From Duganella sp. SG902 (GTDB lineage: Bacteria > Pseudomonadota > Gammaproteobacteria > Burkholderiales > Burkholderiaceae_D), in contig NZ_JABMJK010000001.1 in assembly GCF_013376005.1 (NCBI RefSeq), forward strand, positions 248,001 to 312,000: a stretch of 64,000 bases of DNA, written 5' to 3'. The notes under the pieces are model-generated. The model ran no database searches. It was not told the DNA's origin and worked only from the letters and a program-made list of their open reading frames with translations. Below are positions 1 to 64,000 of the stretch, in pieces. The position numbers and the translations under genes were made by a program. The first letter of the stretch is position 1, and every line of letters starts with the position of its first letter.

Positions 1-20
1 GGCGCGGCGGCCATCCGGGC

Positions 21-659
21 CTAGTTCGCTTCCCAGTAACCGCGCCGCAGGGCGATCATCACGGCGTGGGTGCGGTCGCGGGCGTCGAGCTTTTGCAGGA
101 TGGTTTTCATGTGGGCCTTGATGGTGTCCTCGCTCAGGCCGAGGCTGGCCCCGACCCTCTGGTTGGAGTTGCCCTCGGCGACCGCGCGCAGCACCTGGAT
201 CTCGCGCTTGCTCAGGGCGTCGTCCTGGAAGCTGTTGGCCAGGGTGCAGGCGATTTGCGGCGGCAGCATGCGCTGGCCGGCGTGCACCGCCAGGATGTAG
301 TCGCTCAGGTCGGTGCGCGCGAGGTTCTTCAGGATGTAGCCGCTGGCGCCGGCCTTGAGCCCGCGCGTCACCTGCACGTCGCCACTGTAGGTGGTCAGGA
401 TGATGATGCGGGCCTTGGGATTGAGGTCGAGGATCGCGGTGGTGGCGTCGATGCCGTTCAGGCCCGGCATCTGCAAGTCCATCAGCGTGATGTCGGGGCG
501 GAACTGCTGGTACAGCGCGACCGCGTCCCTCCCGTCGCTGGCCTCCGCCACCAGCGCGAAACGCGGATTGGCCGCCAGTACGGCCGCGATGCCGCTGCGC
601 AGCAAAGGATGATCATCGGCAATCATCACACTGATTCTGTCGTCGCCCCGGCTCAACAT
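21..659 (-). CDS. LuxR/NarL-family response regulator
   Basis: Two-component response regulator of 212 aa, presumed partner of the sensor kinase directly upstream. The receiver domain (about residues 10-125) has the acidic pair D15/D16, phosphoacceptor D61 in LMDLQMPG and a GYILK lysine motif. A LuxR-type helix-turn-helix (about 147-207) contains LSKREIQVL and SEDTIKAHMKTILQKL. The start is set by a clear AAGGAG seven bases before the ATG. It lies 60 bp downstream of the kinase on the same strand, so the two are probably co-transcribed. Target genes are not evident. Confidence 0.93.
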   Translation of the reverse strand: MLSRGDDRISVMIADDHPLLRSGIAAVLAANPRFALVAEASDGRDAVALYQQFRPDITLMDLQMPGLNGIDATTAILDLNPKARIIILTTYSGDVQVTRGLKAGASGYILKNLARTDLSDYILAVHAGQRMLPPQIACTLANSFQDDALSKREIQVLRAVAEGNSNQRVGASLGLSEDTIKAHMKTILQKLDARDRTHAVMIALRRGYWEAN

Positions 660-719
660 GGCTATGCTCCTTGGTTATCCCGCGCGAGCGTATCACCGGC
701 GGCGCCGGATTTCATCACC

Positions 720-3653
720 CTATCGGGTATAGGCCAGCGCGGCCGGCAACACCAGTTGCCATTCGGTGCCGCCGCCCTGCTCGCTGCGCAAGACCAGCCG
801 CGCCTGGATGCGCGCCGCGCGTTCGCCCATGCCGCGCAAGCCCCAGTGGTTCTGGCGGCCGCCATCGCGCACCACGTCCGCCGGCAGGCCGCGGCCGTCG
901 TCGCGCACGACGCAGCGGAATTCCAGCGTGCCGTACTGGAGCTCGACATCGATGTGTTGGGCCTGCGCGTGGCGGTAGGCGTTGGCCACCGCCTCGGTCA
1001 GGATGGCCAGCGCCTCCTGGTACATCGCCGGCTCAAGCTCGCGCGCCGTGCCGCGCACGCTCAGGCGCACCGGATTGGCGGCGTCCGGCCGCAGGCGCGC
1101 GGCGGCGACCCGCACGGCGTCGGCGAAGTTCAGCGTGTCGATCTCCTCCTCGCCGCGCAGGTCGCGGATGCGGCCCCGGCCCTCGTCGACCACGTCGTCG
1201 GCCTGGCGCAGCGCGGTTTCCAGCTGCTGGCGCGTGGCGTCCATCGGCGGCAGCCGCATCACGGCCGCGTGCACGTGCAGTATCAGGCCCTGCACCGATT
1301 GCAGCAAGGTGTCGTGCAGCTCGCGCGCGATGCGTTCGCGCTCGCTGACACGCTCCCGCAGCCGGCTCGCCATCCGCCGCCGCAGGCGCTGGATGTGCCA
1401 GCGGTAGGCCAGGTAGGCCATCGCCAGCAGCAGCACCGCGCACAGCGCCCTGAACCACCAGCGCTCGGTCAAGGCCGGCGCGATGGTGAAGCGCAGCACG
1501 CTGTCGCGCCCGCTCCACTGGCCGTTGTAATCGGAGGCCATCACGCGGAAATGGTAATCGCCGGCGCCGAGGTTGCTGTAGAAGGCGCTGCGGCGCGCGC
1601 CGGCCTCCTGCCATTCCTCGTCGACCTCGTCCAGGCGATAGCGGAAGCGCAGCTTCTCCGGCATGGCCAGCGCCGGCACCGTGTAATCGATCTGCAGGGC
1701 CGAACGGCCGGCGGCGAAGTGGACGTCCGCCAGCGCCGACCGGCCCTCCCCTGGCGCGCCGATGGTCTTGATGATCACCGGCCGCGCCGGCGCCGACGGC
1801 AGCGCCGCCGCCGGGCGCAGCCGGAACACGCCGGTCGAGCGCACCACCCACAGCCATCCATCGGACGACAGCACCAGCGACGGCGACGGCGAGACGCGCG
1901 GCGCGGCGCCCTCCAGGCCGTCGCGCTGGTCGATGCGCTCATAGCGCGGGCGATAGGCGTGGTCCTGCCGGAAGCGGGCGATCTCCGCCGCCGGAATGCG
2001 GAACAGCGCCGTCAGCCCGTTGAGCCACAGGTCGCCGTTGTCCAGTTCGACGATGCCGGATATGCCGTCGAAATTCTCGCCGTCGGCGCCGCACAGCTTG
2101 ACGAAGCGGTCCTGTTCCAGCAGCGCCAGCCCGTCGTCGCCACCGGCCCAGACATGGCGGCCGCGCGGATACAGCGCCATCACCAGCCCGATGTTCAGTC
2201 CCTCCGCCGCGCCATAGCCGCGCCAGGCGCCGCCATCGGCGTGCAGCACCTGGTTGGCGTACCCGCCCAGCCAGACGCCGGTGGCGTCCGAGCGCGCCAT
2301 GGTCGTGACCTCGCCGACGTTCCCGACTTTTTCCCAGTCGCCGCCGGGCTGGCGCCGGTACAGGCCGTGCCGCCTGAGCGCCACCAGCAGGCTGTCGTCG
2401 CGGTCGGCCAGCACGCCGGTGACCATCACCCCGGCGATGGCCGGCGGCAAGGCGACGGTGCGGCTGTCGCGCCCCTGCACCCGGCGCAGCGCGCCAAACG
2501 ACGCGGCCCACAGCGCGCCATCGGCGGTGCGGGTGTAGCCGGTCACCAGATCGCTCCAGCCCTCGCCGCCGGCCGGCCACAGCGGCGCGGCGGCGGACGG
2601 CCCGTCATCCGTGGACGACACATGGTAGGGGCCGATCCAGGCGCCGCCCCGCGCGTCGGCCATGATGGCGCCGCCGATGGCGCGCTCCGGCAGCGCGATC
2701 CGCGTCAGGCGGCCGCCGCGAAAGCGGTCGATGCCATTCGAGGTGGCGCTCCACACATTGCCCTCGCTGTCCTCGAACAGCGCGCCCACCGCGCGTCCGC
2801 TCAGGCCATGCGGCGGCGTGGTGCCCGAGACACCCCGCGCGGTGCGGTATTCCAGCCCGTCCTTGAGTCCCACCCAGAGGTCGCCTCGGCGGTCGAACAG
2901 CAAGCTGGTCGGATCGCCCAGGTGACTCCACCACGACGGCGCCCTGGCTTGCGGCCCGGCCAGCAGGTTGAAGCGGGCACGCGCGGCGTCCCAGCTCACC
3001 ACGCCGCCATCGGGCAGGTTGAACAGCACGCCGGTGCCGCTGTCGACCGCCGCCCTGGCGAACTGGCTGGCGCCGGGACGCAGGAAATACACGCCGCCGT
3101 CGCCCTGCGCCCACAGCACGCCCTGGCGGTCGCGCATCAGCGTCTTGAACCAGCCATCTGGCAGGCCCCACGACGCCGCCGGCGCCTGCCAGCGCTCGTT
3201 TTCCAGGTAGAACATGCCCTTCGCCGTGGCGGCCCAGGTGCGGCCGTCGCCATCGCGCTCGATGCCCCACACGGCGCGCCGCGGCAGGCCGTCGCGCTCG
3301 CCGTAATTGCGGATGCGCCCGTCGCGCAGCAGGCCGGCGCCGCCGGTGCGGTAGCCGATCCACAAGGCGCCGTCGGCCATGGCGTTGACCAGGCTGACGT
3401 TGCGGGTCAGCAGCGGGGCGTTGGCTGGCGCGAACTGTTCGAACTGGATGCCGTCAAACCGATACAGGCCGGTCGGCCCGCCCAGCCACAGCCAGCCGTC
3501 CGGCGTCTGGGTGATGGACAGGACCATGGGCGGCGCGCCGTCGCGGGCGGTCCAGCTGGTGTGGTGCAGATTGATGGCGGGAAGCGGCGCGCGCGCCAGG
3601 CCCATGGCCGGAAGCAGACAGCACGACAGCAGCGCGAGCAACCAACGTTTCAT
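720..3653 (-). CDS. Beta-propeller (Reg_prop/Y_Y_Y) sensor histidine kinase
   Basis: Membrane sensor kinase of 977 aa. It has a signal peptide (about 1-22), a long periplasmic region of repeated W-L-G/DGLP-type strands typical of Reg_prop propellers, and a Y_Y_Y domain (about 640-720, with LRFRYRLDE and GDYHFRVMA). One transmembrane helix follows (WWFRALCAVLLLAMAYLAY). The cytoplasmic part is a HisKA_3 kinase: phospho-acceptor His in ARELHDTLLQ, N-box LTEAVANAYRHA and G-box DDGRGLP. This architecture often senses saccharides, but the ligand here is unknown. No strong ribosome binding site precedes the ATG. Confidence 0.92.
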   Translation of the reverse strand: MKRWLLALLSCCLLPAMGLARAPLPAINLHHTSWTARDGAPPMVLSITQTPDGWLWLGGPTGLYRFDGIQFEQFAPANAPLLTRNVSLVNAMADGALWIGYRTGGAGLLRDGRIRNYGERDGLPRRAVWGIERDGDGRTWAATAKGMFYLENERWQAPAASWGLPDGWFKTLMRDRQGVLWAQGDGGVYFLRPGASQFARAAVDSGTGVLFNLPDGGVVSWDAARARFNLLAGPQARAPSWWSHLGDPTSLLFDRRGDLWVGLKDGLEYRTARGVSGTTPPHGLSGRAVGALFEDSEGNVWSATSNGIDRFRGGRLTRIALPERAIGGAIMADARGGAWIGPYHVSSTDDGPSAAAPLWPAGGEGWSDLVTGYTRTADGALWAASFGALRRVQGRDSRTVALPPAIAGVMVTGVLADRDDSLLVALRRHGLYRRQPGGDWEKVGNVGEVTTMARSDATGVWLGGYANQVLHADGGAWRGYGAAEGLNIGLVMALYPRGRHVWAGGDDGLALLEQDRFVKLCGADGENFDGISGIVELDNGDLWLNGLTALFRIPAAEIARFRQDHAYRPRYERIDQRDGLEGAAPRVSPSPSLVLSSDGWLWVVRSTGVFRLRPAAALPSAPARPVIIKTIGAPGEGRSALADVHFAAGRSALQIDYTVPALAMPEKLRFRYRLDEVDEEWQEAGARRSAFYSNLGAGDYHFRVMASDYNGQWSGRDSVLRFTIAPALTERWWFRALCAVLLLAMAYLAYRWHIQRLRRRMASRLRERVSERERIARELHDTLLQSVQGLILHVHAAVMRLPPMDATRQQLETALRQADDVVDEGRGRIRDLRGEEEIDTLNFADAVRVAAARLRPDAANPVRLSVRGTARELEPAMYQEALAILTEAVANAYRHAQAQHIDVELQYGTLEFRCVVRDDGRGLPADVVRDGGRQNHWGLRGMGERAARIQARLVLRSEQGGGTEWQLVLPAALAYTR

Positions 3654-3792
3654 GGGAAATACGAGCGGTCAGGAATTGTTATTCGGAATTTTTCTACCAC
3701 GGCAAATATTGTATAGAAAGAATTCACCCGATAGTGGGTATATCGGGGCAAGCCGCATGGCTATCCTGTGCGCTCAACCAAAGGAGATCATC

Positions 3793-4689
3793 ATGTTGCG
3801 CACTTTTACCAAGCTGGTCTGGATAGCCCTGCTGTTCTTTTCCGCCACGGCCCGGGCCGAGGCGCCCAAGAGCCAGTTCGCCGAGGTCAACGGCGTGCGG
3901 CTGCACTACCTGTCGGCCGGCAAGGGCGACCCGGTCATCCTGCTGCACGGCTACACCCAGTCCAGCCACATGTGGCTGCCGCTGATGGCCCAGCTGTCGA
4001 AGGACCACCTGGTGATCGCGCCCGACCTGCGCGGCTTCGGCAAGTCCGGCCTGCCGCCCGGCCCCTACACCAAGTCGGTGATGGCGCAGGACGTGCACGC
4101 GCTGGCGGCCAGCCTCGGCGTCAAGTCGGCCAAGGTGGTCGGCCATGACATCGGCCTGATGGTGGCCTATGCCTACGCCGCCCAGTATCCGCGGGAGGTC
4201 AACAAGATCGCGCTGATGGACGCCTTCCTGCCCGGCGTCGGCAACTGGAAGGATGTCTGGCTGCTGCGCGACCTGTGGCACTTCCATTTCTACGGCGAGA
4301 CGCCGCTGGCGCTGGTGCAGGGCCGCGAGCGCACCTACTTCGAGCACTTCTGGAACGATTTCGCCGCCGACAAGACCAAGTCGCTGAGCGAGGCCGACCG
4401 CAAGTTCTACGCCGCCGAATACGCCCAGCCGGGCCACATGAAGGCCGGCTTCGAGGTGTTCCGCGCGTTTGCCCAGGATGCCGAGGAATTCGCCGCCTAC
4501 GCCAGGACGCCGCTGACGATCCCGATGCTGGTGCTGACCGGCGAGAAGGCCTCCGGCGAATTCCTGATCCAGCAGGCGCGCCTGGTGGACAGCAACGTCG
4601 AGGGCGTGATCATCAAGGGCAGCGGCCACTGGCTGATGGAGGAAGCCACCGCCGAGGTGGTGCCCAAGCTGGTGCAATTCCTCAAATAA
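3793..4689 (+). CDS. Secreted alpha/beta hydrolase, Cif/epoxide-hydrolase-like
   Basis: Predicted exported alpha/beta hydrolase of 298 aa with a signal peptide (about 1-22, cleavage after ATARA). The nucleophile is aspartate, D119 in VVGHDIG, not serine, which places it with epoxide hydrolases and haloalkane/haloacetate dehalogenases. H279 in GSGHW is the catalytic base; HGYT at 52-55 forms the oxyanion region. The cap WHFHF...ERTYFEHF resembles the Cif epoxide hydrolase of Pseudomonas, with H185 at the place of one ring-opening residue. AAAGGAG precedes the ATG at 3793; the reading frame is open further upstream, but without export signal or RBS. Its 3' end overlaps the convergent kinase gene by 8 bp. 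Confidence 0.85.
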   Translation: MLRTFTKLVWIALLFFSATARAEAPKSQFAEVNGVRLHYLSAGKGDPVILLHGYTQSSHMWLPLMAQLSKDHLVIAPDLRGFGKSGLPPGPYTKSVMAQDVHALAASLGVKSAKVVGHDIGLMVAYAYAAQYPREVNKIALMDAFLPGVGNWKDVWLLRDLWHFHFYGETPLALVQGRERTYFEHFWNDFAADKTKSLSEADRKFYAAEYAQPGHMKAGFEVFRAFAQDAEEFAAYARTPLTIPMLVLTGEKASGEFLIQQARLVDSNVEGVIIKGSGHWLMEEATAEVVPKLVQFLK

Positions 4690-6871
4690 GCTGCAGCCCG
4701 GCCAGCGCCTGCTCCAGTTCCTGCCCGAGCGCCGCCAGTTGCGGCGCCACGGCGTCGAGCTGGCCGGCGTCGGCCAGCTTTTCGATGCGCGCGCAACGCG
4801 TGTGCACGGCGTCGGCGCCCAGGTAGGCGGCCGCGCCCATCAGGCTGTGGGCGGCCAGCGCCACGGCGCCGGCGTCCCCTGCCGCCAGCCCCTGCCGCGC
4901 CACCTCCAGCAGGCGCGGCCCCTCGCCGAGGAAGGCCGCGCGCATGGCGCGGTACAGCTTGTCGTTGGCCTGCGGCTGCGGCACGCCGGCGGGCGGCGGC
5001 GGCGCCACGCCAAACATGGCGTCCAGCTCGGCCAGCGCCGGGCGCTGCCCCTGCGCCGCGCGCAGTTCGCCGATCAGCGGCCGGCCGCGCGCCTGCAAGG
5101 CCGCCAGCTGGCGCGCGATCTCGGCGTGCAATTCATGTTCATCGATGGGCTTGGCCAAGAAGCCGCTGGCGCCGGCCGCCAGGAAGCGCTGGCGGTCCTC
5201 GGCGGTGGCGTTGGCGGTCAGCGCGATCACCGGCAGGGCGGCGTCGCGCACGCCGTCCAGGCCGGCGCGCAGGCGCTGCAGCGCGGCCAGGCCATCCATG
5301 CGCGGCATGCGGCCATCGAGGATCACCAGGTCGTAGTCGCGCGCGGCCAGTTCCTCCAGCGCCGCCACGCCATCCTCGACCAGGGTGATCAGATGCCCCA
5401 TCTCGCCCAGCAGCTCGCGCAGGATGATCTGGTTGGTGCTGCCATCCTCGGCGCACAGCACGGCCAGCCGCGCCGCGTGCGGCCGCAGCGGCGCGGCCGG
5501 GCGCGCTGGCGCCGGCGTGCCGCGCGCCAGCGGCAGGCGCACACGGAACACGCTGCCGACGCCGGGCTCGCTGCTGGCCTCGATATGGCCGCCCATGGCG
5601 GCCACGATGTTCTTGCAGATCGCCAGCCCCAGCCCGGTGCCGCCATACTTGCGCGCGGTGGCGGCGTCGGCCTGCTCGAACTTCTGGAACAGCCGGCCCA
5701 GCGCCTCGGGCGCGATGCCGATGCCGCTGTCGCGCACGCTCAGCACAATGCCCTGCCCGGCCTGCTCGGCGACGCTGACGCGCACCTCGCCGTGCTCGGT
5801 GAACTTGATGCCGTTGCCGACCAGGTTGACCACCACCTGGCGCAGCCGGGTCGGATCGCCGCGCCACCAGGCCGGCAGCGCCGGGTCCAGCTCGGCGATC
5901 AGCGAGATGCCCTTGGCCTCGGCGCGGTCGGCCAGCAGGTCGACCACGTCGCGCAGCAGCGTGGCGAGGTCGAAGTCCAGCGTTTCCAGCGGCATCTTGC
6001 CGGCCTCCAGGCGCGAGAAATCGAGGATGTCGTTGATGATCTGCAGCAGCACCTCGGCGTTGCTCAGGCTCAGGCGCAGCTTGTCGTGGGTGTGCGGCGC
6101 CAGCCCGCTATCCTTGAGCGCCGAGCGCAGCATGCCGATCACCCCGCCCAGCGGGGTGCGCACCTCGTGGCTGATCATGGCCAGGAAGTCGCTCTTGAGC
6201 TGGCTGGACACCTCGGCCGCGCGGCGCGCCGCCAGCGCTTCGGCGTTGCGCGCGTGGATGGCGCGCTCGCGCACCAGCGCGCCGGCCAGGCCGTGCAGCA
6301 GATAGGTGCAGGACACGCTCAGCACCGCCGCCACCAGCAGGAAGTTCAGGCTCAGGATGGCCCAGTGCGCGAGCGGGCTGAGCGACACCACCGCCATGCC
6401 CGGCTCGATGCCGCCCAGGTAGCCGGCCAGGAACAGCGTGGCGCCGCACCCCAGCAGCGCCAGGGTGGCGGCGCCGGCGCCGATCAGCACGGTGCACAGC
6501 ACCGGCACCGCCAGCAGGTAGATCTGCGACAGCGGCCCCAGCGAGAACAGCAGCACCACCGCGATCAGGTAGGCGATCGCCAGCAGCGCGCCGGCGCGCC
6601 AGCGGTAGGGAATGCCGCGGCGGAAATGCAGGACCGCCGTGCCGGCCAGCGCCGCCACGTCCGCCAGCGCCAGCGGCCAGTGCCCCTGGCGCACGCTGCC
6701 CCACATGCTGGGCAGCACCGCCAGCAGGCCGAACCAGAACGCCACCGCGCACAGGCCGTCGAGCAGCCGGCTGCGCCAGTCCTGCAGGTCGTGCTCGCCC
6801 TGCGCGCGCGCTTGCATGCGGCGGTACAGGGCGGCGCGCCAGGCGCCGCGGGGCAGGCCGTCCCTCGACAC
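4682..6871 (-). CDS. Hybrid sensor histidine kinase (HisKA-HATPase-REC-HPt)
   Basis: Inner-membrane hybrid kinase of 729 aa. Five to six hydrophobic helices lie between residues 40 and 200. HisKA has H235 in ISHEVRTPLG, followed by a HATPase with N-box NLVGNGIKF and G-boxes DSGIGI and GGTGLGLAI. The receiver carries D519 in VILDGRMPRMDG. A C-terminal HPt domain has H675 in AAHSLMGAAAYLG, so a full phosphorelay is in one chain. The start is GTG at 6871, four bases after the stop of the permease gene, so the two are probably co-transcribed. No output regulator is adjacent. Confidence 0.9.
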   Translation of the reverse strand: MSRDGLPRGAWRAALYRRMQARAQGEHDLQDWRSRLLDGLCAVAFWFGLLAVLPSMWGSVRQGHWPLALADVAALAGTAVLHFRRGIPYRWRAGALLAIAYLIAVVLLFSLGPLSQIYLLAVPVLCTVLIGAGAATLALLGCGATLFLAGYLGGIEPGMAVVSLSPLAHWAILSLNFLLVAAVLSVSCTYLLHGLAGALVRERAIHARNAEALAARRAAEVSSQLKSDFLAMISHEVRTPLGGVIGMLRSALKDSGLAPHTHDKLRLSLSNAEVLLQIINDILDFSRLEAGKMPLETLDFDLATLLRDVVDLLADRAEAKGISLIAELDPALPAWWRGDPTRLRQVVVNLVGNGIKFTEHGEVRVSVAEQAGQGIVLSVRDSGIGIAPEALGRLFQKFEQADAATARKYGGTGLGLAICKNIVAAMGGHIEASSEPGVGSVFRVRLPLARGTPAPARPAAPLRPHAARLAVLCAEDGSTNQIILRELLGEMGHLITLVEDGVAALEELAARDYDLVILDGRMPRMDGLAALQRLRAGLDGVRDAALPVIALTANATAEDRQRFLAAGASGFLAKPIDEHELHAEIARQLAALQARGRPLIGELRAAQGQRPALAELDAMFGVAPPPPAGVPQPQANDKLYRAMRAAFLGEGPRLLEVARQGLAAGDAGAVALAAHSLMGAAAYLGADAVHTRCARIEKLADAGQLDAVAPQLAALGQELEQALAGLQLI

Positions 6872-6874
6872 CGG

Positions 6875-8281
6875 TCAGCGCGCCGGGTTGAGCGCCGAGC
6901 GGTGGCGCGCGTAGCTGAAGTACACCACCAGGCCGATCGCCAGCCAGACCATGAAGGCGATCCAGGTCACCGCGCTCAGGAACACCATCAGCGCGCCGCA
7001 GAACAGGATGGCCAGCGCCGGGATCAGCGGCACGCCCGGGCAGCGGAACGCGCGCGGCAGGTCGGGACGCCGCCTGCGCAGCACGATCACCGCCACCGAC
7101 ACCAGGCAGAACGCGGCCAGCGTGCCGATATTGGCCAGTTCGCCCAGCACCTGCAGCGGCACCAGCGCGCCCAGCAGGCCGAACACCAGCCCGACCAGCC
7201 AGGTGGCCACGATCGGCGTGCCGGCGCCGTTCAACGCCGACAGGCGCGCCGGCAGCAGGCCGTCGCGCGACATGGCGTACAGCACCCGGCTCTGGCCGAA
7301 GGCCATCACCAGGATCACGGTGCTCATGCCGAGGATGGCGCCGAGGTCGACGAAGCCGGCGAACCAGTTCTCGCCGGCGAACTGCAGCGCCAGCGAGACC
7401 GGATGGTCGACGCCCTTGAACTGGGCGAACGGCACGATGCCGGTCATGATGCCGGTGACGATCACGTACAGCACGGTGCACACGGCCAGCGAGCCGATAA
7501 TGCCGATCGGCAAGTCGCGTTTGGGATTCTTCACCTCCTCGGCGGCGGTGGTCACGGCGTCGAAGCCGATGAAGGCGAAGAACACCAGCGCGGCCGCGCT
7601 CATCACGCCGTTCACGCCGTACGGCATGAACGGCTGCCAGTTGGCCGGCGCCACGTGGCGCGCGCCCACCAGGATGAACAGCAGCACCACGCCGATCTTG
7701 ACCACCACCATGATGTTGTTGATGCGGGCCGACTCGCGCACGCCCAGCGACAGCATCACGGTCAGCACCATCATGATCAGGAAGGCCGGCAGGTTGAAGA
7801 AGGTGGCCACGCCCGGGATGGCGCCCGGCGCGGCCGACAGCGCCGCCGGGATGTGCAGGCCGAAGCCGCCCAGCAGCGACTGGAAATAGCCCGACCAGCC
7901 GACCGACACCGCCGAGGTCACCAGGCCGTATTCGAGGATCAGGTCCCAGCCTATCATCCAGGCGACGATCTCGCCGAGGATGGCGTAACTGTAAGTATAG
8001 ATGCCGCCGGCAACCGGCAGTATCGAGGCGAATTCCGCGTAGCACAGGGCGGCGAAGCCGCAGGCGAACGCCGCCACCACGAACGACAGCGCCAGCGCCG
8101 GGCCGGCCGTGGTGGCGCCGCTGCCGGTCAGCACGAAGATGCCGGTGCCGACGATGGCGCCGATGCCCATCAGGACCAGGTCGATGGGCCCAAGGACCTT
8201 CTTCAATCCCCCCGGCGTGGCGCTGGCCGCGCGCATGGCGTCGAAATCCTTGGTTCTGAAAATACTCACTGCCGCCTCCAT
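6875..8281 (-). CDS. APC-family amino-acid permease
   Basis: Inner-membrane amino-acid/proton symporter-like protein, 468 aa, about 12 transmembrane helices. The N-terminal LGPIDLVLMGIGAIVGTGIF and the following GPALALSF are the signature of the bacterial cationic-amino-acid-transporter branch of the APC superfamily (YfnA/CAT type). PVAGGIYTYSYAILGE is also typical. Length is normal for the family. Substrate cannot be told from sequence. It is the first gene of a probable two-gene unit with the hybrid kinase and diverges from the sodium/sugar symporter. Confidence 0.88.
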   Translation of the reverse strand: MEAAVSIFRTKDFDAMRAASATPGGLKKVLGPIDLVLMGIGAIVGTGIFVLTGSGATTAGPALALSFVVAAFACGFAALCYAEFASILPVAGGIYTYSYAILGEIVAWMIGWDLILEYGLVTSAVSVGWSGYFQSLLGGFGLHIPAALSAAPGAIPGVATFFNLPAFLIMMVLTVMLSLGVRESARINNIMVVVKIGVVLLFILVGARHVAPANWQPFMPYGVNGVMSAAALVFFAFIGFDAVTTAAEEVKNPKRDLPIGIIGSLAVCTVLYVIVTGIMTGIVPFAQFKGVDHPVSLALQFAGENWFAGFVDLGAILGMSTVILVMAFGQSRVLYAMSRDGLLPARLSALNGAGTPIVATWLVGLVFGLLGALVPLQVLGELANIGTLAAFCLVSVAVIVLRRRRPDLPRAFRCPGVPLIPALAILFCGALMVFLSAVTWIAFMVWLAIGLVVYFSYARHRSALNPAR

Positions 8282-8481
8282 TGCTTGTTAAAACTGCACT
8301 ATCTTGTCAAAGCGCGGCAGTATGACACAAACAGGCGGTCTTGGCCGCAAAGCGCGCGCCGCCGCGCGCCGCGCCGGCGATTATGAATTTCACCAACCAG
8401 CACAATAATTCTTCCGCAAGTGCGCTGCCGGGCCCGCTCTTGGGCAATAATGCGGACCGGGTTCTTTACTGTGAGCTATTC
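8282..8481. promoter_or_regulatory. Divergent promoter region between permease and sugar symporter
   Basis: A 200-bp intergenic stretch between two divergent transport genes. It holds AT-richer patches, including CAATAAT near 8445-8451 that could serve as a -10 for the symporter. No convincing operator or strong Shine-Dalgarno was seen for the symporter. Confidence 0.4.
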
Positions 8482-10155
8482 ATGACCGCTTTTTCGACTC
8501 TCGATACCATTGTTTTCCTGGTGTATTTCGTCCTCGTCGCCGGCTACGGCCTGTGGGTGTACAAACGCCGCCAGAGCAACTCCGGCCTGGCCTCGCACGA
8601 CTACTTCCTGGCTGAAGGCTCGCTGACGTGGTGGGCCATCGGCGCCTCCCTGATCGCCTCCAACATCTCCGCCGAGCAGTTCATCGGCATGAGCGGCTCC
8701 GGCTACCGCATCGGCATGGCGATCGCCGTGTACGAGCTGATGGCGGCCGCCACGCTGGTCATCGTGGCGGTGTTTTTCATGCCAGTGTATCTAAAACACC
8801 ACATTTACACGATGCCGCAATTCCTTGAGCAACGCTACGGCAAGGCGGTGGCCACCACCATGGCGCTGTTCTGGCTGGGCCTGTACGTGGTGGTCAACCT
8901 GACCTCGATCCTGTACCTGGGCGCGCTGGCGATCAGCAGCCTGTCAGGCATCGCCCTGCTGCCGTGCATGCTGTTCCTGGCCGTGTTCGCCGCCATCATC
9001 ACGCTGGGCGGCATGAAGGTGATCGGCTACACCGACGTGGTGCAGGTGACCTGCCTGGTGATCGGCGGCCTGGTGACCACCTGGCTGGCGCTCGACATGG
9101 TGGCGGCGCTGGCCCAGGGCCACGGCGCCCTGAAGGGCCTGACCGAGCTGTACGCCAGCACCCGCGACCACTTCGACATGGTGCTCAAGCGCGACAACCC
9201 GAACTATATGGACCTGCCGGGCCTGTCCATCCTGCTGGGCGGCATGTGGATCGTCAACCTGAACTACTGGGGCTGCAACCAGTACATCACCCAGCGCGCG
9301 CTGGGCGCCGACCTGCCGACCGCGCGCAAGGGCCTGCTGTTCGCGGCCTTCCTCAAGCTGCTGATGCCGGTGATCGTGGTGCTGCCGGGTATCGCCGCGT
9401 TCGCGCTGGACCGCTCCGGCGTGCTGGGCGACGCCATGCGCCAGGGCGGCGAGCTCAATCCCGACCGCGCCTACCCTATCCTGCTGGGTCTGCTGCCGTC
9501 GGGCCTGAAGGGCGTGGCCTTCGCCGCCCTGACCGCCGCCGTGGTGGCCTCGCTGGCCGGCAAGGCCAACTCCATCGCCACCATCTTCACGCTGGACATC
9601 TACAAGAAGCTGTTCAACCGCGAGGCCAGCGAGCAGCGCATGGTGTGGATCGGCCGCCTGACCGTGGTCGCGGCCATGCTGCTGGCGGTGCTGATCGCGC
9701 CGCTGCTGGGCATCGACAAGCAAGGCGGCTTCCAGTACATCCAGGAATACACCGGCTTCGTCTCGCCGGGCATCCTGGCCATGTTCCTGATGGGCTTCTT
9801 CTGGAAACAGACCACCTCCGGCGCGGCCATGTTCGCCACCGTGGGCGGCCTGATCGGCTCGATCATCCTGAAGTTCCTGCCGACCATGACGGACCTGTCC
9901 TTCCTGGTGCCGATCGGCTTCGCCAAGGCCAACGCGGCCGGCGTGGCGGAAATCCCCTTCCTCGACCGCATGTTCATCGTGTTCTTCGTGGTGGTGGCCG
10001 GCATGGTGCTGATCAGCAAACTGTCGCCGCAACGCGGCGCCGACAGCAAGGGCCTGGAGATCGACACCTCGCTGTTCCGGGTCGACCGCGGCTTCGCCTT
10101 GGGCACCGCCGTGATCGTCACGGTGCTGGTGGCGGTGTACGCGCTGTGGTGGTAA
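8482..10155 (+). CDS. Sodium/solute symporter, vSGLT-like sugar transporter
   Basis: Solute:sodium symporter of 557 aa with about 14 transmembrane helices. The stretch LPGLSILLGGMWIVNLNYWG followed by CNQYITQRALGA closely resembles the substrate-binding region of the Vibrio sodium/galactose transporter vSGLT, so uptake of galactose or glucose is likely. ATG at 8482 (MTAFSTLDTIVFLVYF) gives a normal first helix; the frame is open to 8341 but that extension is low-complexity. It could import monosaccharides released by the glycosidases further along the window. Confidence 0.87.
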   Translation: MTAFSTLDTIVFLVYFVLVAGYGLWVYKRRQSNSGLASHDYFLAEGSLTWWAIGASLIASNISAEQFIGMSGSGYRIGMAIAVYELMAAATLVIVAVFFMPVYLKHHIYTMPQFLEQRYGKAVATTMALFWLGLYVVVNLTSILYLGALAISSLSGIALLPCMLFLAVFAAIITLGGMKVIGYTDVVQVTCLVIGGLVTTWLALDMVAALAQGHGALKGLTELYASTRDHFDMVLKRDNPNYMDLPGLSILLGGMWIVNLNYWGCNQYITQRALGADLPTARKGLLFAAFLKLLMPVIVVLPGIAAFALDRSGVLGDAMRQGGELNPDRAYPILLGLLPSGLKGVAFAALTAAVVASLAGKANSIATIFTLDIYKKLFNREASEQRMVWIGRLTVVAAMLLAVLIAPLLGIDKQGGFQYIQEYTGFVSPGILAMFLMGFFWKQTTSGAAMFATVGGLIGSIILKFLPTMTDLSFLVPIGFAKANAAGVAEIPFLDRMFIVFFVVVAGMVLISKLSPQRGADSKGLEIDTSLFRVDRGFALGTAVIVTVLVAVYALWW

Positions 10156-10168
10156 GCGCCTGAAGTGC

Positions 10169-10199
10169 GCAGGGCCCGCCGCCGAACGGCGGGCCCTGC
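10169..10199. terminator. GC-rich hairpin between convergent genes
   Basis: Perfect 13-bp stem (GCAGGGCCCGCCG with its complement) and 5-base loop, 14 bp after the symporter stop and 11 bp before the end of the convergent Cache-protein gene. Its position suits bidirectional termination. There is no T-run, so termination strength is uncertain. Confidence 0.6.
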
Positions 10200-10209
10200 T
10201 GGAGGGCCG

Positions 10210-10659
10210 CTACTTGCCCTTGTAGATCCCCGCCTCGAGGATCACGTCGCCATTCTTGACGAAATACGTGCTTTTCTTTTCGATCTCGCCGGTTTGCGGA
10301 TTGTTGTAGCGATAATCCACCCAGCCCTTGCCCTCCGACTGGGCGCGGTCAATAATCTCCTTCCTGAATAATTTCCCGTCAGCATCCGGCAGCGGCACGG
10401 CGTTCTTGCCGACCAGGCGCGGATTGGTGGGGTGGGCCAGCTGCGTGCCGTCGAGCGCGCGCACCGTCAGGTAGGTCTGGGGAGTCACGAATTCCGGATT
10501 CTTGGCGTTGACCTCCTTGATCAGGGCCTCCTTGCCATGCTTTTTCAGGTAGGCGGCGCCCTTGTCGACCATGGCCACCGCGACGGCGGCGTCGTCCGCC
10601 GCCTGGACCAGCGGCGCGGCCAGCGCCATTGCACAGACGATTCCAGCGATGTATTTCAT
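10210..10659 (-). CDS. Small periplasmic single-Cache-domain protein
   Basis: Secreted 149-aa protein with signal peptide (about 1-20, LAAPLVQAADD) and one Cache-like domain: helix AYLKKHGKEALIKEVN, then strands around YLTVRALDG, PRLVGKNA, GWVDYRYNNPQTG and KKSTYFVKNGDVILEAGIY. Such domains usually bind small ligands in sensors, but this one stands alone with no membrane anchor or signalling output. AAGGAGG precedes the ATG. It is a paralogue of the protein at 43976-44419. It lies 66 bp downstream of the hemerythrin gene. Confidence 0.82.
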   Translation of the reverse strand: MKYIAGIVCAMALAAPLVQAADDAAVAVAMVDKGAAYLKKHGKEALIKEVNAKNPEFVTPQTYLTVRALDGTQLAHPTNPRLVGKNAVPLPDADGKLFRKEIIDRAQSEGKGWVDYRYNNPQTGEIEKKSTYFVKNGDVILEAGIYKGK

Positions 10660-10725
10660 GTCATCCTCCTTTGGTAGTGTGCGTCCCTACCTTAGAGCAA
10701 AATCGTGCCGTGCTCAATAGCCGGC

Positions 10726-11145
10726 TCAAGCCGTGCCGCCGCCCTCGCCGGCGTGGGCCTCGGCCCTGGACCGGCCGGCCAGCTGCAGCGCCAGCGCCAG
10801 CGCGGTGTCGGCGGTGGCCAGATGCATCTCGAACCAGGGCAGCACCAGGGCGGCCACCCGGCGCCCGGCGGCGATGTCGCCCGGCGCCAGGCAATGCAGC
10901 GTGGCCAGCACGCGCGCGTGCTGCTCGCGATGCGAGCGCAGCGCCGGATAGTCGATCGCCTCCATCAAGCGCTCCTCCAGCCGGAAATCCTCCTCCAGCG
11001 CGGCGACCAGCTCGGCCAGGCCGGCCTCGAAGGCGGCGTCCGGCATCGCCTGCAACAATGCGACCTGTTCCGTCAGCGCCTGATGCGCCTCGTCGAACAG
11101 GGGAATCCCGAGCGCCATGTCGGCGCGCCAACCCATCGTCTCCAT
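10726..11145 (-). CDS. Bacteriohemerythrin-like protein with one His ligand replaced
   Basis: Single-domain hemerythrin-like protein of 139 aa from the ATG at 11145, chosen because GGGGAG lies five bases before it; the frame extends to 11202 without support. Ligand positions align as H21, D53, E57, H72, H76, H108 and D113. The usual histidine of the HFxxEE motif is Asp in DFRLEE, while the other six ligands are kept. The family binds oxygen at a di-iron site. An FNR-type box upstream suggests induction at low oxygen. It may have altered oxygen or NO chemistry. Confidence 0.85.
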   Translation of the reverse strand: METMGWRADMALGIPLFDEAHQALTEQVALLQAMPDAAFEAGLAELVAALEEDFRLEERLMEAIDYPALRSHREQHARVLATLHCLAPGDIAAGRRVAALVLPWFEMHLATADTALALALQLAGRSRAEAHAGEGGGTA

Positions 11146-11181
11146 CACCTCTCCCCGTCCCGCGCCATGCGGTAGCAAACC

Positions 11182-11224
11182 ATTATGGTTGCGCCGGCTC
11201 AAAGCTGTCTTTGATCTGGATCAA
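11182..11224 (-). promoter_or_regulatory. FNR/Anr-type promoter of the hemerythrin gene
   Basis: TTGATCTGGATCAA at 11211-11224 is a perfect match to the FNR consensus TTGATNNNNATCAA. On the minus strand a CATAAT -10-like hexamer (11187-11182) follows, with about 33 bp between centres. That puts the box at about -41/-42, the class II activation position. The predicted transcript starts about 30 bases before the hemerythrin ATG. Confidence 0.72.
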
Positions 11225-11264
11225 GCACAGCCGCCGGCGGCGCGGCGGGATGGCGACCGGGGAT

Positions 11265-13472
11265 TCAGGCCTTCGCGCGCGCGGCCCAGCGGGCGCGCGC
11301 CGCGTGCAGCTTGCGGTAGCTGTCCAGCAGGCGCTGGTGGCGCTCCAGGCCTTCCAGCCGCATGCTGGTCGGCGTCAGGCCGTGGAAGCGCACGCTGCCG
11401 TCCACCGAGCCCAGCACCGCGTCCATGCGGGCGTCGCCAAACATGCGGCGGAAGTTGACCACGTAGTCGTCCAGTTCCAGCTCGTCGTCCAGCACCACCT
11501 CCAGCACCGCGTTCAGGGCCTGGTAGAACAGGCCGCGCTCGACGGTGTTGTCGTTGTACTGCAGGAAGGCGCCCACCAGCTCGTGCGCCTCCTCGTGCTG
11601 CCGCAAGGCCAGGTTGATCAGCAGCTTCAGTTCCAGCACGGTGAGCTGGCCCCATTCGGTGTTCTCGTCGAACTCGATGCCGATCAGGGTGGCGATGTCG
11701 CCGTACTCGTCCAGCTCGTTGTTTTCCAGCCGGTCCAGCAGCGCCGCCAGTTGCTTGTCGTTGAGGCGGTGCAGGTTCAGCACGTCCTCGCGGAACAGCA
11801 ACGACTTGTTGGTGTTATCCCAGATCAGGTCCTCCACCGGATAGACTTCCGAATAGCCCGGCACCAGGATGCGGCAGGCAGTCGCGCCCAGCTGGTCGTA
11901 GACGGCGGTGTAGACTTCCTTGCCCATGTCGGCCAGGATGCCCAGCAGCGTGGCGGCTTCCTCGGCGTTGGCGTGGTCGCCCTCGCTGGTGAAGTCCCAC
12001 TCGACAAATTCATAGTCGGCCTTGGCGCTGAAGAAGCGCCACGACACCACGCCGCTGGAATCGATGAAATGCTCGACGAAGTTGTACGGCTCGGTCACGG
12101 CCTCGCTGGCGAAGGTCGGGCACGGCAAGTCGTTCAGGCCCTCGAAGCTGCGGCCCTGCATCAGCTCGGTCAGGCTGCGTTCCAGCGCCACCTCCAGGCT
12201 CGGGTGCGCGCCGAACGAGGCGAACACGCCGCCGGTGCGCGGGTTCATCAGCGTCACGCACATCACCGGGTACTGGCCGCCCAGCGAGGCGTCCTTCACC
12301 AGCACCGGGAAGCCCTGCTCCTCCAGTCCCTTGATGCCGGCCACGATGCCCGGGTATTTGGCCAGCACGTCCCGCGGCACGTCCGGCAGCGCGATCTCGC
12401 CCTCAAGGATCTCGCGCTTGACGGCGCGTTCGAAAATCTCCGACAGGCACTGCACCTGCGCCTCGGCCAGCGTATTGCCGGCGCTCATGCCGTTGCTGGC
12501 GTACAGGTTTTCGATCAGGTTGGATGGGAAATACACGGCTTCGCCATCCGACTGGCGCGTGAACGGCAGCGCGCAGATGCCGCGCTTGGCGTTGCCGGAA
12601 TTGGTGTCGATCAGGTGCTTGCCGCGCAGCTCGCCGTCGGCGTTGTAGATGGCCAGCGTGGTGTCATCCAGCAGGCCGGCCGGCAGCTTGTCCTTCGCGG
12701 CGGGCTTGAACCATTTCTCGTCCGGGTAATGCACGAACTCGGCGTTGGCGATGTCCTCGCCCCAGTAGGCGCCCGCGTAGAAGTGATTGTTGCTGATGCG
12801 CTCGATGTATTCGCCCAGCGCCGAGGCCAGCGCGCTTTCCTTGGTCGCGCCCTTGCCGTTGGTGAAGCACATCGGCGAGTGGGCGTCGCGGATGTGCAGC
12901 GACCACACGTTGGGCACGATGTTGCGCCACGAGGCGATTTCAATCTTGATGCCGAGGTCGGCCAGCAGGCCGGACATGTTGGCGATGGTCTGCTCCAACG
13001 GCAGGTCTTTGCCGAGGATGTAGGTGCTGCTGTCGGCCTCGGGCCTGACGGTCAGCAGCGCTTGGGCGTCGGCGTCCAGGTTGGCCACTTCCTCGATGAT
13101 GAAGTCCGGTCCTTCCTGCACCACCTTCTTCACGGTGCAGCGGTCGATCGAGCGCAGGATGCCCTGGCGGTCCTTGTCGGAGATGTCTTCCGGCAGCTCG
13201 ACCTGGATCTTGAAGATCTGCTTGTAGCGGTTTTCCGGGTCGACGATATTGTTCTGCGACAGGCGGATGTTCTCGGTCGGGATGTTGCGGGTGTTGCAGT
13301 ACAGCTTGACGAAGTACGCGGCGCACAGGGCCGACGAGGCCAGGAAGTAATCGAACGGGCCCGGCGCCGAGCCGTCGCCCTTGTAGCGGATGGGCTGGTC
13401 GGCAATCACCGTGAAGTCATCAAACTTGGCTTCGAGACGGAGTTTATCGAGGAAGTTGACCTTAATTTCCAT
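11265..13472 (-). CDS. ycaO: OsmC-YcaO fusion protein
   Basis: Protein of 735 aa. The N-terminal ~140 residues are OsmC-like (KYKGDG-type opening YKGDGSAPGPFDYFLASSAL), the rest is YcaO: ALASALGEYIERISNNH, AQVQCLSEIFERAVKREI and LVPGYSEVYPVEDLIW. YcaO domains are ATP-dependent cyclodehydratase-fold enzymes; E. coli YcaO assists RimO in beta-methylthiolation of ribosomal protein S12. The acidic/helical C-terminus resembles that of E. coli YcaO. The OsmC fusion adds a possible peroxide/thiol function. There are no peptide-precursor or azoline-forming partner genes nearby, so a housekeeping YcaO role is more likely than RiPP synthesis. Confidence 0.88.
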   Translation of the reverse strand: MEIKVNFLDKLRLEAKFDDFTVIADQPIRYKGDGSAPGPFDYFLASSALCAAYFVKLYCNTRNIPTENIRLSQNNIVDPENRYKQIFKIQVELPEDISDKDRQGILRSIDRCTVKKVVQEGPDFIIEEVANLDADAQALLTVRPEADSSTYILGKDLPLEQTIANMSGLLADLGIKIEIASWRNIVPNVWSLHIRDAHSPMCFTNGKGATKESALASALGEYIERISNNHFYAGAYWGEDIANAEFVHYPDEKWFKPAAKDKLPAGLLDDTTLAIYNADGELRGKHLIDTNSGNAKRGICALPFTRQSDGEAVYFPSNLIENLYASNGMSAGNTLAEAQVQCLSEIFERAVKREILEGEIALPDVPRDVLAKYPGIVAGIKGLEEQGFPVLVKDASLGGQYPVMCVTLMNPRTGGVFASFGAHPSLEVALERSLTELMQGRSFEGLNDLPCPTFASEAVTEPYNFVEHFIDSSGVVSWRFFSAKADYEFVEWDFTSEGDHANAEEAATLLGILADMGKEVYTAVYDQLGATACRILVPGYSEVYPVEDLIWDNTNKSLLFREDVLNLHRLNDKQLAALLDRLENNELDEYGDIATLIGIEFDENTEWGQLTVLELKLLINLALRQHEEAHELVGAFLQYNDNTVERGLFYQALNAVLEVVLDDELELDDYVVNFRRMFGDARMDAVLGSVDGSVRFHGLTPTSMRLEGLERHQRLLDSYRKLHAARARWAARAKA

Positions 13473-13538
13473 GAGAGGTGTATTGCCTTAAAAATCAAAG
13501 GGTTAGAAGTGTAACACAGTTCTCCCTCTGACTCTGAT

Positions 13539-13570
13539 GCCGTCATTCCCGCGCAGGCGGGAATGACGGC
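13539..13570. repeat. Palindromic repeat (CATTCCCGC type), possible terminator
   Basis: A perfect 14-bp inverted repeat (13539-13552 and 13557-13570) with loop GCAG. The GTCATTCCCGC / GCGGGAATGAC arms match a dispersed palindrome common in proteobacterial intergenic DNA. It sits 44 bp after the GH97 stop and upstream of the ycaO start, so it may end GH97 transcription. No T-run follows. Confidence 0.75.
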
Positions 13571-13614
13571 TCATCGGTTTGCGGTCAAAAAAGGCTTAAC
13601 TTAGCGGCACCCTC

Positions 13615-15552
13615 TCAAGGCGCCGGCTCCAGCAGCACCACGGCGCCGCCGGCCAGCGCCAGGCGCAGCGACAGCACGTCGGCCGGCGTCACCTCGCGCC
13701 GCGTATGCCGCAAGGCGTTGGGCTGCTCGCCGTCCTCCCACAGCGTGGCGCGGTAGCGGCCGGCCGGCAGGAAATCCAGCGGCACCTGGATCGCGCCCGG
13801 CTGCGCGGACGCCGTCATCGCGCCCAGATACCACGCCTTGCCCTGGCGCCGCGCCAGCAGGATGTCCTGGCCCGGCTCGCCGGCCAGGAAGCGCGTCTCG
13901 TCCCAGGCGGTCGGCACGCGCCGGATGAAGTCGAAGCCGTCGGCGTCGCGGTAGGCGTCCGGGTCGTCCGACACCATCTGCAGCGGGCTGTCGTACACCA
14001 CGTACATGGCCAGCGCCTGGCCGCGCGTGGTCTGGGTGAACGGCAGCACCGCGCGCACGCTGTAGCTGGCCGGGGTGCCGTTGCGGAAGCCGCCCGGCGT
14101 GTAGTCGATCGGCCCGGCCAGCATGCGCGTGTACGGCAACATCAGGTTGTGTTGCGGCGTCACGCGCTTGTCCATCTTGTTCCATTCCGCGCCCAGCACG
14201 CCTTCCTGCGTGATGAAATTGGGATAGCTGCGCTGCAGCCCGTCCGGCACGTAGGCGGCGTGCAGGTCGAGCAGCATGTGGCGTTTGGCGGTGGCCTCGG
14301 CCAGTTGCCGGTAGAAGGCCACCATCTCCTGGTCGTCGCGGTCCATGAAATCGATCTTGACGCCCTTGATGCCCCAGGCGGCGTAGGTGTCCAGCACCTG
14401 CTCCACGCGCGGCGCCACGTGCTCCCAGTGCGCCCACAGCAGCAGGCCGACGCCCTTGCCGGCGGCGTAGCGCACCAGCGCCGGCATGTCGATGCCGTCG
14501 GCCGGACGGGTGATGTCGGTGCCCGGCAACGCGATCCAGGCCTGCGCGCCGGTGCCCGAGGCCCAGCCGGCGTCGATCAGGTAGTACGGAAAGCCCGAGG
14601 CGGCGGCAAAATCGATGTAGCGGCGGTAGCTGTCCATGCTGGGCGGCATGCCCTCCAGCGGGCCGGACCACCAGTCCCAGGCCGCCTTGCCGGGGCGTAC
14701 CCAGCTGAAGTCGCCGCGCGGCGGCGGGTTCAGGTTGCCGATCAGTTGCGAGGCGATCAGGTCGCCGTTGCGGTCGCCCAGCATCACCACGCGCCAGGCG
14801 GTGCTCAGCCCGGATTCCGACACGAACGCCGGACCGGCCCGCTTGGGCACGGCCGACAGCCGCACCCGCATCGCCGGCCCCTCGCGCCACAGCGAGGCGC
14901 CGGTATAGCCGCCCAGGTCGGCCTGGGTGATGGCGAAGGTGGTGCGGCCGGAGGCCACGGTGCAGACCAGCGGCACGTCGTAGCCGGCGCCCTCGCGCAA
15001 CTGCGACCAGCGCTGGCGCGCGAACTCGGTCTCGTGGGCGCCGTTGGCCACCGTCGCCAGGCAGGATGGATCGCCGGCCGGCACGAAGGCGGTGCGCTCG
15101 CCGCGCAGGCGCACCGGCCCGGCGCTGTCGAGCCGGTAGCGGAACGCCACGCCGTCGTCGTAGGCGCGCACGTCGAGCAGCAGGCGGCGCCCGGCCGCGC
15201 CGCTTTCACGGAAGGTCAACGTGGCGCCGCGATAATGGTCGCGCGCGCTGGCGGCCTTGGTGGCGATCAGCGGAATGGTGCGGTCGACCGTGCTGTCGGC
15301 GCGGCCTTCCAGCGCCAGTGCCGCCAGTTGCGGGGCGTCGTCCAGCTCCAGGCCCAGCGGCGAATCGGCGATCACCGCCTCGCCCAGCCGCGCGACCGAG
15401 AACCGGCTGGCGTCGGCGGCGATGCGGATGGTGGTGCGGCCGTCGGGCGAGGTCAGCACGGCGTCGGGGCCGGCGGCGGCGCGCGCCGTCAGCGCCAGCA
15501 GGCACAGCCCGGCCAGGGCGGCGCGGCGGCGGATAGCTTCAATTGGTCGCAA
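13615..15552 (-). CDS. GH97 glycosidase, probable retaining alpha-galactosidase
   Basis: Secreted GH97 enzyme (about 645 aa) with signal peptide RRRAALAGLCLLALTARAAA. The N-terminal beta-sandwich leads into a TIM barrel with WDWWSGP, YYLIDAGW and GVKIDFMDRDDQ. An aspartate in KIDFMD (D413 in the longer frame) and a glutamate in ITQEGVLGAEWN (E462) match the nucleophile and acid/base of the retaining alpha-galactosidases of this family, not the inverting alpha-glucosidase SusB. I favour a TTG start at 15552 with GGAGAG five bases upstream; an ATG at 15588 has no RBS. It is the last gene of a run from the TonB receptor. Confidence 0.85.
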   Translation of the reverse strand: MRPIEAIRRRAALAGLCLLALTARAAAGPDAVLTSPDGRTTIRIAADASRFSVARLGEAVIADSPLGLELDDAPQLAALALEGRADSTVDRTIPLIATKAASARDHYRGATLTFRESGAAGRRLLLDVRAYDDGVAFRYRLDSAGPVRLRGERTAFVPAGDPSCLATVANGAHETEFARQRWSQLREGAGYDVPLVCTVASGRTTFAITQADLGGYTGASLWREGPAMRVRLSAVPKRAGPAFVSESGLSTAWRVVMLGDRNGDLIASQLIGNLNPPPRGDFSWVRPGKAAWDWWSGPLEGMPPSMDSYRRYIDFAAASGFPYYLIDAGWASGTGAQAWIALPGTDITRPADGIDMPALVRYAAGKGVGLLLWAHWEHVAPRVEQVLDTYAAWGIKGVKIDFMDRDDQEMVAFYRQLAEATAKRHMLLDLHAAYVPDGLQRSYPNFITQEGVLGAEWNKMDKRVTPQHNLMLPYTRMLAGPIDYTPGGFRNGTPASYSVRAVLPFTQTTRGQALAMYVVYDSPLQMVSDDPDAYRDADGFDFIRRVPTAWDETRFLAGEPGQDILLARRQGKAWYLGAMTASAQPGAIQVPLDFLPAGRYRATLWEDGEQPNALRHTRREVTPADVLSLRLALAGGAVVLLEPAP

Positions 15553-15658
15553 AGTTGCTCTCCAGATGTTTGGGATGCAGGGTGCCATTCAGGAAATCGG
15601 CGTGCGCGGGCATGCGCGCCATAGTGGCGGACGATGCGCCGCACCGGCGCCGGCCGGT

Positions 15659-17023
15659 TCATGGCACGGCCACGGTGTTGAGCGCGCTAGCCGGCCCATC
15701 CAGTTCCAGCGCGACGATGGTGTCGATGGCGTCGCGCTGAGCCGCCGGCAGCGTCAGCGCGATGCCCTGCCCGTCCTGCTTCCATTGCACGGCGCCGCCG
15801 GTCAGCGCGGTGGCGCGCAGCACCTTGGCAGGGATCGCCGGCAGCACCAGCTTGTCCTGCACCCACTTCAGCACGTGCACATAGATGGTGTTGCCGTGGT
15901 GGGTGGACGCGCCGTAGTCGCCGGGCAGGAACGGCCCGCCACGGGTGGCGTAAATGCTGTTGCCATACTTGCCCAGCCAGCCGCCGATCTCGCGCAGGCG
16001 CTGCGCCTGCACCGCGTCGATACGGCCATCGGGGCCGGGGCCGACGTTGAGCAGCAGGTTGCCGTCGCGGCCCACCACATTGACCAGCAGGCGGATGTAG
16101 TGCTCGAGCGGACGCGGCACCATGCCCGGCTGGTAGCCCCAGGCGCCGGCGATGGTGCTGCACAGTTCCCACGGCTTTTGATTATCGAACGCGCCCAGCG
16201 CGCCCTCGCCCTCGCGCGAATGGAAATCCTCCCGCATGTCGGCGCGGCCGTTGATCAGAATGTCGGGCTGCTGGCGGCGCAGCATCTCGTACACCTGCTG
16301 GTGGCCCCAGTCGAAGCCGCCCTTGTAGTGCTTGCCCCATGGGCGCTTGACCCAGTTGGCGCCGGCTTCCGCACCGCCCCAGTCGCCGCCAAAGCTGAGC
16401 CAATCCGCCTCGCCGCCATCGAACCACAACACGTCGATCTTGCCGTAGTTGGACAGCAGCGCCTTCATCTGGCGATGGTATTGCTCGCGCATGGCCTCCG
16501 CGCTGGCGCGCTGCAAGTCCGGGAAGAAGAAGCCCGGATAGCGCCAGTCCAGCGGCGAGTAATACAGGCCCACGCCCAGCCCGGCCTGGCGAGCGGCTTT
16601 CACGTACTCGCCGACGAAATCGCGCTGGGCGGCGGTGGTCACGCTGGTGAACGGGTTGGCGCCATCGTCGAACATGGCGAAGCCGTCATGGTGGCGCGAG
16701 GTGAACACCATGTATTTCATGCCGGCCGACTTGGCCAGCCCGGCCCAGGCGTTGGCGTCGAACGCGGTCGGATTGAACTGCTGCGCCAGCTTGGCGTACT
16801 GATCGACCGGGATCTGCTCGTTCCACTGCACCCATTCGCCGCGTCCGGGGATCGCATACAAGCCCCAGTGCACGAACATGCCGAAGCGCGCCTCGCGCCA
16901 CCAATCCACGCGGTCCTGTCCAGCCGCCACGGCGGCGGTGGGGGCCATCATGGCGACACCCAGCGCCACCACGGCGCATGCCGCCCGCAGGCGGCGCGCA
17001 TAACGTTTGCAAACTGTTTTCAA
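15659..17023 (-). CDS. GH29 alpha-L-fucosidase (first of two)
   Basis: Secreted 454-aa GH29 enzyme. The signal peptide ends about residue 34 (AAVAAGQ). Barrel motifs are FGMFVHWGLYAIPGRGEW, FTSRHHDGFAMF and GLYYSPLDW, with nucleophile D202 in DVLWFDGGEADW. GH29 removes terminal alpha-linked fucose with retention. The start is TTG, five bases after GGAG and nine bases beyond the halogenase stop, so it is translated from the same message. The two GH29 proteins in the window are clearly different in sequence and may differ in linkage preference. Confidence 0.88.
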   Translation of the reverse strand: MKTVCKRYARRLRAACAVVALGVAMMAPTAAVAAGQDRVDWWREARFGMFVHWGLYAIPGRGEWVQWNEQIPVDQYAKLAQQFNPTAFDANAWAGLAKSAGMKYMVFTSRHHDGFAMFDDGANPFTSVTTAAQRDFVGEYVKAARQAGLGVGLYYSPLDWRYPGFFFPDLQRASAEAMREQYHRQMKALLSNYGKIDVLWFDGGEADWLSFGGDWGGAEAGANWVKRPWGKHYKGGFDWGHQQVYEMLRRQQPDILINGRADMREDFHSREGEGALGAFDNQKPWELCSTIAGAWGYQPGMVPRPLEHYIRLLVNVVGRDGNLLLNVGPGPDGRIDAVQAQRLREIGGWLGKYGNSIYATRGGPFLPGDYGASTHHGNTIYVHVLKWVQDKLVLPAIPAKVLRATALTGGAVQWKQDGQGIALTLPAAQRDAIDTIVALELDGPASALNTVAVP

Positions 17024-17032
17024 TCTGACTCC

Positions 17033-18544
17033 TCAAGCGGCGGCGGTGCCGATCTGTTTTGCGATGAAGGCGGCATGGCCGGGCATGGCGCCGGCCGCGC
17101 GCTGGATAGTATCGCGCATGCGCGTGAAGTGCAGGTGCAGGGCCTGCTGGTCCATCAGGTCGATCAGCGGATCGCCAGCCTGCGGCGTCACGCCCAGGCC
17201 CATCAGGATGGACACATGCGACGACACCGAGAATCCCTGCTGGTCGTAGATGACGACGCGCCCGCTTTCGCGGAACACCTCGATCTGGTGGCGCAGCGTG
17301 TCGGGCACCGGCATGTTGGCGCAGTAGCGCCAGAACTCGCTGTCGTCGCGCTGCGTGACCTTGTAGTGCAGGATCACGAAGTCGCGCACGTACTCGTAGC
17401 GCTGCGCCACCAGCCGGTTGAACTCCTCCGCCAGCGCCGGGCGGAAGTCGCGGTCCGGGAAGTATTGCAGCAGCCAGCCGACCGCGTTCTCGATCATGTT
17501 GATGCTGGTCGATTCCAGCGGCTCGAGGAAGCCGCCCGACAAACCGATCGCCACGCAATTCTTGATCCACGATTTGCGCCGGCGGCCGGTGGTGAAGCGC
17601 AGCTGGCGCGGCTCGTCGAGCGCGCGCTCGTCCAGCCCCGTCAACAGCACGCGCGCCGCCTCGGCGTCGCTGATAAAGCTGTTGCAGTACACATGGCCGT
17701 TGCCGGTGCGGTGCTGCAGCGGAATGCGCCAGGTCCAGCCGGCGCTGCTGGCGGTCGAGGTGGTGTACGGCGTCAACGGTTCCACCCGCGCGCACGGCAC
17801 GGCCTGGGCGCTGTTACAGGGCAGCATGGCGCTCCAGTCCTCGTAGCCGGCCTTGTACACGCCCTCGATCAGCAGGCCGCGGAAGCCCGAGCAGTCGATG
17901 AACAGGTCGCCCTCGACGCGGCGGCCATCGGTCAGGCGCACCGCCGTGATGAAGCCGGTTTCCGGATGCTGGTCGACGCCGTCGATGGTGGCTTCGATGC
18001 GTTGCACGCCGCGCTCCATGGCGTACTCGCGCAGGTAGGCGGCGTACAGGCTGGCGTCAAAATGGAAGGCGTAGGAATAGCCACTGGTGACCGTGCCCTG
18101 CTCTCCATACGGTGGAATGAAACGGTTGGCGCGCGCCATGGCGGTGGTCATCGACCACGCCTCGTACGACGGCATGTCAGGGAACTGGCGCGCCAGGTGC
18201 AGCCAGTACAGATACGCCGGCCGGTTGTCGATGGCCGGGCCGAAGTCGCCGAAGCCGTGGAAGAAACGGTTGCCGCGATGGCCCCAGTCCTTGAACTCGA
18301 TGCCCAGCTTGAAGGTGGCCTGGGTGCGGCGCACGAAGTCGGCGCCGTCCAGGCCCAGCGCCAGGTTGTAATAGCGGATCGAGGGCAGCGTGGCCTCGCC
18401 CACGCCGACCGTGCCGATGTCGGCCGACTCGATCAGCGTGACCTGGCACGACTTGCCGAGGCGTAGCGCCAGCGGCGCGGCGGTCATCCAACCCGCCGTG
18501 CCGCCGCCCACAATGACAATCCTTTGAAGTGCCTTGTCGGACAT
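17033..18544 (-). CDS. Flavin-dependent (tryptophan-type) halogenase
   Basis: 503-aa member of the tryptophan halogenase family. The N-terminus has the FAD motif GGGTAGW (13-19). K79, in ATFKLG, is at the position of the catalytic lysine of PrnA. The halogenase motif WxWxIP is present as WTWRIP (270-275), and EPLEST (341-346) holds the conserved glutamate E344. The enzyme needs reduced flavin, but no flavin reductase is adjacent. It sits between a TonB receptor and fucosidase with gaps of nine bases on each side. Such halogenases recur in TonB/glycan operons of Caulobacter- and Xanthomonas-type bacteria with unknown substrates. Confidence 0.9.
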   Translation of the reverse strand: MSDKALQRIVIVGGGTAGWMTAAPLALRLGKSCQVTLIESADIGTVGVGEATLPSIRYYNLALGLDGADFVRRTQATFKLGIEFKDWGHRGNRFFHGFGDFGPAIDNRPAYLYWLHLARQFPDMPSYEAWSMTTAMARANRFIPPYGEQGTVTSGYSYAFHFDASLYAAYLREYAMERGVQRIEATIDGVDQHPETGFITAVRLTDGRRVEGDLFIDCSGFRGLLIEGVYKAGYEDWSAMLPCNSAQAVPCARVEPLTPYTTSTASSAGWTWRIPLQHRTGNGHVYCNSFISDAEAARVLLTGLDERALDEPRQLRFTTGRRRKSWIKNCVAIGLSGGFLEPLESTSINMIENAVGWLLQYFPDRDFRPALAEEFNRLVAQRYEYVRDFVILHYKVTQRDDSEFWRYCANMPVPDTLRHQIEVFRESGRVVIYDQQGFSVSSHVSILMGLGVTPQAGDPLIDLMDQQALHLHFTRMRDTIQRAAGAMPGHAAFIAKQIGTAAA

Positions 18545-18553
18545 GTCAGGCCA

Positions 18554-21553
18554 TCAGAAGTTGTAGTGCGCCTGCAAGGTGAAGCTGCGGCCGGTGTAGA
18601 ACGCGCCCTTCTCCTTGAAGCCGATGTTCTGCTGCATGTACTGCTTGTACAGCGCATTGGTCAGGTTGCGCGCCTCGAAGGCCACGCTCAGGTCCTCGGT
18701 CACCTTGTAGTGGATGCCCATGTCGAGCTGGCCGTAGGCCCCGCCCCACACCGGCAGCGCATAGTTGACCGACGAGATCTGGCCTTTGGTGGCGCTGTTC
18801 GGGTTGGCGTCGACGCCGTCGCTGCCGTTGGCGCCGTAGGCGTTGGCGGCCTGCAGGTACTTCGAGCGCCAGCTGTAGGCCAGGCGCGCCGACACCGGAC
18901 CGCGGTCGAACAGCAAGGCCAGGTTGTAGGCGTTCTTGGACATGCCGGTCATCGGCAGGTTGGTGGCGTTCAGCACGCGGCCATCGGTGTCGCAGCCGCC
19001 GATGTTGGCCGCCAGCGAGGAATCGAGGTCGCCCTTCGGCGTGCACCAGACGCGGTTGAGCGGCTTGTACATGCGCATGCGGCTGTCGATATAGGTGTAG
19101 TTGCCCGACACGCCGAAGCCATTCATCCAGTCCGGCAGCTTGTCGAAGTACTGCTGGTAGCCGATCTCCAGGCCGGTGGCGCGGCCCTTGGCGCCGTTGA
19201 CCGGCGACGTGATCAGGAAATCGTGCCCCACACCGGCGGTGTCCTTCAGCGTGACCGAAGTGGTCTGGCCGATGATGATGTCCTTGATCTGCTTGTTGAA
19301 CAACGCCACCGTGAACGAGCTGCTGCGGCCGAAGTAGTACTCGCCGGTCAGGTCGAAGTTGTTGGACAGCGTCGGCTTGAGCAACGGGTTGCCCTTGGCG
19401 GTGCCGGTGTAGTCGATCGAATCCAGCACCGGCAGGCCGCCAGGGTCCTGGTGGGTGTGGACGTTCTGGTTGAGCGTGGTGTAGGTCTGCATCTGGTAGA
19501 AGTCCGGCCGCGTCATGCCCTTGGACAGGGCGGCGCGGAACTGCAGCTGCTCGCTGGTCTTCATGCGCAGATTCAGGCTCGGCAGCACGTTGTTGTAGCT
19601 GTTGTCGAAGTCCTGGCGCTGCGATTGCGCCGGGATCACCGGCACGCCGATCACGGTCGAGGTCGGCGGCGCGAACAGCTGGTAGCCGCCGGCCGTCATG
19701 TCGGTGTGCACCACGCGCACGCCGACGTTGCCGTCCACCGGATACTGCCATTTGTCGAAGCCGAAGCGCAGCTGCGCATAGGCCGCCTGGGTGCGCTCCT
19801 TCTGCTCGTTCAGGCCGGTGGCGTCGCCATACGGCGCCGGGGTCCACGGTGCCTGGGTGCACGGCGTCTTGCACACCAGCTGGGTGTAGTTGTGCAGCTT
19901 GGCGAAGTTGGTCGGCACGTTGCCGGTCATCGCCATGTCCGGCACGATCACGGTCGGGATGCCGAATTTGCCGCCGAAGAAGTTGGAGAAATTCTGCGTG
20001 GTGGTATTGCCGGCGAAGCGAGGATCGTTCAGGTAGGCGAACTGGCTCAGCGGCTGCCACGAATCGCCCACCGCCCATGGCTGGCTGATCTGGGTCCACT
20101 CGGTGTCATGGGTCGAGCGGGTCAAGGCCTCGCGCTCGGTGGCGCGCAGGCCGAAGCGCACGTCGTTCAGCACCGGATCGTCAAACGTATACTTGGCGTC
20201 GATGCGGCCGGTCTTGAGGGTGGCGTCGGCCTTGTCGCGGTGCTCCTGGGTGAAGCCCCAGTACCAGTTGGCCGGATTGACCAGGGCCGCGCGGTCGCTG
20301 TCGTCAAACGTGACGCGGATCGGCGAGGCGCCCAGGTTCAGCGTTTCCTTCGGGATGAAGCCGCCCAGGCCGACGGTGTTGTCGTAACCCTCGGTGGTGG
20401 CCTTGACGTATTGCAGGTCGGTGCGCAGGGTCCACTGGCTGGAGGCGCGCCAGGCCAGGTTCCACGAGATGTCGCGGGTGTCGGCGGTGCGGCCGGTGGC
20501 GCGCGCGGCGCTGCCGATGTTGACGCCGCCCTCGCTCGGATCGCGCAGCACGCCGGTCAGCAGCGCCCCCTGGTCGTCGAAGGTGGCGCCCGGGTCCAGC
20601 GTGGTCACGCTGGCCTGGCCGGCCTGGAAGAAGCCGTTCTCGGTGGTGCTGATCTTGTACCTGGAGCGGAAATAGGTCAGCGCCGACGACAGCGTGTCCT
20701 TCTTCCACTGCAGCGCGCCGTACAGGCCGTCGCGGTCGCGGTTGAAGTCATTGGTGGTGAAGCCGATGCCGCCCGGCGCCCAGCGCGTCTTGCCGCTGGT
20801 GTCGCCCACCACGATGTTGTTGCGCGGGATGTAAGGGCCGACCGACAAGCCGTCGCTGCGGGTGTTGATGCGCGAGTGCGCCAGGTCGATCAGCGCGCCA
20901 AACTGGCCCAGGCTGGTGTCCCAGCGGTCCGACAGCATGCCGGAGAACGAGGGCGAAGTCTTGCCGCGCAGGTCCGAGCGCGCCGCCTCCACCGACAGGG
21001 CGCCCTTGCGGCCCTTGAAGTCGAACGGCAGCGCGGTGCGCAGGTTGACCAGGCCGCCGATGCCGCCCTCGATCTGCTCGGCCGACGGGTTCTTGTAGAC
21101 GTCGACGCCGGCCATCAGCTCGGGCGGCACGTCCTCGAAGCTGAGCGAGCGGCCGCCGTTGGCCGAGAACGAGTCGCGGCCGTTCAGTTCCGAGCGCACG
21201 TAGCTCAGGCCGCGGATCGACACGCCGGTGCCCTCGGCGGCGAAGCGCTGGATGCCGTCGCCCACGCCCTGCTGCGGATCGACGCGGTTCATGGTGCGGT
21301 CGATGGTGACGCCGACGATGCGCTGCAGCACCTCGGTCACCGATTTGTCGGGCAGCTTGCCGATGTCGTCGGCCACCACCGAGTCGACGATCTCGTCGGC
21401 GTTCTGCTTGATCTTTTGCGCCGACTCCAGCGCGGCGCGCTGGCCCACCACCATCACGGTGGTCGGCTCGGACTGGGCAAACGCCATGCCGCTGGTCATC
21501 AACGCCAGCTGCGCCACGCCAAGCGCGATGGCGGTCTTCTTAAGCTGTTTCAC
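18554..21553 (-). CDS. TonB-dependent outer-membrane receptor
   Basis: 999-aa receptor with signal peptide (about 1-26, MTSGMAFAQ). A TonB-box-like region TTVMVVGQ precedes a plug (DKSVTEVLQRIVGVTIDRT, VSIRGL, VDVYKNPSAEQIEGGIGGLV). A long 22-strand-type barrel ends in aromatic F (QAHYNF). The FAEGTGVSIRGLSYVRSELNG pattern is typical of receptors in saccharide loci. The start is GTG with GGAG ten bases upstream. The gene leads a run with the halogenase, GH29 and GH97, suggesting uptake of a galactose/fucose-bearing oligosaccharide. Confidence 0.92.
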   Translation of the reverse strand: MKQLKKTAIALGVAQLALMTSGMAFAQSEPTTVMVVGQRAALESAQKIKQNADEIVDSVVADDIGKLPDKSVTEVLQRIVGVTIDRTMNRVDPQQGVGDGIQRFAAEGTGVSIRGLSYVRSELNGRDSFSANGGRSLSFEDVPPELMAGVDVYKNPSAEQIEGGIGGLVNLRTALPFDFKGRKGALSVEAARSDLRGKTSPSFSGMLSDRWDTSLGQFGALIDLAHSRINTRSDGLSVGPYIPRNNIVVGDTSGKTRWAPGGIGFTTNDFNRDRDGLYGALQWKKDTLSSALTYFRSRYKISTTENGFFQAGQASVTTLDPGATFDDQGALLTGVLRDPSEGGVNIGSAARATGRTADTRDISWNLAWRASSQWTLRTDLQYVKATTEGYDNTVGLGGFIPKETLNLGASPIRVTFDDSDRAALVNPANWYWGFTQEHRDKADATLKTGRIDAKYTFDDPVLNDVRFGLRATEREALTRSTHDTEWTQISQPWAVGDSWQPLSQFAYLNDPRFAGNTTTQNFSNFFGGKFGIPTVIVPDMAMTGNVPTNFAKLHNYTQLVCKTPCTQAPWTPAPYGDATGLNEQKERTQAAYAQLRFGFDKWQYPVDGNVGVRVVHTDMTAGGYQLFAPPTSTVIGVPVIPAQSQRQDFDNSYNNVLPSLNLRMKTSEQLQFRAALSKGMTRPDFYQMQTYTTLNQNVHTHQDPGGLPVLDSIDYTGTAKGNPLLKPTLSNNFDLTGEYYFGRSSSFTVALFNKQIKDIIIGQTTSVTLKDTAGVGHDFLITSPVNGAKGRATGLEIGYQQYFDKLPDWMNGFGVSGNYTYIDSRMRMYKPLNRVWCTPKGDLDSSLAANIGGCDTDGRVLNATNLPMTGMSKNAYNLALLFDRGPVSARLAYSWRSKYLQAANAYGANGSDGVDANPNSATKGQISSVNYALPVWGGAYGQLDMGIHYKVTEDLSVAFEARNLTNALYKQYMQQNIGFKEKGAFYTGRSFTLQAHYNF

Positions 21554-21667
21554 TTGATCGTCTCCGAATATTTTTATGGACTAGGTTCATGGATTGTAGG
21601 AACAGCACCTGTCACTCACAATTATGAAAAACGTTAAAACAACAGACAAAATTCGCCAGCGGCGGCC

Positions 21668-22861
21668 TTAACCGCAAGCGAGCATGCGCTCTCCCAGCGC
21701 GCGCTCGCGGTAGGCGCGCGGCGTGCAGCCAAGCTCGCGCTTGAACACCAGGTGCAGGTACTGGATCGACGTGAAGCCGCTGCCCAGCGCCACCTCGGCG
21801 ATGCTGCGCTCGCTCTCGAGCCCGGCCTTGGCGGCGTCCAGCTTGTAGCGCAGGATGACGTCGTGCACGCTGCAACCGAGCTCGCGCCGGAAATAGGTTT
21901 CCAGCGACGAGCGCGACACGCCGACATGCTCGGCCACCTGGTGGGTCTTGATGCCCTGGCAGGCGTACTGGCGGATGAAGTGGCGCGCGCGCATCACCTG
22001 CGGATGGCGGATCACCTGGTGCTGGCTGGAGGCGGCCGACTGGACGCCGGCCGGCGGCACCAGCACGCGCGGGCTGTCCAGCTGCACGCCGTGCAGCATG
22101 CGGTCGAGCAGGCTGGCGGCGGTGCGCCCCATTTCCTGCGCGCCCTGGATCACCGAGCTGAGCGGAATGCGCGTCAGCATGCGCACCAGCGGGTCGTTGT
22201 CGATGCCGATCAGCGCCACCTGCTCCGGCACCTCGATGCCGGCCAGCAGGCAGGCCTGCAGCAGCTGGCGCGCGCGCGCGTCGTTGACGGCGATGATGCC
22301 GATCGGCTTGGGCAGGCTGCGCAGCCAGTCCACCTGGCCGCGCACCGCCTCGTCCCATTCCTGCACGCTGGTCTCGCAGCCGCGGAAGATCTCGGCCGAC
22401 ATGCCGTCGCGCGACATCAGGCCGCGGAAGGCCTTCTCGCGTTCCTGGGCCCAGCGGTTGTGCGCCGACTCCGGCAGGCTGAACATGGCGAAGCGGTGCA
22501 GGCCGGTGTCCACCAGGTGGTTGTAGGCCGCCTTGATCAGCGCGCAGTTGTCGGTGGCCACGTACGGCACGCCGGCCGGATAGTCGTCCGGGTCGGCGTA
22601 CGAGCCGCCGACCGCCACCACCGGCACCTTGCAGCGCGCCAGCGCGTTGGCGACCGCCGGATCATCCATGTCGGCGATGATGCCGTCGCCCTGCCAGTGC
22701 TCGATGCCGCCCAGGCGCAGGCGGAAATCCTCCTCCAGAAACAGTTCCCAGGTGGTGCGCCGGCTGGACAGGTAGGCGGCGATTCCCGAGATCACTTCAC
22801 GGTCGAATATCTTGTTCGCGTTAAACAGCAGCGCGATCCGATGGGCTTTGCTGGTCTTCAT
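21668..22861 (-). CDS. XylR-type transcriptional regulator (periplasmic-binding + AraC HTH)
   Basis: 397-aa regulator. Residues 8-280 are a LacI/periplasmic-binding-like sensor (RIALLFNANKIFDREVISGI, YVATDNCALIKAAYNHL). The C-terminus is a double AraC helix-turn-helix (VAEHVGVSRSSLETYFRRE and IAEVALGSGFTSIQYLHLVF). This is the architecture of E. coli XylR, which senses xylose. AGGAGG precedes the ATG. It lies 24 bp after the GH3 gene and 114 bp before the TonB receptor, so it is the likely local activator. Xylose sensing fits the GH31 enzyme near 58 kb. Confidence 0.88.
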   Translation of the reverse strand: MKTSKAHRIALLFNANKIFDREVISGIAAYLSSRRTTWELFLEEDFRLRLGGIEHWQGDGIIADMDDPAVANALARCKVPVVAVGGSYADPDDYPAGVPYVATDNCALIKAAYNHLVDTGLHRFAMFSLPESAHNRWAQEREKAFRGLMSRDGMSAEIFRGCETSVQEWDEAVRGQVDWLRSLPKPIGIIAVNDARARQLLQACLLAGIEVPEQVALIGIDNDPLVRMLTRIPLSSVIQGAQEMGRTAASLLDRMLHGVQLDSPRVLVPPAGVQSAASSQHQVIRHPQVMRARHFIRQYACQGIKTHQVAEHVGVSRSSLETYFRRELGCSVHDVILRYKLDAAKAGLESERSIAEVALGSGFTSIQYLHLVFKRELGCTPRAYRERALGERMLACG

Positions 22862-22885
22862 GATGCATGTCTCCTCCTTTTTGTT

Positions 22886-25114
22886 TTATCTCGGCAGGGG
22901 CTTGCCGTTCACGTCGTAGCTGGCCTCCCGCAGACGTACCACCACGCTGGCGGCCGGATCGGCGCCAGCGTCGGCAGCCAGCGTCAGGCGATAGTCGCCG
23001 GCTGCCACTTTCCAGCGCTTGCTGGCCGAGTCATACATGGCCAGCAGACGCGGATCGATCGTGACCGTGGCGGTCGCGCTGGCGCCCGGCATCAAGTCCA
23101 CCTTCTTGAAACCGGCCAGGCGCTTGGGCGCTTCCCATTGCGCGCCGAGCGGCGCCACATACACTTGCGCCACTTCCTTGCCGCGCAGCTTGCCGCTGTT
23201 GCGCACCGTGAACGACGCGCTCAGCACGTCGCCGTTGACGCTGGCGCGCAGGCCGGACAGGGCGAAGCTGGTGTAGGACAGGCCATGGCCAAACGGGAAC
23301 AGCGGCTTCATGCCCTTCAGGTCGAACCACTTGTAGCCGACCGCCGCGCCCTCGTGATAGTCGATGTCGAAACGGCGGTCCTCGACCTGCGGATAGCCAT
23401 CCAGCACCGGGCGCGGCAACTGCTCCACCGAGGCCGGGAAGGTGGCCGGCAGGTGGCCGGACGGATTGACCTCGCCAAACAGCACGCTGGCGATGGCCTC
23501 GCCGCCGCTGCTGCCCGGATACCAGGCCTCCAGCACGGCCGGCACCTGCGCCAGCCACGGCATGGTGACCGGGCCGCCGGTCTGCAGCACAACCACCGTA
23601 CGCGGGTTGGCGGCGGCCACCGCCGCGATCAGCGCGTCCTGGCCCTGCGGCAGCGCCAGGTCGGGCACGTCGAACGCCTCGCCGGTCCACTGGGTGGCGA
23701 ACACCAGCACCACGTCGCTGTCGCGCGCCAGCGCGGCGGCGGCGGCCGGATCGGCGCCGTCGGCGTAGCGCACCTGCGCCTGCGGCAGGCGCCGCTGGAT
23801 GGCTTTCAGCGGCGACGATGGGTAATACATGACCGGTCCCGGCCAGGTCTTCGGCTCCAGCCCCGGCACGGCGTTGCCGCCCTCCGGATACACCAGCGAG
23901 GAGCCGCCGCCGGCCAGCACGCCGCGGTCGGCGTAGCCGCCGATCACGGCCACGCGTTTGACGCCGCGCGCCAGCGGCAGCACGCCGCCCTGGTTTTTCA
24001 ATAGCACCATGCCGTCCTGGGCGTCGCGCAGCGACACCGCCGCGTTGGCCTTGGCGTCGATCGGCGGCGCGGCCGGCGCCTCCACCAGCCCGTGCGCGAA
24101 CATGGCGTACAGCACGCGGCGCGCCATGTCGTCCAGGCGCGACTGCGGCACCCAGCCGTTGAGCACGGCTTCCTTGAGCGGCGCGGCGAAATAGTCGGCC
24201 AGGTCGAACGGCATGCCCGATTGCTGGTCGAGACCGGCGTTGGCGGCCGGTATGGTGCTGTGGGTGGCGCCCCAGTCCGACATCACCCAGCCCTTGAAGC
24301 CCCAGTCCTGCTTGAGCACCTCGCTCAGAAGGTAAGCGTTTTCGCAGGCGTGCACGCCGTTCAGGCGGTTGTACGAACACATGACGGCGCCCGGCTGGCC
24401 CTGCTCGTTGGCGATCTGCAGCGCCAGCAGGTCGGACATGCGCGAGGCCGCCTCGTCGATCTTGACGTTGAGCGTGGTGCGGCCGCTTTCCTGGTCGTTC
24501 AGGGCGAAATGCTTGAGGGTGGACACCACGCGGTTGGACTGGATGCCGCGGATCTGCGCGCCGACGATCTGGCCGGCCAGCAGCGGGTCCTCGCCGGCGT
24601 ATTCAAAGTTGCGGCCGTTGCGCGGCTCGCGCATCAGGTTGACGCCGCCGGCCAGCATGACATTGAAGCCGCGCGCGCGCGCCTCGGCGCCGATCATGGC
24701 GCCGCCGGCGTAGGCGCCGTCCAGGTCCCAGGTGGCGGCGGTGGCCAGGCCCGACGGCAGCGCCGTGCCCGGCCGCGCGTTCGGGCCGGCCTGGCTGGCG
24801 ACGCCGAGGCCGGCGTCGGTTTCCCACAGGTGGGGGATGCCCAGCCGCGGCACGCCGTAGACGAAACCGGCCGACTGATTGTGCGACTCGGGCGGCCGCG
24901 TGTATTTTTTCGACTCCATGTCGGAGCCGAGGTAACCGAACACCAGCTTGAGCTTCTCGTCCTGCGTCATGGCGGCCAGCGCCAGCTCGGCGCGGCGGTC
25001 CGGACTGAGCCGGGTATCGCTCCATGGATGGGCCGTCTCCGCGGCCGACAGGGTGGTGCAGCACATGGCCACGATGGCCGGCCACATCCGGATTATTGTA
25101 TTTTTAAAACGCAT
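22886..25114 (-). CDS. GH3 beta-glucosidase-like enzyme
   Basis: Secreted 742-aa GH3 enzyme, signal peptide about 1-25. The (beta/alpha)8 domain has KHFALNDQE (about 201-209) and nucleophile D280 in GWVMSDWGATHS. The alpha/beta sandwich has VLVFATQWTGEAFD and GGPVTMPWL. A fibronectin III-like C-terminal domain (FTVRNSGKLRGKEVAQVYV) completes the usual layout. Likely releases terminal beta-linked glucose from oligosaccharides; beta-xylosidase activity cannot be excluded. AGGAG precedes the ATG. Probably co-transcribed with the XylR-type regulator. Confidence 0.88.
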   Translation of the reverse strand: MRFKNTIIRMWPAIVAMCCTTLSAAETAHPWSDTRLSPDRRAELALAAMTQDEKLKLVFGYLGSDMESKKYTRPPESHNQSAGFVYGVPRLGIPHLWETDAGLGVASQAGPNARPGTALPSGLATAATWDLDGAYAGGAMIGAEARARGFNVMLAGGVNLMREPRNGRNFEYAGEDPLLAGQIVGAQIRGIQSNRVVSTLKHFALNDQESGRTTLNVKIDEAASRMSDLLALQIANEQGQPGAVMCSYNRLNGVHACENAYLLSEVLKQDWGFKGWVMSDWGATHSTIPAANAGLDQQSGMPFDLADYFAAPLKEAVLNGWVPQSRLDDMARRVLYAMFAHGLVEAPAAPPIDAKANAAVSLRDAQDGMVLLKNQGGVLPLARGVKRVAVIGGYADRGVLAGGGSSLVYPEGGNAVPGLEPKTWPGPVMYYPSSPLKAIQRRLPQAQVRYADGADPAAAAALARDSDVVLVFATQWTGEAFDVPDLALPQGQDALIAAVAAANPRTVVVLQTGGPVTMPWLAQVPAVLEAWYPGSSGGEAIASVLFGEVNPSGHLPATFPASVEQLPRPVLDGYPQVEDRRFDIDYHEGAAVGYKWFDLKGMKPLFPFGHGLSYTSFALSGLRASVNGDVLSASFTVRNSGKLRGKEVAQVYVAPLGAQWEAPKRLAGFKKVDLMPGASATATVTIDPRLLAMYDSASKRWKVAAGDYRLTLAADAGADPAASVVVRLREASYDVNGKPLPR

Positions 25115-25237
25115 GCGTCTCCTCGGATGGCAACAGATAAACTATCTGAAGGATAGTGAGATCCGTCGCGCCGAAGTAACGCTGAGAGTGAAATTGCTAC
25201 TAAAAACCCGTTTGTTTTATTTTTTCGGACATTAATG

Positions 25238-26422
25238 TTAGCCCGGTTCCGCCGCCTCCTCCACCGTCGCCACGCCCCGCTTGCAGGCGTCGCGGAAGGC
25301 CTTGGGGGTGCAGCCGTATTCCTCCTTGAACAGCTTGTTGAAGTACGAGACATTGCCGTAACCGACCGAATAGGCGATCTCGGCCACGGCGGCCGACTCT
25401 TTCTCCGCCAGCAGCCGCGCCGCCTCGGTCAGGCGCAATTTGTTGACGTAGCCGCTGAAGGTGTACCCCAGCTCGGCCTTCAGCAATTCCCCCACCTTGG
25501 TCCGGTTGACCCCGGTTTGCTCGACCACGGTGTCGAGCTCCAGCGCGGGATCGGCGTATTTGCTGCCGATAAACTGCAGGATGGCGGTTTTTTCCTTGTC
25601 GCGGTGCGGTTCCAGCGACAACTGCTGGTAGGCGACAAACGGCAAGTCCTTCTGCAGCCGCTCGCGCACGTCCTCGGTCAGCACGCCGGCATGGCGCAGG
25701 AAGAACCACAGGCCGAAGCCGCCCCAGGCCAGCGACAGCGTCACCGCCAGCAAGCCCAGGTAGCGGTAATCGCGCCCCTCCAGCTCCAGCGCGCTGACCT
25801 CGACCGCCATCGGCTTGCCGCGCGGGCTCTGGAAGGTGCTGCCGATGGTCAGCTTGGTGACCTTGTCAAGTTTATACGACTGGCGCGACAGGTCGAGGTT
25901 GACCAGGTAAAACCACCAGTGCGGCGTTTCCAGCCGGGTCAGGTCGATCTCGACCTTGGACTCGTTCTTATTACAGGAAAAGTACGCCAGCGACGGCCGG
26001 TAGTTCAGATATTCCTTGCCCGGGATGACGCGCTCGAAGGTGTAGGCGCTGAACATCAAGGTGTTGGCCGGCGAGCATTTGACCCGCAGCGCGAGCGCGC
26101 TGTAGCGCGACAGGTCAACGTGGGTGGGCTTGCCCTTGCGGTCGCGGAACACCAGTTCGATCGCCGCGAACGGCTGCTCGGCCTTGTCGGAAATGCTGAA
26201 CTCATACTTCAAGCGTTGCGGATCGTCCTGGATGTTCACGGTGGCCGGCCCGCCGGGGCGCGCCTCCCAGCTGGGCACCGGCTGCCACGGCAGCGGGCTG
26301 CCCTTGATCGGCAACATCGGCACCAGCAGATAACTTTGCGCCAGACAGAAGTAACTGAACAGCAGGCTGGCGACCAATAAACACAAGCACGCGATCAGCG
26401 CTTTTTTATAAAATGCATACAT
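25238..26422 (-). CDS. Membrane-anchored AraC-family regulator with periplasmic sensor
   Basis: 394-aa protein from ATG 26422 (MYAFYKKAL); the frame extends 12 codons to a TTG. A first hydrophobic helix lies at about 8-28 and a second at about 210-232 (LGLLAVTLSLAWGGFGLWFF). Between them is a roughly 180-residue beta-rich region predicted to be periplasmic. A C-terminal AraC domain (about 290-380; VVEQTGVNRTKVGELL, IAYSVGYGNVSYFNKLF) follows. So it looks like a one-component transmembrane sensor-regulator. It stands between GH3 and GH42. The ligand is unknown; a jelly-roll carbohydrate-binding fold is only a guess. Confidence 0.8.
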   Translation of the reverse strand: MYAFYKKALIACLCLLVASLLFSYFCLAQSYLLVPMLPIKGSPLPWQPVPSWEARPGGPATVNIQDDPQRLKYEFSISDKAEQPFAAIELVFRDRKGKPTHVDLSRYSALALRVKCSPANTLMFSAYTFERVIPGKEYLNYRPSLAYFSCNKNESKVEIDLTRLETPHWWFYLVNLDLSRQSYKLDKVTKLTIGSTFQSPRGKPMAVEVSALELEGRDYRYLGLLAVTLSLAWGGFGLWFFLRHAGVLTEDVRERLQKDLPFVAYQQLSLEPHRDKEKTAILQFIGSKYADPALELDTVVEQTGVNRTKVGELLKAELGYTFSGYVNKLRLTEAARLLAEKESAAVAEIAYSVGYGNVSYFNKLFKEEYGCTPKAFRDACKRGVATVEEAAEPG

Positions 26423-26797
26423 GCGGGCGATTCTACGCGTACGCGGCAGGCAAGACAATGCGTGAATCCAACAGAACTATTGTTGTCGCGCACACAAAAA
26501 AAACGGGCGGCCGAGGCCGCCCCAACTGCCGCTGGACGACAGCATTGCGAACAATGGAGAGTCGGCATGCTTACTGAAAACGGCCCGTTGCGCCGTAGCA
26601 GTGACACCATTGTGAAAGCAGCGCCGCCGTCCCGCAATTCTCAAAAACGCCAAATCGCGACATGAAAATGCGCAAGCCGCACGCGGCCGCGCGGGAATGA
26701 TACAAATCGTACGCCCCCTCGGTAAATTTCATAATTGCCAATCCGGCACGCTCCACCGCACAATCATCCACTCTGCCACCAGAGAGGAAAAATTCCC
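26423..26797. other. 375-bp divergent intergenic region between AraC regulator and GH42
   Basis: No convincing gene was found. It holds a minus-strand intrinsic-terminator-like hairpin (26496-26522), an AAATCGCGACAT element (26652-26663) similar to an inverted repeat at 57856-57946, and the GH42 RBS AGAGAGG at 26781-26787. Short frames on both strands lack RBS and family features. Confidence 0.5.
26496..26522 (-). terminator. Minus-strand intrinsic-terminator-like hairpin
   Basis: GGGCGGCC-GA-GGCCGCCC (26505-26522) is an 8-bp GC stem. On the minus strand it is followed by G and eight T residues (26503-26496). It points toward the AraC regulator start at 26422 with no annotated minus-strand gene behind it. 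It may be an attenuator in that gene's leader or the end of a small RNA. Confidence 0.6.
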
Positions 26798-28924
26798 ATG
26801 CCAACAAGGAGACTACGGCAATTGGTCCTGTCATGCGCGCTTGCCGCGTGCCTGGCCGCCCATGCCGACAACACCACCCCGCCGCCCTTCCCCACCGTGC
26901 TGTACGGCGCCGCCTATTATCACGAGTACATGCCCTACGAGCGGCTGGACAAGGACATCCAGATGATGAAGGCGGCCGGCTTCAACGTGGTGCGCCTCGG
27001 TGAATCGACCTGGAGCCTGTGGGAGCCGGAAGACGGCCGCTTCGAGTACGCCTGGATGGACCGGGTGGTGGACGCCATGGGCAAGGCCGGCATCAAGGTC
27101 ATCATGGGCACCCCGACCTATTCGATCCCGGCCTGGATGGCCAAGCAGCATCCGGAAATCCTGGCGCGCAAGTTCAACGGCGTGCAGAACACCTACGGCA
27201 TGCGGCAAAACATGAACACCGACGCGCCGGCCTACCGCTTCTACGCCGAGCGCCTGATCCGCAAGATCGCCGCCCGCTACAAGGACAATCCCAACGTGAT
27301 CGGCTGGCAGGTGGACAACGAGACCGCCAGCTACGGCGCCGCCAACGACGACGTGTTCGTGCGCTTCCAGCACTACCTCGAAAAGAAATTCGGCACGCCG
27401 GAAAAGCTCAGCCAGGCGTGGTTCCTCAACTACTGGGGCCAGGACCTGCACAGCTGGGTCGACCTGCCGCGCCCGGACGGCGCGCAAAGCACCGGCTACA
27501 AGCTCGAGTGGTCGCGCTGGAGCCAGATGCGGGTAACCGATTTCCTGCACTGGCAGGCGGCGCTGGTGCGCGAGTGCGCCTCGCCGCGCCAGTTCGTCAC
27601 CCACGACTTCGCCGGCTCCATGCACGGCGACGTCAGCGAGGAGGCGGTCGCGCGCCGCCTCGACATCCCGGCCGTCAACATCTACCACTGGGGCACCCAG
27701 GACCAATACAACGGCGCCGGACAGACGCTGGACGCCGATTTCACGCGCTCGCTCAAGCGCGGCAACTTCCTGGTGACCGAGACCAACGCCCAGACCACGG
27801 ACTGGAGCTCGTCGTTCCAGTATCCGCCGTATGACGGCCAGTTCCGCCAGGACGTCTACACCCACCTGTCCAACGGCGCCAACATGGTCGAATACTGGCA
27901 CTGGGCCTCGATCCACGCCAACCAGGAAACCTACTGGAAAGGCGTGCTGTCGCACGACCTCGAGCCGAACCGCGCCTACGCCGAGATGAGCCACACCGGC
28001 AACGAGCTGAAAAAGATCGGCGCGCGCCTGGTCAACCTCAAGCTGAAAAACGAGGTGGCCATCCTGTGGAGCCGCGATTCGCTCAACGCCGTGAACGACA
28101 TGCCGTTCGCCAAGGAGAGCCAATGGGGCAACGGCGGCAGCAAGGCCGACTATGGCTCGCTGGTGCGCCAGATGCACCGCGCGCTGTACGACCTGAACGT
28201 CGGCACCGACTTCGTGTTCCCTGAAAGCGGCGATTTCTCGGCCTACAAGGTGCTGATCGTGCCGGCGCTGTACATCGCCGACGACGCACTGCTGCAGCGC
28301 ATCCGCGACTACATCCGCAACGGCGGGCGCGTGGTGATGACCTTCAAGAGCGGCTTCGCCAACGAGAACGCGGCCGTGCGCTGGAGCATGGCGCCCGGCC
28401 CGCTGCGCGAGGCGCTGGGCTTCCACTACCAGGAATTCTCCAACCTGGCGCAGCCGCTCAAGCTCAAGGACGACCCCTACCAGGCCGGCGCCGACAACCA
28501 GGTGCGGCACTGGGCCGAGTTCCTGCAGCTGGACACGGCCAAGGGGTTGGCGTATTACGACCATCCGTTCTTCGGCCGCTGGCCGGCGGTCACCAGCAAC
28601 GACTACGGCAGCGGCAAGGTGGTGTACCAAGGCACGTATCTGTCGGACAAGCTGCAAAAGTCCGTGCTGCAATCGGTGCTGCGGGAGCGCGGCCTGATCG
28701 GCCCGGACCAGCAGCTGCCGCCGCAGGTGCATACGCGCAGCGGCGTCAACGCGCAGGGCCGCACCGTGCGCTACTACTTCAACTACTCCGGCGCGGCGGT
28801 CAGCTTCAGCTACCCCCACCAGCCCGGCACCGACCTGCTCACCGCGCGCCAGGTGCGCGCCGGACAGGAACTGAGCCTGCCACCGTGGGAGGTGGCGATT
28901 ATCGAGGAGGACGCGGCGCGCTGA
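26798..28924 (+). CDS. GH42 beta-galactosidase
   Basis: Secreted 708-aa GH42 enzyme with signal peptide ending near residue 23 (AAHAD). The TIM barrel has acid/base E175 in WQVDNETASYG and nucleophile E329 in FLVTETNAQ. A trimerisation/GATase-like domain (YKVLIVPALYI) and a C-terminal beta domain follow. GH42 cleaves beta-linked galactose; secretion is unusual because many GH42 enzymes are cytoplasmic. ATG 26798 is chosen for AGAGAGG and the signal peptide. The stop abuts the convergent esterase gene with no gap. Confidence 0.88.
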   Translation: MPTRRLRQLVLSCALAACLAAHADNTTPPPFPTVLYGAAYYHEYMPYERLDKDIQMMKAAGFNVVRLGESTWSLWEPEDGRFEYAWMDRVVDAMGKAGIKVIMGTPTYSIPAWMAKQHPEILARKFNGVQNTYGMRQNMNTDAPAYRFYAERLIRKIAARYKDNPNVIGWQVDNETASYGAANDDVFVRFQHYLEKKFGTPEKLSQAWFLNYWGQDLHSWVDLPRPDGAQSTGYKLEWSRWSQMRVTDFLHWQAALVRECASPRQFVTHDFAGSMHGDVSEEAVARRLDIPAVNIYHWGTQDQYNGAGQTLDADFTRSLKRGNFLVTETNAQTTDWSSSFQYPPYDGQFRQDVYTHLSNGANMVEYWHWASIHANQETYWKGVLSHDLEPNRAYAEMSHTGNELKKIGARLVNLKLKNEVAILWSRDSLNAVNDMPFAKESQWGNGGSKADYGSLVRQMHRALYDLNVGTDFVFPESGDFSAYKVLIVPALYIADDALLQRIRDYIRNGGRVVMTFKSGFANENAAVRWSMAPGPLREALGFHYQEFSNLAQPLKLKDDPYQAGADNQVRHWAEFLQLDTAKGLAYYDHPFFGRWPAVTSNDYGSGKVVYQGTYLSDKLQKSVLQSVLRERGLIGPDQQLPPQVHTRSGVNAQGRTVRYYFNYSGAAVSFSYPHQPGTDLLTARQVRAGQELSLPPWEVAIIEEDAAR

Positions 28925-29863
28925 TCACGCGCCGGGCCCGGCGGCCGGACGAAACAGCTGCCGGGCGTAGTGGTACAGATTGTTCGCCCAGCTCGGGCGG
29001 TCATGGCCGTGCTCATCCACGTTCCAGACATGCGGCACGCCCTGCTGGCGCAGGGAGCGGTGCAGGTCCCGCGACACGCCCAGCAGGCTGTCCTGGTTGC
29101 CGCAGGAAAGATACAGCAGCCGCAGGCGGCTGGCCGCAGCGGCGTCCGGCACCAGGGCGGCAGCCGGCCGGGTATTGGGGGCGGCCGAGAAGGCGCCGAC
29201 CCAGGCGAAGGTGTCCAGGTGGCCGAGGCCGATGTTGAGCGCCTGCCCGCCGCCCATTGACAAGCCGGCGATCGCCCGCTGTTCACGCACCGCCAGGGTC
29301 GGATAGGCGGCGTCGATGGCGGGTATCAGGGTCTCCAGCAATTCAGATTCAAACCGTTCGAAGCCGGCAATGTGCTCCGGCATGAAAGTACGCTCGGCCG
29401 GCGGCGGCCGGTCGTCCGCCAGCGCGCGTCCGTTGGGCATGACCACGATCATCGGCAGCGCCTGGCCATCGGCCAGCAGATTGTCGAGGATGGCCTGGGC
29501 ACGCACGTAGCCGCGCCACTCGTCCTGGTTGCCGGCGATGCCGTGCAGCAGGTACAGCACCGGATAGCGCCGTTGCGCCGAATAGCCGGGCGGCAGATAA
29601 ATATTGGCGGTGCGCCGGGTGCCGGTCACCGGCGAATCGTAGCCGAACGCCACCACCGTGCCATGCGGCCGGCCGGGATGCTCGTCGGCAAAGCCGGCCG
29701 GCGCGGCCGGAAAGGCGCGCACGTCGTCGGCGGCCAGCGCCAGCGGCGGCGCCGGCCGCGCCGGACGTTCGGGGTTGACCGCTGGCGGCGCGGTCTGGCA
29801 GCCGCACAGCGCGGCCAGCACGGCGAGACGGATCAGGACGGAGGCGCGCGTGGTGGCAGGCAT
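28925..29863 (-). CDS. Esterase lipoprotein, CE1/feruloyl-esterase-like
   Basis: 312-aa alpha/beta hydrolase. The N-terminus AVLAALCGCQT looks like a lipobox, with C22 the likely lipidated residue. Core motifs are YPVLYLLHGIAGNQDEW, nucleophile Ser in AGLSMGGGQAL, and C-terminal H in DEHGHDRPSW. This is the esterase D/CE1 pattern seen in acetyl- and feruloyl-esterases of polysaccharide loci. It lies 33 bp downstream of the GH27 gene on the same strand, so removal of ester substituents from a plant glycan is plausible. Substrate is not defined. Confidence 0.82.
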   Translation of the reverse strand: MPATTRASVLIRLAVLAALCGCQTAPPAVNPERPARPAPPLALAADDVRAFPAAPAGFADEHPGRPHGTVVAFGYDSPVTGTRRTANIYLPPGYSAQRRYPVLYLLHGIAGNQDEWRGYVRAQAILDNLLADGQALPMIVVMPNGRALADDRPPPAERTFMPEHIAGFERFESELLETLIPAIDAAYPTLAVREQRAIAGLSMGGGQALNIGLGHLDTFAWVGAFSAAPNTRPAAALVPDAAAASRLRLLYLSCGNQDSLLGVSRDLHRSLRQQGVPHVWNVDEHGHDRPSWANNLYHYARQLFRPAAGPGA

Positions 29864-29896
29864 GGGATGTCTCCTCGCTTGTGACGGATGAGCCGC

Positions 29897-31261
29897 TCAG
29901 GCCGTCAGGCGCAACAGCACGCTGGCGTGCGGCGCCAGCACCTGGCGGATGGCGCCGCGCACCGGCGCGCCGTCCTGCCGGCGCCACAGGTCGCGCAGCG
30001 CCACGGTGCGGTCGCCGAGGTCGAGGCGCGACAGGTCGAACTCGATGGTCGCCGGCGCGTCCTCGGTGTTGAACAGCGCCAGATAATGCGCGCCGCCGGC
30101 GCCGGGCGCGCGCGCGCTCCAGATGCGCGTGCCCGGATCGGCGCGGTGCGGCCGGTTCTGCTGGCTGTTCTGGTTCACCGCCAGCACTTCCGGATTGGTC
30201 AGCAGGGCCAGCGTGGCGGCGTCCAGGTGGCGCAGGTCGCCGCCCATGATGAGCGGCGAGCGCGCGATCGACCACAAGCTCATCAGCGTTTGCTGTTCGT
30301 CCGGCGTGAACTTGGTGTCGCGCGAGCCCATCGCCAGCCGCCCCAGCGGCAGCATGTCGGCGTCCGGCCAGGCGTTCGGGCCCATGACGGGATTCCAGTT
30401 TTCCAGACGCTGGAACTGCTCCTTCAGCAGTTTCCACTCATCCCAGAAGTCGTCCGAGATGCGCCACATCTGCGCGTAATGCGGCACGTGGGCGGCCCAC
30501 TTGAGGTCGGTCTCGCCGGGCGACAGGCTGAGCGTGATGTCGCGCCCGCTGGCCTGGATGGCCTTGTGCGCGGCCTCGATCTCGCGCCAGTTCTTGTCAT
30601 ACGGGCGCGACATGTCGTCCATCTTGATGAAGTCCACACCCCACGAGGCGTACAGCTTGAACACGGAGTCGTAGTAAGCCTGCGCGCCCGGCTTGGTCAT
30701 GTCGACGCCGTACATGTCGCCATTCCACTCGCAGATGGAACTGGTGTCGGCGATATCCTGCGCGCGCCACTTGGTGCCCAGGATCGGCGTGTTCAGGCGC
30801 ACCGCCTGGCGCGGGATGCCGCGCATCAGGTGGATACCGAATTTCATGCCCATGCGGTGGATCTGGTCGGCCAGCCCCTTGAAGCCCCGGCCCTGGACGG
30901 CCGAAGGGAAGCGGTTGGGCGCCGGCAGCAGGCGGCCATACTCGTCCATGGTCAGTTGGGCGTCCTTGCGGTACTCGTAGCCGTTGGCGTTGGCCTCATA
31001 CCACTGGATGTCGACGGTGAAGATGTCATAGCCGGACGGCAGCAGCTTGTCGGCCATGATGCGGGCGTTTTCCAGCGCCTGCGCCTCGGTGATGGTGGTG
31101 GCGAACGAATTCCAGCTGTTCCAGCCCATCGGCGGCTTCGGCGCCAGCGGCTTGCGCGCGGCGGCCTTGGAGGTCGCGGCCAGCGCCGCATGCGGCAGGG
31201 CCAGGGCGGCGGCGGCGGTGATGGAAGAGGCCAGGAGCAGGCGGCGCGGCAGATTGATCAT
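29897..31261 (-). CDS. GH27 alpha-galactosidase-like enzyme (first of two)
   Basis: 454-aa secreted GH27 enzyme. ATG 31261 is preferred to the frame start at 31312 because it gives a clean export signal (MINLPRRLLLAS...ALA, perhaps Tat-type through its RR pair). PPMGWNSWNSF (43-53) is the family signature. D215 in FIKMDDMS fits the nucleophile and D270 in WRISDDFW the acid/base. A C-terminal beta domain follows. GH27 usually removes alpha-galactose; a beta-L-arabinopyranosidase is possible. Operon with the downstream esterase. Confidence 0.85.
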   Translation of the reverse strand: MINLPRRLLLASSITAAAALALPHAALAATSKAAARKPLAPKPPMGWNSWNSFATTITEAQALENARIMADKLLPSGYDIFTVDIQWYEANANGYEYRKDAQLTMDEYGRLLPAPNRFPSAVQGRGFKGLADQIHRMGMKFGIHLMRGIPRQAVRLNTPILGTKWRAQDIADTSSICEWNGDMYGVDMTKPGAQAYYDSVFKLYASWGVDFIKMDDMSRPYDKNWREIEAAHKAIQASGRDITLSLSPGETDLKWAAHVPHYAQMWRISDDFWDEWKLLKEQFQRLENWNPVMGPNAWPDADMLPLGRLAMGSRDTKFTPDEQQTLMSLWSIARSPLIMGGDLRHLDAATLALLTNPEVLAVNQNSQQNRPHRADPGTRIWSARAPGAGGAHYLALFNTEDAPATIEFDLSRLDLGDRTVALRDLWRRQDGAPVRGAIRQVLAPHASVLLRLTA

Positions 31262-31436
31262 GTGAATGAAAGAGAGGTTGAGTTGCCCAGCATCATAGCG
31301 CGGCGCGCGCACGAACAGCGTTTATGAAAGCAGCCAAAGCAGGCAACGAAATTTCACACCCGCGCCCGCACGACTTGCCCGTGTGGCCGATACTACTTAA
31401 CCTAGAGGCACAAACCATTATTCTGGAGACCCGCCC

Positions 31437-32975
31437 ATGCCCAACCGCCGCGCCGCGCTGCTCGCGCTTGCCGCCCCCATGCTCGCCCTGCACCTGCCGC
31501 TCCACGCCGCCGACGCCGAACAGGCGCCGGCGCAACTGACCACCGTGCCCGGCCCATTCCGCGCCGACGCCGGTTCGCTCAAGACCTACCAGGCGCCCGC
31601 CTGGTTCCGCGACGCCAAGTTCGGCATCTGGTCGCACTGGGGGCCGCAGTCCGTGCCGCGCGCCGGCGACTGGTACGCGCGCAATATGTACGTCTATGGC
31701 AGCGATCAGTACAAGCATCACTTGGCGAAGTACGGCCACCCGTCCAAGTTCGGCTACAAGGACATCATCCCGCTGTGGAAGGCGGAAAAATTCGACCCCG
31801 AGGCGCTGATGGCGCTGTACAAAAAAGCCGGCGCGCGCTACTTCGTCAGCATGGGCGTGCACCACGATAACTTCGACCTGTGGGACTCGCGCTACCACGA
31901 ATGGAATGCCGTCAAGATGGGCCCGCGTCGCGACATCGTCGGCGACTGGCGGAAAGCCGCGCTCAAGGCGGGCCTGCGCTTTGGCGTGTCGGAACACCTG
32001 GGCGCCAGCTACGGCTGGTTCGCCACCAGCCATGGCTACGACCAGATCTGGCCGATGCTGGGCGTGGCCTACGATGGCGCCGATCCCAAGTATGAATCGC
32101 TGTACCACCGCCCGCACAACCAGCCCTATCGCAACAGCGCCAGCTGGTACACCACCGACAAGCGCTTCCAGCAGGAATGGTTCAACCGCATCACCGACCT
32201 GGTCACGCGCTACCAGCCGGACCTGTTGTACACCGATGGCGGCATCCCGTTCGGCGCGGTCGGCCGCACCCTGATCGCCAACTTCTACAACGCCAGCATC
32301 GCCAACCACGGCGGCAAGCTGGAGGCGGTGTACGACCACAAGGACATCGGCTCGGGCGAATTCATCCGCGAGGCCGGCGTGCAGGACGTGGAGCGCGGGG
32401 TGATGGAAGGCATCAATCCGCTGCCGTGGCAAACCGACACCTCGATCGGCGACTGGTTCTACAGCGAAGGCTACAAGTACAAGACCACCACCGAAGTGGT
32501 GCACATGCTGGCCGACATCGTCAGCAAGAACGGCAACCTGCTGCTGAACGTGGTGCAGTATCCGGACGGCAGCCTGCCGCCCGAGCCGCAGCAATTCCTC
32601 AAGGAGATGGCCGCCTGGATGGACGTCAACAGCGACGCCATCTACGGCACCCGCCCGTGGAAGATCTTCGGCGAGGGCCCGACCAAGGCCGCGGCCGGCC
32701 ACTTCCAGGAAAACACCGCCTACACCGCGCAGGACATCCGCTTCACCACCAAGGATGGCGCGCTGTACGCCATCACGCTGGGCACGCCCACCGGCGCCGT
32801 GCGCATCCAGTCGCTGGGCCGCAAGGCGGGACTGGAGCCGCGCCCGGTGAAGGCGGTGACGCTGCTGGGCAGCGCCACCCCGCTGCGCTGGGAACAGGGC
32901 GACGACGCGCTGACCATCCAGCTGCCGGCCACGCTGCCGAGCGCGATCTCGTCCAGCTTCCGCATCAGTTTCTGA
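31437..32975 (+). CDS. GH29 alpha-L-fucosidase (second)
   Basis: 512-aa secreted enzyme with signal peptide ending near residue 25 (LPLHAAD). Barrel motifs are KFGIWSHWGPQSVPRAGDWY and SMGVHHDNFDLWDS, with nucleophile D267 in LLYTDGGIP. GGAG lies about ten bases before the ATG. It diverges from the GH27/esterase pair and ends 9 bp before the convergent CoA transferase gene. That boundary separates the carbohydrate genes from the catabolic island. It is only distantly similar to the GH29 at 15659-17023. Confidence 0.88.
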   Translation: MPNRRAALLALAAPMLALHLPLHAADAEQAPAQLTTVPGPFRADAGSLKTYQAPAWFRDAKFGIWSHWGPQSVPRAGDWYARNMYVYGSDQYKHHLAKYGHPSKFGYKDIIPLWKAEKFDPEALMALYKKAGARYFVSMGVHHDNFDLWDSRYHEWNAVKMGPRRDIVGDWRKAALKAGLRFGVSEHLGASYGWFATSHGYDQIWPMLGVAYDGADPKYESLYHRPHNQPYRNSASWYTTDKRFQQEWFNRITDLVTRYQPDLLYTDGGIPFGAVGRTLIANFYNASIANHGGKLEAVYDHKDIGSGEFIREAGVQDVERGVMEGINPLPWQTDTSIGDWFYSEGYKYKTTTEVVHMLADIVSKNGNLLLNVVQYPDGSLPPEPQQFLKEMAAWMDVNSDAIYGTRPWKIFGEGPTKAAAGHFQENTAYTAQDIRFTTKDGALYAITLGTPTGAVRIQSLGRKAGLEPRPVKAVTLLGSATPLRWEQGDDALTIQLPATLPSAISSSFRISF

Positions 32976-32984
32976 TCGGGCGCG

Positions 32985-34229
32985 CTACACGATGTTTTGC
33001 CGCCGCAGCGCTTCCACCTGGGCGGCATCCATGCGCAACCATCCGGCCAGCACCGCGTCGGTGTGCTCGCCCAGCGTGGGCGGCGCTTGCCGGTACTGCA
33101 CCGGCGAGGCCGACATGCGGATCGGATTGGCCACCAGCGGCACCGTGCCGGCCTGCGCATGCGGCATCTCGACGCGCAGGCCGCGCGCCCGCACCTGCGG
33201 ATCGTCAAACACCTGATCCAGCGTGTTGATCGGGCCGCACGGCACGCCGGCCGCCTCCATCGCCGTCACCCACTCGGCGGTGCCGCGCCGCGCGGTCACC
33301 GCGCTGATCTGCGCCACCAGCGCCTCGCGGTGCCGCACCCGCGCCGGATTGCTGGCGAAGCGCGGATCCTCGGCCCATTTCGGCTGGCCGAGCACGGCGC
33401 AGAACCTGGCGAACTGGCCGTCGTTGCCCACCGCGATGATCATGTGGCCGTCGGCGGTGGCGAAGTCCTGGTAAGGCACGATGTTCGGATGGGCGTTGCC
33501 CATGCGGCCCGGCGCCTTGCCGCCCACCAGATAGTTGGCGGCCTGGTTGGCCAGGCAGGCCACCTGCACGTCCAGCAGCGCGAGGTCGATGTGCTGGCCC
33601 TCGCCGGTGCGCTCGCGGTGCGCCAGCGCCGCCAGCACGGCCACCGAGGCGTACAGGCCGGTCATCACGTCGGTCAGCGCCACGCCCACCTTCTGCGGCC
33701 CGGCGCCGGGCGCGCCGTCCGGGCGACCGGTCACACTCATCAGGCCACCCATGCCCTGGATCAGGAAGTCATAGCCGGCGCGCGCCGCGTACGGCCCGGT
33801 CTGGCCGAAACCGGTGATGGAGCAGTAGATCAGGCGCGGATTGATGGTCCTGAGCGTGTCGTAATCCAGCCCGTACTGCGCCAGCCCGCCGACCTTGAAA
33901 TTCTCCAGCAGGATGTCGGCCTCGGCGGCCAGCTCGCGCACCAGTTGCGCCCCCTCCGGCCGGCCCATGTCGATGGTGACCGAACGCTTGTTGCGATTGG
34001 CGCTCAGGTAGTAGGCCGACTCCGACGTCGGCTGGCCCTGCTCGTCCGGCAGCCACGGCGGGCCCCAGGCGCGCGTGTCGTCGCCGGCGCCGGGGCGCTC
34101 GACCTTGACCACGTCCGCCCCCAGGTCCGCCATCAGCTGGCCGGCCCACGGACCGGCCAGCACGCGCGACAGGTCGAGCACGCGCAGGCCGGCCAGCGCG
34201 CCCGAAGGCAAGGTCGGCGGCGCGGCCAT
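32985..34229 (-). CDS. Family III (CaiB/BaiF) CoA transferase, probably glutarate-type
   Basis: 414-aa cytoplasmic CoA transferase. VLDLSRVLAGPWAGQLMADLGADVVKVERPGAGDDTR marks the family, and the catalytic aspartate is D187 in GVALTDVMTG. Its ATG overlaps the stop of the glutaryl-CoA dehydrogenase gene (TGATG), so the two are translationally coupled. This pair is known from glutarate catabolism, where the transferase makes glutaryl-CoA from glutarate and a CoA donor such as succinyl-CoA. The acceptor acid is inferred from that context. Confidence 0.87.
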   Translation of the reverse strand: MAAPPTLPSGALAGLRVLDLSRVLAGPWAGQLMADLGADVVKVERPGAGDDTRAWGPPWLPDEQGQPTSESAYYLSANRNKRSVTIDMGRPEGAQLVRELAAEADILLENFKVGGLAQYGLDYDTLRTINPRLIYCSITGFGQTGPYAARAGYDFLIQGMGGLMSVTGRPDGAPGAGPQKVGVALTDVMTGLYASVAVLAALAHRERTGEGQHIDLALLDVQVACLANQAANYLVGGKAPGRMGNAHPNIVPYQDFATADGHMIIAVGNDGQFARFCAVLGQPKWAEDPRFASNPARVRHREALVAQISAVTARRGTAEWVTAMEAAGVPCGPINTLDQVFDDPQVRARGLRVEMPHAQAGTVPLVANPIRMSASPVQYRQAPPTLGEHTDAVLAGWLRMDAAQVEALRRQNIV

Positions 34230-35416
34230 CAGAACGCCGCGATGCCGGTGATGGCGCGGCCGAGGATCAGCGCGTGCACGTCGTGGGTGCCCTCGTAGGT
34301 GTTGACCACCTCGAGGTTGACCAGGTGGCGGGCCACGCCGAATTCATCGCTGATGCCGTTGCCGCCCAACATGTCGCGCGCCATGCGGGCGATGTCGAGC
34401 GCCTTGCCGCAGGAGTTGCGCTTCATGATGGAGGTGATCTCGACGGCGGCCGTGCCCTCGTCCTTCATGCGGCCCAGGCGCAGACAGCCTTGCAGCCCCA
34501 GCGTGATCTCGGTCTGCATGTCGGCCAGTTTTTTCTGGATCAGCTGGTTGGCGGCCAGCGGCTTGCCGAACTGCTTGCGGTCCAGCACGTACTGGCGCGC
34601 GCGGTGCCAGCAATCCTCGGCCGCGCCCAGCGCGCCCCAGGCGATGCCGTAGCGGGCGCTGTTCAGGCAGGTGAACGGGCCTTTCAGGCCGCGCACCTCG
34701 GGGAAGGCGTTCTCTTCCGGACAGAACACCTCGTCCATCACGATCTCGCCGGTGATCGAGGCGCGCAGGCCGACCTTGCCGTGGATGGCCGGCGCGGTCA
34801 GGCCTTGCCAGCCCTTTTCCAGCACGAAGCCGCGAATCTGCTTGTCGTCGTCCTTGGCCCAGACCACGAACACATCGGCCACCGGCGAATTGGTGATCCA
34901 CATTTTGGCGCCGCTGAGGACGTAGCCGCCGTCGACCTTGCGCGCGCGCGTCATCATCGAACCGGGATCGGAGCCGTGATTGGGCTCGGTCAGGCCGAAG
35001 CAGCCAATCCACTCGCCCGAGGCCAGCTTGGGCAGGTACTTGCGGCGCGTGGCCTCGTTGCCGAACTCGTAGATCGGCACCATCACCAGCGAGGACTGCA
35101 CGCTCATCATCGAGCGGTAGCCGGAATCGACGCGCTCCACTTCGCGCGCCACCAGGCCGTAGCAGACCGAGCTCAGGCCGACGCCGCCGTACTCCTCGGG
35201 AATGGTCACGCCCAGCAGGCCCAGCTCGCCCATCTCGCGGAAGATCGCCAGGTCGGTGTGCTCCTTGCGGAACGCTTCCAGCACACGCGGCTCCAGCCGC
35301 TCCTGGCAGTAAGTGCGGGCGGAATCGCGCACCATGCGTTCGTCTTCGGTTAGCTGCTGCTCCAGCAACAAAGGATCGTCCCATTGAAAAGCAGCTTTCT
35401 TATGCATTTGGCTCAT
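34229..35416 (-). CDS. gcdH: Glutaryl-CoA dehydrogenase
   Basis: Acyl-CoA dehydrogenase of 395 aa from ATG 35416 ([15 protein letters not shown]); ten further in-frame codons upstream are poorly supported. Substrate and FAD-site motifs are [16 protein letters not shown] and [16 protein letters not shown]. The catalytic base lies in [20 protein letters not shown], and this whole stretch is characteristic of GcdH. It oxidatively decarboxylates glutaryl-CoA to crotonyl-CoA and passes electrons to ETF, whose genes are at 52-54 kb. A LysR-type element lies 54-103 bp upstream. Confidence 0.93.
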
Positions 35417-35469
35417 TCCGAACTCGCTATGTGATTGTCGATGCACCTAATTTACATGGGCGTGGTGGC

Positions 35470-35519
35470 GCTCGCAAACGATTTGTTCGCACTGATCTGT
35501 GCGCAAAACGCACTTGTGG
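35470..35519 (-). promoter_or_regulatory. Probable LysR-regulator binding region of gcdH
   Basis: This 50-bp block matches the reverse complement of 52081-52130 in the lysR/etfB promoter at 41 of 50 positions by eye. The best-conserved parts are CAAACGATTTGTTCGCAC and the GTGCG(T/C)AAAACGCAC arm. It is 54-103 bp upstream of the gcdH start. The internal dyads (e.g. GTGCG-CAAAA-CGCAC) suit a LysR-type tetramer site. Confidence 0.7.
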
Positions 35520-35537
35520 AAACAGGCGGCCCAATAG

Positions 35538-35578
35538 CGATATTCCGCGCCGGGCCAGAGGCCGGGAGCGGAATATCG
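35538..35578 (-). terminator. Hairpin after the nitroreductase operon
   Basis: An 11-bp stem (CGATATTCCGC at 35538-35548 with its complement at 35568-35578) encloses a GC-rich loop that can itself pair. It lies 25 bp beyond the nitroreductase stop on the minus strand and before the gcdH promoter, so it probably separates the two transcription units. Confidence 0.6.
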
Positions 35579-35602
35579 AGGGTGGAAGAAGGGAAACGGC
35601 GC

Positions 35603-36196
35603 CTACAGCAGCGTGCAGGCGTCGTCGAAGGACAGTCTGGGGTGACGTGGGAACAGCGCGGCGGGATCGCCGTAGCCGAGGCCGCACAGGAAGTTCACTT
35701 TCAGCGTGGTGCCGGCAAAGAATTCCTGGTTGACCAGGTCGGCGTTGAAGCCGGACATGGGGCCGCAATCGAGGCCCAGCATGCGCGCGGCGATCATCAG
35801 GTAGGCGCCTTGCAGCGTGCCGTTGCGGAACGCCGTGCTTTCGCGCAGCGAGTCATCGCGCTCGAACATGGCGCCCGCCTCCGGCCGGTGCGGGAACAGC
35901 TTCGGCAGCTGCTGGTGGAAGGCGGTGTCGTAGGCGATCACCGCCACCACCGGCGCCCCGGTCACCTTGTCGACATTGGCCGGCGCCAGCGCCGGCACCA
36001 GCCGCCGCCTGGCCTCCGGGGTGCGCAGGAACAGCACCCGCAGCGGCGCGCAGTTCATGCTGGTCGGGCCCCAGCGCAGCAGGTCGTACAGCTCGGCCAG
36101 CAGCGTGTCCGGCACGCCGCGCGGCAGCCAGCGGTTCTGGCTGCGCGCGGCGCGGAACACCAACGTCTGCATGGCATCGTTGACGCTGACCGCCAT
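35603..36196 (-). CDS. Nitroreductase-family FMN oxidoreductase (RutE/HadB-like)
   Basis: 197-aa protein of the nitroreductase fold. FRAARSQNRWLP, LLRWGPTSMNCAPLRVLFL and GLDCGPMSGFNADLVNQEFF match the RutE/malonic-semialdehyde-reductase subgroup, which reduces small aldehydes or enones. It starts one base after the cupin stop. In a catabolic operon it could reduce an unsaturated or semialdehyde intermediate. The exact substrate is not predictable. Confidence 0.83.
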   Translation of the reverse strand: MAVSVNDAMQTLVFRAARSQNRWLPRGVPDTLLAELYDLLRWGPTSMNCAPLRVLFLRTPEARRRLVPALAPANVDKVTGAPVVAVIAYDTAFHQQLPKLFPHRPEAGAMFERDDSLRESTAFRNGTLQGAYLMIAARMLGLDCGPMSGFNADLVNQEFFAGTTLKVNFLCGLGYGDPAALFPRHPRLSFDDACTLL

Positions 36197-36197
36197 G

Positions 36198-36743
36198 TCA
36201 GCCGCCCCGGCGCGCCGCGCCCATCATCACGAACGCCACCCGTACCGGCTTGTCGGTCTTGTTGCGCCAGGCGTGGCGGGTGCCGTTCTGCACCACGATG
36301 TCGCCGGCCTTGAGCAGGCGCTGGGCACCGTTGTCCAGCTCCAGCCAGATCTCGCCGTCGAGCACGAAACCGTAGTCGATGGTGTCGGTGGTGTGCATGC
36401 CGGGGCTGTCCTGCTCGAACACGTCGATCAGGCCCGGCAGCATGGCCCCCATCTCGGCGCCGGCCGCCGCGAAGTCCATGTCCGGGCTGGCCATGACGGC
36501 GTCCGGCTGGAAGTCCACCACCAGCAGGCTGGAGGCGCCCGGCGCCGGCAGCAGCGAGCCGCGCGCGGCGGTCAGGTCGCCGCCGGCATGCGGCACGCCG
36601 GCGGCCGGCGCCGTCTGCCAGACCTGCGCGAACGCGTGGCCGGGTATGTGGGCGAAGCTGTGCGCACGCGGCGCGTCGCCATCGTCCACGAACACCGACC
36701 GGCCCTGCGCGTCGTGACCGGTTACCACCCGTCGTATCTTCAT
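36198..36743 (-). CDS. Cupin-domain protein
   Basis: 181-aa protein with a C-terminal cupin_2 barrel (about 105-175): MHTTDTIDYGFVLDGEIWLELD and LKAGDIVVQNGTRHAWRNKTDKP. The metal-binding pattern is reduced: the first motif gives H and E-like positions and the second keeps H in RHAW, so metal binding is uncertain. AAGGAG precedes the ATG. It lies between the Zn-ADH and nitroreductase genes with gaps of 11 and 1 bp. It may be a small-molecule-binding or isomerase-type cupin. Confidence 0.8.
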   Translation of the reverse strand: MKIRRVVTGHDAQGRSVFVDDGDAPRAHSFAHIPGHAFAQVWQTAPAAGVPHAGGDLTAARGSLLPAPGASSLLVVDFQPDAVMASPDMDFAAAGAEMGAMLPGLIDVFEQDSPGMHTTDTIDYGFVLDGEIWLELDNGAQRLLKAGDIVVQNGTRHAWRNKTDKPVRVAFVMMGAARRGG

Positions 36744-36754
36744 GGCCGCGCTCC

Positions 36755-37867
36755 TTATGGGCAGATGACGAAATTGCTGAAGCCGCCATTGCGGTTCTCG
36801 ATGCCGCCGATGGCTTCATTGATTTGCTCCAGCGGGAAGGTATGGTGCTGGAACACCGACAGGTCGACCACGCCGGCCTCCGCCAGGTCGGCCATCTCCT
36901 GCCCTTGCGCGGTGGTGAACCAGGCAGAGCCGACCAGGGTGATGTCGTTGTCCATCAGGTAGTGCAGGTTGACCGGCACGTCGCCCGCCACCGCGCCGAC
37001 GTTGACCAGCTTGCCGCCGCGGCGCAGCGTCCTGAGCGCGTCCAGCATCGGGCCGTGGCTGGCGCCGGGGCCGAGCGCGTCGATCACCACGTCCACGCCC
37101 TCGCCTTGCGTGACGTCCCCGGCCCATGGCTGCATCGAGCCGTCGTCCAGCGAGTGCACCGAGATGCGCTCCGGCGCCAGCGCCTTCACGCGCGCCAGCA
37201 GCTCGCGGTTGCGGCCGGTGCCGAGGATGCGGCGCGCGCCCAGCGCCAGCGCGAACAAGGCGCCGCCCAGGCCCAGCGTGCCGCTGATGCCGTTGATCAG
37301 CACGGTCGAGCCGGGGCCGACGTTGGCGGTGCGCAGCGCGCGGTAGCAGGTGCCCAGATAGCCCAGGCGCGCGGCCTGCTCGAACGGCATGCTGTCGGGG
37401 ATGCGCACCAGGCTGTACTGCGGCGCGCTCATGAATTCGCACAGGCCGCCGTACGGATACTGGTCGTAGATGCGCTGCGAGCGCTCGGAGAAGCCGAAAT
37501 AGCCGTTGAAGGTGTAGTGCGAGCAGGCGGTGGTCTCGCCGGCGCGGCAGTTGCGGCAGGCGCCGCAGTAGCGGGCCGGATTGACGTACACGCGGTCGCC
37601 CGGCTTGAAGCCGATCACCTGCGAGCCGACCGCCTCCACCACGCCGGCCGGGTCGAGGCCGAAGATGGCCGGCAGCTTGGGCAGCGGCAGATGGGGGAAC
37701 CAGTTGCCCCAGTTGCTCAGCACGTTGCCGAGGTTGGGCACGATGCCGCAGGCCTTGACCGCCACCAGCACGTCGGTGGGGCGCACTTCCGGCACCGGGA
37801 TCTGTTCAATCTTCATCGGCTCGCCAACGGCGTGCATGCGGGCCGCGCGCATCATTTTTGTCGTCAT
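36755..37867 (-). CDS. Medium-chain dehydrogenase (Zn-ADH family) lacking catalytic His
   Basis: 370-aa MDR-family dehydrogenase with a Rossmann domain (VLINGISGTLGLGGALFALALG). The structural-zinc cysteines C101, C104, C107 and C115 are present (CGACRNCRAGETTAC). C40 aligns with the first catalytic ligand. The usual GHE motif is FGLDPAG, so the catalytic histidine is Leu71 and the glutamate is Asp72. That argues against a normal catalytic zinc. AGGAG precedes the ATG. It heads or follows DUF1185 in a four-gene run. A reductase for a pathway ketone or aldehyde is plausible. Confidence 0.83.
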   Translation of the reverse strand: MTTKMMRAARMHAVGEPMKIEQIPVPEVRPTDVLVAVKACGIVPNLGNVLSNWGNWFPHLPLPKLPAIFGLDPAGVVEAVGSQVIGFKPGDRVYVNPARYCGACRNCRAGETTACSHYTFNGYFGFSERSQRIYDQYPYGGLCEFMSAPQYSLVRIPDSMPFEQAARLGYLGTCYRALRTANVGPGSTVLINGISGTLGLGGALFALALGARRILGTGRNRELLARVKALAPERISVHSLDDGSMQPWAGDVTQGEGVDVVIDALGPGASHGPMLDALRTLRRGGKLVNVGAVAGDVPVNLHYLMDNDITLVGSAWFTTAQGQEMADLAEAGVVDLSVFQHHTFPLEQINEAIGGIENRNGGFSNFVICP

Positions 37868-37903
37868 GATTGTCTCCTGATAGTTGATTTATTTTATCTA
37901 GAA

Positions 37904-38485
37904 TTAACGCAGACCATCTTCGCCGCGCACCTCGTCCGCCGCCAGGCCGCCGATGCGGGCGTGGATGCGGCCGCCGGTGGCCATCGCCAGGCCGAACACG
38001 ATCTCATCGCGGCGCGGGCCGTCCCACAAGGTCATCTCCGCCACGCCGAAGTGGCTGCGCACGTAGGCCGCCTGGATATGCCCGAGCGGCATCACCAGCC
38101 GGGTGCCGGCGCCGCCGATGGTCTTGGCGGCCGGCACGATGGCCTTCGGCCCGCCCAGCGCTTCACGCATGGCCCAGCCGCCGGCCTCGTGCCACACGGC
38201 GCCGTGCTCCAGCTCGCCATCCTCGCCGACCACGGCGCCCTTGCCGTAGGCCTGCACCGCTTGCGGGCCGCCGAGCGCCGCCAGCAGCCGCGCCGACAGT
38301 TCCGCGCCCAGTTGGCGCAGCTCCTGCATGAACGGCATGAGGTCGGGCTCATAGCGGCCGGCATAGGGGTTCTTCACCACCGCCATGGCCACCGCCACGC
38401 GCAGCGGCGTCGCCAGCCGCGGGCCGCCCTCGTGCCAGCACTCCTCGACATCCAGTTTGTACTTCCGAACATTCACCAGCGACAT
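37904..38485 (-). CDS. DUF1185 'amino acid synthesis' family protein
   Basis: 193-aa protein matching the family annotated as amino-acid-synthesis (DUF1185), whose activity is not established. Recognisable parts are LRVAVAMAVVKNPYAGRYEPDL, GKGAVVGEDGELEHGAVWHE and GGPKAIVPAAKTIGGAGT. GGAGG precedes the ATG. It is the first gene of the minus-strand operon and diverges from the ring-cleavage operon. Family members recur in aromatic-compound clusters, which suggests a lyase or decarboxylase role, but this is inference. Confidence 0.82.
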   Translation of the reverse strand: MSLVNVRKYKLDVEECWHEGGPRLATPLRVAVAMAVVKNPYAGRYEPDLMPFMQELRQLGAELSARLLAALGGPQAVQAYGKGAVVGEDGELEHGAVWHEAGGWAMREALGGPKAIVPAAKTIGGAGTRLVMPLGHIQAAYVRSHFGVAEMTLWDGPRRDEIVFGLAMATGGRIHARIGGLAADEVRGEDGLR

Positions 38486-38564
38486 CTACAACCTCCAGTC
38501 AACACCGTTATCCGGGCCGGGCGCCTATCGCCGTCCCCATGCGATAAATTATACACAGCGATCA

Positions 38565-38618
38565 TTTTTGTGCAAACTAAATATTTTTATGCACAAAATT
38601 AAGAATTGATCCTATAAT
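38565..38618. promoter_or_regulatory. Candidate GntR operators and promoter of the ring-cleavage operon
   Basis: TTTTATGCACAAAA (38585-38598) matches the core of the 28-bp palindrome in front of the GntR gene at 13 of 14 positions. An oppositely oriented copy, TTTTTGTGCAAAC, lies at about 38565-38576. A perfect TATAAT is at 38613-38618, and a 17-bp spacer places a -35 at 38590-38595, within the first site. Binding would therefore block this promoter and perhaps the divergent DUF1185 promoter. Confidence 0.65.
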
Positions 38619-38668
38619 CGGTCCGACCGCAGCAAAGTCTGGCCCCATTCCATACAGAGGAGAACCGC

Positions 38669-39520
38669 ATGAAACTGATATCGTACCGACGCGCGGGACG
38701 CGCCCACTACGGCGTCGTCATAGGCGACGGCGTCAATGAACTGACCGACCGCGTGGCCGGCGCCGCCGACCTGAGCGCCCTGCTGGCCAACCCGCATCTG
38801 CTGGCGCAGGCGCGCCAGATCGCCGCCGCCGGCAAGACCGACTACCCGCTGGCCAGCGTGACGCTGGAGCCGGTGATCCCCAAGCCGGGCAAGGTGGTGT
38901 GCGTGGGCATCAACTACGTCGAGCACGCCCACGAGGCGGGCCGCAAGATCGGCCAGTACCCGGTGATCTTCCAGCGCTACAGCGAAACCCTGATCGCCCA
39001 CGGCGCGCCGCTGCTGCGCCCCAAGGTGTCGACCAACTTCGACTTCGAGGCCGAGCTGGCGGTGGTGATCGGCAAGGGCGGCGCCCATATCGATCCGGCC
39101 AACGCCATGGAACACGTGGCCGGCTACACCTGCTTCAACGACGCCAGCGTGCGCGACTGGCAGTTCCACACCCACCAGTACGGCATGGGCAAGAACTTCG
39201 CCGGCACCGGCGCGCTCGGCCCGTGGCTGGTGACGGCCGACGACATCCCCGAGTACCGCGAGCTGACCGTCAGCGGCCGCCTGAACGGCGAGCAGCTGCA
39301 GTCGGGCAAGCTGTCCGAGCTGGCGTTCGACATCCCCGCGCTGATCGCCTACATCTCGCAGGCGCTGCCGTGGAACCCGGGCGACATCCTCGCCACCGGC
39401 ACCCCGAGCGGCATCGGCTTCAAGCGCAATCCGCCGATCTTCCTCGAGGCGGGCGGCGTTTTCGAGGTGACCATCCCCGGCATCGGCACCCTGTCCAACC
39501 CGGTCGTCGACGAAGCCTGA
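38669..39520 (+). CDS. Fumarylacetoacetate-hydrolase-family enzyme
   Basis: 283-aa FAH-fold enzyme. Metal ligands E127 and E129 (FDFEAELAVVIG) and D158 (CFNDASVRDWQ) are present, as are VCVGINYVEHAHE and LATGTPSGIGF. The fold covers acylpyruvate hydrolases, 2-oxo-diene hydratases/decarboxylases and isomerases of meta-cleavage pathways. GAGGAGA precedes the ATG. As first gene of the operon FAH-VOC-ALDH-FMO it most likely acts on the ring-fission product. Confidence 0.88.
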   Translation: MKLISYRRAGRAHYGVVIGDGVNELTDRVAGAADLSALLANPHLLAQARQIAAAGKTDYPLASVTLEPVIPKPGKVVCVGINYVEHAHEAGRKIGQYPVIFQRYSETLIAHGAPLLRPKVSTNFDFEAELAVVIGKGGAHIDPANAMEHVAGYTCFNDASVRDWQFHTHQYGMGKNFAGTGALGPWLVTADDIPEYRELTVSGRLNGEQLQSGKLSELAFDIPALIAYISQALPWNPGDILATGTPSGIGFKRNPPIFLEAGGVFEVTIPGIGTLSNPVVDEA

Positions 39521-39549
39521 TACGCTACCAACACAACAGGAGACCCAGC

Positions 39550-40101
39550 ATGTCCAAACTTCCGCGCATCCAATACACCCACACCGGGATTTTCTGCGTC
39601 GACCTCGAACGCATGGTCGAGTTCTACCGTTCCCGCATCGGCTTCATCGTCAGCGACCAGGGCGTGGCCTCCACCGGCCACCGCCTGTTCTTCATGACCC
39701 AGGACCCGGAAATCCACCACCAGCTGGTGCTGTTCGACGGCAAGCCGACCGGCCTGCCGTTCAACCCGATCAACCAGCTGTCGTTCCTGATGGATTCCAT
39801 CGACGACCTGTGCACCTACTACCGCCAGCTGCAGGAGTTCGGCATCACCGGCATCGAGCAGGTCGACCACGGCAACGCCTGGTCGCTGTATTTCAAGGAC
39901 CCGGAGGGCAACCCGATCGAGATGTACGTCGACAGCCCGTTCTACACCCACCAGCCCTGCCGCGAGCCGCTCGACCTGTCGCAAACGCCGGCGCAGATCG
40001 TGGCGCGGACCGAGGCCATGTGCCGCCGCCGTCCCGACTTCATGACGCGCGAGGCCTGGATCGCCGCCACCCGCGAAAAGATCCGCCTGCAGCGCGTATG
40101 A
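39550..40101 (+). CDS. VOC-superfamily extradiol dioxygenase-like protein
   Basis: 183-aa vicinal-oxygen-chelate protein. Candidate metal ligands are H11 (YTHTGIFCVDL), H56 or H57 (EIHHQLVLF) and E124 (GNPIEMYV), the spacing of ring-cleaving dioxygenases. The N-terminal MVEFYRSRIGFIVSD is typical of the fold. AGGAGA precedes the ATG. The stop overlaps the aldehyde dehydrogenase start (ATGA). It probably opens the ring of a dihydroxylated aromatic made by the monooxygenase; glyoxalase-type activity is the alternative. Confidence 0.85.
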   Translation: MSKLPRIQYTHTGIFCVDLERMVEFYRSRIGFIVSDQGVASTGHRLFFMTQDPEIHHQLVLFDGKPTGLPFNPINQLSFLMDSIDDLCTYYRQLQEFGITGIEQVDHGNAWSLYFKDPEGNPIEMYVDSPFYTHQPCREPLDLSQTPAQIVARTEAMCRRRPDFMTREAWIAATREKIRLQRV

Positions 40102-41528
40102 AGCCCAACTACATCGGCGGCGCGTGGCTGGACGGCGCCAGCGCGCGCGACAACCTGAACCCGTCCGACCTGTCCGACCACATCGGCCACTACGCCCACG
40201 CCGACGCCGCCCAGGCGCAACAGGCCATCCAGGCGGCGGCGCGGGCGCAGGCCGGGTGGGCGCACAGCGGCATCCAGCTGCGCGCCAGCGCGCTCGACTT
40301 CATCGGCGCCGAACTGCTGGCGCGGCAACAGGAGCTGGGCACGCTGCTGGCGCGCGAGGAAGGCAAGACGCTGGCGGAGGCGGCCGGCGAAGTGGCGCGC
40401 GCCGGCCACATCTTCAAGTTCTACGCCGGCGAGGCGCTGCGCCTGCGCGGCGACAAGCTGGCCTCGGTGCGGCCCGGCGTGGAGGTCGAGGTCACGCGAG
40501 AACCGGTGGGCGTGGTCGGTATCATCACGCCATGGAATTTCCCGATGGCGATACCGGCTTGGAAGATCGCCCCCGCCCTGTGCCACGGCAACGCGGTGGT
40601 GTTCAAGCCGGCCGACCTGGTGCCCGGCAGCGCCTGGGCGCTGGCCGAGATCATCAGCCGCGCCGGCCTGCCGCCGGGCGTGTTCAACCTGGTGATGGGG
40701 CGCGGCAGCGTGGTCGGCCAGGCCATCATCGAGGCGCCCGCGGTGCGCGCGGTCAGCTTCACCGGTTCGGTGGAGACCGGCCGCCAGTTGCTGCTGGCCA
40801 CCGCCCAACGCCAGGCCAAGGTGCAGCTGGAAATGGGCGGCAAGAATCCGCTGCTGATCCTCGACGACGCCGACCTCGACACCGCCGTGCATTGCGCCGT
40901 GCAGGGCGCCTACTATTCCACCGGCCAGCGTTGCACCGCCTCGTCGCGCTTCATCGTCGAGAAAGGCATTTACCCGGCCTTCGTGCGCCGCACCGCCGAG
41001 GCGCTGGCGGCGCTGCGCGTCGGCCACGCCCTGCATGCCGACACCCAGATCGGCCCGGTGGCCGACGCCGGCCAGCTGGCGCAGAACCTCGACTACGTGG
41101 CCATCGGCCGGGCCGAGGGCGCGCGCCTGGTCACGGGCGGCGAACGCCTGTCGCGCGAGACCGACGGCTACTTCATGCGCCCGGCCCTGTTCGCCGACGC
41201 CGAGCCGTCGATGCGCATCGCGCGCGAGGAAATCTTCGGCCCGGTGGCCTGCGCCATCCCGGCCGACAACTATGAACACGCGCTGGCGATCGCCAACGAC
41301 ACCCCGTTCGGGCTGTCGGCCGGCATCTGCACCGGCTCGCTCAAGCACGCGACCCACTTCAAGCGCCACATGCAAAGCGGCATGGTGATGGTCAACGTGC
41401 CGACCGCCGGCGTCGACTACCACGTGCCGTTCGGCGGCACCAAGGGTTCCAGCCACGGCGCGCGCGAGCAAGGCACGCACGCGGCGGAATTCTTCACCAG
41501 CGTCAAGACCGCGTACACCATGGCCTAG
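40098..41528 (+). CDS. NAD(P)-dependent aldehyde dehydrogenase
   Basis: 476-aa ALDH. The cofactor motif is IITPWNFPMAIPAWKIAPAL; catalytic E245 is in QLEMGGKN and nucleophile C279 in TGQRCTASSR. The C-terminal GVDYHVPFGGTKGSS resembles 2-oxoglutarate-semialdehyde dehydrogenases. The ATG overlaps the dioxygenase stop by four bases, so translation is coupled. In this operon it likely oxidises a semialdehyde from ring cleavage. Confidence 0.9.
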   Translation: MKPNYIGGAWLDGASARDNLNPSDLSDHIGHYAHADAAQAQQAIQAAARAQAGWAHSGIQLRASALDFIGAELLARQQELGTLLAREEGKTLAEAAGEVARAGHIFKFYAGEALRLRGDKLASVRPGVEVEVTREPVGVVGIITPWNFPMAIPAWKIAPALCHGNAVVFKPADLVPGSAWALAEIISRAGLPPGVFNLVMGRGSVVGQAIIEAPAVRAVSFTGSVETGRQLLLATAQRQAKVQLEMGGKNPLLILDDADLDTAVHCAVQGAYYSTGQRCTASSRFIVEKGIYPAFVRRTAEALAALRVGHALHADTQIGPVADAGQLAQNLDYVAIGRAEGARLVTGGERLSRETDGYFMRPALFADAEPSMRIAREEIFGPVACAIPADNYEHALAIANDTPFGLSAGICTGSLKHATHFKRHMQSGMVMVNVPTAGVDYHVPFGGTKGSSHGAREQGTHAAEFFTSVKTAYTMA

Positions 41529-41555
41529 GCGCCGCAAGCACAACTGGAGACAACA

Positions 41556-43160
41556 ATGAATATCGATGTGGATGTACTGATCGTCGGCATGGGACCGGTG
41601 GGCGCCGTCGCCGCCAACCTGGCCGGCAAATGGGGCCTGAAGACGCTGGCGGTCGACAAGATGCTGGAAATCTACGACAAGCCGCGCGCCTTCGGCCTGG
41701 ACCAGGAGGTGATGCGGGTCTTCGACAACATCGGCATCGGCGAGCGGATCGCCGCGCACGTGATGCCTTACCGCACCTCGGAATACCAGACCACCGGCGG
41801 CGCCGTGCTCAAGCGCATCGCGCCGGCCGGCACGCCCTACCCGCTGGGCTGGGCGCCCAACTACGTGTTCTCGCAGCCGGCGGTGGAGGGCGCGCTGCGC
41901 GCCAACCTCGCCAGCTTCCCGGAGGTGAGCGTGGAGCTGGGCACCGAGGTGCTGTCGGTCGAGCAGAACGGCGACGTCGCCAGCGTGCTGCTGCGCGACC
42001 GCGACGGCCGCGAGCGCCGCGTGGGCGCGCGCCATGTGCTGGCCTGCGACGGCGGCACCAGTCCGCTGCGCACCAGCCTGGGCTTGCAGATGGAGGATCT
42101 GGAGTTCGACGAGCCGTGGATGGTGGTCGACGTGATGGTGACGCCGGAGGTGGCGGCGCGCCTGCCGGCCGTCAACATCCAGTTCTGCGAGACCGCGCGC
42201 CCCTGCACCTACATCGTCGGCCCCGGCCTGCACCGGCGCTGGGAATTCATGATCAACGACGATGAAACGCCGGGCGCCATCCAGCAGCCGGAGGCGATCC
42301 GCCAGCTGCTGTCGCGCTGGATGGCGCCCGGCGAATACGAGCTGTGGCGCGCCTCGGCCTACCGCTTCCACGCGCTGATCCTGAAGAAGTGGCGCGAGGA
42401 CAATCTGTTCTTCCTCGGCGACGCCGCCCACATGACGCCGCCCTTCATGGCGCAAGGCATGTGCCAGGGCATCCGCGACGCCGCCAACCTGGTGTGGAAG
42501 CTGGCCATGGTGCGGCAGGGACTGGCCGCGCCGGCCCTGCTCGACACCTACCAGCAGGAACGCCTGCCGCACGTGCGCCAGACCACGCTGGTGACGCGCG
42601 AGCTGGGCCGCGTGATCTGCGAGCGCGATCCGGCCAGGGCCGCCGAGCGCGACGCCCGCATGCTGGCCGAGATGGCGGCCGCCAGCGGCCCCACCGTGCG
42701 TCAGTCGCTGATCCCCGGCCTGGGCGCGGGCCTGCTGGCCGCGCAGGACGCCACCGGCGCGCGCGGCCTGCTGTTCCCGCAACCACGGGTGGACGACAGC
42801 GAGGGCCGCAGCGGCCTGCTCGACCGGTTCACCGGCGCCCGCTTCGTGCTGGTGGCGGCGGCCGGCGCCAGCGTCACGCCGCTGCTGGAGGAAATCCGCA
42901 GCTGGGACAGCCTGGACGCGCTGCCGCTGGCCGTGGTCACCTTGTCCGACAGCGGCCAGCCGCCGCTGCCGCCGTACGGCGTGCGCGAGCATGACGGCGT
43001 GCTGCGCCAGTGGATGACGGCGCATGGCTGCCAGTACGCGCTGGTGCGCCCGGACCACTACGTGTACGGCGGCGCGGCCGGCCTGCGCGAAGGGCTGGAC
43101 CTGCTCAAGTCGCTGCGGCTGGCCCTGGGTGGCAACCTGATCGCCGCCCTGACGTTCTAG
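41556..43160 (+). CDS. FAD-dependent aromatic monooxygenase, MhpA-like
   Basis: 534-aa flavoprotein hydroxylase. The N-terminal FAD motif is VLIVGMGPVGAVAANLAG (about 7-24); a DG motif occurs at LACDGGTSPLRT, and the second FAD motif FFLGDAAHMTPPFMAQGM is near residue 286. A thioredoxin-like C-terminal region completes the MhpA/PheA layout. GGAGA precedes the ATG. Enzymes of this group hydroxylate phenolic rings with NAD(P)H, here presumably preparing the substrate of the adjacent extradiol dioxygenase. Confidence 0.9.
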   Translation: MNIDVDVLIVGMGPVGAVAANLAGKWGLKTLAVDKMLEIYDKPRAFGLDQEVMRVFDNIGIGERIAAHVMPYRTSEYQTTGGAVLKRIAPAGTPYPLGWAPNYVFSQPAVEGALRANLASFPEVSVELGTEVLSVEQNGDVASVLLRDRDGRERRVGARHVLACDGGTSPLRTSLGLQMEDLEFDEPWMVVDVMVTPEVAARLPAVNIQFCETARPCTYIVGPGLHRRWEFMINDDETPGAIQQPEAIRQLLSRWMAPGEYELWRASAYRFHALILKKWREDNLFFLGDAAHMTPPFMAQGMCQGIRDAANLVWKLAMVRQGLAAPALLDTYQQERLPHVRQTTLVTRELGRVICERDPARAAERDARMLAEMAAASGPTVRQSLIPGLGAGLLAAQDATGARGLLFPQPRVDDSEGRSGLLDRFTGARFVLVAAAGASVTPLLEEIRSWDSLDALPLAVVTLSDSGQPPLPPYGVREHDGVLRQWMTAHGCQYALVRPDHYVYGGAAGLREGLDLLKSLRLALGGNLIAALTF

Positions 43161-43221
43161 GCGCCGCCAGCCGCGGTACCGGCGCCGGATGCGTCCCGCA
43201 TCCGGCGCTTTTATTTGCATT

Positions 43222-43249
43222 ATCCGTATTTTATGCATAAAATACGGAT
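43222..43249. promoter_or_regulatory. 28-bp perfect palindrome, probable GntR autoregulatory operator
   Basis: Positions 43222-43249 read the same on both strands, with core TTTTATGCATAAAA. It ends 23 bp before the GntR ATG, where a repressor would overlap the start of transcription. Related sequences occur at 38565-38598 and 51039-51110. Confidence 0.75.
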
Positions 43250-43272
43250 TACTAGTCTTCAGGATCACACCC

Positions 43273-43974
43273 ATGGAACACTTCTCCGCTGAACCGGCAT
43301 CCGGCGCCTCGCTGATCGAGGTCGCCCTGCAGAAGATGAAGCATGCGATTGTCTGCTGTGAGCTGCCGCCCGGCTTCAAGCTCAAGGTCGACGCACTGTC
43401 CAAGGAATACGGCATTTCCAGTTCGCCCATCCGCGAGGCGCTCAACCGCCTGGCGCAGGAGGGCGTGGTGACGGCCAGCGACAACAAGGGCTTTCGCGTG
43501 GCGCCGATCTCGGTCAGCGACTTCCAGGAGATCACCCGTTTGCGCCAGCTGCTGGAATGCGAGGCGCTGAGCGACGCCATCACCTATGGCGACGATGAAT
43601 GGGAGGGCAATGTGCTGGCGGCCTATCACCGCCTGGGGATCACGGAGAAGCGCCTGGGCGACGGTCCGGTGGCGCTGGACGACGACTGGGCCGCGCGCCA
43701 CAAGAATTTCCACTTCATGCTGTTTTCGGCCTGCCCCTCGGGGCTGCTGCTGAGCATGGTCGACTCGCTGTTCGACCGCGCCGAGCGGTATCGCCGCTTC
43801 TCGGCGCTGCATCGCCAGACCGAGCGCCACAAGAGCAACGAGCACCAGCTGCTGATGGACGCGGCCCTGGCGCGCGACAAGGACAAGGCCATCGGCCTGC
43901 TGCGCCATCACATCGGGCACACGCGCGACAGCGTGACCGAGGCCATCCAGCGCCAGCAGGCCACGCTGCAGTAG
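43273..43974 (+). CDS. GntR-family regulator (FadR/FCD subfamily)
   Basis: 233-aa regulator. The winged helix is at about 15-75 (KLKVDALSKEYGISSSPIREALNRLAQEGVV), and an all-helical FCD ligand domain follows (about 90-225). FCD metal/ligand histidines may include those in NEHQLLMDA and LRHHIGHT. It is the last gene of the FAH-VOC-ALDH-FMO direction, 112 bp behind the monooxygenase, with its own promoter carrying a perfect palindrome. It probably represses the ring-cleavage operon and the DUF1302 cassette until a pathway acid binds. Confidence 0.88.
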   Translation: MEHFSAEPASGASLIEVALQKMKHAIVCCELPPGFKLKVDALSKEYGISSSPIREALNRLAQEGVVTASDNKGFRVAPISVSDFQEITRLRQLLECEALSDAITYGDDEWEGNVLAAYHRLGITEKRLGDGPVALDDDWAARHKNFHFMLFSACPSGLLLSMVDSLFDRAERYRRFSALHRQTERHKSNEHQLLMDAALARDKDKAIGLLRHHIGHTRDSVTEAIQRQQATLQ

Positions 43975-43975
43975 A

Positions 43976-44419
43976 TCAGTTGTACACGCCGGTCAGCACG
44001 ATGACGTCGCCAACGCGTTCAAAGTAGGACGAGCGCGACGCCATCGATTTGGTCACCGGATTGAGCCAGGTGAAATCCACCCAGCCGCTGCCCTTCTTTT
44101 TGGCCAGCTCGATTTCCTCGCGCACGAAGGCCTTGCCGTTGACGTCCTTCAGTTCCAGCAAGGCCTTGCCGACCAGTTTGGGATTGCCGCCATCGGCCAG
44201 CAGCACGCCGTTCATGTCCAGCACCACCACGTACAGCTCGCCGTTGACGAACTGGCCCTGCGGCTTGTTGAACTCGGCCAGCGCCGCCTCCCTGCCCTGC
44301 TGCTTGAGGTAGGCCACCGCCTTCTGGACGAAGCCCACCGCCTCGTCCTTGCTGGCCGCCATGGCCGGCGCCTGGCACAGCGCCGCCAGCAGCAACAATG
44401 GGATATAACGCGCTTTCAT
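43976..44419 (-). CDS. Small periplasmic Cache-domain protein (second copy)
   Basis: 147-aa secreted protein (signal peptide about 1-21, QAPAMAASKD), paralogue of the protein at 10210-10659. Both share AYLK-x2-G-x-EA, PKLVGKA, EEIELAKKKGSGWVDFTW and a GDVI...GVY ending. ATG 44419 has AAGGAGG upstream and overlaps the RND transporter stop (ATGA), so it is the last gene of the DUF1302 cassette. The role may be to sense or bind the transported compound; no signalling domain is attached. Confidence 0.82.
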   Translation of the reverse strand: MKARYIPLLLLAALCQAPAMAASKDEAVGFVQKAVAYLKQQGREAALAEFNKPQGQFVNGELYVVVLDMNGVLLADGGNPKLVGKALLELKDVNGKAFVREEIELAKKKGSGWVDFTWLNPVTKSMASRSSYFERVGDVIVLTGVYN

Positions 44420-46845
44420 ACCGCCTCCTTGAGTAATTGGCCGTTGCTTGCAGTGGCCGCCGCGCCGGCGCGGCGCGCCGGACGCAACAGGAAGTGGGCC
44501 AGCGCCGGCAACAGGATCAGCGCGCCCAGCATGTTCCAGATGAACATGAAGCCCAGCAGGATGCCCATGTCGGCCTGGAATTTGATCGGGGAGAAGCCCC
44601 AGGTCGCCACCGCGATGCCCAGCGTGACGCCGGTCAGCACCACCACCTTGCCGGTGAACAGCAGCGCGCGGTAGTAGGCCGCCGACAGGCTGGCGCCGCG
44701 CCGCAGCTCGACCAGCATCACCGACACCACGTACAGCGCGTAATCGACGCCGATGCCCACGCCCAGCGCGATCACCGGCAGGGTGGCGACCTTGACGCCG
44801 ATGCCGAGGCCGACCATCAGGGCCTCGCACAGCACCGAGGTCAGCATCAAGGGCAGCACCGCGCAGACCACCGCGCGCCAGGAGCGGAAGGTGACGAAGG
44901 CCAGCACGATCACCGCCGCATACACCCACAGCAGCATCTCGGTATTGGCCTTCTTCACCACGATGTTGGTGGCCGCCTCGATGCCGGCGTTGCCAGCCGC
45001 CGACAGGAACTGGATGTCCTTGCTGTTGTTGGCCGCCGCGAAGGCCTCCACCTCGCGCACCACCGAGTCCAGCGTGTCGGCCTTGTGGTCCTTGAGGTAG
45101 ATGTAGACCGTCAGCAGGTCGCAGTTCTGGTTGAGCAGTTCACGCGGGGCGCGGGTGGTGATGGCGTTCAGCATGTCCTGCGAGCGCGGCAGGTCGAACC
45201 ACTTGAGGCTGCCCTCGTTCATGCCGGCCGAGGCGCGCTTGCTGAGCGTGGCGTAGGAGTTGGTCGACTCCACCCCGGCCAGCTGCTGCAGGCGCCACTC
45301 CAGCGCCTCCACCTGCGCCAGCGTGCCGTAGTTGGCGCACATGTACTGCGGCGTGCGCACCATGACCACGTAGTTGTCGCTGCTGGCGGCGTAGTGCGCG
45401 GCCATGAAGGCGCTGTCGCGGTTGTAGCGCGAGTTGGCGCGCAGCTCCGGCGCGCCGGGATCGAGGTCGCCGATTTTCAGGTGCATGCTGACCGCGCCGC
45501 CGGCCGTGGCCAGCACCAGCGCCACGCCGATGGCGATGGTGGCCCAGCGGCGGCCGGTGAAGCGGTCGAGGAAGGCCCACAGGCGATGCTTGCGCGGCGC
45601 GCCGGCGGCGTCCTGCCCGCCCTCGTCCTGCAGGCTGCGGCGCGCGGCCGTGGCGCTGACGCCGGTGTAGGACAGCAGCACCGGCAGCAGGATCAGGTTG
45701 GTGAAGATCAGCATGGCCACGCCCACGCTGGCCGAGATGGCCAGGTCGTGGATGACCGGTATGTCGATCACCATCAGCACCGCGAAGCCGACCGCGTCGG
45801 CCAGCAGCGCGGTCAGGCCGGCCAGGAACAGGCGGCGGAAGGTGTAGCGCGCCGCCACCAGCCGGTGCGCGCCGCGGCCGATGTCCTGCATGATGCCGTT
45901 CATCTTCTGCGCGCCGTGGCTCATGCCGATGGCGAACACCAGGAACGGCAGCAGCACCGAATACGGGTCGAGGTCGAAGCCCAGCAGCGGCAAGGCGCCC
46001 AGCAGCCACAGCGCCGCCACCAGCGAGCACGACACCACCAGCAGGGTGCTGCGCACGCAGCGCGTGTACCACAGCAGCACGGCGGTGCAGATCGCCAGCG
46101 CCACGCCAAAGAACAGCAGCACCTGGCGCATGCCCTCGATCAGGTCGGCCACCACCTTGGCGAAGCCGGTGATGTGGATGCGCACGCCCTGCGCCTCGTA
46201 CTTGGCGCGCAGTTGCTCCAGGCGGGTGCCGAGGTCGGCGTAGTCGATGCGCTGGGTGCCGCTGGTTTCCAGCAGCGGCACCACGATCACGCTGGACTTG
46301 AAGTCCGGCGCCACCAGCGAGCCGATCTCGCCGGAGCGCTCGATGTTGGCGCGCAGCTCGTCCAGCCTGGGCGGCGAGCCGTCAAAGCCGTCCGGGATCA
46401 CCGGACCGCCGTCCAGGCCCTCCTCGGTCACGCCGATCCAGCGCACCGACGGCATCCAGATCGATTTCATGAACGAGCGGTCGACGCCGGGCAGCAGGAA
46501 CAGTTCGTCGCTGAGCTGGCGCAGCGTTTCCATGTAGCGTGCGTCGTAGATGGTGCCGTGCCCGCTTTCAACGGCGATGCGCAGCGTGTTGCCCAGGCCG
46601 GCAAGGTCGGCCTTGTGTTGCTGGTAGTTTTGCACGTAGGGATGACGTGCCGGGATCATGCGTTCGAAGCTGGGGTTGAGGCGCACGCCGAGCGCTTGCC
46701 AGCCCAGCACGGCGGTGGCCAGCACGAACAGGATCAGCACCACGACGCGGTGGTTGAACAGCAGGCGTTCAACCGCCGAGCCCGAGCGCGGATCGAATTG
46801 ATCGAGATTGGCGATCACCGGGTGATCGGGAGCGGAGGTATGCAT
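44416..46845 (-). CDS. RND/MMPL-family inner-membrane transporter
   Basis: 809-aa transporter with two repeats of one plus five transmembrane helices and two large periplasmic loops. Helix 10 carries the proton-relay motif GVGIGVDYALYV. The matching place in helix 4 reads FAIGMSHGAQ, without the Asp. No membrane-fusion partner of the AcrA type is present, as in MmpL/HpnN-like lipid transporters. The start ATG 46845 overlaps the preceding stop (TGATG); a GTG one codon upstream is possible. It is fourth in the DUF1302 cassette. A hydrophobic substrate or signal is likely moved between membranes. Confidence 0.87.
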   Translation of the reverse strand: MHTSAPDHPVIANLDQFDPRSGSAVERLLFNHRVVVLILFVLATAVLGWQALGVRLNPSFERMIPARHPYVQNYQQHKADLAGLGNTLRIAVESGHGTIYDARYMETLRQLSDELFLLPGVDRSFMKSIWMPSVRWIGVTEEGLDGGPVIPDGFDGSPPRLDELRANIERSGEIGSLVAPDFKSSVIVVPLLETSGTQRIDYADLGTRLEQLRAKYEAQGVRIHITGFAKVVADLIEGMRQVLLFFGVALAICTAVLLWYTRCVRSTLLVVSCSLVAALWLLGALPLLGFDLDPYSVLLPFLVFAIGMSHGAQKMNGIMQDIGRGAHRLVAARYTFRRLFLAGLTALLADAVGFAVLMVIDIPVIHDLAISASVGVAMLIFTNLILLPVLLSYTGVSATAARRSLQDEGGQDAAGAPRKHRLWAFLDRFTGRRWATIAIGVALVLATAGGAVSMHLKIGDLDPGAPELRANSRYNRDSAFMAAHYAASSDNYVVMVRTPQYMCANYGTLAQVEALEWRLQQLAGVESTNSYATLSKRASAGMNEGSLKWFDLPRSQDMLNAITTRAPRELLNQNCDLLTVYIYLKDHKADTLDSVVREVEAFAAANNSKDIQFLSAAGNAGIEAATNIVVKKANTEMLLWVYAAVIVLAFVTFRSWRAVVCAVLPLMLTSVLCEALMVGLGIGVKVATLPVIALGVGIGVDYALYVVSVMLVELRRGASLSAAYYRALLFTGKVVVLTGVTLGIAVATWGFSPIKFQADMGILLGFMFIWNMLGALILLPALAHFLLRPARRAGAAATASNGQLLKEAV

Positions 46846-47933
46846 CACTGGCCTTGTGGAGATGGAAGGGCGATCTTGGTGACGCCGCGCACGCCGGAGA
46901 CGAACAGCGTGCCGTCGGCGCTTTGCACGGCGCCGGTGAGCGGCGCGCCGGTGGCGCCGGCCTGCGGCTGGAAGCTGCGGCCGCCGTCGGTGCTGCGGAA
47001 CAGGCGGCCCGTTTCATCGGTCAGCAGCAGGCTGCCGTCCTGGAGGCGCAGGCCGGCGGTCAGCGACTGGGTGGTGGCGATGTCGCTTTTGCGCCAGGCG
47101 CCGCCGGGCGTTTCCGACCAGTAGACATTGCCGCGCATGCCGAACACCACGGTGCGCGGGCCGGCCGCGATGGCGCCGAAGTAGGTGCCCTCGTACGGCG
47201 TGGCCAGCGCGCGGAAACTGCGGCCGCGGTCGGACGAGTAGAACACCGCGCCCTGTTCGCCGGCGATCACGCAGGCGTCGCCATCGGCGGCGATGGCGTA
47301 CAGGTGCTTGGCTTTCGGATTGTCGAAGCGCTCCAGCGCGGCGCGCCAGGTGGCGCCGCCGTCGCTGGTGGCCAGCGCCAGCCCGAAGGCGCCGATCAGC
47401 AAGCCGTTCCTGTCATCGAAAAAATGAATGTCGAAGAACGGCTTGCTGGGGCCTTCGGCCACCAGCCGTTCGGCGTCGGCCTGCGCGCGCGCCGGGTCGG
47501 CGCCAGGGGGCAGCCGGCCCTCGCTGACCGCCGTCACCACCAGGCGGGCGGCGGCGGTGCCGTCGAGGTGTTTGGTCCAGCTCTTGCCGCCGTCGCCGGT
47601 CCGCAGCAGCACGCCGCTGTGGCCGACGGCCCAGCCGTCCTTCTGGTTGAGGAAACGGGCGCCGACCAGCGACACGCTGACCGGCACCGCCGCCTGCCGC
47701 CAGTGGGCGCCGGCGTCGTCCGAATACAGCACGATGCCGCGCTCGCCCACCGCGACCAGGCGCGCGCCGGCCTGCGTGATGCCAAGCATGACCGCGCCGG
47801 CCGCCTTGGCGCTTGGCGCCGACGGCCGTTCCAGCACATCGGGCACCGCCCATGCCGGCATGGCGCCGATCACCAGCAGCGCCGCCGTCACCCTGGCGGC
47901 GGCCACGCGGCCCACATGAGAAATCAGTTTCAT
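46845..47933 (-). CDS. YCF48/BNR-repeat periplasmic propeller protein
   Basis: 362-aa exported protein (signal peptide about 1-29, GAMPAWAVPD). It has repeated blades with Asp-box-like motifs such as YSDDAGAHWRQA, TGDGGKSWTKH, TSDGGATWRAA, SSDRGRSFRAL and STDGGRSFQP, giving a predicted beta-propeller like the photosystem II assembly factor Ycf48. Here it is a scaffold or chaperone candidate for the RND system. GGAGGAG precedes the ATG at 47933. Its stop overlaps the transporter start. Confidence 0.85.
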   Translation of the reverse strand: MKLISHVGRVAAARVTAALLVIGAMPAWAVPDVLERPSAPSAKAAGAVMLGITQAGARLVAVGERGIVLYSDDAGAHWRQAAVPVSVSLVGARFLNQKDGWAVGHSGVLLRTGDGGKSWTKHLDGTAAARLVVTAVSEGRLPPGADPARAQADAERLVAEGPSKPFFDIHFFDDRNGLLIGAFGLALATSDGGATWRAALERFDNPKAKHLYAIAADGDACVIAGEQGAVFYSSDRGRSFRALATPYEGTYFGAIAAGPRTVVFGMRGNVYWSETPGGAWRKSDIATTQSLTAGLRLQDGSLLLTDETGRLFRSTDGGRSFQPQAGATGAPLTGAVQSADGTLFVSGVRGVTKIALPSPQGQ

Positions 47934-47952
47934 GACCACTCCTCCGGCGCGC

Positions 47953-49320
47953 CTAGCGGCTGCCCTTGGCCGCCAGGTTCTCCGGCGTGAAGTAGCTGTC
48001 GTTCCAGCGCGGCACCTGCTTGTACTGGTAAGCCTTTTCGACCGGCAGGTTGCCCAGCACATAGGTGTTGGCCAGCAGGTTGTACAGGCCGAAGGTCTGC
48101 GACACCGAGCCCGGCACGTCCGGCATCGCCATCGGCAGCGTGTAGCCGACGCGCCACAACTGGCCCTGGGCGTCCCACATATCGGCCAGCACGGCGGTGT
48201 AGGTGTCCTCGTCCAGATAGAAGCGGCGCTTCGGCACCGCGTGGCGCTTGCCCGCCGCGACGGTGGCCTCCACCTCCCACACGCGGTGCAGCTCCCAGCG
48301 CAGATGGTCGGGGTTCAGGTGCTGCGGCCCGAGCAGGTCGGCGGCCTTGACCTGCCAGGTGCGGTTGGTGTTGTAGGGAATGTAGATTTCCTTCTTGCCG
48401 ATGATTTTCCAGTCATAGCGATCCAGCCCGCCCGAGAACACAAAGGCCTCGTCGAAGTAGAACGCGCCCGAGGCCACGCTGTCCGGCGTGTCGTAGCCGA
48501 GGGTGGGCGCCTTGCGCGTGCGGCGCTGGCCGACCAGGTATTGCCAGGCCTGGCGGCCCTTGTCGGCGTCCACCGTGTCGCGCAGCAGGATCGACTCGCC
48601 GGCCTTGAACGGCGGCCCGTAGGTGACCAGCATCAGGTTGTTGTAGTCGCCCTTGAAGGTCTCCAGCGAACCATCCTTGAACCAGTACGGCGACTGCACT
48701 TCGCTCAGGCCGTCCGAGGCCATGGTCGATTTGCCGTCCGAGGTGGTGACGAACAGGCGGAACAGCATCGAGCTGGCCTGGCCCTTCCACGACAGCATGT
48801 GATTCCACATCAGCTCGTTGCCGGTCTTGGGGATGGGGAAAGGAATGCCGCCGTAGCAGCCCTCCAGCGACTGGCCGTTGTCCCTGGTTTTGCAGCGGGT
48901 GGCGTTCTTCAGCGTGTTGTCGTAGGCCCACTGCGGCATGGCGGCGGTGCGGTGGGTCGGGTAGACGTCGATGCGGTAGCTCGGATACTTCCTCATCAGC
49001 GCCTTGACGCCGTCGGTCAGCTTGTCCGCGTACTGGTCCATGTTCCTGGCGCTGATCGAGACCACCAGCTTGTCGCCGGCGTAGGGATCGGGACGCTGGT
49101 CGCCATCCTTGTAGCCGGCCGGCACCTTGGTGTAGCCGCCGTCCCAGGGCGGAATGGTGCCGGCCTTGTTGCCGGCCTTCTCCGCGCCCACCGGCGTCAG
49201 TTCGCCTTTGAGCTTGCTGGCTTCCTCGGCGCCGACCGCCGCCATGGCGCCGCCCTGCGCCACGGCCAGGCCCAGCAAGATGGAAGTCAGCGCGCCGCGC
49301 TTGATGGTGTGGTGATTCAT
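47953..49320 (-). CDS. DUF1329 periplasmic/outer-membrane protein
   Basis: 455-aa protein of the DUF1329 family, with signal peptide about 1-28 (GGAMAAVGAEE). The conserved TPVGAEKAGNKAGTIPPWDGG and NYGGIPFPIP-type stretch (GCYGGIPFPIPKTGNE) are family marks. DUF1329 proteins are predicted to have a LolA-like lipid-binding fold. GGAG precedes the ATG, 18 bp after the DUF1302 stop. With DUF1302 and the RND pump it forms a conserved but functionally undefined cassette. Confidence 0.87.
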   Translation of the reverse strand: MNHHTIKRGALTSILLGLAVAQGGAMAAVGAEEASKLKGELTPVGAEKAGNKAGTIPPWDGGYTKVPAGYKDGDQRPDPYAGDKLVVSISARNMDQYADKLTDGVKALMRKYPSYRIDVYPTHRTAAMPQWAYDNTLKNATRCKTRDNGQSLEGCYGGIPFPIPKTGNELMWNHMLSWKGQASSMLFRLFVTTSDGKSTMASDGLSEVQSPYWFKDGSLETFKGDYNNLMLVTYGPPFKAGESILLRDTVDADKGRQAWQYLVGQRRTRKAPTLGYDTPDSVASGAFYFDEAFVFSGGLDRYDWKIIGKKEIYIPYNTNRTWQVKAADLLGPQHLNPDHLRWELHRVWEVEATVAAGKRHAVPKRRFYLDEDTYTAVLADMWDAQGQLWRVGYTLPMAMPDVPGSVSQTFGLYNLLANTYVLGNLPVEKAYQYKQVPRWNDSYFTPENLAAKGSR

Positions 49321-49338
49321 ATGTGTCTCCTGCTGAAA

Positions 49339-50994
49339 TTAGAATGTGCTTTGCAACGAGAACGAGATGAAATCCCGGTCCTTGCTGGTTTGCTGGTACT
49401 GCAGCACGGTCTGCTGCGGCGGCACGTTGGGCGTGATGAACGTGCCCTGCGCGCCCATGAAGTGCACCAGGTTGACGGCGAACTTGAACTGCTTGCGGTA
49501 GTCAAAGGTCGCGCCGATGCTGAAGTCGCCGCCATGCTCGGCGCCGCCGGCGAAGCGCAGGCCGGTCGAGGAGCGGCCGCTGAGGGCGTAGCCAAGGCCG
49601 ATCGGCACGCTCAGGTCCACGCCGGGCGCCACCTGGTAGTACTCGGGCGTGAACAGCAGGCGCACGCCGGAAGCGTCGCGCGTGCTGCGCGGATCGAGCG
49701 CGCCCGGATTGGCGGTGGTGCTGAGGCGGCGGTTCCAGGCCAGCTCGCCCAGGATGGAGCCGCCCTGCCACAGGCCGCCGCCGTTGAGGACGTAGATGGC
49801 CGACAGGTTGGCGTGGGCGGTATTGCCGACCGCGTAGGCGGCCGTGCCGGGCGTGTTGCCGGCGCCGAAGGCGACCACCGGATCGCTGACCAGCGGCGCG
49901 TCGCGGCGGGTGGAAATTTCCGCCGCCACGTTGGCGCCGGCCAGCGTGGTGCTGGCGCTGACGCCGAAGGCCTTGATGTCCTGGCCGTACACCTGGCGGT
50001 AGGTGCCGACCGATGGCAGCGCCGGCACGGCGGCCGGCGTCAGGTACAGGTTGAAATCCTTGTCGTGGTAGCGGGTCAGGTAGACGCCGAACTCGGCGAT
50101 CTCGCTGTCCGGACGGAAGCGCAGCTGCACGCCGCCCTGCCCGCTGTTCTTGGGCTTGATGTCGTCGACGCGGTCGAAATACACATGGGCGAACGAGCCC
50201 GGCGCGAAGAAGCGCTCGGCGCCGGCGCCGACGTAATCGGCAAACGAGAAATAGCTGCCCGAACCGGGAATGCGGTTGGCGCGCCATTCGAACTGGTAGT
50301 AGCCGCCCACGGTGACGTTGGGCGACAGCTGCAACTGGCCGGACAGCTGGTTCACCGGCATCAGCAATTCCTTGAACTGGGTGCCGGGCACTGACAGCAG
50401 CTTGATCACGTCCACCGGCGCCTGGCCGGCCGAGATGCCGTTATCGCCAAAAAACAACGTTTCGCCGTACAGCACCGTGTGACGGCCGAGGCGCACGCTG
50501 GCGGCGGCGCTGCCGACGTCGAAGCGGCTGTAGACGAAGGCGTCGAGCAATTCCGCCTTCTTGCCGTGCAGCTTGCGGGTGCTATCGGTGAACTCGTTGC
50601 TGCCCACGCTGAGCTGGCTGGCGGTGCCGGCCGAGTTGTTGTCGTTGCGGCGGTTGTAGACGCTGTCGTACCAGGCGGCGCCGGAGATCCGCAGGCCGGA
50701 ATCCTTGTAGCCGAGGTCCAGCTCCGACAGCAGGTCCACCCGGTTCGAGATCAGGCCGGTGCTGAAGTTGCGGTCGCCATCGTCGGTGTTGGCGTCGACG
50801 ATCAGGCCGGGCGCCGCGCTTTTCAGGCGGAAGGCGTTGCTGTATTTGACGGTGTTGTCCCAACGGACCTTCACATCCGGGTTGCCGGATTCGATCTCCA
50901 CCGCCCAGCCGCTGGCGGCGGCGGTTTGCAGCGCCGCCGCCACGGCGGCGGCGGCCAGGCCGCGTCGCGGCCGGTATGGTGCCCTGGTTGTCAT
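49339..50994 (-). CDS. DUF1302 outer-membrane barrel protein
   Basis: 551-aa exported beta-barrel protein. The signal sequence is at about 1-31 (AAASGWAVEI). Alternating strands run to a terminal phenylalanine (SLQSTF), the usual outer-membrane signature. FGDNGISAGQAPVDVIK and GYYQFEWRANRIPGSG are typical of DUF1302. AAAGGAG precedes ATG 50994; the open frame continues upstream only as shadow of the lysR gene. It leads the cassette and could admit or release a hydrophobic catabolic substrate. Confidence 0.88.
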   Translation of the reverse strand: MTTRAPYRPRRGLAAAAVAAALQTAAASGWAVEIESGNPDVKVRWDNTVKYSNAFRLKSAAPGLIVDANTDDGDRNFSTGLISNRVDLLSELDLGYKDSGLRISGAAWYDSVYNRRNDNNSAGTASQLSVGSNEFTDSTRKLHGKKAELLDAFVYSRFDVGSAAASVRLGRHTVLYGETLFFGDNGISAGQAPVDVIKLLSVPGTQFKELLMPVNQLSGQLQLSPNVTVGGYYQFEWRANRIPGSGSYFSFADYVGAGAERFFAPGSFAHVYFDRVDDIKPKNSGQGGVQLRFRPDSEIAEFGVYLTRYHDKDFNLYLTPAAVPALPSVGTYRQVYGQDIKAFGVSASTTLAGANVAAEISTRRDAPLVSDPVVAFGAGNTPGTAAYAVGNTAHANLSAIYVLNGGGLWQGGSILGELAWNRRLSTTANPGALDPRSTRDASGVRLLFTPEYYQVAPGVDLSVPIGLGYALSGRSSTGLRFAGGAEHGGDFSIGATFDYRKQFKFAVNLVHFMGAQGTFITPNVPPQQTVLQYQQTSKDRDFISFSLQSTF

Positions 50995-51038
50995 GCTTGT
51001 CTCCTTTATAGCGGCTCGGACCGCGGTTGTTGTGGTGA

Positions 51039-51110
51039 TTTTTTGTGCACGCGAGCTTATTATGCATGAATATATTTTTTGTGCATAGTTTATTATTTTG
51101 AGCACGAATA
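51039..51110. promoter_or_regulatory. Cluster of GntR-like operator sites upstream of DUF1302
   Basis: Four related elements lie 45-116 bp before the DUF1302 ATG: TTTTTTGTGCAC (51039-51050), TTATTATGCATGAA (51057-51070), TTTTTTGTGCATAG (51075-51088) and ATTTTGAGCACGAATA (51095-51110). They resemble TTTTATGCATAAAA of the GntR palindrome. This supports joint control of the cassette and the ring-cleavage operon. Confidence 0.6.
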
Positions 51111-51173
51111 AAAAAAGGCAGCCATCTGGCTGCCCTTTGCATTTCGATACTCTTGCGCGTTGCGTGCGCCGGT

Positions 51174-52064
51174 CTAATCCAGCCCCATGGCCGCGCTGTA
51201 TTCGCGCGCCTGCCGCTCCAGCCAGGTGCGGAACACGGCCAGCGCCGGGTTGCCGGCCTTGTTCTCCGGGTAGATCAGGTAGTAGGAGCGCTCGTTCAGG
51301 TACTGGTGGCTGACCGCCTGCACCAGCACGCCGCGCCGCAACTCGTCCTCCACCAGGAAGCGCGGGATCAGCGCCACGCCCATGCCATGGATGGCCGCCT
51401 CGGCCAGCATGGAGAACAGCTCGAAGCGCGGCCCGGACATGTCGTTGTCCACCTCCATGTGGCGCGAGGCGAACCAGTCGCGCCAGGCATACGGCCGGGT
51501 GCTCTGCTGCAGGAGCGTGTGGCGCCGCCAGTCCACCCTTCCCAGCGCCGGGCTGCACACGGCGATCAGGTTCTCGCGCATCAGGAACAGGCTGTCGCTG
51601 CCGGGCCAGCTGGACTGGCCGGCGTAGATGGCCGCGTCGAACGGCGTGTCGTCGAACATGAAGGGCTGGGTGCGCGCGCTGAGGTTGATGGTGATTTCCG
51701 GATGCTCGGCGGCGAAGTGCGGCATGCGCGGCAGCAGCCACTTGGTGGCGAAGGTCGGCACCACGCCCAGCTCCAGCGTGCCGCCCTGCCCGCCCTTGGC
51801 CATCAGGGCCAGCGTGTCGCGCTCCACCTCGTCCAGCCGGGCGCTGATCTGGCGGCTGTAAATCAGGCCGGCCTCGGTCAGCGCCACGCCGCGCCGGCCG
51901 CGCCGGAACAGCTTCAGATCAAGGAACTCCTCCAGCGCGCCGATCTGGCGGCAGATGGCGCTTTGCGTCACGGCCAGTTCATCGGCGGCCTTGGTGAAAC
52001 TCTGGTGACGCGCGGCGGCTTCAAATGCCGACAGGGCGGCGGTGGACGGTATCTTGCGGCGCAT
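51174..52064 (-). CDS. LysR-family regulator (GcvA/GcdR-like) of gcdH and etf
   Basis: 296-aa LysR regulator. The start is ATG 52064 because AAAGGAGG lies eight bases upstream; the frame extends to 52103 but would run into the operator. The helix-turn-helix is at about 5-65 (FTKAADELAVTQSAICRQIGALEE), followed by a two-lobed effector domain. It diverges from etfB. The shared DNA element at gcdH suggests it controls glutaryl-CoA oxidation, like GcdR of other proteobacteria; the effector is probably glutarate or a related acid. Confidence 0.88.
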   Translation of the reverse strand: MRRKIPSTAALSAFEAAARHQSFTKAADELAVTQSAICRQIGALEEFLDLKLFRRGRRGVALTEAGLIYSRQISARLDEVERDTLALMAKGGQGGTLELGVVPTFATKWLLPRMPHFAAEHPEITINLSARTQPFMFDDTPFDAAIYAGQSSWPGSDSLFLMRENLIAVCSPALGRVDWRRHTLLQQSTRPYAWRDWFASRHMEVDNDMSGPRFELFSMLAEAAIHGMGVALIPRFLVEDELRRGVLVQAVSHQYLNERSYYLIYPENKAGNPALAVFRTWLERQAREYSAAMGLD

Positions 52065-52080
52065 GCCTGCGGCCTCCTTT

Positions 52081-52130
52081 TTAGAAGTGCGTTTTACGCA
52101 CAATTTGGTGCGAACAAATCGTTTGTGAGC
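52081..52130. promoter_or_regulatory. LysR-type operator in the lysR/etfB divergent promoter
   Basis: This block is the partner of 35470-35519 (41 of 50 matches in reverse orientation). It holds GTGCGTTTTACGCAC as an inverted repeat and ACAAA-TCG-TTTGT as a second dyad. It lies 17-66 bp upstream of the lysR start and 66-115 bp upstream of etfB, suitable for autorepression plus activation of etfBA. Confidence 0.7.
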
Positions 52131-52195
52131 TTGATTTTTCGATTGTACATTAGCTTCGCAAACTGATTAACGCTCACGAAATGAGGGTAACGCAC

Positions 52196-52945
52196 ATGAA
52201 GGTTTTAGTCGCGGTGAAACGCGTGGTGGACCACAACGTCAAGGTCCGTGTCAAAGGCGACGGCAGCGGTGTCGACCTGGCCAACACCAAGATGTCCATG
52301 AACCCGTTCGACGAGATCGCGGTCGAGCAGGCGGTGCGCATGAAGGAGGCTGGCGTCGCCAGCGAGGTGGTGGCTGTGTCGTGCGGCCCCATGGCCAGCC
52401 AGGAGACCTTGCGCACCGCCATGGCGCTGGGCGCCGACCGCGCCATCCTGGTCCACAGCGACGCCGAGCTGCAGCCGCTGGCGGTGGCCAAGCTGCTCAA
52501 GGCGCTGGCCGAGATGGAGCAGCCCAGCCTGATCATCACCGGCAAGCAAGCCATCGACGACGATTGCAACCAGACCGGCCAGATGCTGGCCGCTCTGCTC
52601 GACTGGCCGCAGGCGACCTTCGCCTCGACGCTGGAGATCGACGGTGCGCACGCCCGCGTCAGCCGTGAGATCGATGGCGGACTGGAGACCCTGCGGCTGG
52701 AACTGCCGGCGCTGGTGACCACCGACCTGCGCCTGAACGAGCCGCGCTACACCACGCTGCCCAACATCATGAAGGCCAAGAAGCGCCCGCTTGACATCGT
52801 CACGCCGGCGGACCTGTCGGTGGACGTGGCGCCGCGCCTGACCGTGTTGTCGATGGCGGAACCGGCGAGCCGCAACGCCGGCGTGGTGGTGCCCGACGTC
52901 GCCACGCTGCTGGCCAGGCTGCGCCAGGAAGCCAAAGTGCTGTAG
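52196..52945 (+). CDS. etfB: Electron transfer flavoprotein beta subunit
   Basis: 249-aa ETF beta subunit. [36 protein letters not shown] and the signature [16 protein letters not shown] are characteristic, and the length is normal. ATG 52196 follows GAGG by about ten bases and gives the canonical MKVLVAVK start. With EtfA it accepts electrons from acyl-CoA dehydrogenases such as the GcdH at 34229-35416. The next gene, etfA, starts 30 bp downstream. Confidence 0.94.
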
Positions 52946-52975
52946 TTTCTTCTCCCCACCTCACAGGATAATCCC

Positions 52976-53908
52976 ATGACCGCTCTCGTCATCGCAGAAC
53001 ACGATCAACACGGCATCAAGGCCGCCACCCTCCACACCGTCAGCGCCGCGCTGGCCTGCTGCGCCGAGGTCCACCTGCTGGTCGCCGGCGCCGGCTGTTC
53101 CGCCGCCGCTGCGGCGGCGGCCGGCATCAGCGGCGTCAGCAGGGTGCTACTGGTCGACGCTCCCCATCTGGCCGATGGCGGCGCCGAGAACCTGGCGCGC
53201 CAGATCCTGGCGCTGGCCGACGGCTACAGCCATATCCTGGCCGCCGCCACCGCGTGCGGCAAGAACGTCCTGCCGCGCGTGGCCGCGCGCCTCGACGTGG
53301 CGCAGATTTCCGAGATCAGCCAGGTGCTGGCGCCGGACACGTTCGCGCGCCCCATGTACGCCGGCAACGTGATCGCCACCGTGCGCTCGGCCGACGCGGT
53401 CAAGGTCATCACCGTGCGCGCCACCAGCTTTGAGCCGGCGGCGCAAGGCGGCGGCAAGGCAACGGTCGCCATCCTGCCGGCCAGCGCCGAGGACAGCCGC
53501 GCGCGCCTGGTGTCGCGGCAGACCGTCGCCAGCGGCCGGCCGGAACTGAGCGGCGCCGCCATCGTGGTGGCCGGCGGCCGCGGCCTGGGCTCGGCGGAAA
53601 ACTTCAAGCTGCTGGATCCGCTGGCCGACCGCCTGGGCGCCGCCATCGGCGCCTCGCGCGCGGCGGTGGACGCCGGCTACGTGCCCAACGACTGGCAGGT
53701 CGGCCAGACCGGCAAGATCGTCGCGCCGCAGCTGTACATCGCGGTCGGCATCTCGGGCGCCATCCAGCACCTGGCCGGCATGAAGGAGTCGAAGACCATC
53801 GTCGCCATCAACAAGGACCCGGAGGCGCCCATCTTCGCGGTCGCCGACTACGGCATCGTCGGCGACCTGTTCGACATCGTGCCGCGGATGGCGGCGGCAC
53901 TGGCATAA
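52976..53908 (+). CDS. etfA: Electron transfer flavoprotein alpha subunit
   Basis: 310-aa ETF alpha subunit. The N-terminal domain ([32 protein letters not shown]) is joined to an FAD-binding C-terminal domain: [43 protein letters not shown] and [23 protein letters not shown] lies before the ATG. The FAD carried here would pass electrons from GcdH to ETF-quinone oxidoreductase, which is not in the window. Confidence 0.95.
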
Positions 53909-53946
53909 GCGGCGAGGCGATCACGCGGCCGGGGCGCGCGCAACAC

Positions 53947-55869
53947 TCACCTCGACAGCAGCGCCGCCTCGCCCCAGCTGACCGGCAGTTGCTCATTGAC
54001 CGCCGCCGCGCCGCGCGCCACCAGTTCGATCAGCTTGACGCCGGTGACGTCGGCACTCAGGGTCTGTGCCGCCTGGCCCCAGCGCTGGGGCTTGCTGGTG
54101 GCCAGCAGCTTGCCGTCGCCGTAGATCATGAAGGTGACGCCATGCGCGCGGTCCTGCGCGGAGTCGTCCACGCCCACCTCCGCGCTCACGCGGCGATAAC
54201 CCTGATTGCGCACCTCCAGCCGCGAATTGGCCAGCACGCCGATGCCGGCGCCGTAGGTCTTGCCGGCGATGCGCAGCGTCTGGCCGTACGGCGTGCTGTC
54301 GGCGCGCGCGCCGCCCCAGCCGGCGTACATCGGCCGCTCGCCGGCGCCCTTGGTGCCGCTCCAGCCGGCCGACGAGCGGAAGATCGACGGATCGGCTTGC
54401 GGCCGGACCACGCCGTCCACCGCCGGGTTCACGCTGCCCGGCAGCTCCGACAGATACAGGCCCTGTGCCAGCGCCCGCGTGCCCTCGACGCGGAAGATGC
54501 GCGTCTCGCGCGGCGCCACGCGCACCTTGGTCTCGTTGGTGAAGCTGGTTTTCTCCTTGCTCCAGAGGTCGGTCAGCGTGACCGGCGCATCCTTGCGCAG
54601 CTTCAACTGTTCAGCGGTGAGGTCGGCCTCCATCGGCGTCAGCCCGCGATTGAAGATGACCACCGCCTTCTGCCCCGAGGCCAGCTGCTTGACCAGGATT
54701 TGCAGATCGTCGGCGTCGTACGCCAGCGTGGCCTGGTTGCCGGCCGGGTCCTGGTTGAGCGCGATGATGTCGTCATTGCCGACGATGTCCATCAGCGGCT
54801 GCGCCATGGTGCGCAGGTCGGCGCCGATCATCAGCGGCGCGTTCAGCATGGCCCACAGCGCGAAATGCGAGCGCGCCTCCACCAGGTGGCCGGCGTCGAA
54901 GTCGCCCTTGCCGATGTACAGCATGTCGGGGTCGTTCCAGCTGCCCGGATGGGCGTACAGTTCGCGCCGCAGGGCGCTGTCGAAGTTGGTCAGCATGCGC
55001 GCCCAGGCGGGCGTGATGTCGTCGCTGGTGCGCGAGATGTTGCCGTAGTTCTTGCCCCACGCGCGCACGTCGGCCGCGCCCCACACGCACAGCGACAGCA
55101 GATAGTCGCCATCGGGATTGCTGCGCTGCAGGGCGCGGTTGATCTCGGTGAACTCGGCCTGCACGGCCGGGATGTTGCTGCGGCTGACCGATTGCAGGTC
55201 CAGCACCGGCGCCAGCGCGCGGTACTGGCCCGAGCGCACTTTCGGGCTGTCGGCGCCGTAGGCGCGCAGGCCGCAGCCGTCGACCTTGATGAAGTCGAAG
55301 CCCCAGTCGCTGAAAAACAGCGCGATGTCCTGGTCGACGTGGCCGTACAGGCCGACCTCGCGCTCCAGCACGCTGCCCTTGGGCAGGTCGGTGTCGTCGC
55401 CGGAATAGGCCTGGGAGCAGGTGTTGCGGCCGAGGTCGGAATAAATGCCGGCCTTGAGGCCCATCGCGTGCAGCTTGTCGGTGAACGGCCGGAAGCTGCT
55501 GGCGCCGCCGCCCGTCGAGGACGGGAAGCGGTCGGGCCGTATCACCAGCCGGCCGTCGGGCTGCTGGCGCCGCAGCGCCCAGCCGTCGTCGATGTTGATG
55601 TAGCGGTAGCCGCTGGCGGCCAGGCCGCTGTCGACGATGCGCTGGGCCGAGCCCAGTATCTTGGCCTCGTCGATATCGGTGCCGAAGGCGTTCCAGCTGC
55701 TCCAGCCCATCGGCGGGGTGGCGGCGCGGCCGGCGGTGTAGGCGCTCCAGCGCCCGCCCGGCGCCAGCGCGTCCGGCGCCGCCTGGACCGCGGCCGCCGC
55801 CAGCCACAGGGCGACCAGGGCCGCGCCCGGGCGCAGGCGCGGCGCTGTCTTGTCATGCATCAAAGTCAT
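53947..55869 (-). CDS. GH27 alpha-galactosidase with C-terminal NPCBM-like domain (second)
   Basis: 640-aa secreted enzyme, signal peptide about 1-30 (AAAAVQAAPD). TPPMGWSSWNAFG (51-63), YINIDDGWA, nucleophile D197 in FDFIKVDGCG and acid/base candidates D283/D284 in ISRTSDDITPAW give a standard GH27 barrel. After the beta domain, residues about 490-640 (GKTYGAGIGVLANSRLEVRNQ ... ADVTGVKLIELVA) match an NPCBM-type galactose-binding module. The ATG overlaps the preceding acetylesterase stop (TGATG) with GGAGG six bases upstream, so the pair is coupled. Longer and modular compared with the GH27 at 29897-31261. Confidence 0.9.
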   Translation of the reverse strand: MTLMHDKTAPRLRPGAALVALWLAAAAVQAAPDALAPGGRWSAYTAGRAATPPMGWSSWNAFGTDIDEAKILGSAQRIVDSGLAASGYRYINIDDGWALRRQQPDGRLVIRPDRFPSSTGGGASSFRPFTDKLHAMGLKAGIYSDLGRNTCSQAYSGDDTDLPKGSVLEREVGLYGHVDQDIALFFSDWGFDFIKVDGCGLRAYGADSPKVRSGQYRALAPVLDLQSVSRSNIPAVQAEFTEINRALQRSNPDGDYLLSLCVWGAADVRAWGKNYGNISRTSDDITPAWARMLTNFDSALRRELYAHPGSWNDPDMLYIGKGDFDAGHLVEARSHFALWAMLNAPLMIGADLRTMAQPLMDIVGNDDIIALNQDPAGNQATLAYDADDLQILVKQLASGQKAVVIFNRGLTPMEADLTAEQLKLRKDAPVTLTDLWSKEKTSFTNETKVRVAPRETRIFRVEGTRALAQGLYLSELPGSVNPAVDGVVRPQADPSIFRSSAGWSGTKGAGERPMYAGWGGARADSTPYGQTLRIAGKTYGAGIGVLANSRLEVRNQGYRRVSAEVGVDDSAQDRAHGVTFMIYGDGKLLATSKPQRWGQAAQTLSADVTGVKLIELVARGAAAVNEQLPVSWGEAALLSR

Positions 55870-57827
55870 CAGCGCACCTCCAGCTCAAACGGCGCGGCCG
55901 GCAGGTCATCGCCGCTGAACAGGTTGACGAACGGCGCATCGGCCCAGGCGTAGCGCACGCGCGTGGCGTCCGCCGTGGCGGCGCCCGGCAGGCGCACGGT
56001 GTCGCCGGCCGCGCGCGCGTCGACGTAGCGGCAGGTGGCGCCGGCGCACACTTCGAAGCCGATCGCGCGGTCGGACGAATAGGTGACCAGGCCGCCGCCG
56101 GTGTCGCGGAAGGTGACGACCAGGTCCTGGCCGTCGCGCCGGGCCGACACCGCGTACGGACTGCCGGGCGCGCCCTGCCCGCCATAGGCCACCACGCGCG
56201 CCGCGCGCGCCAGGCGTTCGCCGACCAGCGTCTTCTGGGTCGGGTGGATGTCGAAGCGGTCGCCCACGTCCAGCGTCACCGCCAGTCCCGCGTGGGGGTC
56301 GGCCGCCACGCTCGCGGCCTGCGCCGCGCGCAGCTCGGCCCAGCCGGACTGGCCGGGCGCCTTGGCCGGGGTGCCGAACGCGGTCAGTTGCGCGATCATG
56401 AACGGCAGCGCCGGCTGCTCGAAGCGCTGGCGCCAGTCGCGCATCAGCATCGGCAGCAGCGTGCGGTATTCCTGCGCCGCGCCGGCGTTCGACTCACCCT
56501 GGTACCAGGCCGCCAGCTTGAACTTGTAGCCGACCAGCGGCGCGATCATGCCGTTGTACAGCGTGCTCAGGCTGGTCGGCACGTCCCACGGCGCCGGCGG
56601 CACCGACAGGCCCTTCAGCGGGCTGCCGCGGCGCACCTTCCAGGCGGCCGGCAGCGCGACCGACTTGCCATCGGACAAGCCGATGGCGCGGTTGGCCGGC
56701 TGGCCCGACAGGCCACCGCCCTGCCCGCCGCTGAGCACGCGCATGGCGATCACGTTGCGGCCCGGCTTGAACACGCCGGCCGGCACGTCATAGTCGCGCC
56801 AGATCCACGGCGTGCTGGAGCCGCCCACGCGCACGCCGTTAACCCAGGTGGTGTCGTAGGTGTCGACCGGCCCCAGGTGCAGCTGGTTGGCCTTGCGCGC
56901 CTGCGCCGCCGTCAGCGTGACGGTGGTGCGGTACCAGGCCACGCCGTCGAAGTCCTTGAAATCGGCCAGGCCGCTGTCCTTCCATGATCCGCTCGGGGTG
57001 ACGGACGGCCAGGCGGCGTCGTCGAACTCCGGCGCGCGCCAGGCGCGCTGCGCGGCGGCGGCCGGGTCGTGCGCGTCCCACCAGGCGTCGTTGCGCGCCT
57101 CCTCGGCGCGCATGCCGGCGGCGCGGTCGGCGCCGTATTGCGCCACGGCGGCCACGCCGGCCCGGTAATCGTCCAGCGTGGCGAGCGACTCGCCGCCGAT
57201 CCAGCTCTGGATGGTGGTGCCGCCCCAGCTGGCGTGGATGAAGCCGACCGGGATCTTGTAGCTGGCCTGCAGCGAGCGCGCCATGTAGTAGCAGACGGCC
57301 GAGGTCTTGCCCACCGATTCGGCGGTCAGCGGCGTCCACGCGACCTTGCCCGCGAGTTCTTCCTGCGGGGTGGCGGCGCTGGTTTTCCGCACGTTCAGGT
57401 AGCGCAGGCGGTCATTGCGCGCGCCCCAGGTAGCGCCTATGGCGTTGGTCGAGGCGTTGACGGCAAACTCCATGTTGGATTGGCCGGAGCACAGGTAGAC
57501 GTCGCCGATCAGGATGTCGCCGCGGCTGACGGTGCGGCCGCCGGCGCTGGCTTTCAGGGTGTAGGGGCCGCCGGCCGGCTGCGGCGGCAGGGCGACGCGC
57601 CATTTGCCGCGCGCGTCGGCGCTGCCGGTGACGGTCTGGCCGGCCAGGGTGACGGTCACCTCGGCGCCGGCGCCGGCCGTGCCCCACACGGCCAGCGGCT
57701 GGTCGCGCTGCAGCACGGCGTGGTCGGAAAAAATGCGCGCCAGGCCCAGTTCGGCGGCCTGCGCCGGCAGGCACGAAAAAGCGGCGGCCAGCGCCAGCAG
57801 GCGCGCCGCCTTACGGTTTGTCTCCAT
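55869..57827 (-). CDS. Sialate O-acetylesterase-like / CE20 acetylesterase
   Basis: 652-aa secreted SGNH esterase, signal peptide about 1-24. Block I is LCSGQSNMEF with nucleophile S117; later blocks are HASWGGTTIQSW and DVGDRFDIHPTQK with the Asp-x-x-His pair. Between them a beta-sandwich insert (about 255-410; WRAPEFDDAAW ... LGPVDTYDTTWVNG) splits the catalytic domain. This split layout matches CE20 acetyl-xyloglucan esterases described in Xanthomonas. GAGGAA precedes the ATG. It is co-translated with GH27 and diverges from the GH31 gene. Confidence 0.86.
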   Translation of the reverse strand: METNRKAARLLALAAAFSCLPAQAAELGLARIFSDHAVLQRDQPLAVWGTAGAGAEVTVTLAGQTVTGSADARGKWRVALPPQPAGGPYTLKASAGGRTVSRGDILIGDVYLCSGQSNMEFAVNASTNAIGATWGARNDRLRYLNVRKTSAATPQEELAGKVAWTPLTAESVGKTSAVCYYMARSLQASYKIPVGFIHASWGGTTIQSWIGGESLATLDDYRAGVAAVAQYGADRAAGMRAEEARNDAWWDAHDPAAAAQRAWRAPEFDDAAWPSVTPSGSWKDSGLADFKDFDGVAWYRTTVTLTAAQARKANQLHLGPVDTYDTTWVNGVRVGGSSTPWIWRDYDVPAGVFKPGRNVIAMRVLSGGQGGGLSGQPANRAIGLSDGKSVALPAAWKVRRGSPLKGLSVPPAPWDVPTSLSTLYNGMIAPLVGYKFKLAAWYQGESNAGAAQEYRTLLPMLMRDWRQRFEQPALPFMIAQLTAFGTPAKAPGQSGWAELRAAQAASVAADPHAGLAVTLDVGDRFDIHPTQKTLVGERLARAARVVAYGGQGAPGSPYAVSARRDGQDLVVTFRDTGGGLVTYSSDRAIGFEVCAGATCRYVDARAAGDTVRLPGAATADATRVRYAWADAPFVNLFSGDDLPAAPFELEVR

Positions 57828-57855
57828 CGTGATTCCTCATCATTGTTTTATTCAG

Positions 57856-57946
57856 CGATGGTGCGATTTTGCGATGTTGCCATGGGCCGGGCAATTACGA
57901 AAATCACCAACTGGCCGAACATAATTGATGAAAAATCGCGCCATCG
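57856..57946. repeat. Widely spaced inverted repeat in the CE20/GH31 divergent promoter
   Basis: CGATGGTGCGATTTT (57856-57870) and AAAATCGCGCCATCG (57932-57946) are inverted copies with 14 of 15 positions matching and about 76 bp between centres. They lie symmetrically in the 182-bp region between two divergent glycan genes. The arrangement suits a looping or paired-dimer regulator. Confidence 0.55.
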
Positions 57947-58009
57947 GTGGCGGCGCGGCGCCGAATCGCTAGAATCCCGATTCCGTTACCTTTCATTTAA
58001 GGAATTATC

Positions 58010-60319
58010 ATGACGAAATCCCTGCTGCGCGCCGCCGTCGCGCTCGCCCTGTCGTCGCTGTGCGCGGCGTCCCTGCCCGCCTACGCCGAGGCGCCCGCGC
58101 CGGCCGTGCAGGCCGCCACCCAGGGCGCGCGCGGCCTGCTGCTGACGACGGCGCAGGGGAGGTTGCGGATCGAGCCGTGGAGCGACCGCATCGTCCACGT
58201 GCTGGCGGGCCCGGCCAGCGGCTGGGATGGCAACTACAACCCGGCCGTGATCGCCCAGCCGGGCAAGGTGGACTGGCGCGTGACGGAAACGCCGGAGTAC
58301 TACCAGCTGGCCACGCCGGCCCTGCAAGTGCGCGTGGCGCGCGACAGCGGCAAGCTCAGTTTCCTTGACGCGCAAGGCAAGCTGCTGCTGGCCGAGTCCG
58401 GACGCGACATCCGCCAGGACGGCGTCACCCAGGGGTTTGACTATTCCGGCCCGGTGTTTGGACTGGGCCAGCACCAGAACGGCAAGTTCGACTATCGCGG
58501 CAACACGGTGCGCCTGCAGCAGGTCAACCGCGACGTCGCGGTGCCGCTGCTGACCACGCCGGACGGCTTTGGCATCCTGTGGAACAACGCCGCCGTCACC
58601 GAGGTCGAAGTCGGCCTGCCGGCCGGCCACCACCCGGTCAGCATCCGCTCCGAGGCCGGCCAGGGCGTCGATTACCACTTCATCCTCGGCCCGGAACTGG
58701 ACCAGGTGGTGGCCGGCTACCGCGAGCTGACCGGCCGCGCGCCCATGATGGCGCGCTGGACCTGGGGCCTGTGGCAATCCAAGGAGCATTACAAGACCCA
58801 GGCCGAGCTGCTGGGCGTGGCCGCGCGCTACCGCCAGATGAAGGTGCCGCTGGACGCCGTGGTGCAGGACTGGCAGTACTGGCAGCCGGGCGCCTGGGGC
58901 GACCATCAGATGGACCCGGCGCGCTTCCCGGACCCGAAAGGCATGGTCGACCAGTTGCACGCGCAGAACGTGCACGCCATCATTTCGGTCTGGGCCCGGT
59001 TCGACGCCGGCACCCGCAACGGCGCCGAGCTGCAGGCGGCCGGCGCCATGTATCCCACGCTGTACAACAACGTCTACCCGGCGGGCAAGGGCTACTGGTA
59101 TGACGCCTACGCGCCGGCCGGCCGCAAGCTGTACTGGGAGCAGATCAGCCGTTCGCTCGGCAAGGCCGGCTGGGACGGCTGGTGGCTGGACGCCAGCGAG
59201 GCCGAACTGGGCGGCTGGCCGGGCCAGATGCGCGAGGTGACCACCGCCGCCGGTCCGGGCAAGCAGGTGTACAACGCCTACCCGCTGCTGCACACCAGCG
59301 CCGTGTTCGAGGGCACCACGAAAGACGCGCCGTCCAAGCGCCCGTTCATCCTGACCCGTTCGGCCTACGCCGGACAGCAGCGCAACGCCGCCCTCACCTG
59401 GTCCGGCGACACCATGGGCACCTGGGAGGTGTTCCGCATGCAGCTGCCGGCCGCGCTCAACTTCACGCTGAGCGGCATCCCCTACTGGTCGGCCGACATC
59501 GGCGGCTTCTTCGGCGGCGATCCGGCCGATCCGGCCTATGCCGAGCTGTACACGCGCTGGTACCAGTTCGGCGCGTTCAACCCGATGTTCCGCGTGCACG
59601 GCACCGGCGAGTCGAAGGAAATCTGGCGCTTCAACGCCGCCACGCAGAAAATCCTGCGCGACACCACGCAGCTGCGCTACCGCCTGCTGCCGTACATTTA
59701 TTCGGCCTCGTGGGACGTCACCAGCCGCCACGGCACCATGATGCGCGCGTTGGCGATGGATTTCCGCGCCGACGCCCAGGCCGTCGCCACCGGCGACCAG
59801 TACATGTTCGGCAAGGCGCTGCTGGTGGCGCCGGTGATGACGCCCAACACCGACGTGCGCACCGTCTACCTGCCGGCCAAGACCGACTGGTTCGACTTCC
59901 ACACCGGCAAGCGCTACGCCGGCGGCAAGGTGGTGGCGGCCAAGGCCGATATCGCCACCATCCCGCTGTTCGCGCGCGCCGGCAGCATCCTGCCGCTGGG
60001 CCCGGACGTGCAATACGCCGACCAGAAGAGCGAGCAGCCGATCGAGCTGCGCGTCTATCCGGGCCAGGATGGCAGCTTCGAGCTGTATGACGACGCCGGC
60101 GACGGCCCAGGCTACACCAACGGCGAATACGCCACCCGCCGCCTCAGCTGGAACCAGGCTGGCGCCAAGCTGTCCATCGCGCCATGGCAGGGCGGCTTCC
60201 CCGGCATGCGCCGCGAACAGGCTTTCGTGGTGCGCTGCGCCGCCGCCCCGGCCAAGCCGGGCGTGCGCGTGGTGGCCGGCGCCACCGCGCTCGAGGTGGC
60301 GTTGCCGGGCTGCCGCTAG
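58010..60319 (+). CDS. GH31 glycosidase, probable alpha-xylosidase
   Basis: 769-aa secreted GH31 enzyme, signal peptide about 1-26. The N-terminal beta-sandwich leads to the barrel with TWGLWQSKEHYKTQ, nucleophile D394 in GWWLDASEAEL and acid/base D467 in TWSGDTMGTWE. GLGQHQNGKFDYRG and QDWQYW resemble alpha-xylosidases acting on xyloglucan oligosaccharides, such as CjXyl31A, but no PA14 insert is evident. AAGGAA precedes the ATG. It diverges from the acetylesterase/GH27 pair. Alpha-glucosidase activity remains possible. Confidence 0.88.
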   Translation: MTKSLLRAAVALALSSLCAASLPAYAEAPAPAVQAATQGARGLLLTTAQGRLRIEPWSDRIVHVLAGPASGWDGNYNPAVIAQPGKVDWRVTETPEYYQLATPALQVRVARDSGKLSFLDAQGKLLLAESGRDIRQDGVTQGFDYSGPVFGLGQHQNGKFDYRGNTVRLQQVNRDVAVPLLTTPDGFGILWNNAAVTEVEVGLPAGHHPVSIRSEAGQGVDYHFILGPELDQVVAGYRELTGRAPMMARWTWGLWQSKEHYKTQAELLGVAARYRQMKVPLDAVVQDWQYWQPGAWGDHQMDPARFPDPKGMVDQLHAQNVHAIISVWARFDAGTRNGAELQAAGAMYPTLYNNVYPAGKGYWYDAYAPAGRKLYWEQISRSLGKAGWDGWWLDASEAELGGWPGQMREVTTAAGPGKQVYNAYPLLHTSAVFEGTTKDAPSKRPFILTRSAYAGQQRNAALTWSGDTMGTWEVFRMQLPAALNFTLSGIPYWSADIGGFFGGDPADPAYAELYTRWYQFGAFNPMFRVHGTGESKEIWRFNAATQKILRDTTQLRYRLLPYIYSASWDVTSRHGTMMRALAMDFRADAQAVATGDQYMFGKALLVAPVMTPNTDVRTVYLPAKTDWFDFHTGKRYAGGKVVAAKADIATIPLFARAGSILPLGPDVQYADQKSEQPIELRVYPGQDGSFELYDDAGDGPGYTNGEYATRRLSWNQAGAKLSIAPWQGGFPGMRREQAFVVRCAAAPAKPGVRVVAGATALEVALPGCR

Positions 60320-60325
60320 GCCGGC

Positions 60326-61249
60326 TCACGCCGGCGCGGCGGGACGGCGTTTTTTCTTGGGCAGGGCCGCGGCCAGCATCTCGAACAGGGTGCGCGCGGC
60401 CGGCGACATGCTGTGGTTGCGCTTGCTGATCAGGCCCAGGGTGCGCTGGATCGACGGGTTCACCAGCGGCACGCCGACGATGCCGTCCGGCCGTCCCGGC
60501 AGCACCGACAGGCCGGGCACGGCCGCCACGCCCATGCCCGCCTCGACCAGCGCCAGCACGCCGGAGACGTGGTTGACCTCGCAAAAAATCAGCGGGTGCT
60601 TTTCCACCCCGGCCAGGGCGGCGTCGATCACGCTGCGGTTGCCGCTGGATTTGGCGACCGAGATGTAGCGCTCGCCCACCGTATCCTTCCAGCTCAGCGT
60701 CTTGCGGCGCGCCAGCGGGTGGTCGCGCCGCATGGCCAGCACGTAGCGCTCCACGTAAATCGGCTCGAACACGATTTCCGGATCTTCCGCGCCGGTGAAA
60801 TTGATGCCGAAATCGGCCTCCCCGGCCAGCACCAGGTTCAGCACGTCCTGCGCGCTCTCGTCGTGCACGCGCACGCGGATGCGCGGGAAGCGCGCGCTGA
60901 ACTGCTTCAACACCTCCGGCAGGAAATGCCACACGGCCGACGGCACGCAGGCCAGGGTCACCGTGCCGGTGCGGTGAGCGGCCAGGTCGGCCACGCCCAG
61001 CACCGCGTCCTCCAGGCCGTCGAGCGCGGTGCGCACGTTCACCAGGAAGGTCTGGCCCACGTTGGTCAGCTGCACGCGCCGGGTGGTGCGCTCGAACAGC
61101 TTGACGCCCAGCCCCTCCTCCAGCTTCTCGATGCGCCGGCTCAGCGCCGACTGCGACAGGAACAGGTCGGCGGCGGCCTGGCGGAAGCTGGCGCGTTCGG
61201 CCACAGCGACGAAGGCGTGCAGATCGTGCAAATCATAATTGATGCGCAT
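60326..61249 (-). CDS. LysR-family regulator of the porin/MFS unit
   Basis: 307-aa LysR regulator with HTH at about 8-65 (FRQAAADLFLSQSALSRRIEKLEEGLGVKLFERTTRRV) and a two-lobed effector domain. The C-terminus is very basic (PKKKRRPAAPA). It diverges from the porin gene across 109 bp that should hold its operator. It ends 6 bp from the GH31 stop. Likely controls the downstream porin, binding protein and MFS carrier in response to an organic acid. Confidence 0.88.
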   Translation of the reverse strand: MRINYDLHDLHAFVAVAERASFRQAAADLFLSQSALSRRIEKLEEGLGVKLFERTTRRVQLTNVGQTFLVNVRTALDGLEDAVLGVADLAAHRTGTVTLACVPSAVWHFLPEVLKQFSARFPRIRVRVHDESAQDVLNLVLAGEADFGINFTGAEDPEIVFEPIYVERYVLAMRRDHPLARRKTLSWKDTVGERYISVAKSSGNRSVIDAALAGVEKHPLIFCEVNHVSGVLALVEAGMGVAAVPGLSVLPGRPDGIVGVPLVNPSIQRTLGLISKRNHSMSPAARTLFEMLAAALPKKKRRPAAPA

Positions 61250-61358
61250 GGTGCATTAATCCACGTAAAAATTGCGATTATCAAATTATGCCATTTGGCG
61301 CATCATCCCTCCACTCAACAACCAGCCTCATCAAGAAGGCCGTCCTCAAGGAGACAGC

Positions 61359-62447
61359 ATGCGCCATTCCTGCGCCCTCACCGCCCTGCTCATCGCCAGC
61401 GGCGCCTGCCCGGCCCAGACCGGCATCAGCCTGTACGGCATCGTCGATGTCGGCGTGCGCGGCAGCAACGGCCTCGGCGCCAACAACACCCCCACGGCCG
61501 ACCGTAGCGGCGCCGTCAGCAGCGGCGTCAATGAAACCAGCCGCTGGGGCCTGCGCGGCCGCGAAGCGCTGGGCGGCGGCTGGGCCGCGCTGGTGCGGTT
61601 GGAGGGCGGCGTCAACGCCGACACCGGCGCCTCGGCCAAGAGCGACCGCCTGTTCGACCGGCAGGCGTGGGCGGGACTGGAAACGCCCTACGGCACGCTG
61701 GCGGCGGGCCGCCAGACCAATCTGCTGTCGGACGCCCTGATCAGCGTCGATCCGCTCGGCAAGCGCGACGCCAGCTTCAACCCCAACGTCAACATCGCCG
61801 GCTTGAGCAACACCGCCTTCGGCACCCATTCCTTCGGCCGGCAGTACGGCCCCAGCGGCTACAACGACAACTTCTACCGCCTCGACAACACCCTCAAATA
61901 CACCGCCACCATCGGCTCGTGGCAGGCGCGCGCCGCCTGGTCATTCGGCGAGGTGGCGGGCGACAGCAGCGCCGGCTCCGCGCACGGCGTGGCGCTGGCC
62001 TATCAGCGGCCTGACTGGGTGGTGTCCGGGGCCACCTCGCAATTCCGCAGCCGCGAAGGCTTGCCGCTGGACGCCTGGACGCTGGGCGCGGCGCTGCGCG
62101 TCGACGGCTGGCAGTTCAAGGGCAATGCCGCGCGCAACAAGGCGGACACCGGCGCCGGCAAGACGGTCAGCCAGCGTGTGCTGTCGGCCGGCGTCAGCCG
62201 CGAGATCGTGGCCGGCCTGCTGGCCACCACCGCCTGGTACAGCGTGCGGCGCGAGGCCACCGGCCTGCGCGACGACGGCTTCGACCGCGCCTTCCTGTTT
62301 CTCGAAAAAACGCTGGCGCCACGCACCACCGCCTACGCCGAAGCCGATTACACCACCTGGCGCGGCGACGCCGCCGGCCAGACCGGCACCCGTCCCAACG
62401 ACCGCCACGGCAGCGGCCTGACGGTCGGCCTCATGCAAAAGTTTTAA
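61359..62447 (+). CDS. General porin (Gram-negative trimeric type)
   Basis: 362-aa outer-membrane porin. The signal peptide is at about 1-20 (SGACPAQTG); the mature N-terminus is ISLYGIVDVGVRG and the C-terminus ends in F (LMQKF), both hallmarks of betaproteobacterial porins. TSRWGLRGREALGGGW and RLFDRQAWAGLETPYGTLAAGRQ are the usual L3-region motifs. AAGGAG lies five bases before ATG 61359; the longer frame from 61272 has no export signal at its start. First gene of the unit with the binding protein and carrier. Confidence 0.9.
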   Translation: MRHSCALTALLIASGACPAQTGISLYGIVDVGVRGSNGLGANNTPTADRSGAVSSGVNETSRWGLRGREALGGGWAALVRLEGGVNADTGASAKSDRLFDRQAWAGLETPYGTLAAGRQTNLLSDALISVDPLGKRDASFNPNVNIAGLSNTAFGTHSFGRQYGPSGYNDNFYRLDNTLKYTATIGSWQARAAWSFGEVAGDSSAGSAHGVALAYQRPDWVVSGATSQFRSREGLPLDAWTLGAALRVDGWQFKGNAARNKADTGAGKTVSQRVLSAGVSREIVAGLLATTAWYSVRREATGLRDDGFDRAFLFLEKTLAPRTTAYAEADYTTWRGDAAGQTGTRPNDRHGSGLTVGLMQKF

Positions 62448-62465
62448 CGCAAACAAGGAGTTCTT

Positions 62466-63257
62466 ATGCGACCACATCACCTCAAACACGGCACGCTGGC
62501 GGCGCTGGCCGCCTTGGCGCTGACGCTGAGCGGCATGGCCCCGGCCGCCGAGCTGCGCGTCGTCAGCTCGGGCGGCTTCGCCCAGGCCTACAAGGACTTG
62601 TCCGCCCCTTACGAGCGCGCCAGCGGCGACCATCTGGTGTCCGCGTGGGGGCCGTCGATGGGCACGACCAGCAACGCCATCCCGGCGCGCCTGGCCCGGG
62701 GCGAGCCGATCGACGTGGTCATCATGGTGGGCGAGGCGCTCGACCGGCTGATGGCCGAGGGCCGCCTGGAACCGGGCAGCAAGGTGGTGCTGGCCGACTC
62801 GCCGATCGCCTGCGCCGTGCGCCATGGCGCGGCGCGGCCCGACATCGGCACCGTCGACGGCCTGCGCCAGGCCTTTCTGAGCGCGCGCCGCGTGGCCTAT
62901 TCCGACAGCGCCAGCGGCGAATACATCAAGCGCCAGCTGCTCGACAAGCTGGGCATCCGCCAGCAGATGGAGGGCAAGGCGGCGCAGATTCCCGCCACCC
63001 CGGTGGGCGAGATCATCGCCCACGGCGAGGCCGATTTCGGCTGCCAGCAGCGCAGCGAACTGCAGCCGGTGGCCGGCATCGACGTGGTCGGCCTGATCCC
63101 GCCGGAGGTGCAGCTGCGCACGCAGTTCGCCGGCGCGGTGGTGCGCGGCGCCAGCCAGCCGCAGGCCGCGCGCGCCCTGCTGCGCTTCCTGGCCTCGCCC
63201 GCGAACGCCGCCGCCATCGAGGCCACCGGCCTGGAGCCGGTCACGGCGCCACATTGA
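62466..63257 (+). CDS. ModA-like periplasmic substrate-binding protein without ABC partners
   Basis: 263-aa exported binding protein (signal peptide about 1-28, [10 protein letters not shown]). [44 protein letters not shown] and [20 protein letters not shown] match the molybdate-binding (ModA/SBP_bac_11) fold. No permease or ATPase gene follows; the next gene is an MFS carrier. It may bind an organic acid anion, either as a sensor or to deliver it to the carrier. AAGGAG precedes the ATG. Confidence 0.83.
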
Positions 63258-63279
63258 CCATTTTTTCAGAAAGCGCATC

Positions 63280-64000
63280 ATGAACACGCACTCCACCGCC
63301 ACCGCCCCCCGTCACGCCGCCACGGCGCCGCCACGCCAGCCCTCCAGGCTGGGCGCCGTCATCCGCGTCACCAGCGGCAACTTCATCGAGATGTACGACT
63401 TCTTCCCGGCCGCCAGCGAGTACGCGGCGCTGATGATGACCTTCGCCACCTTTGGCGCCGGCTTCTTCATGCGGCCGCTGGGCGCCATCTTCCTCGGCAG
63501 CTATATCGACCGCATCGGCCGCCGCAAGGGGCTGGTGCTGACGCTGGGCATCATGGCCTCCGGCACGGCGCTGATCGCCTTCGTGCCCGGCTACGCCACC
63601 ATCGGCCTGCTGGCGCCGCTGCTGGTGTTGATCGGCCGCCTGCTGCAGGGTTTCTCGGCCGGCGTGGAGCTGGGCGGCGTGTCGGTCTATCTGTCGGAGA
63701 TGGCCACGCCGGGCAACAAGGGCTTCTATGTGAGCTGGCAATCGGCCAGCCAGCAGGTGGCGGTAATCTTTTCCGCCGCGCTGGGCTATGGCCTCAACCA
63801 CGCCATGCCCGGGGAGGTGATCGCCGACTGGGGCTGGCGCATCCCGTTCTTCATCGGCTGCTCGATCATCCCGGTGGTGTTCTACATCCGCCGCTCGCTG
63901 CAGGAAACCGAGGCCTACCTGGCGCAGAAAAGCCATCCGACCTTCCGCCAGATGATGCGCACCATCGCCGTCAACTGGCCGCTGGTGACGGTGGGCGCCA
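63280..64000 (+). CDS. MFS organic-acid symporter (partial, runs off the window)
   Basis: The 5' 240 codons of an MFS carrier of the metabolite:H+ symporter type. Motifs are [56 protein letters not shown] and [12 protein letters not shown], close to citrate/tricarballylate carriers (CitA/TcuC). Between [10 protein letters not shown] and [13 protein letters not shown] about 14 residues usual for transmembrane helix 1 are absent, so this copy may have an in-frame deletion. No strong RBS is visible. The frame is open to the last base. Confidence 0.87.

Follow-up and report, generated by a model that had tools for sequence, protein, structure and literature searches.

Two promoters in the genome of Duganella sp. 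SG902, one upstream of the glutaryl-CoA dehydrogenase gene gcdH and the other between a divergent lysR gene and etfB, carry nearly the same 50-bp element, and the question raised by this locus is why two such distant promoters should share it. A sequence-only reading of the window, the whole stretch of 64,000 nucleotides analysed here, had proposed that one LysR regulator controls both the dehydrogenase and its electron acceptor. Comparison with other genomes lends this proposal strong support, through the orthology of the regulator, its adjacency to gcdH in relatives and the presence of a T-N11-A box. We further suggest an origin that the sequence-only reading had not seen, namely that the two promoters have the same element because both would descend from the glutarate switch of the regulator GcdR, the intergenic region between gcdR and gcdH, after the splitting of an ancestral module.

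Two copies of one element in the genome

Positions 35470-35519 and the reverse complement of 52081-52130 are identical at 41 of 50 bases without a gap. Both copies are intergenic and 16.6 kb apart, and each contains two dyads in the same order, as the sequence-only reading had stated; the spacing of the dyads is identical as well. They are oriented alike relative to the downstream gene (minus strand for gcdH, plus strand for etfB), and their likeness extends over the inferred -10 box and ends just upstream of the dyads, where 16 of 47 bases match. The features of the two sites are as follows.

35470-35519, minus strand: shared element, gcdH copy; putative GcdR operator and upstream part of the promoter (41/50 match; conserved in gcdR-gcdH intergenic regions of relatives)
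35499-35513, minus strand: predicted primary GcdR box GTGCGTTTTGCGCAC, of T-N11-A form (centre near -64 by arithmetic; the P. putida footprint box has the same form)
35473-35492, minus strand: predicted second, activation half-site GTGCGAACAAATCGTTTGCG (matrix; the CGTTTG columns are among the most conserved)
35449-35477, minus strand: inferred gcdH promoter (-35 TTGCGA, 17 bp, -10 TAAATT; layout of the P. putida gcdH promoter)
52081-52130, plus strand: shared element, etfB/gcdR copy (41/50 match; alignment with relatives)
52087-52101, plus strand: predicted primary GcdR box GTGCGTTTTACGCAC, of T-N11-A form (dyad scan, matrix)
52108-52127, plus strand: predicted second, activation half-site GTGCGAACAAATCGTTTGTG (matrix, spacing)
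52123-52151, plus strand: inferred etfB promoter, presumably a former gcdH promoter (-35 TTGTGA, 17 bp, -10 TACATT)

Within the window, 41/50 is the top inverted 50-mer match (runner-up 38/50), yet the best direct match reaches 40/50, so that the count by itself is only mildly unusual. This narrow lead over other 50-mer pairs is what could be said for a dispersed repeat or a chance likeness devoid of any regulatory role. Against a dispersed repeat, which the sequence-only reading had named as the finding that would count against it, a 111-base query matched the genome (6.8 Mb) at two places only, with 82% identity at the second of them (E 3.8e-10). The genome-wide motif scan that had been suggested as a check gave the same answer; the dyad GTGCGTTTTRCGCAC occurred without mismatch at these two places only, and no one-mismatch site for this 15-base dyad was found in the genome. 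At two mismatches, 25 further genome sites appeared versus 18 in total with a reversed control, and these are therefore apparently background. A dispersed repeat is thus rejected on copy number, and chance likeness is rejected by the conservation of the element in relatives, where many species have it in the gcdR-gcdH interval; taken together, we leave next to no room for this explanation.

The element is built of the box GTGCG-N5-CGCAC, followed after 6 bases by GTGCGAACAAATCGTTTGY, with the spacing fixed. The T-N11-A box with GTG...CAC arms is present upstream of gcdH and again before etfB, and at both window sites the second part reaches into the inferred -35 box. With an assumed start of transcription 7 bases past the inferred -10 box, the box centre falls by arithmetic at about -64. 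Promoters of LysR-type activators have a recognition site near -65 and an activation site touching the -35 box, and the window positions agree with this only under the assumed start. A scan with a strict sigma-70 consensus listed a promoter at neither window site; poor -35 boxes are frequent in activated promoters.

The neighbouring genes are the following.

34229-35416, minus strand: gcdH, glutaryl-CoA dehydrogenase (start ATG at 35416, aligning with the start in relatives)
32985-34229, minus strand: gcdG, succinate/glutarate CoA-transferase-like (best family 561.7 bits, below the curated cut-off of 750)
52196-52945, plus strand: etfB (alternative start possible at the in-frame ATG 52181)
52976-53908, plus strand: etfA (family models, loci of relatives)

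In most of the fetched loci where gcdR faces gcdH, gcdG lies downstream of gcdH. The genome holds a second gcdH (85% identical, G000:C9) and a second etfB (73%). Upstream of the second gcdH the element was not found, and a pattern search of the genome placed it at neither second copy; the pair in the window therefore looks like a dedicated set.

Between the two sites lies a catabolic cluster (35603-51036) comprising an MhpA-like monooxygenase, a glyoxalase-fold protein, an FAH-like hydrolase, an aldehyde dehydrogenase, an MMPL transporter and YCF48-like, DUF1329 and DUF1302 proteins, parts of which recur, rearranged, in the related loci L064, L067 and L068. As a guess, this cluster may feed glutarate to gcdHG. 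The genes flanking it (26735-32975 and 53947-57827) we take to be glycoside hydrolases from their appearance, and two of these flank genes share a 40/50-base match, at 31086 and 55667.

The regulator gene and its site in relatives

51174-52064, minus strand: gcdR, LysR-family, GcvA-like regulator (family models, loci of relatives, orthology)

We take the product of this gene to be an orthologue of GcdR, the regulator of glutarate catabolism. It is identical at 181 of 296 residues (61%) to the protein beside gcdH in P. putida W15Oct28, which stands in for the KT2440 GcdR; within the DNA-binding part the count is 52 of 66. With the GcvA subfamily model NF008352 it scored 270.2 bits, below the curated cut-off of 288. 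Among solved chains its best match was GcvA, the glycine cleavage activator (PDB 8y6u, E 3.7e-49), which differs in its target, as glycine cleavage is another pathway. The sequence-only reading had expected a function for the lysR gene to follow from the shared element, and orthology together with gcdH adjacency in relatives now allows the gene to be named as GcdR.

In P. putida KT2440, GcdR activates gcdH in response to glutarate (PMC6667623); site binding and activation by glutarate are known for P. putida only. There, the T-N11-A box GTGACAAAATATCAC sits in one of two GcdR-protected regions, and the gcdH promoter has a -35 TTGTCG with 17 bp to the -10 box (PMC6667623). The KT2440 gcdR-gcdH-gcoT system resembles the one described here in its regulator, which is of the same orthologous group and has gcdH beside it as in the relatives of the window, and in its GTG-N9-CAC form of the T-N11-A box, its -35 position and its 17-bp spacing, whereas the box core reads GTGAC...ATCAC instead of GTGCG...CGCAC (PMC6667623). 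Unlike KT2440, the window has gcdHG and gcdR 16.6 kb apart, two putative operators and etfBA as a second candidate target.

At a cut-off of E<=1e-60, a lysR match was found in 23 of 148 related genomes, Duganella sp. SG902 included. Long loci were taken for 20 of the 24 matches outside Duganella sp. SG902 (19 of 20 kb and one of 19 kb), leaving out G103, G114 and the second matches of G085 and G147. In 17 of these 20 loci gcdR is adjacent and divergent to gcdH with the element between them, and all 3 loci with a 90%-identical gcdR are among these 17; the remaining three (L075, L082 and L083), which are weaker matches at 43-54% identity, lack gcdH beside lysR. The order gcdR, then divergently gcdH, gcdG, etfB and etfA, is found in 3 of the 17 (L064, L065 and L067, of which L064 and L065 are near-identical). 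The arrangement in L064, L065 and L067 (G043) comprises the same genes, regulator and element as the window, but there one element serves the row of genes, and in the window it is divided between two promoters. In the window itself gcdR does not adjoin gcdH, which is 16.6 kb off, and has etfB as its neighbour, a departure explained by the two junctions described below. Alignment of the promoters in relatives, also suggested beforehand as a check, showed the element conserved in the gcdR-gcdH intergenic regions. Moreover, a pattern tuned to the window matched in 8 of the 148 genomes; seven have one match each, always beside the lysR match, and only Duganella sp. SG902 has two.

A wider set of named loci came from a regulator profile search, of which the best 80 of 578 were taken. 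In 44 of these 80, including Pseudomonas putida W15Oct28, P. juntendi and Duganella radicis, gcdH is adjacent and divergent to gcdR, and 26 of the 44 intergenic regions passed the motif cut. The other 18 failed, and the site is therefore not universal within the best 80 of 578 loci; nine of the failures, alphaproteobacteria by title, have no CG[TC]TTG at all, and the other nine have the motif in part only, some as a looser ATG...CAT form. P. juntendi (L123) has a box identical in every letter to the published one of P. putida, and there too 6 bases separate it from the second part.

A matrix was built from 25 gcdR-gcdH intergenic sites outside Duganella, drawn from the best 80 of 578 loci, leaving out L117, which belongs to the same genome as G043. 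In a scan of the window it ranked the two copies of the element first, at 47.3 and 42.1 bits, and the next separate site scored 17.2; a 16-site matrix from genus and family relatives gave the two copies 60.0 and 59.2, with the next at 20.2. These scores call for some caution, as the motif was already known when the register of the matrix was fixed. Being near-identical to L064, L065 did not enter the motif matrix. A relaxed pattern search of the genome recovered both copies free of mismatches and, at 3 mismatches, three other sites, against 1 with the reversed control, and offered no further convincing GcdR site.

One weaker candidate, at 38575-38615, reached 14-20 bits with the different matrices and was rejected as a GcdR site, being part of a different conserved dyad. 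This dyad, TTTTTGTGCAAAC...TATGCACAAAA, lies at 38486-38668 between divergent AA_synth and FAH-like genes and is almost unchanged in G022 and G043. It is possibly the operator for the GntR-type regulator of the cluster (43189-43974) and not for GcdR.

Similar two-part sites ending in CGTTTGC were observed in Burkholderia-group loci (L163 at about 2666, L167 at about 1938 and about 8597), at distances of 1.4 to 8 kb from a LysR gene with 45% identity. The second half-site may be common to a wider GcvA-like clade, and related GcvA-like proteins might bind it too. Could another GcvA-like LysR protein of the genome, and not the product of 51174-52064, then bind both window sites? Besides these Burkholderia-group sites, it could be argued that 16 or 32 of the 102 first-look candidates in the genome were scored, and weaker relatives are therefore not listed. 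Yet the element adjoins the gcdR gene itself in relatives, and the Duganella sp. SG902 genome has a single lysR match at E<=1e-60; we hold another protein of this kind to be very unlikely and retain GcdR as the candidate for both sites.

Junctions and origin of the split

The sequence similarity to relatives breaks at two places.

35518-35599, no strand: left junction, the gcdR position in G022 (blastn blocks stop at 35517 and restart at 35600)
52154-52194, plus strand: right junction, gcdHG absent (the blastn block with L064 stops at 52153 and restarts at 52195)

On the gcdH side the window is collinear with G022 (L068), where gcdG and gcdH face gcdR, followed by reductase, cupin and ADH genes; the similarity is broken between 35517 and 35600, hence gcdR is missing there. 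On the other side, similarity to G051 (L064) spans gcdR and the operator up to 52153 and restarts at 52195, at etfB, hence gcdHG is missing there. Both breakpoints coincide with the positions of gcdR and gcdHG in relatives. By eye, no gcdR remnant was seen in the 82 bases of the left junction. At the right junction, ACGAAATGAG at 52176-52185 matches the gcdH start-codon region of G051 in the alignment, which is what a fusion of the gcdH promoter and start to etfB would look like.

The interval from the reductase stop (35603) to the gcdH operator holds a hairpin with arms of 19 nt (35538-35578). This hairpin has only two weak matches elsewhere in the genome (E 0.99). Perhaps it is a terminator; the terminator scan did not list it.

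In quick protein trees, gcdH groups with G022 (support 98) and gcdR with G051, G004 and G052 (support 97), while in both rpoB trees alike Duganella sp. SG902 groups with G043 (support 100 in the second). These placements fit a mosaic of two modules. The gcdG tree gave no resolved place for the window gene. All of these are quick trees with one support value each, and the rows of G019, G060 and G005 in the first rpoB tree and of G034 in the second were evidently read on the wrong strand and are meaningless. Over the 66 bases from the box to the -10, the two window copies agree at 48 and the etfB copy agrees with G051 at 57. A recent duplication of the operator within the genome is not favoured, because the etfB copy is closer to G051 than to the gcdH copy. 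The gcdH copy agrees at 49 bases with both G022 and G051, hardly above 48, and so this short stretch is indecisive on its origin. We give roughly an even chance to a history in which two gcdR-gcdH modules underwent reciprocal loss, a G022-like one keeping gcdHG and a G051-like one keeping gcdR and etfBA, and in which the surviving regulator took over the other piece because its operator was still compatible. A rearrangement of one module is a possible alternative to this mosaic.

If gcdHG had moved or lost gcdR, the gcdH copy could be a relic whose promoter is otherwise driven, with GcdR acting only at the etfB/gcdR site. Likeness at this copy could last by descent alone, and the second gcdH lives without the element. 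Nonetheless, both T-N11-A arms, the second GTG, the CGTTTG, the spacings and the -35 and -10 boxes were kept, in contrast to the 17-bp spacer and the flank upstream, which diverged. A relic is accordingly regarded as improbable, though less so than binding by another LysR protein.

Proposed control by GcdR

We consider it very probable, from sequence comparison, that both sites originate from the GcdR operator and that GcdR controls gcdHG and etfBA. The 50-bp block would form the conserved core of the operator-promoter for GcdR. This regulator, which is tetrameric in P. putida, would bind the T-N11-A box GTGCG-N5-CGCAC, centred near -64, and also a second site, GTGCGAAC-AAAT-CGTTTGY, overlapping the -35 box, and glutarate as effector would enable the bound regulator to activate transcription. 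We infer that the ancestor had one site between divergent gcdR and gcdH-gcdG, followed in some relatives by etfB-etfA. Here the module would have been split into gcdHG without gcdR and gcdR-etfBA without gcdHG, with a copy of the site on either piece, and the intergenic copy on the gcdR side would now precede etfBA because gcdHG is missing there. Since each piece of the split module has its own site, GcdR would control the distant gcdHG as well as etfBA, the latter through the site next to its own gene, from which it perhaps also regulates itself. Such joint control would supply glutaryl-CoA dehydrogenase and its electron acceptor together.

The regulator and the type of site are already known, and the split layout is a new arrangement of a known regulatory system. 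In the open literature we found no description of this layout with etfBA as a separate target, and nothing on GcdR together with electron transfer flavoprotein or on glutaryl-CoA dehydrogenase together with etfBA and a LysR regulator. The 2019 P. putida paper leaves further GcdR targets possible (PMC6667623), for which etfBA would be a concrete candidate. An otherwise generic LysR gene thereby receives a named function and a testable regulon, and an electron-transfer flavoprotein would be tied to glutarate breakdown. Moreover, the locus suggests that a divergent module of regulator and operon can come apart and yet retain its regulatory link, since both pieces still carry a copy of the operator.
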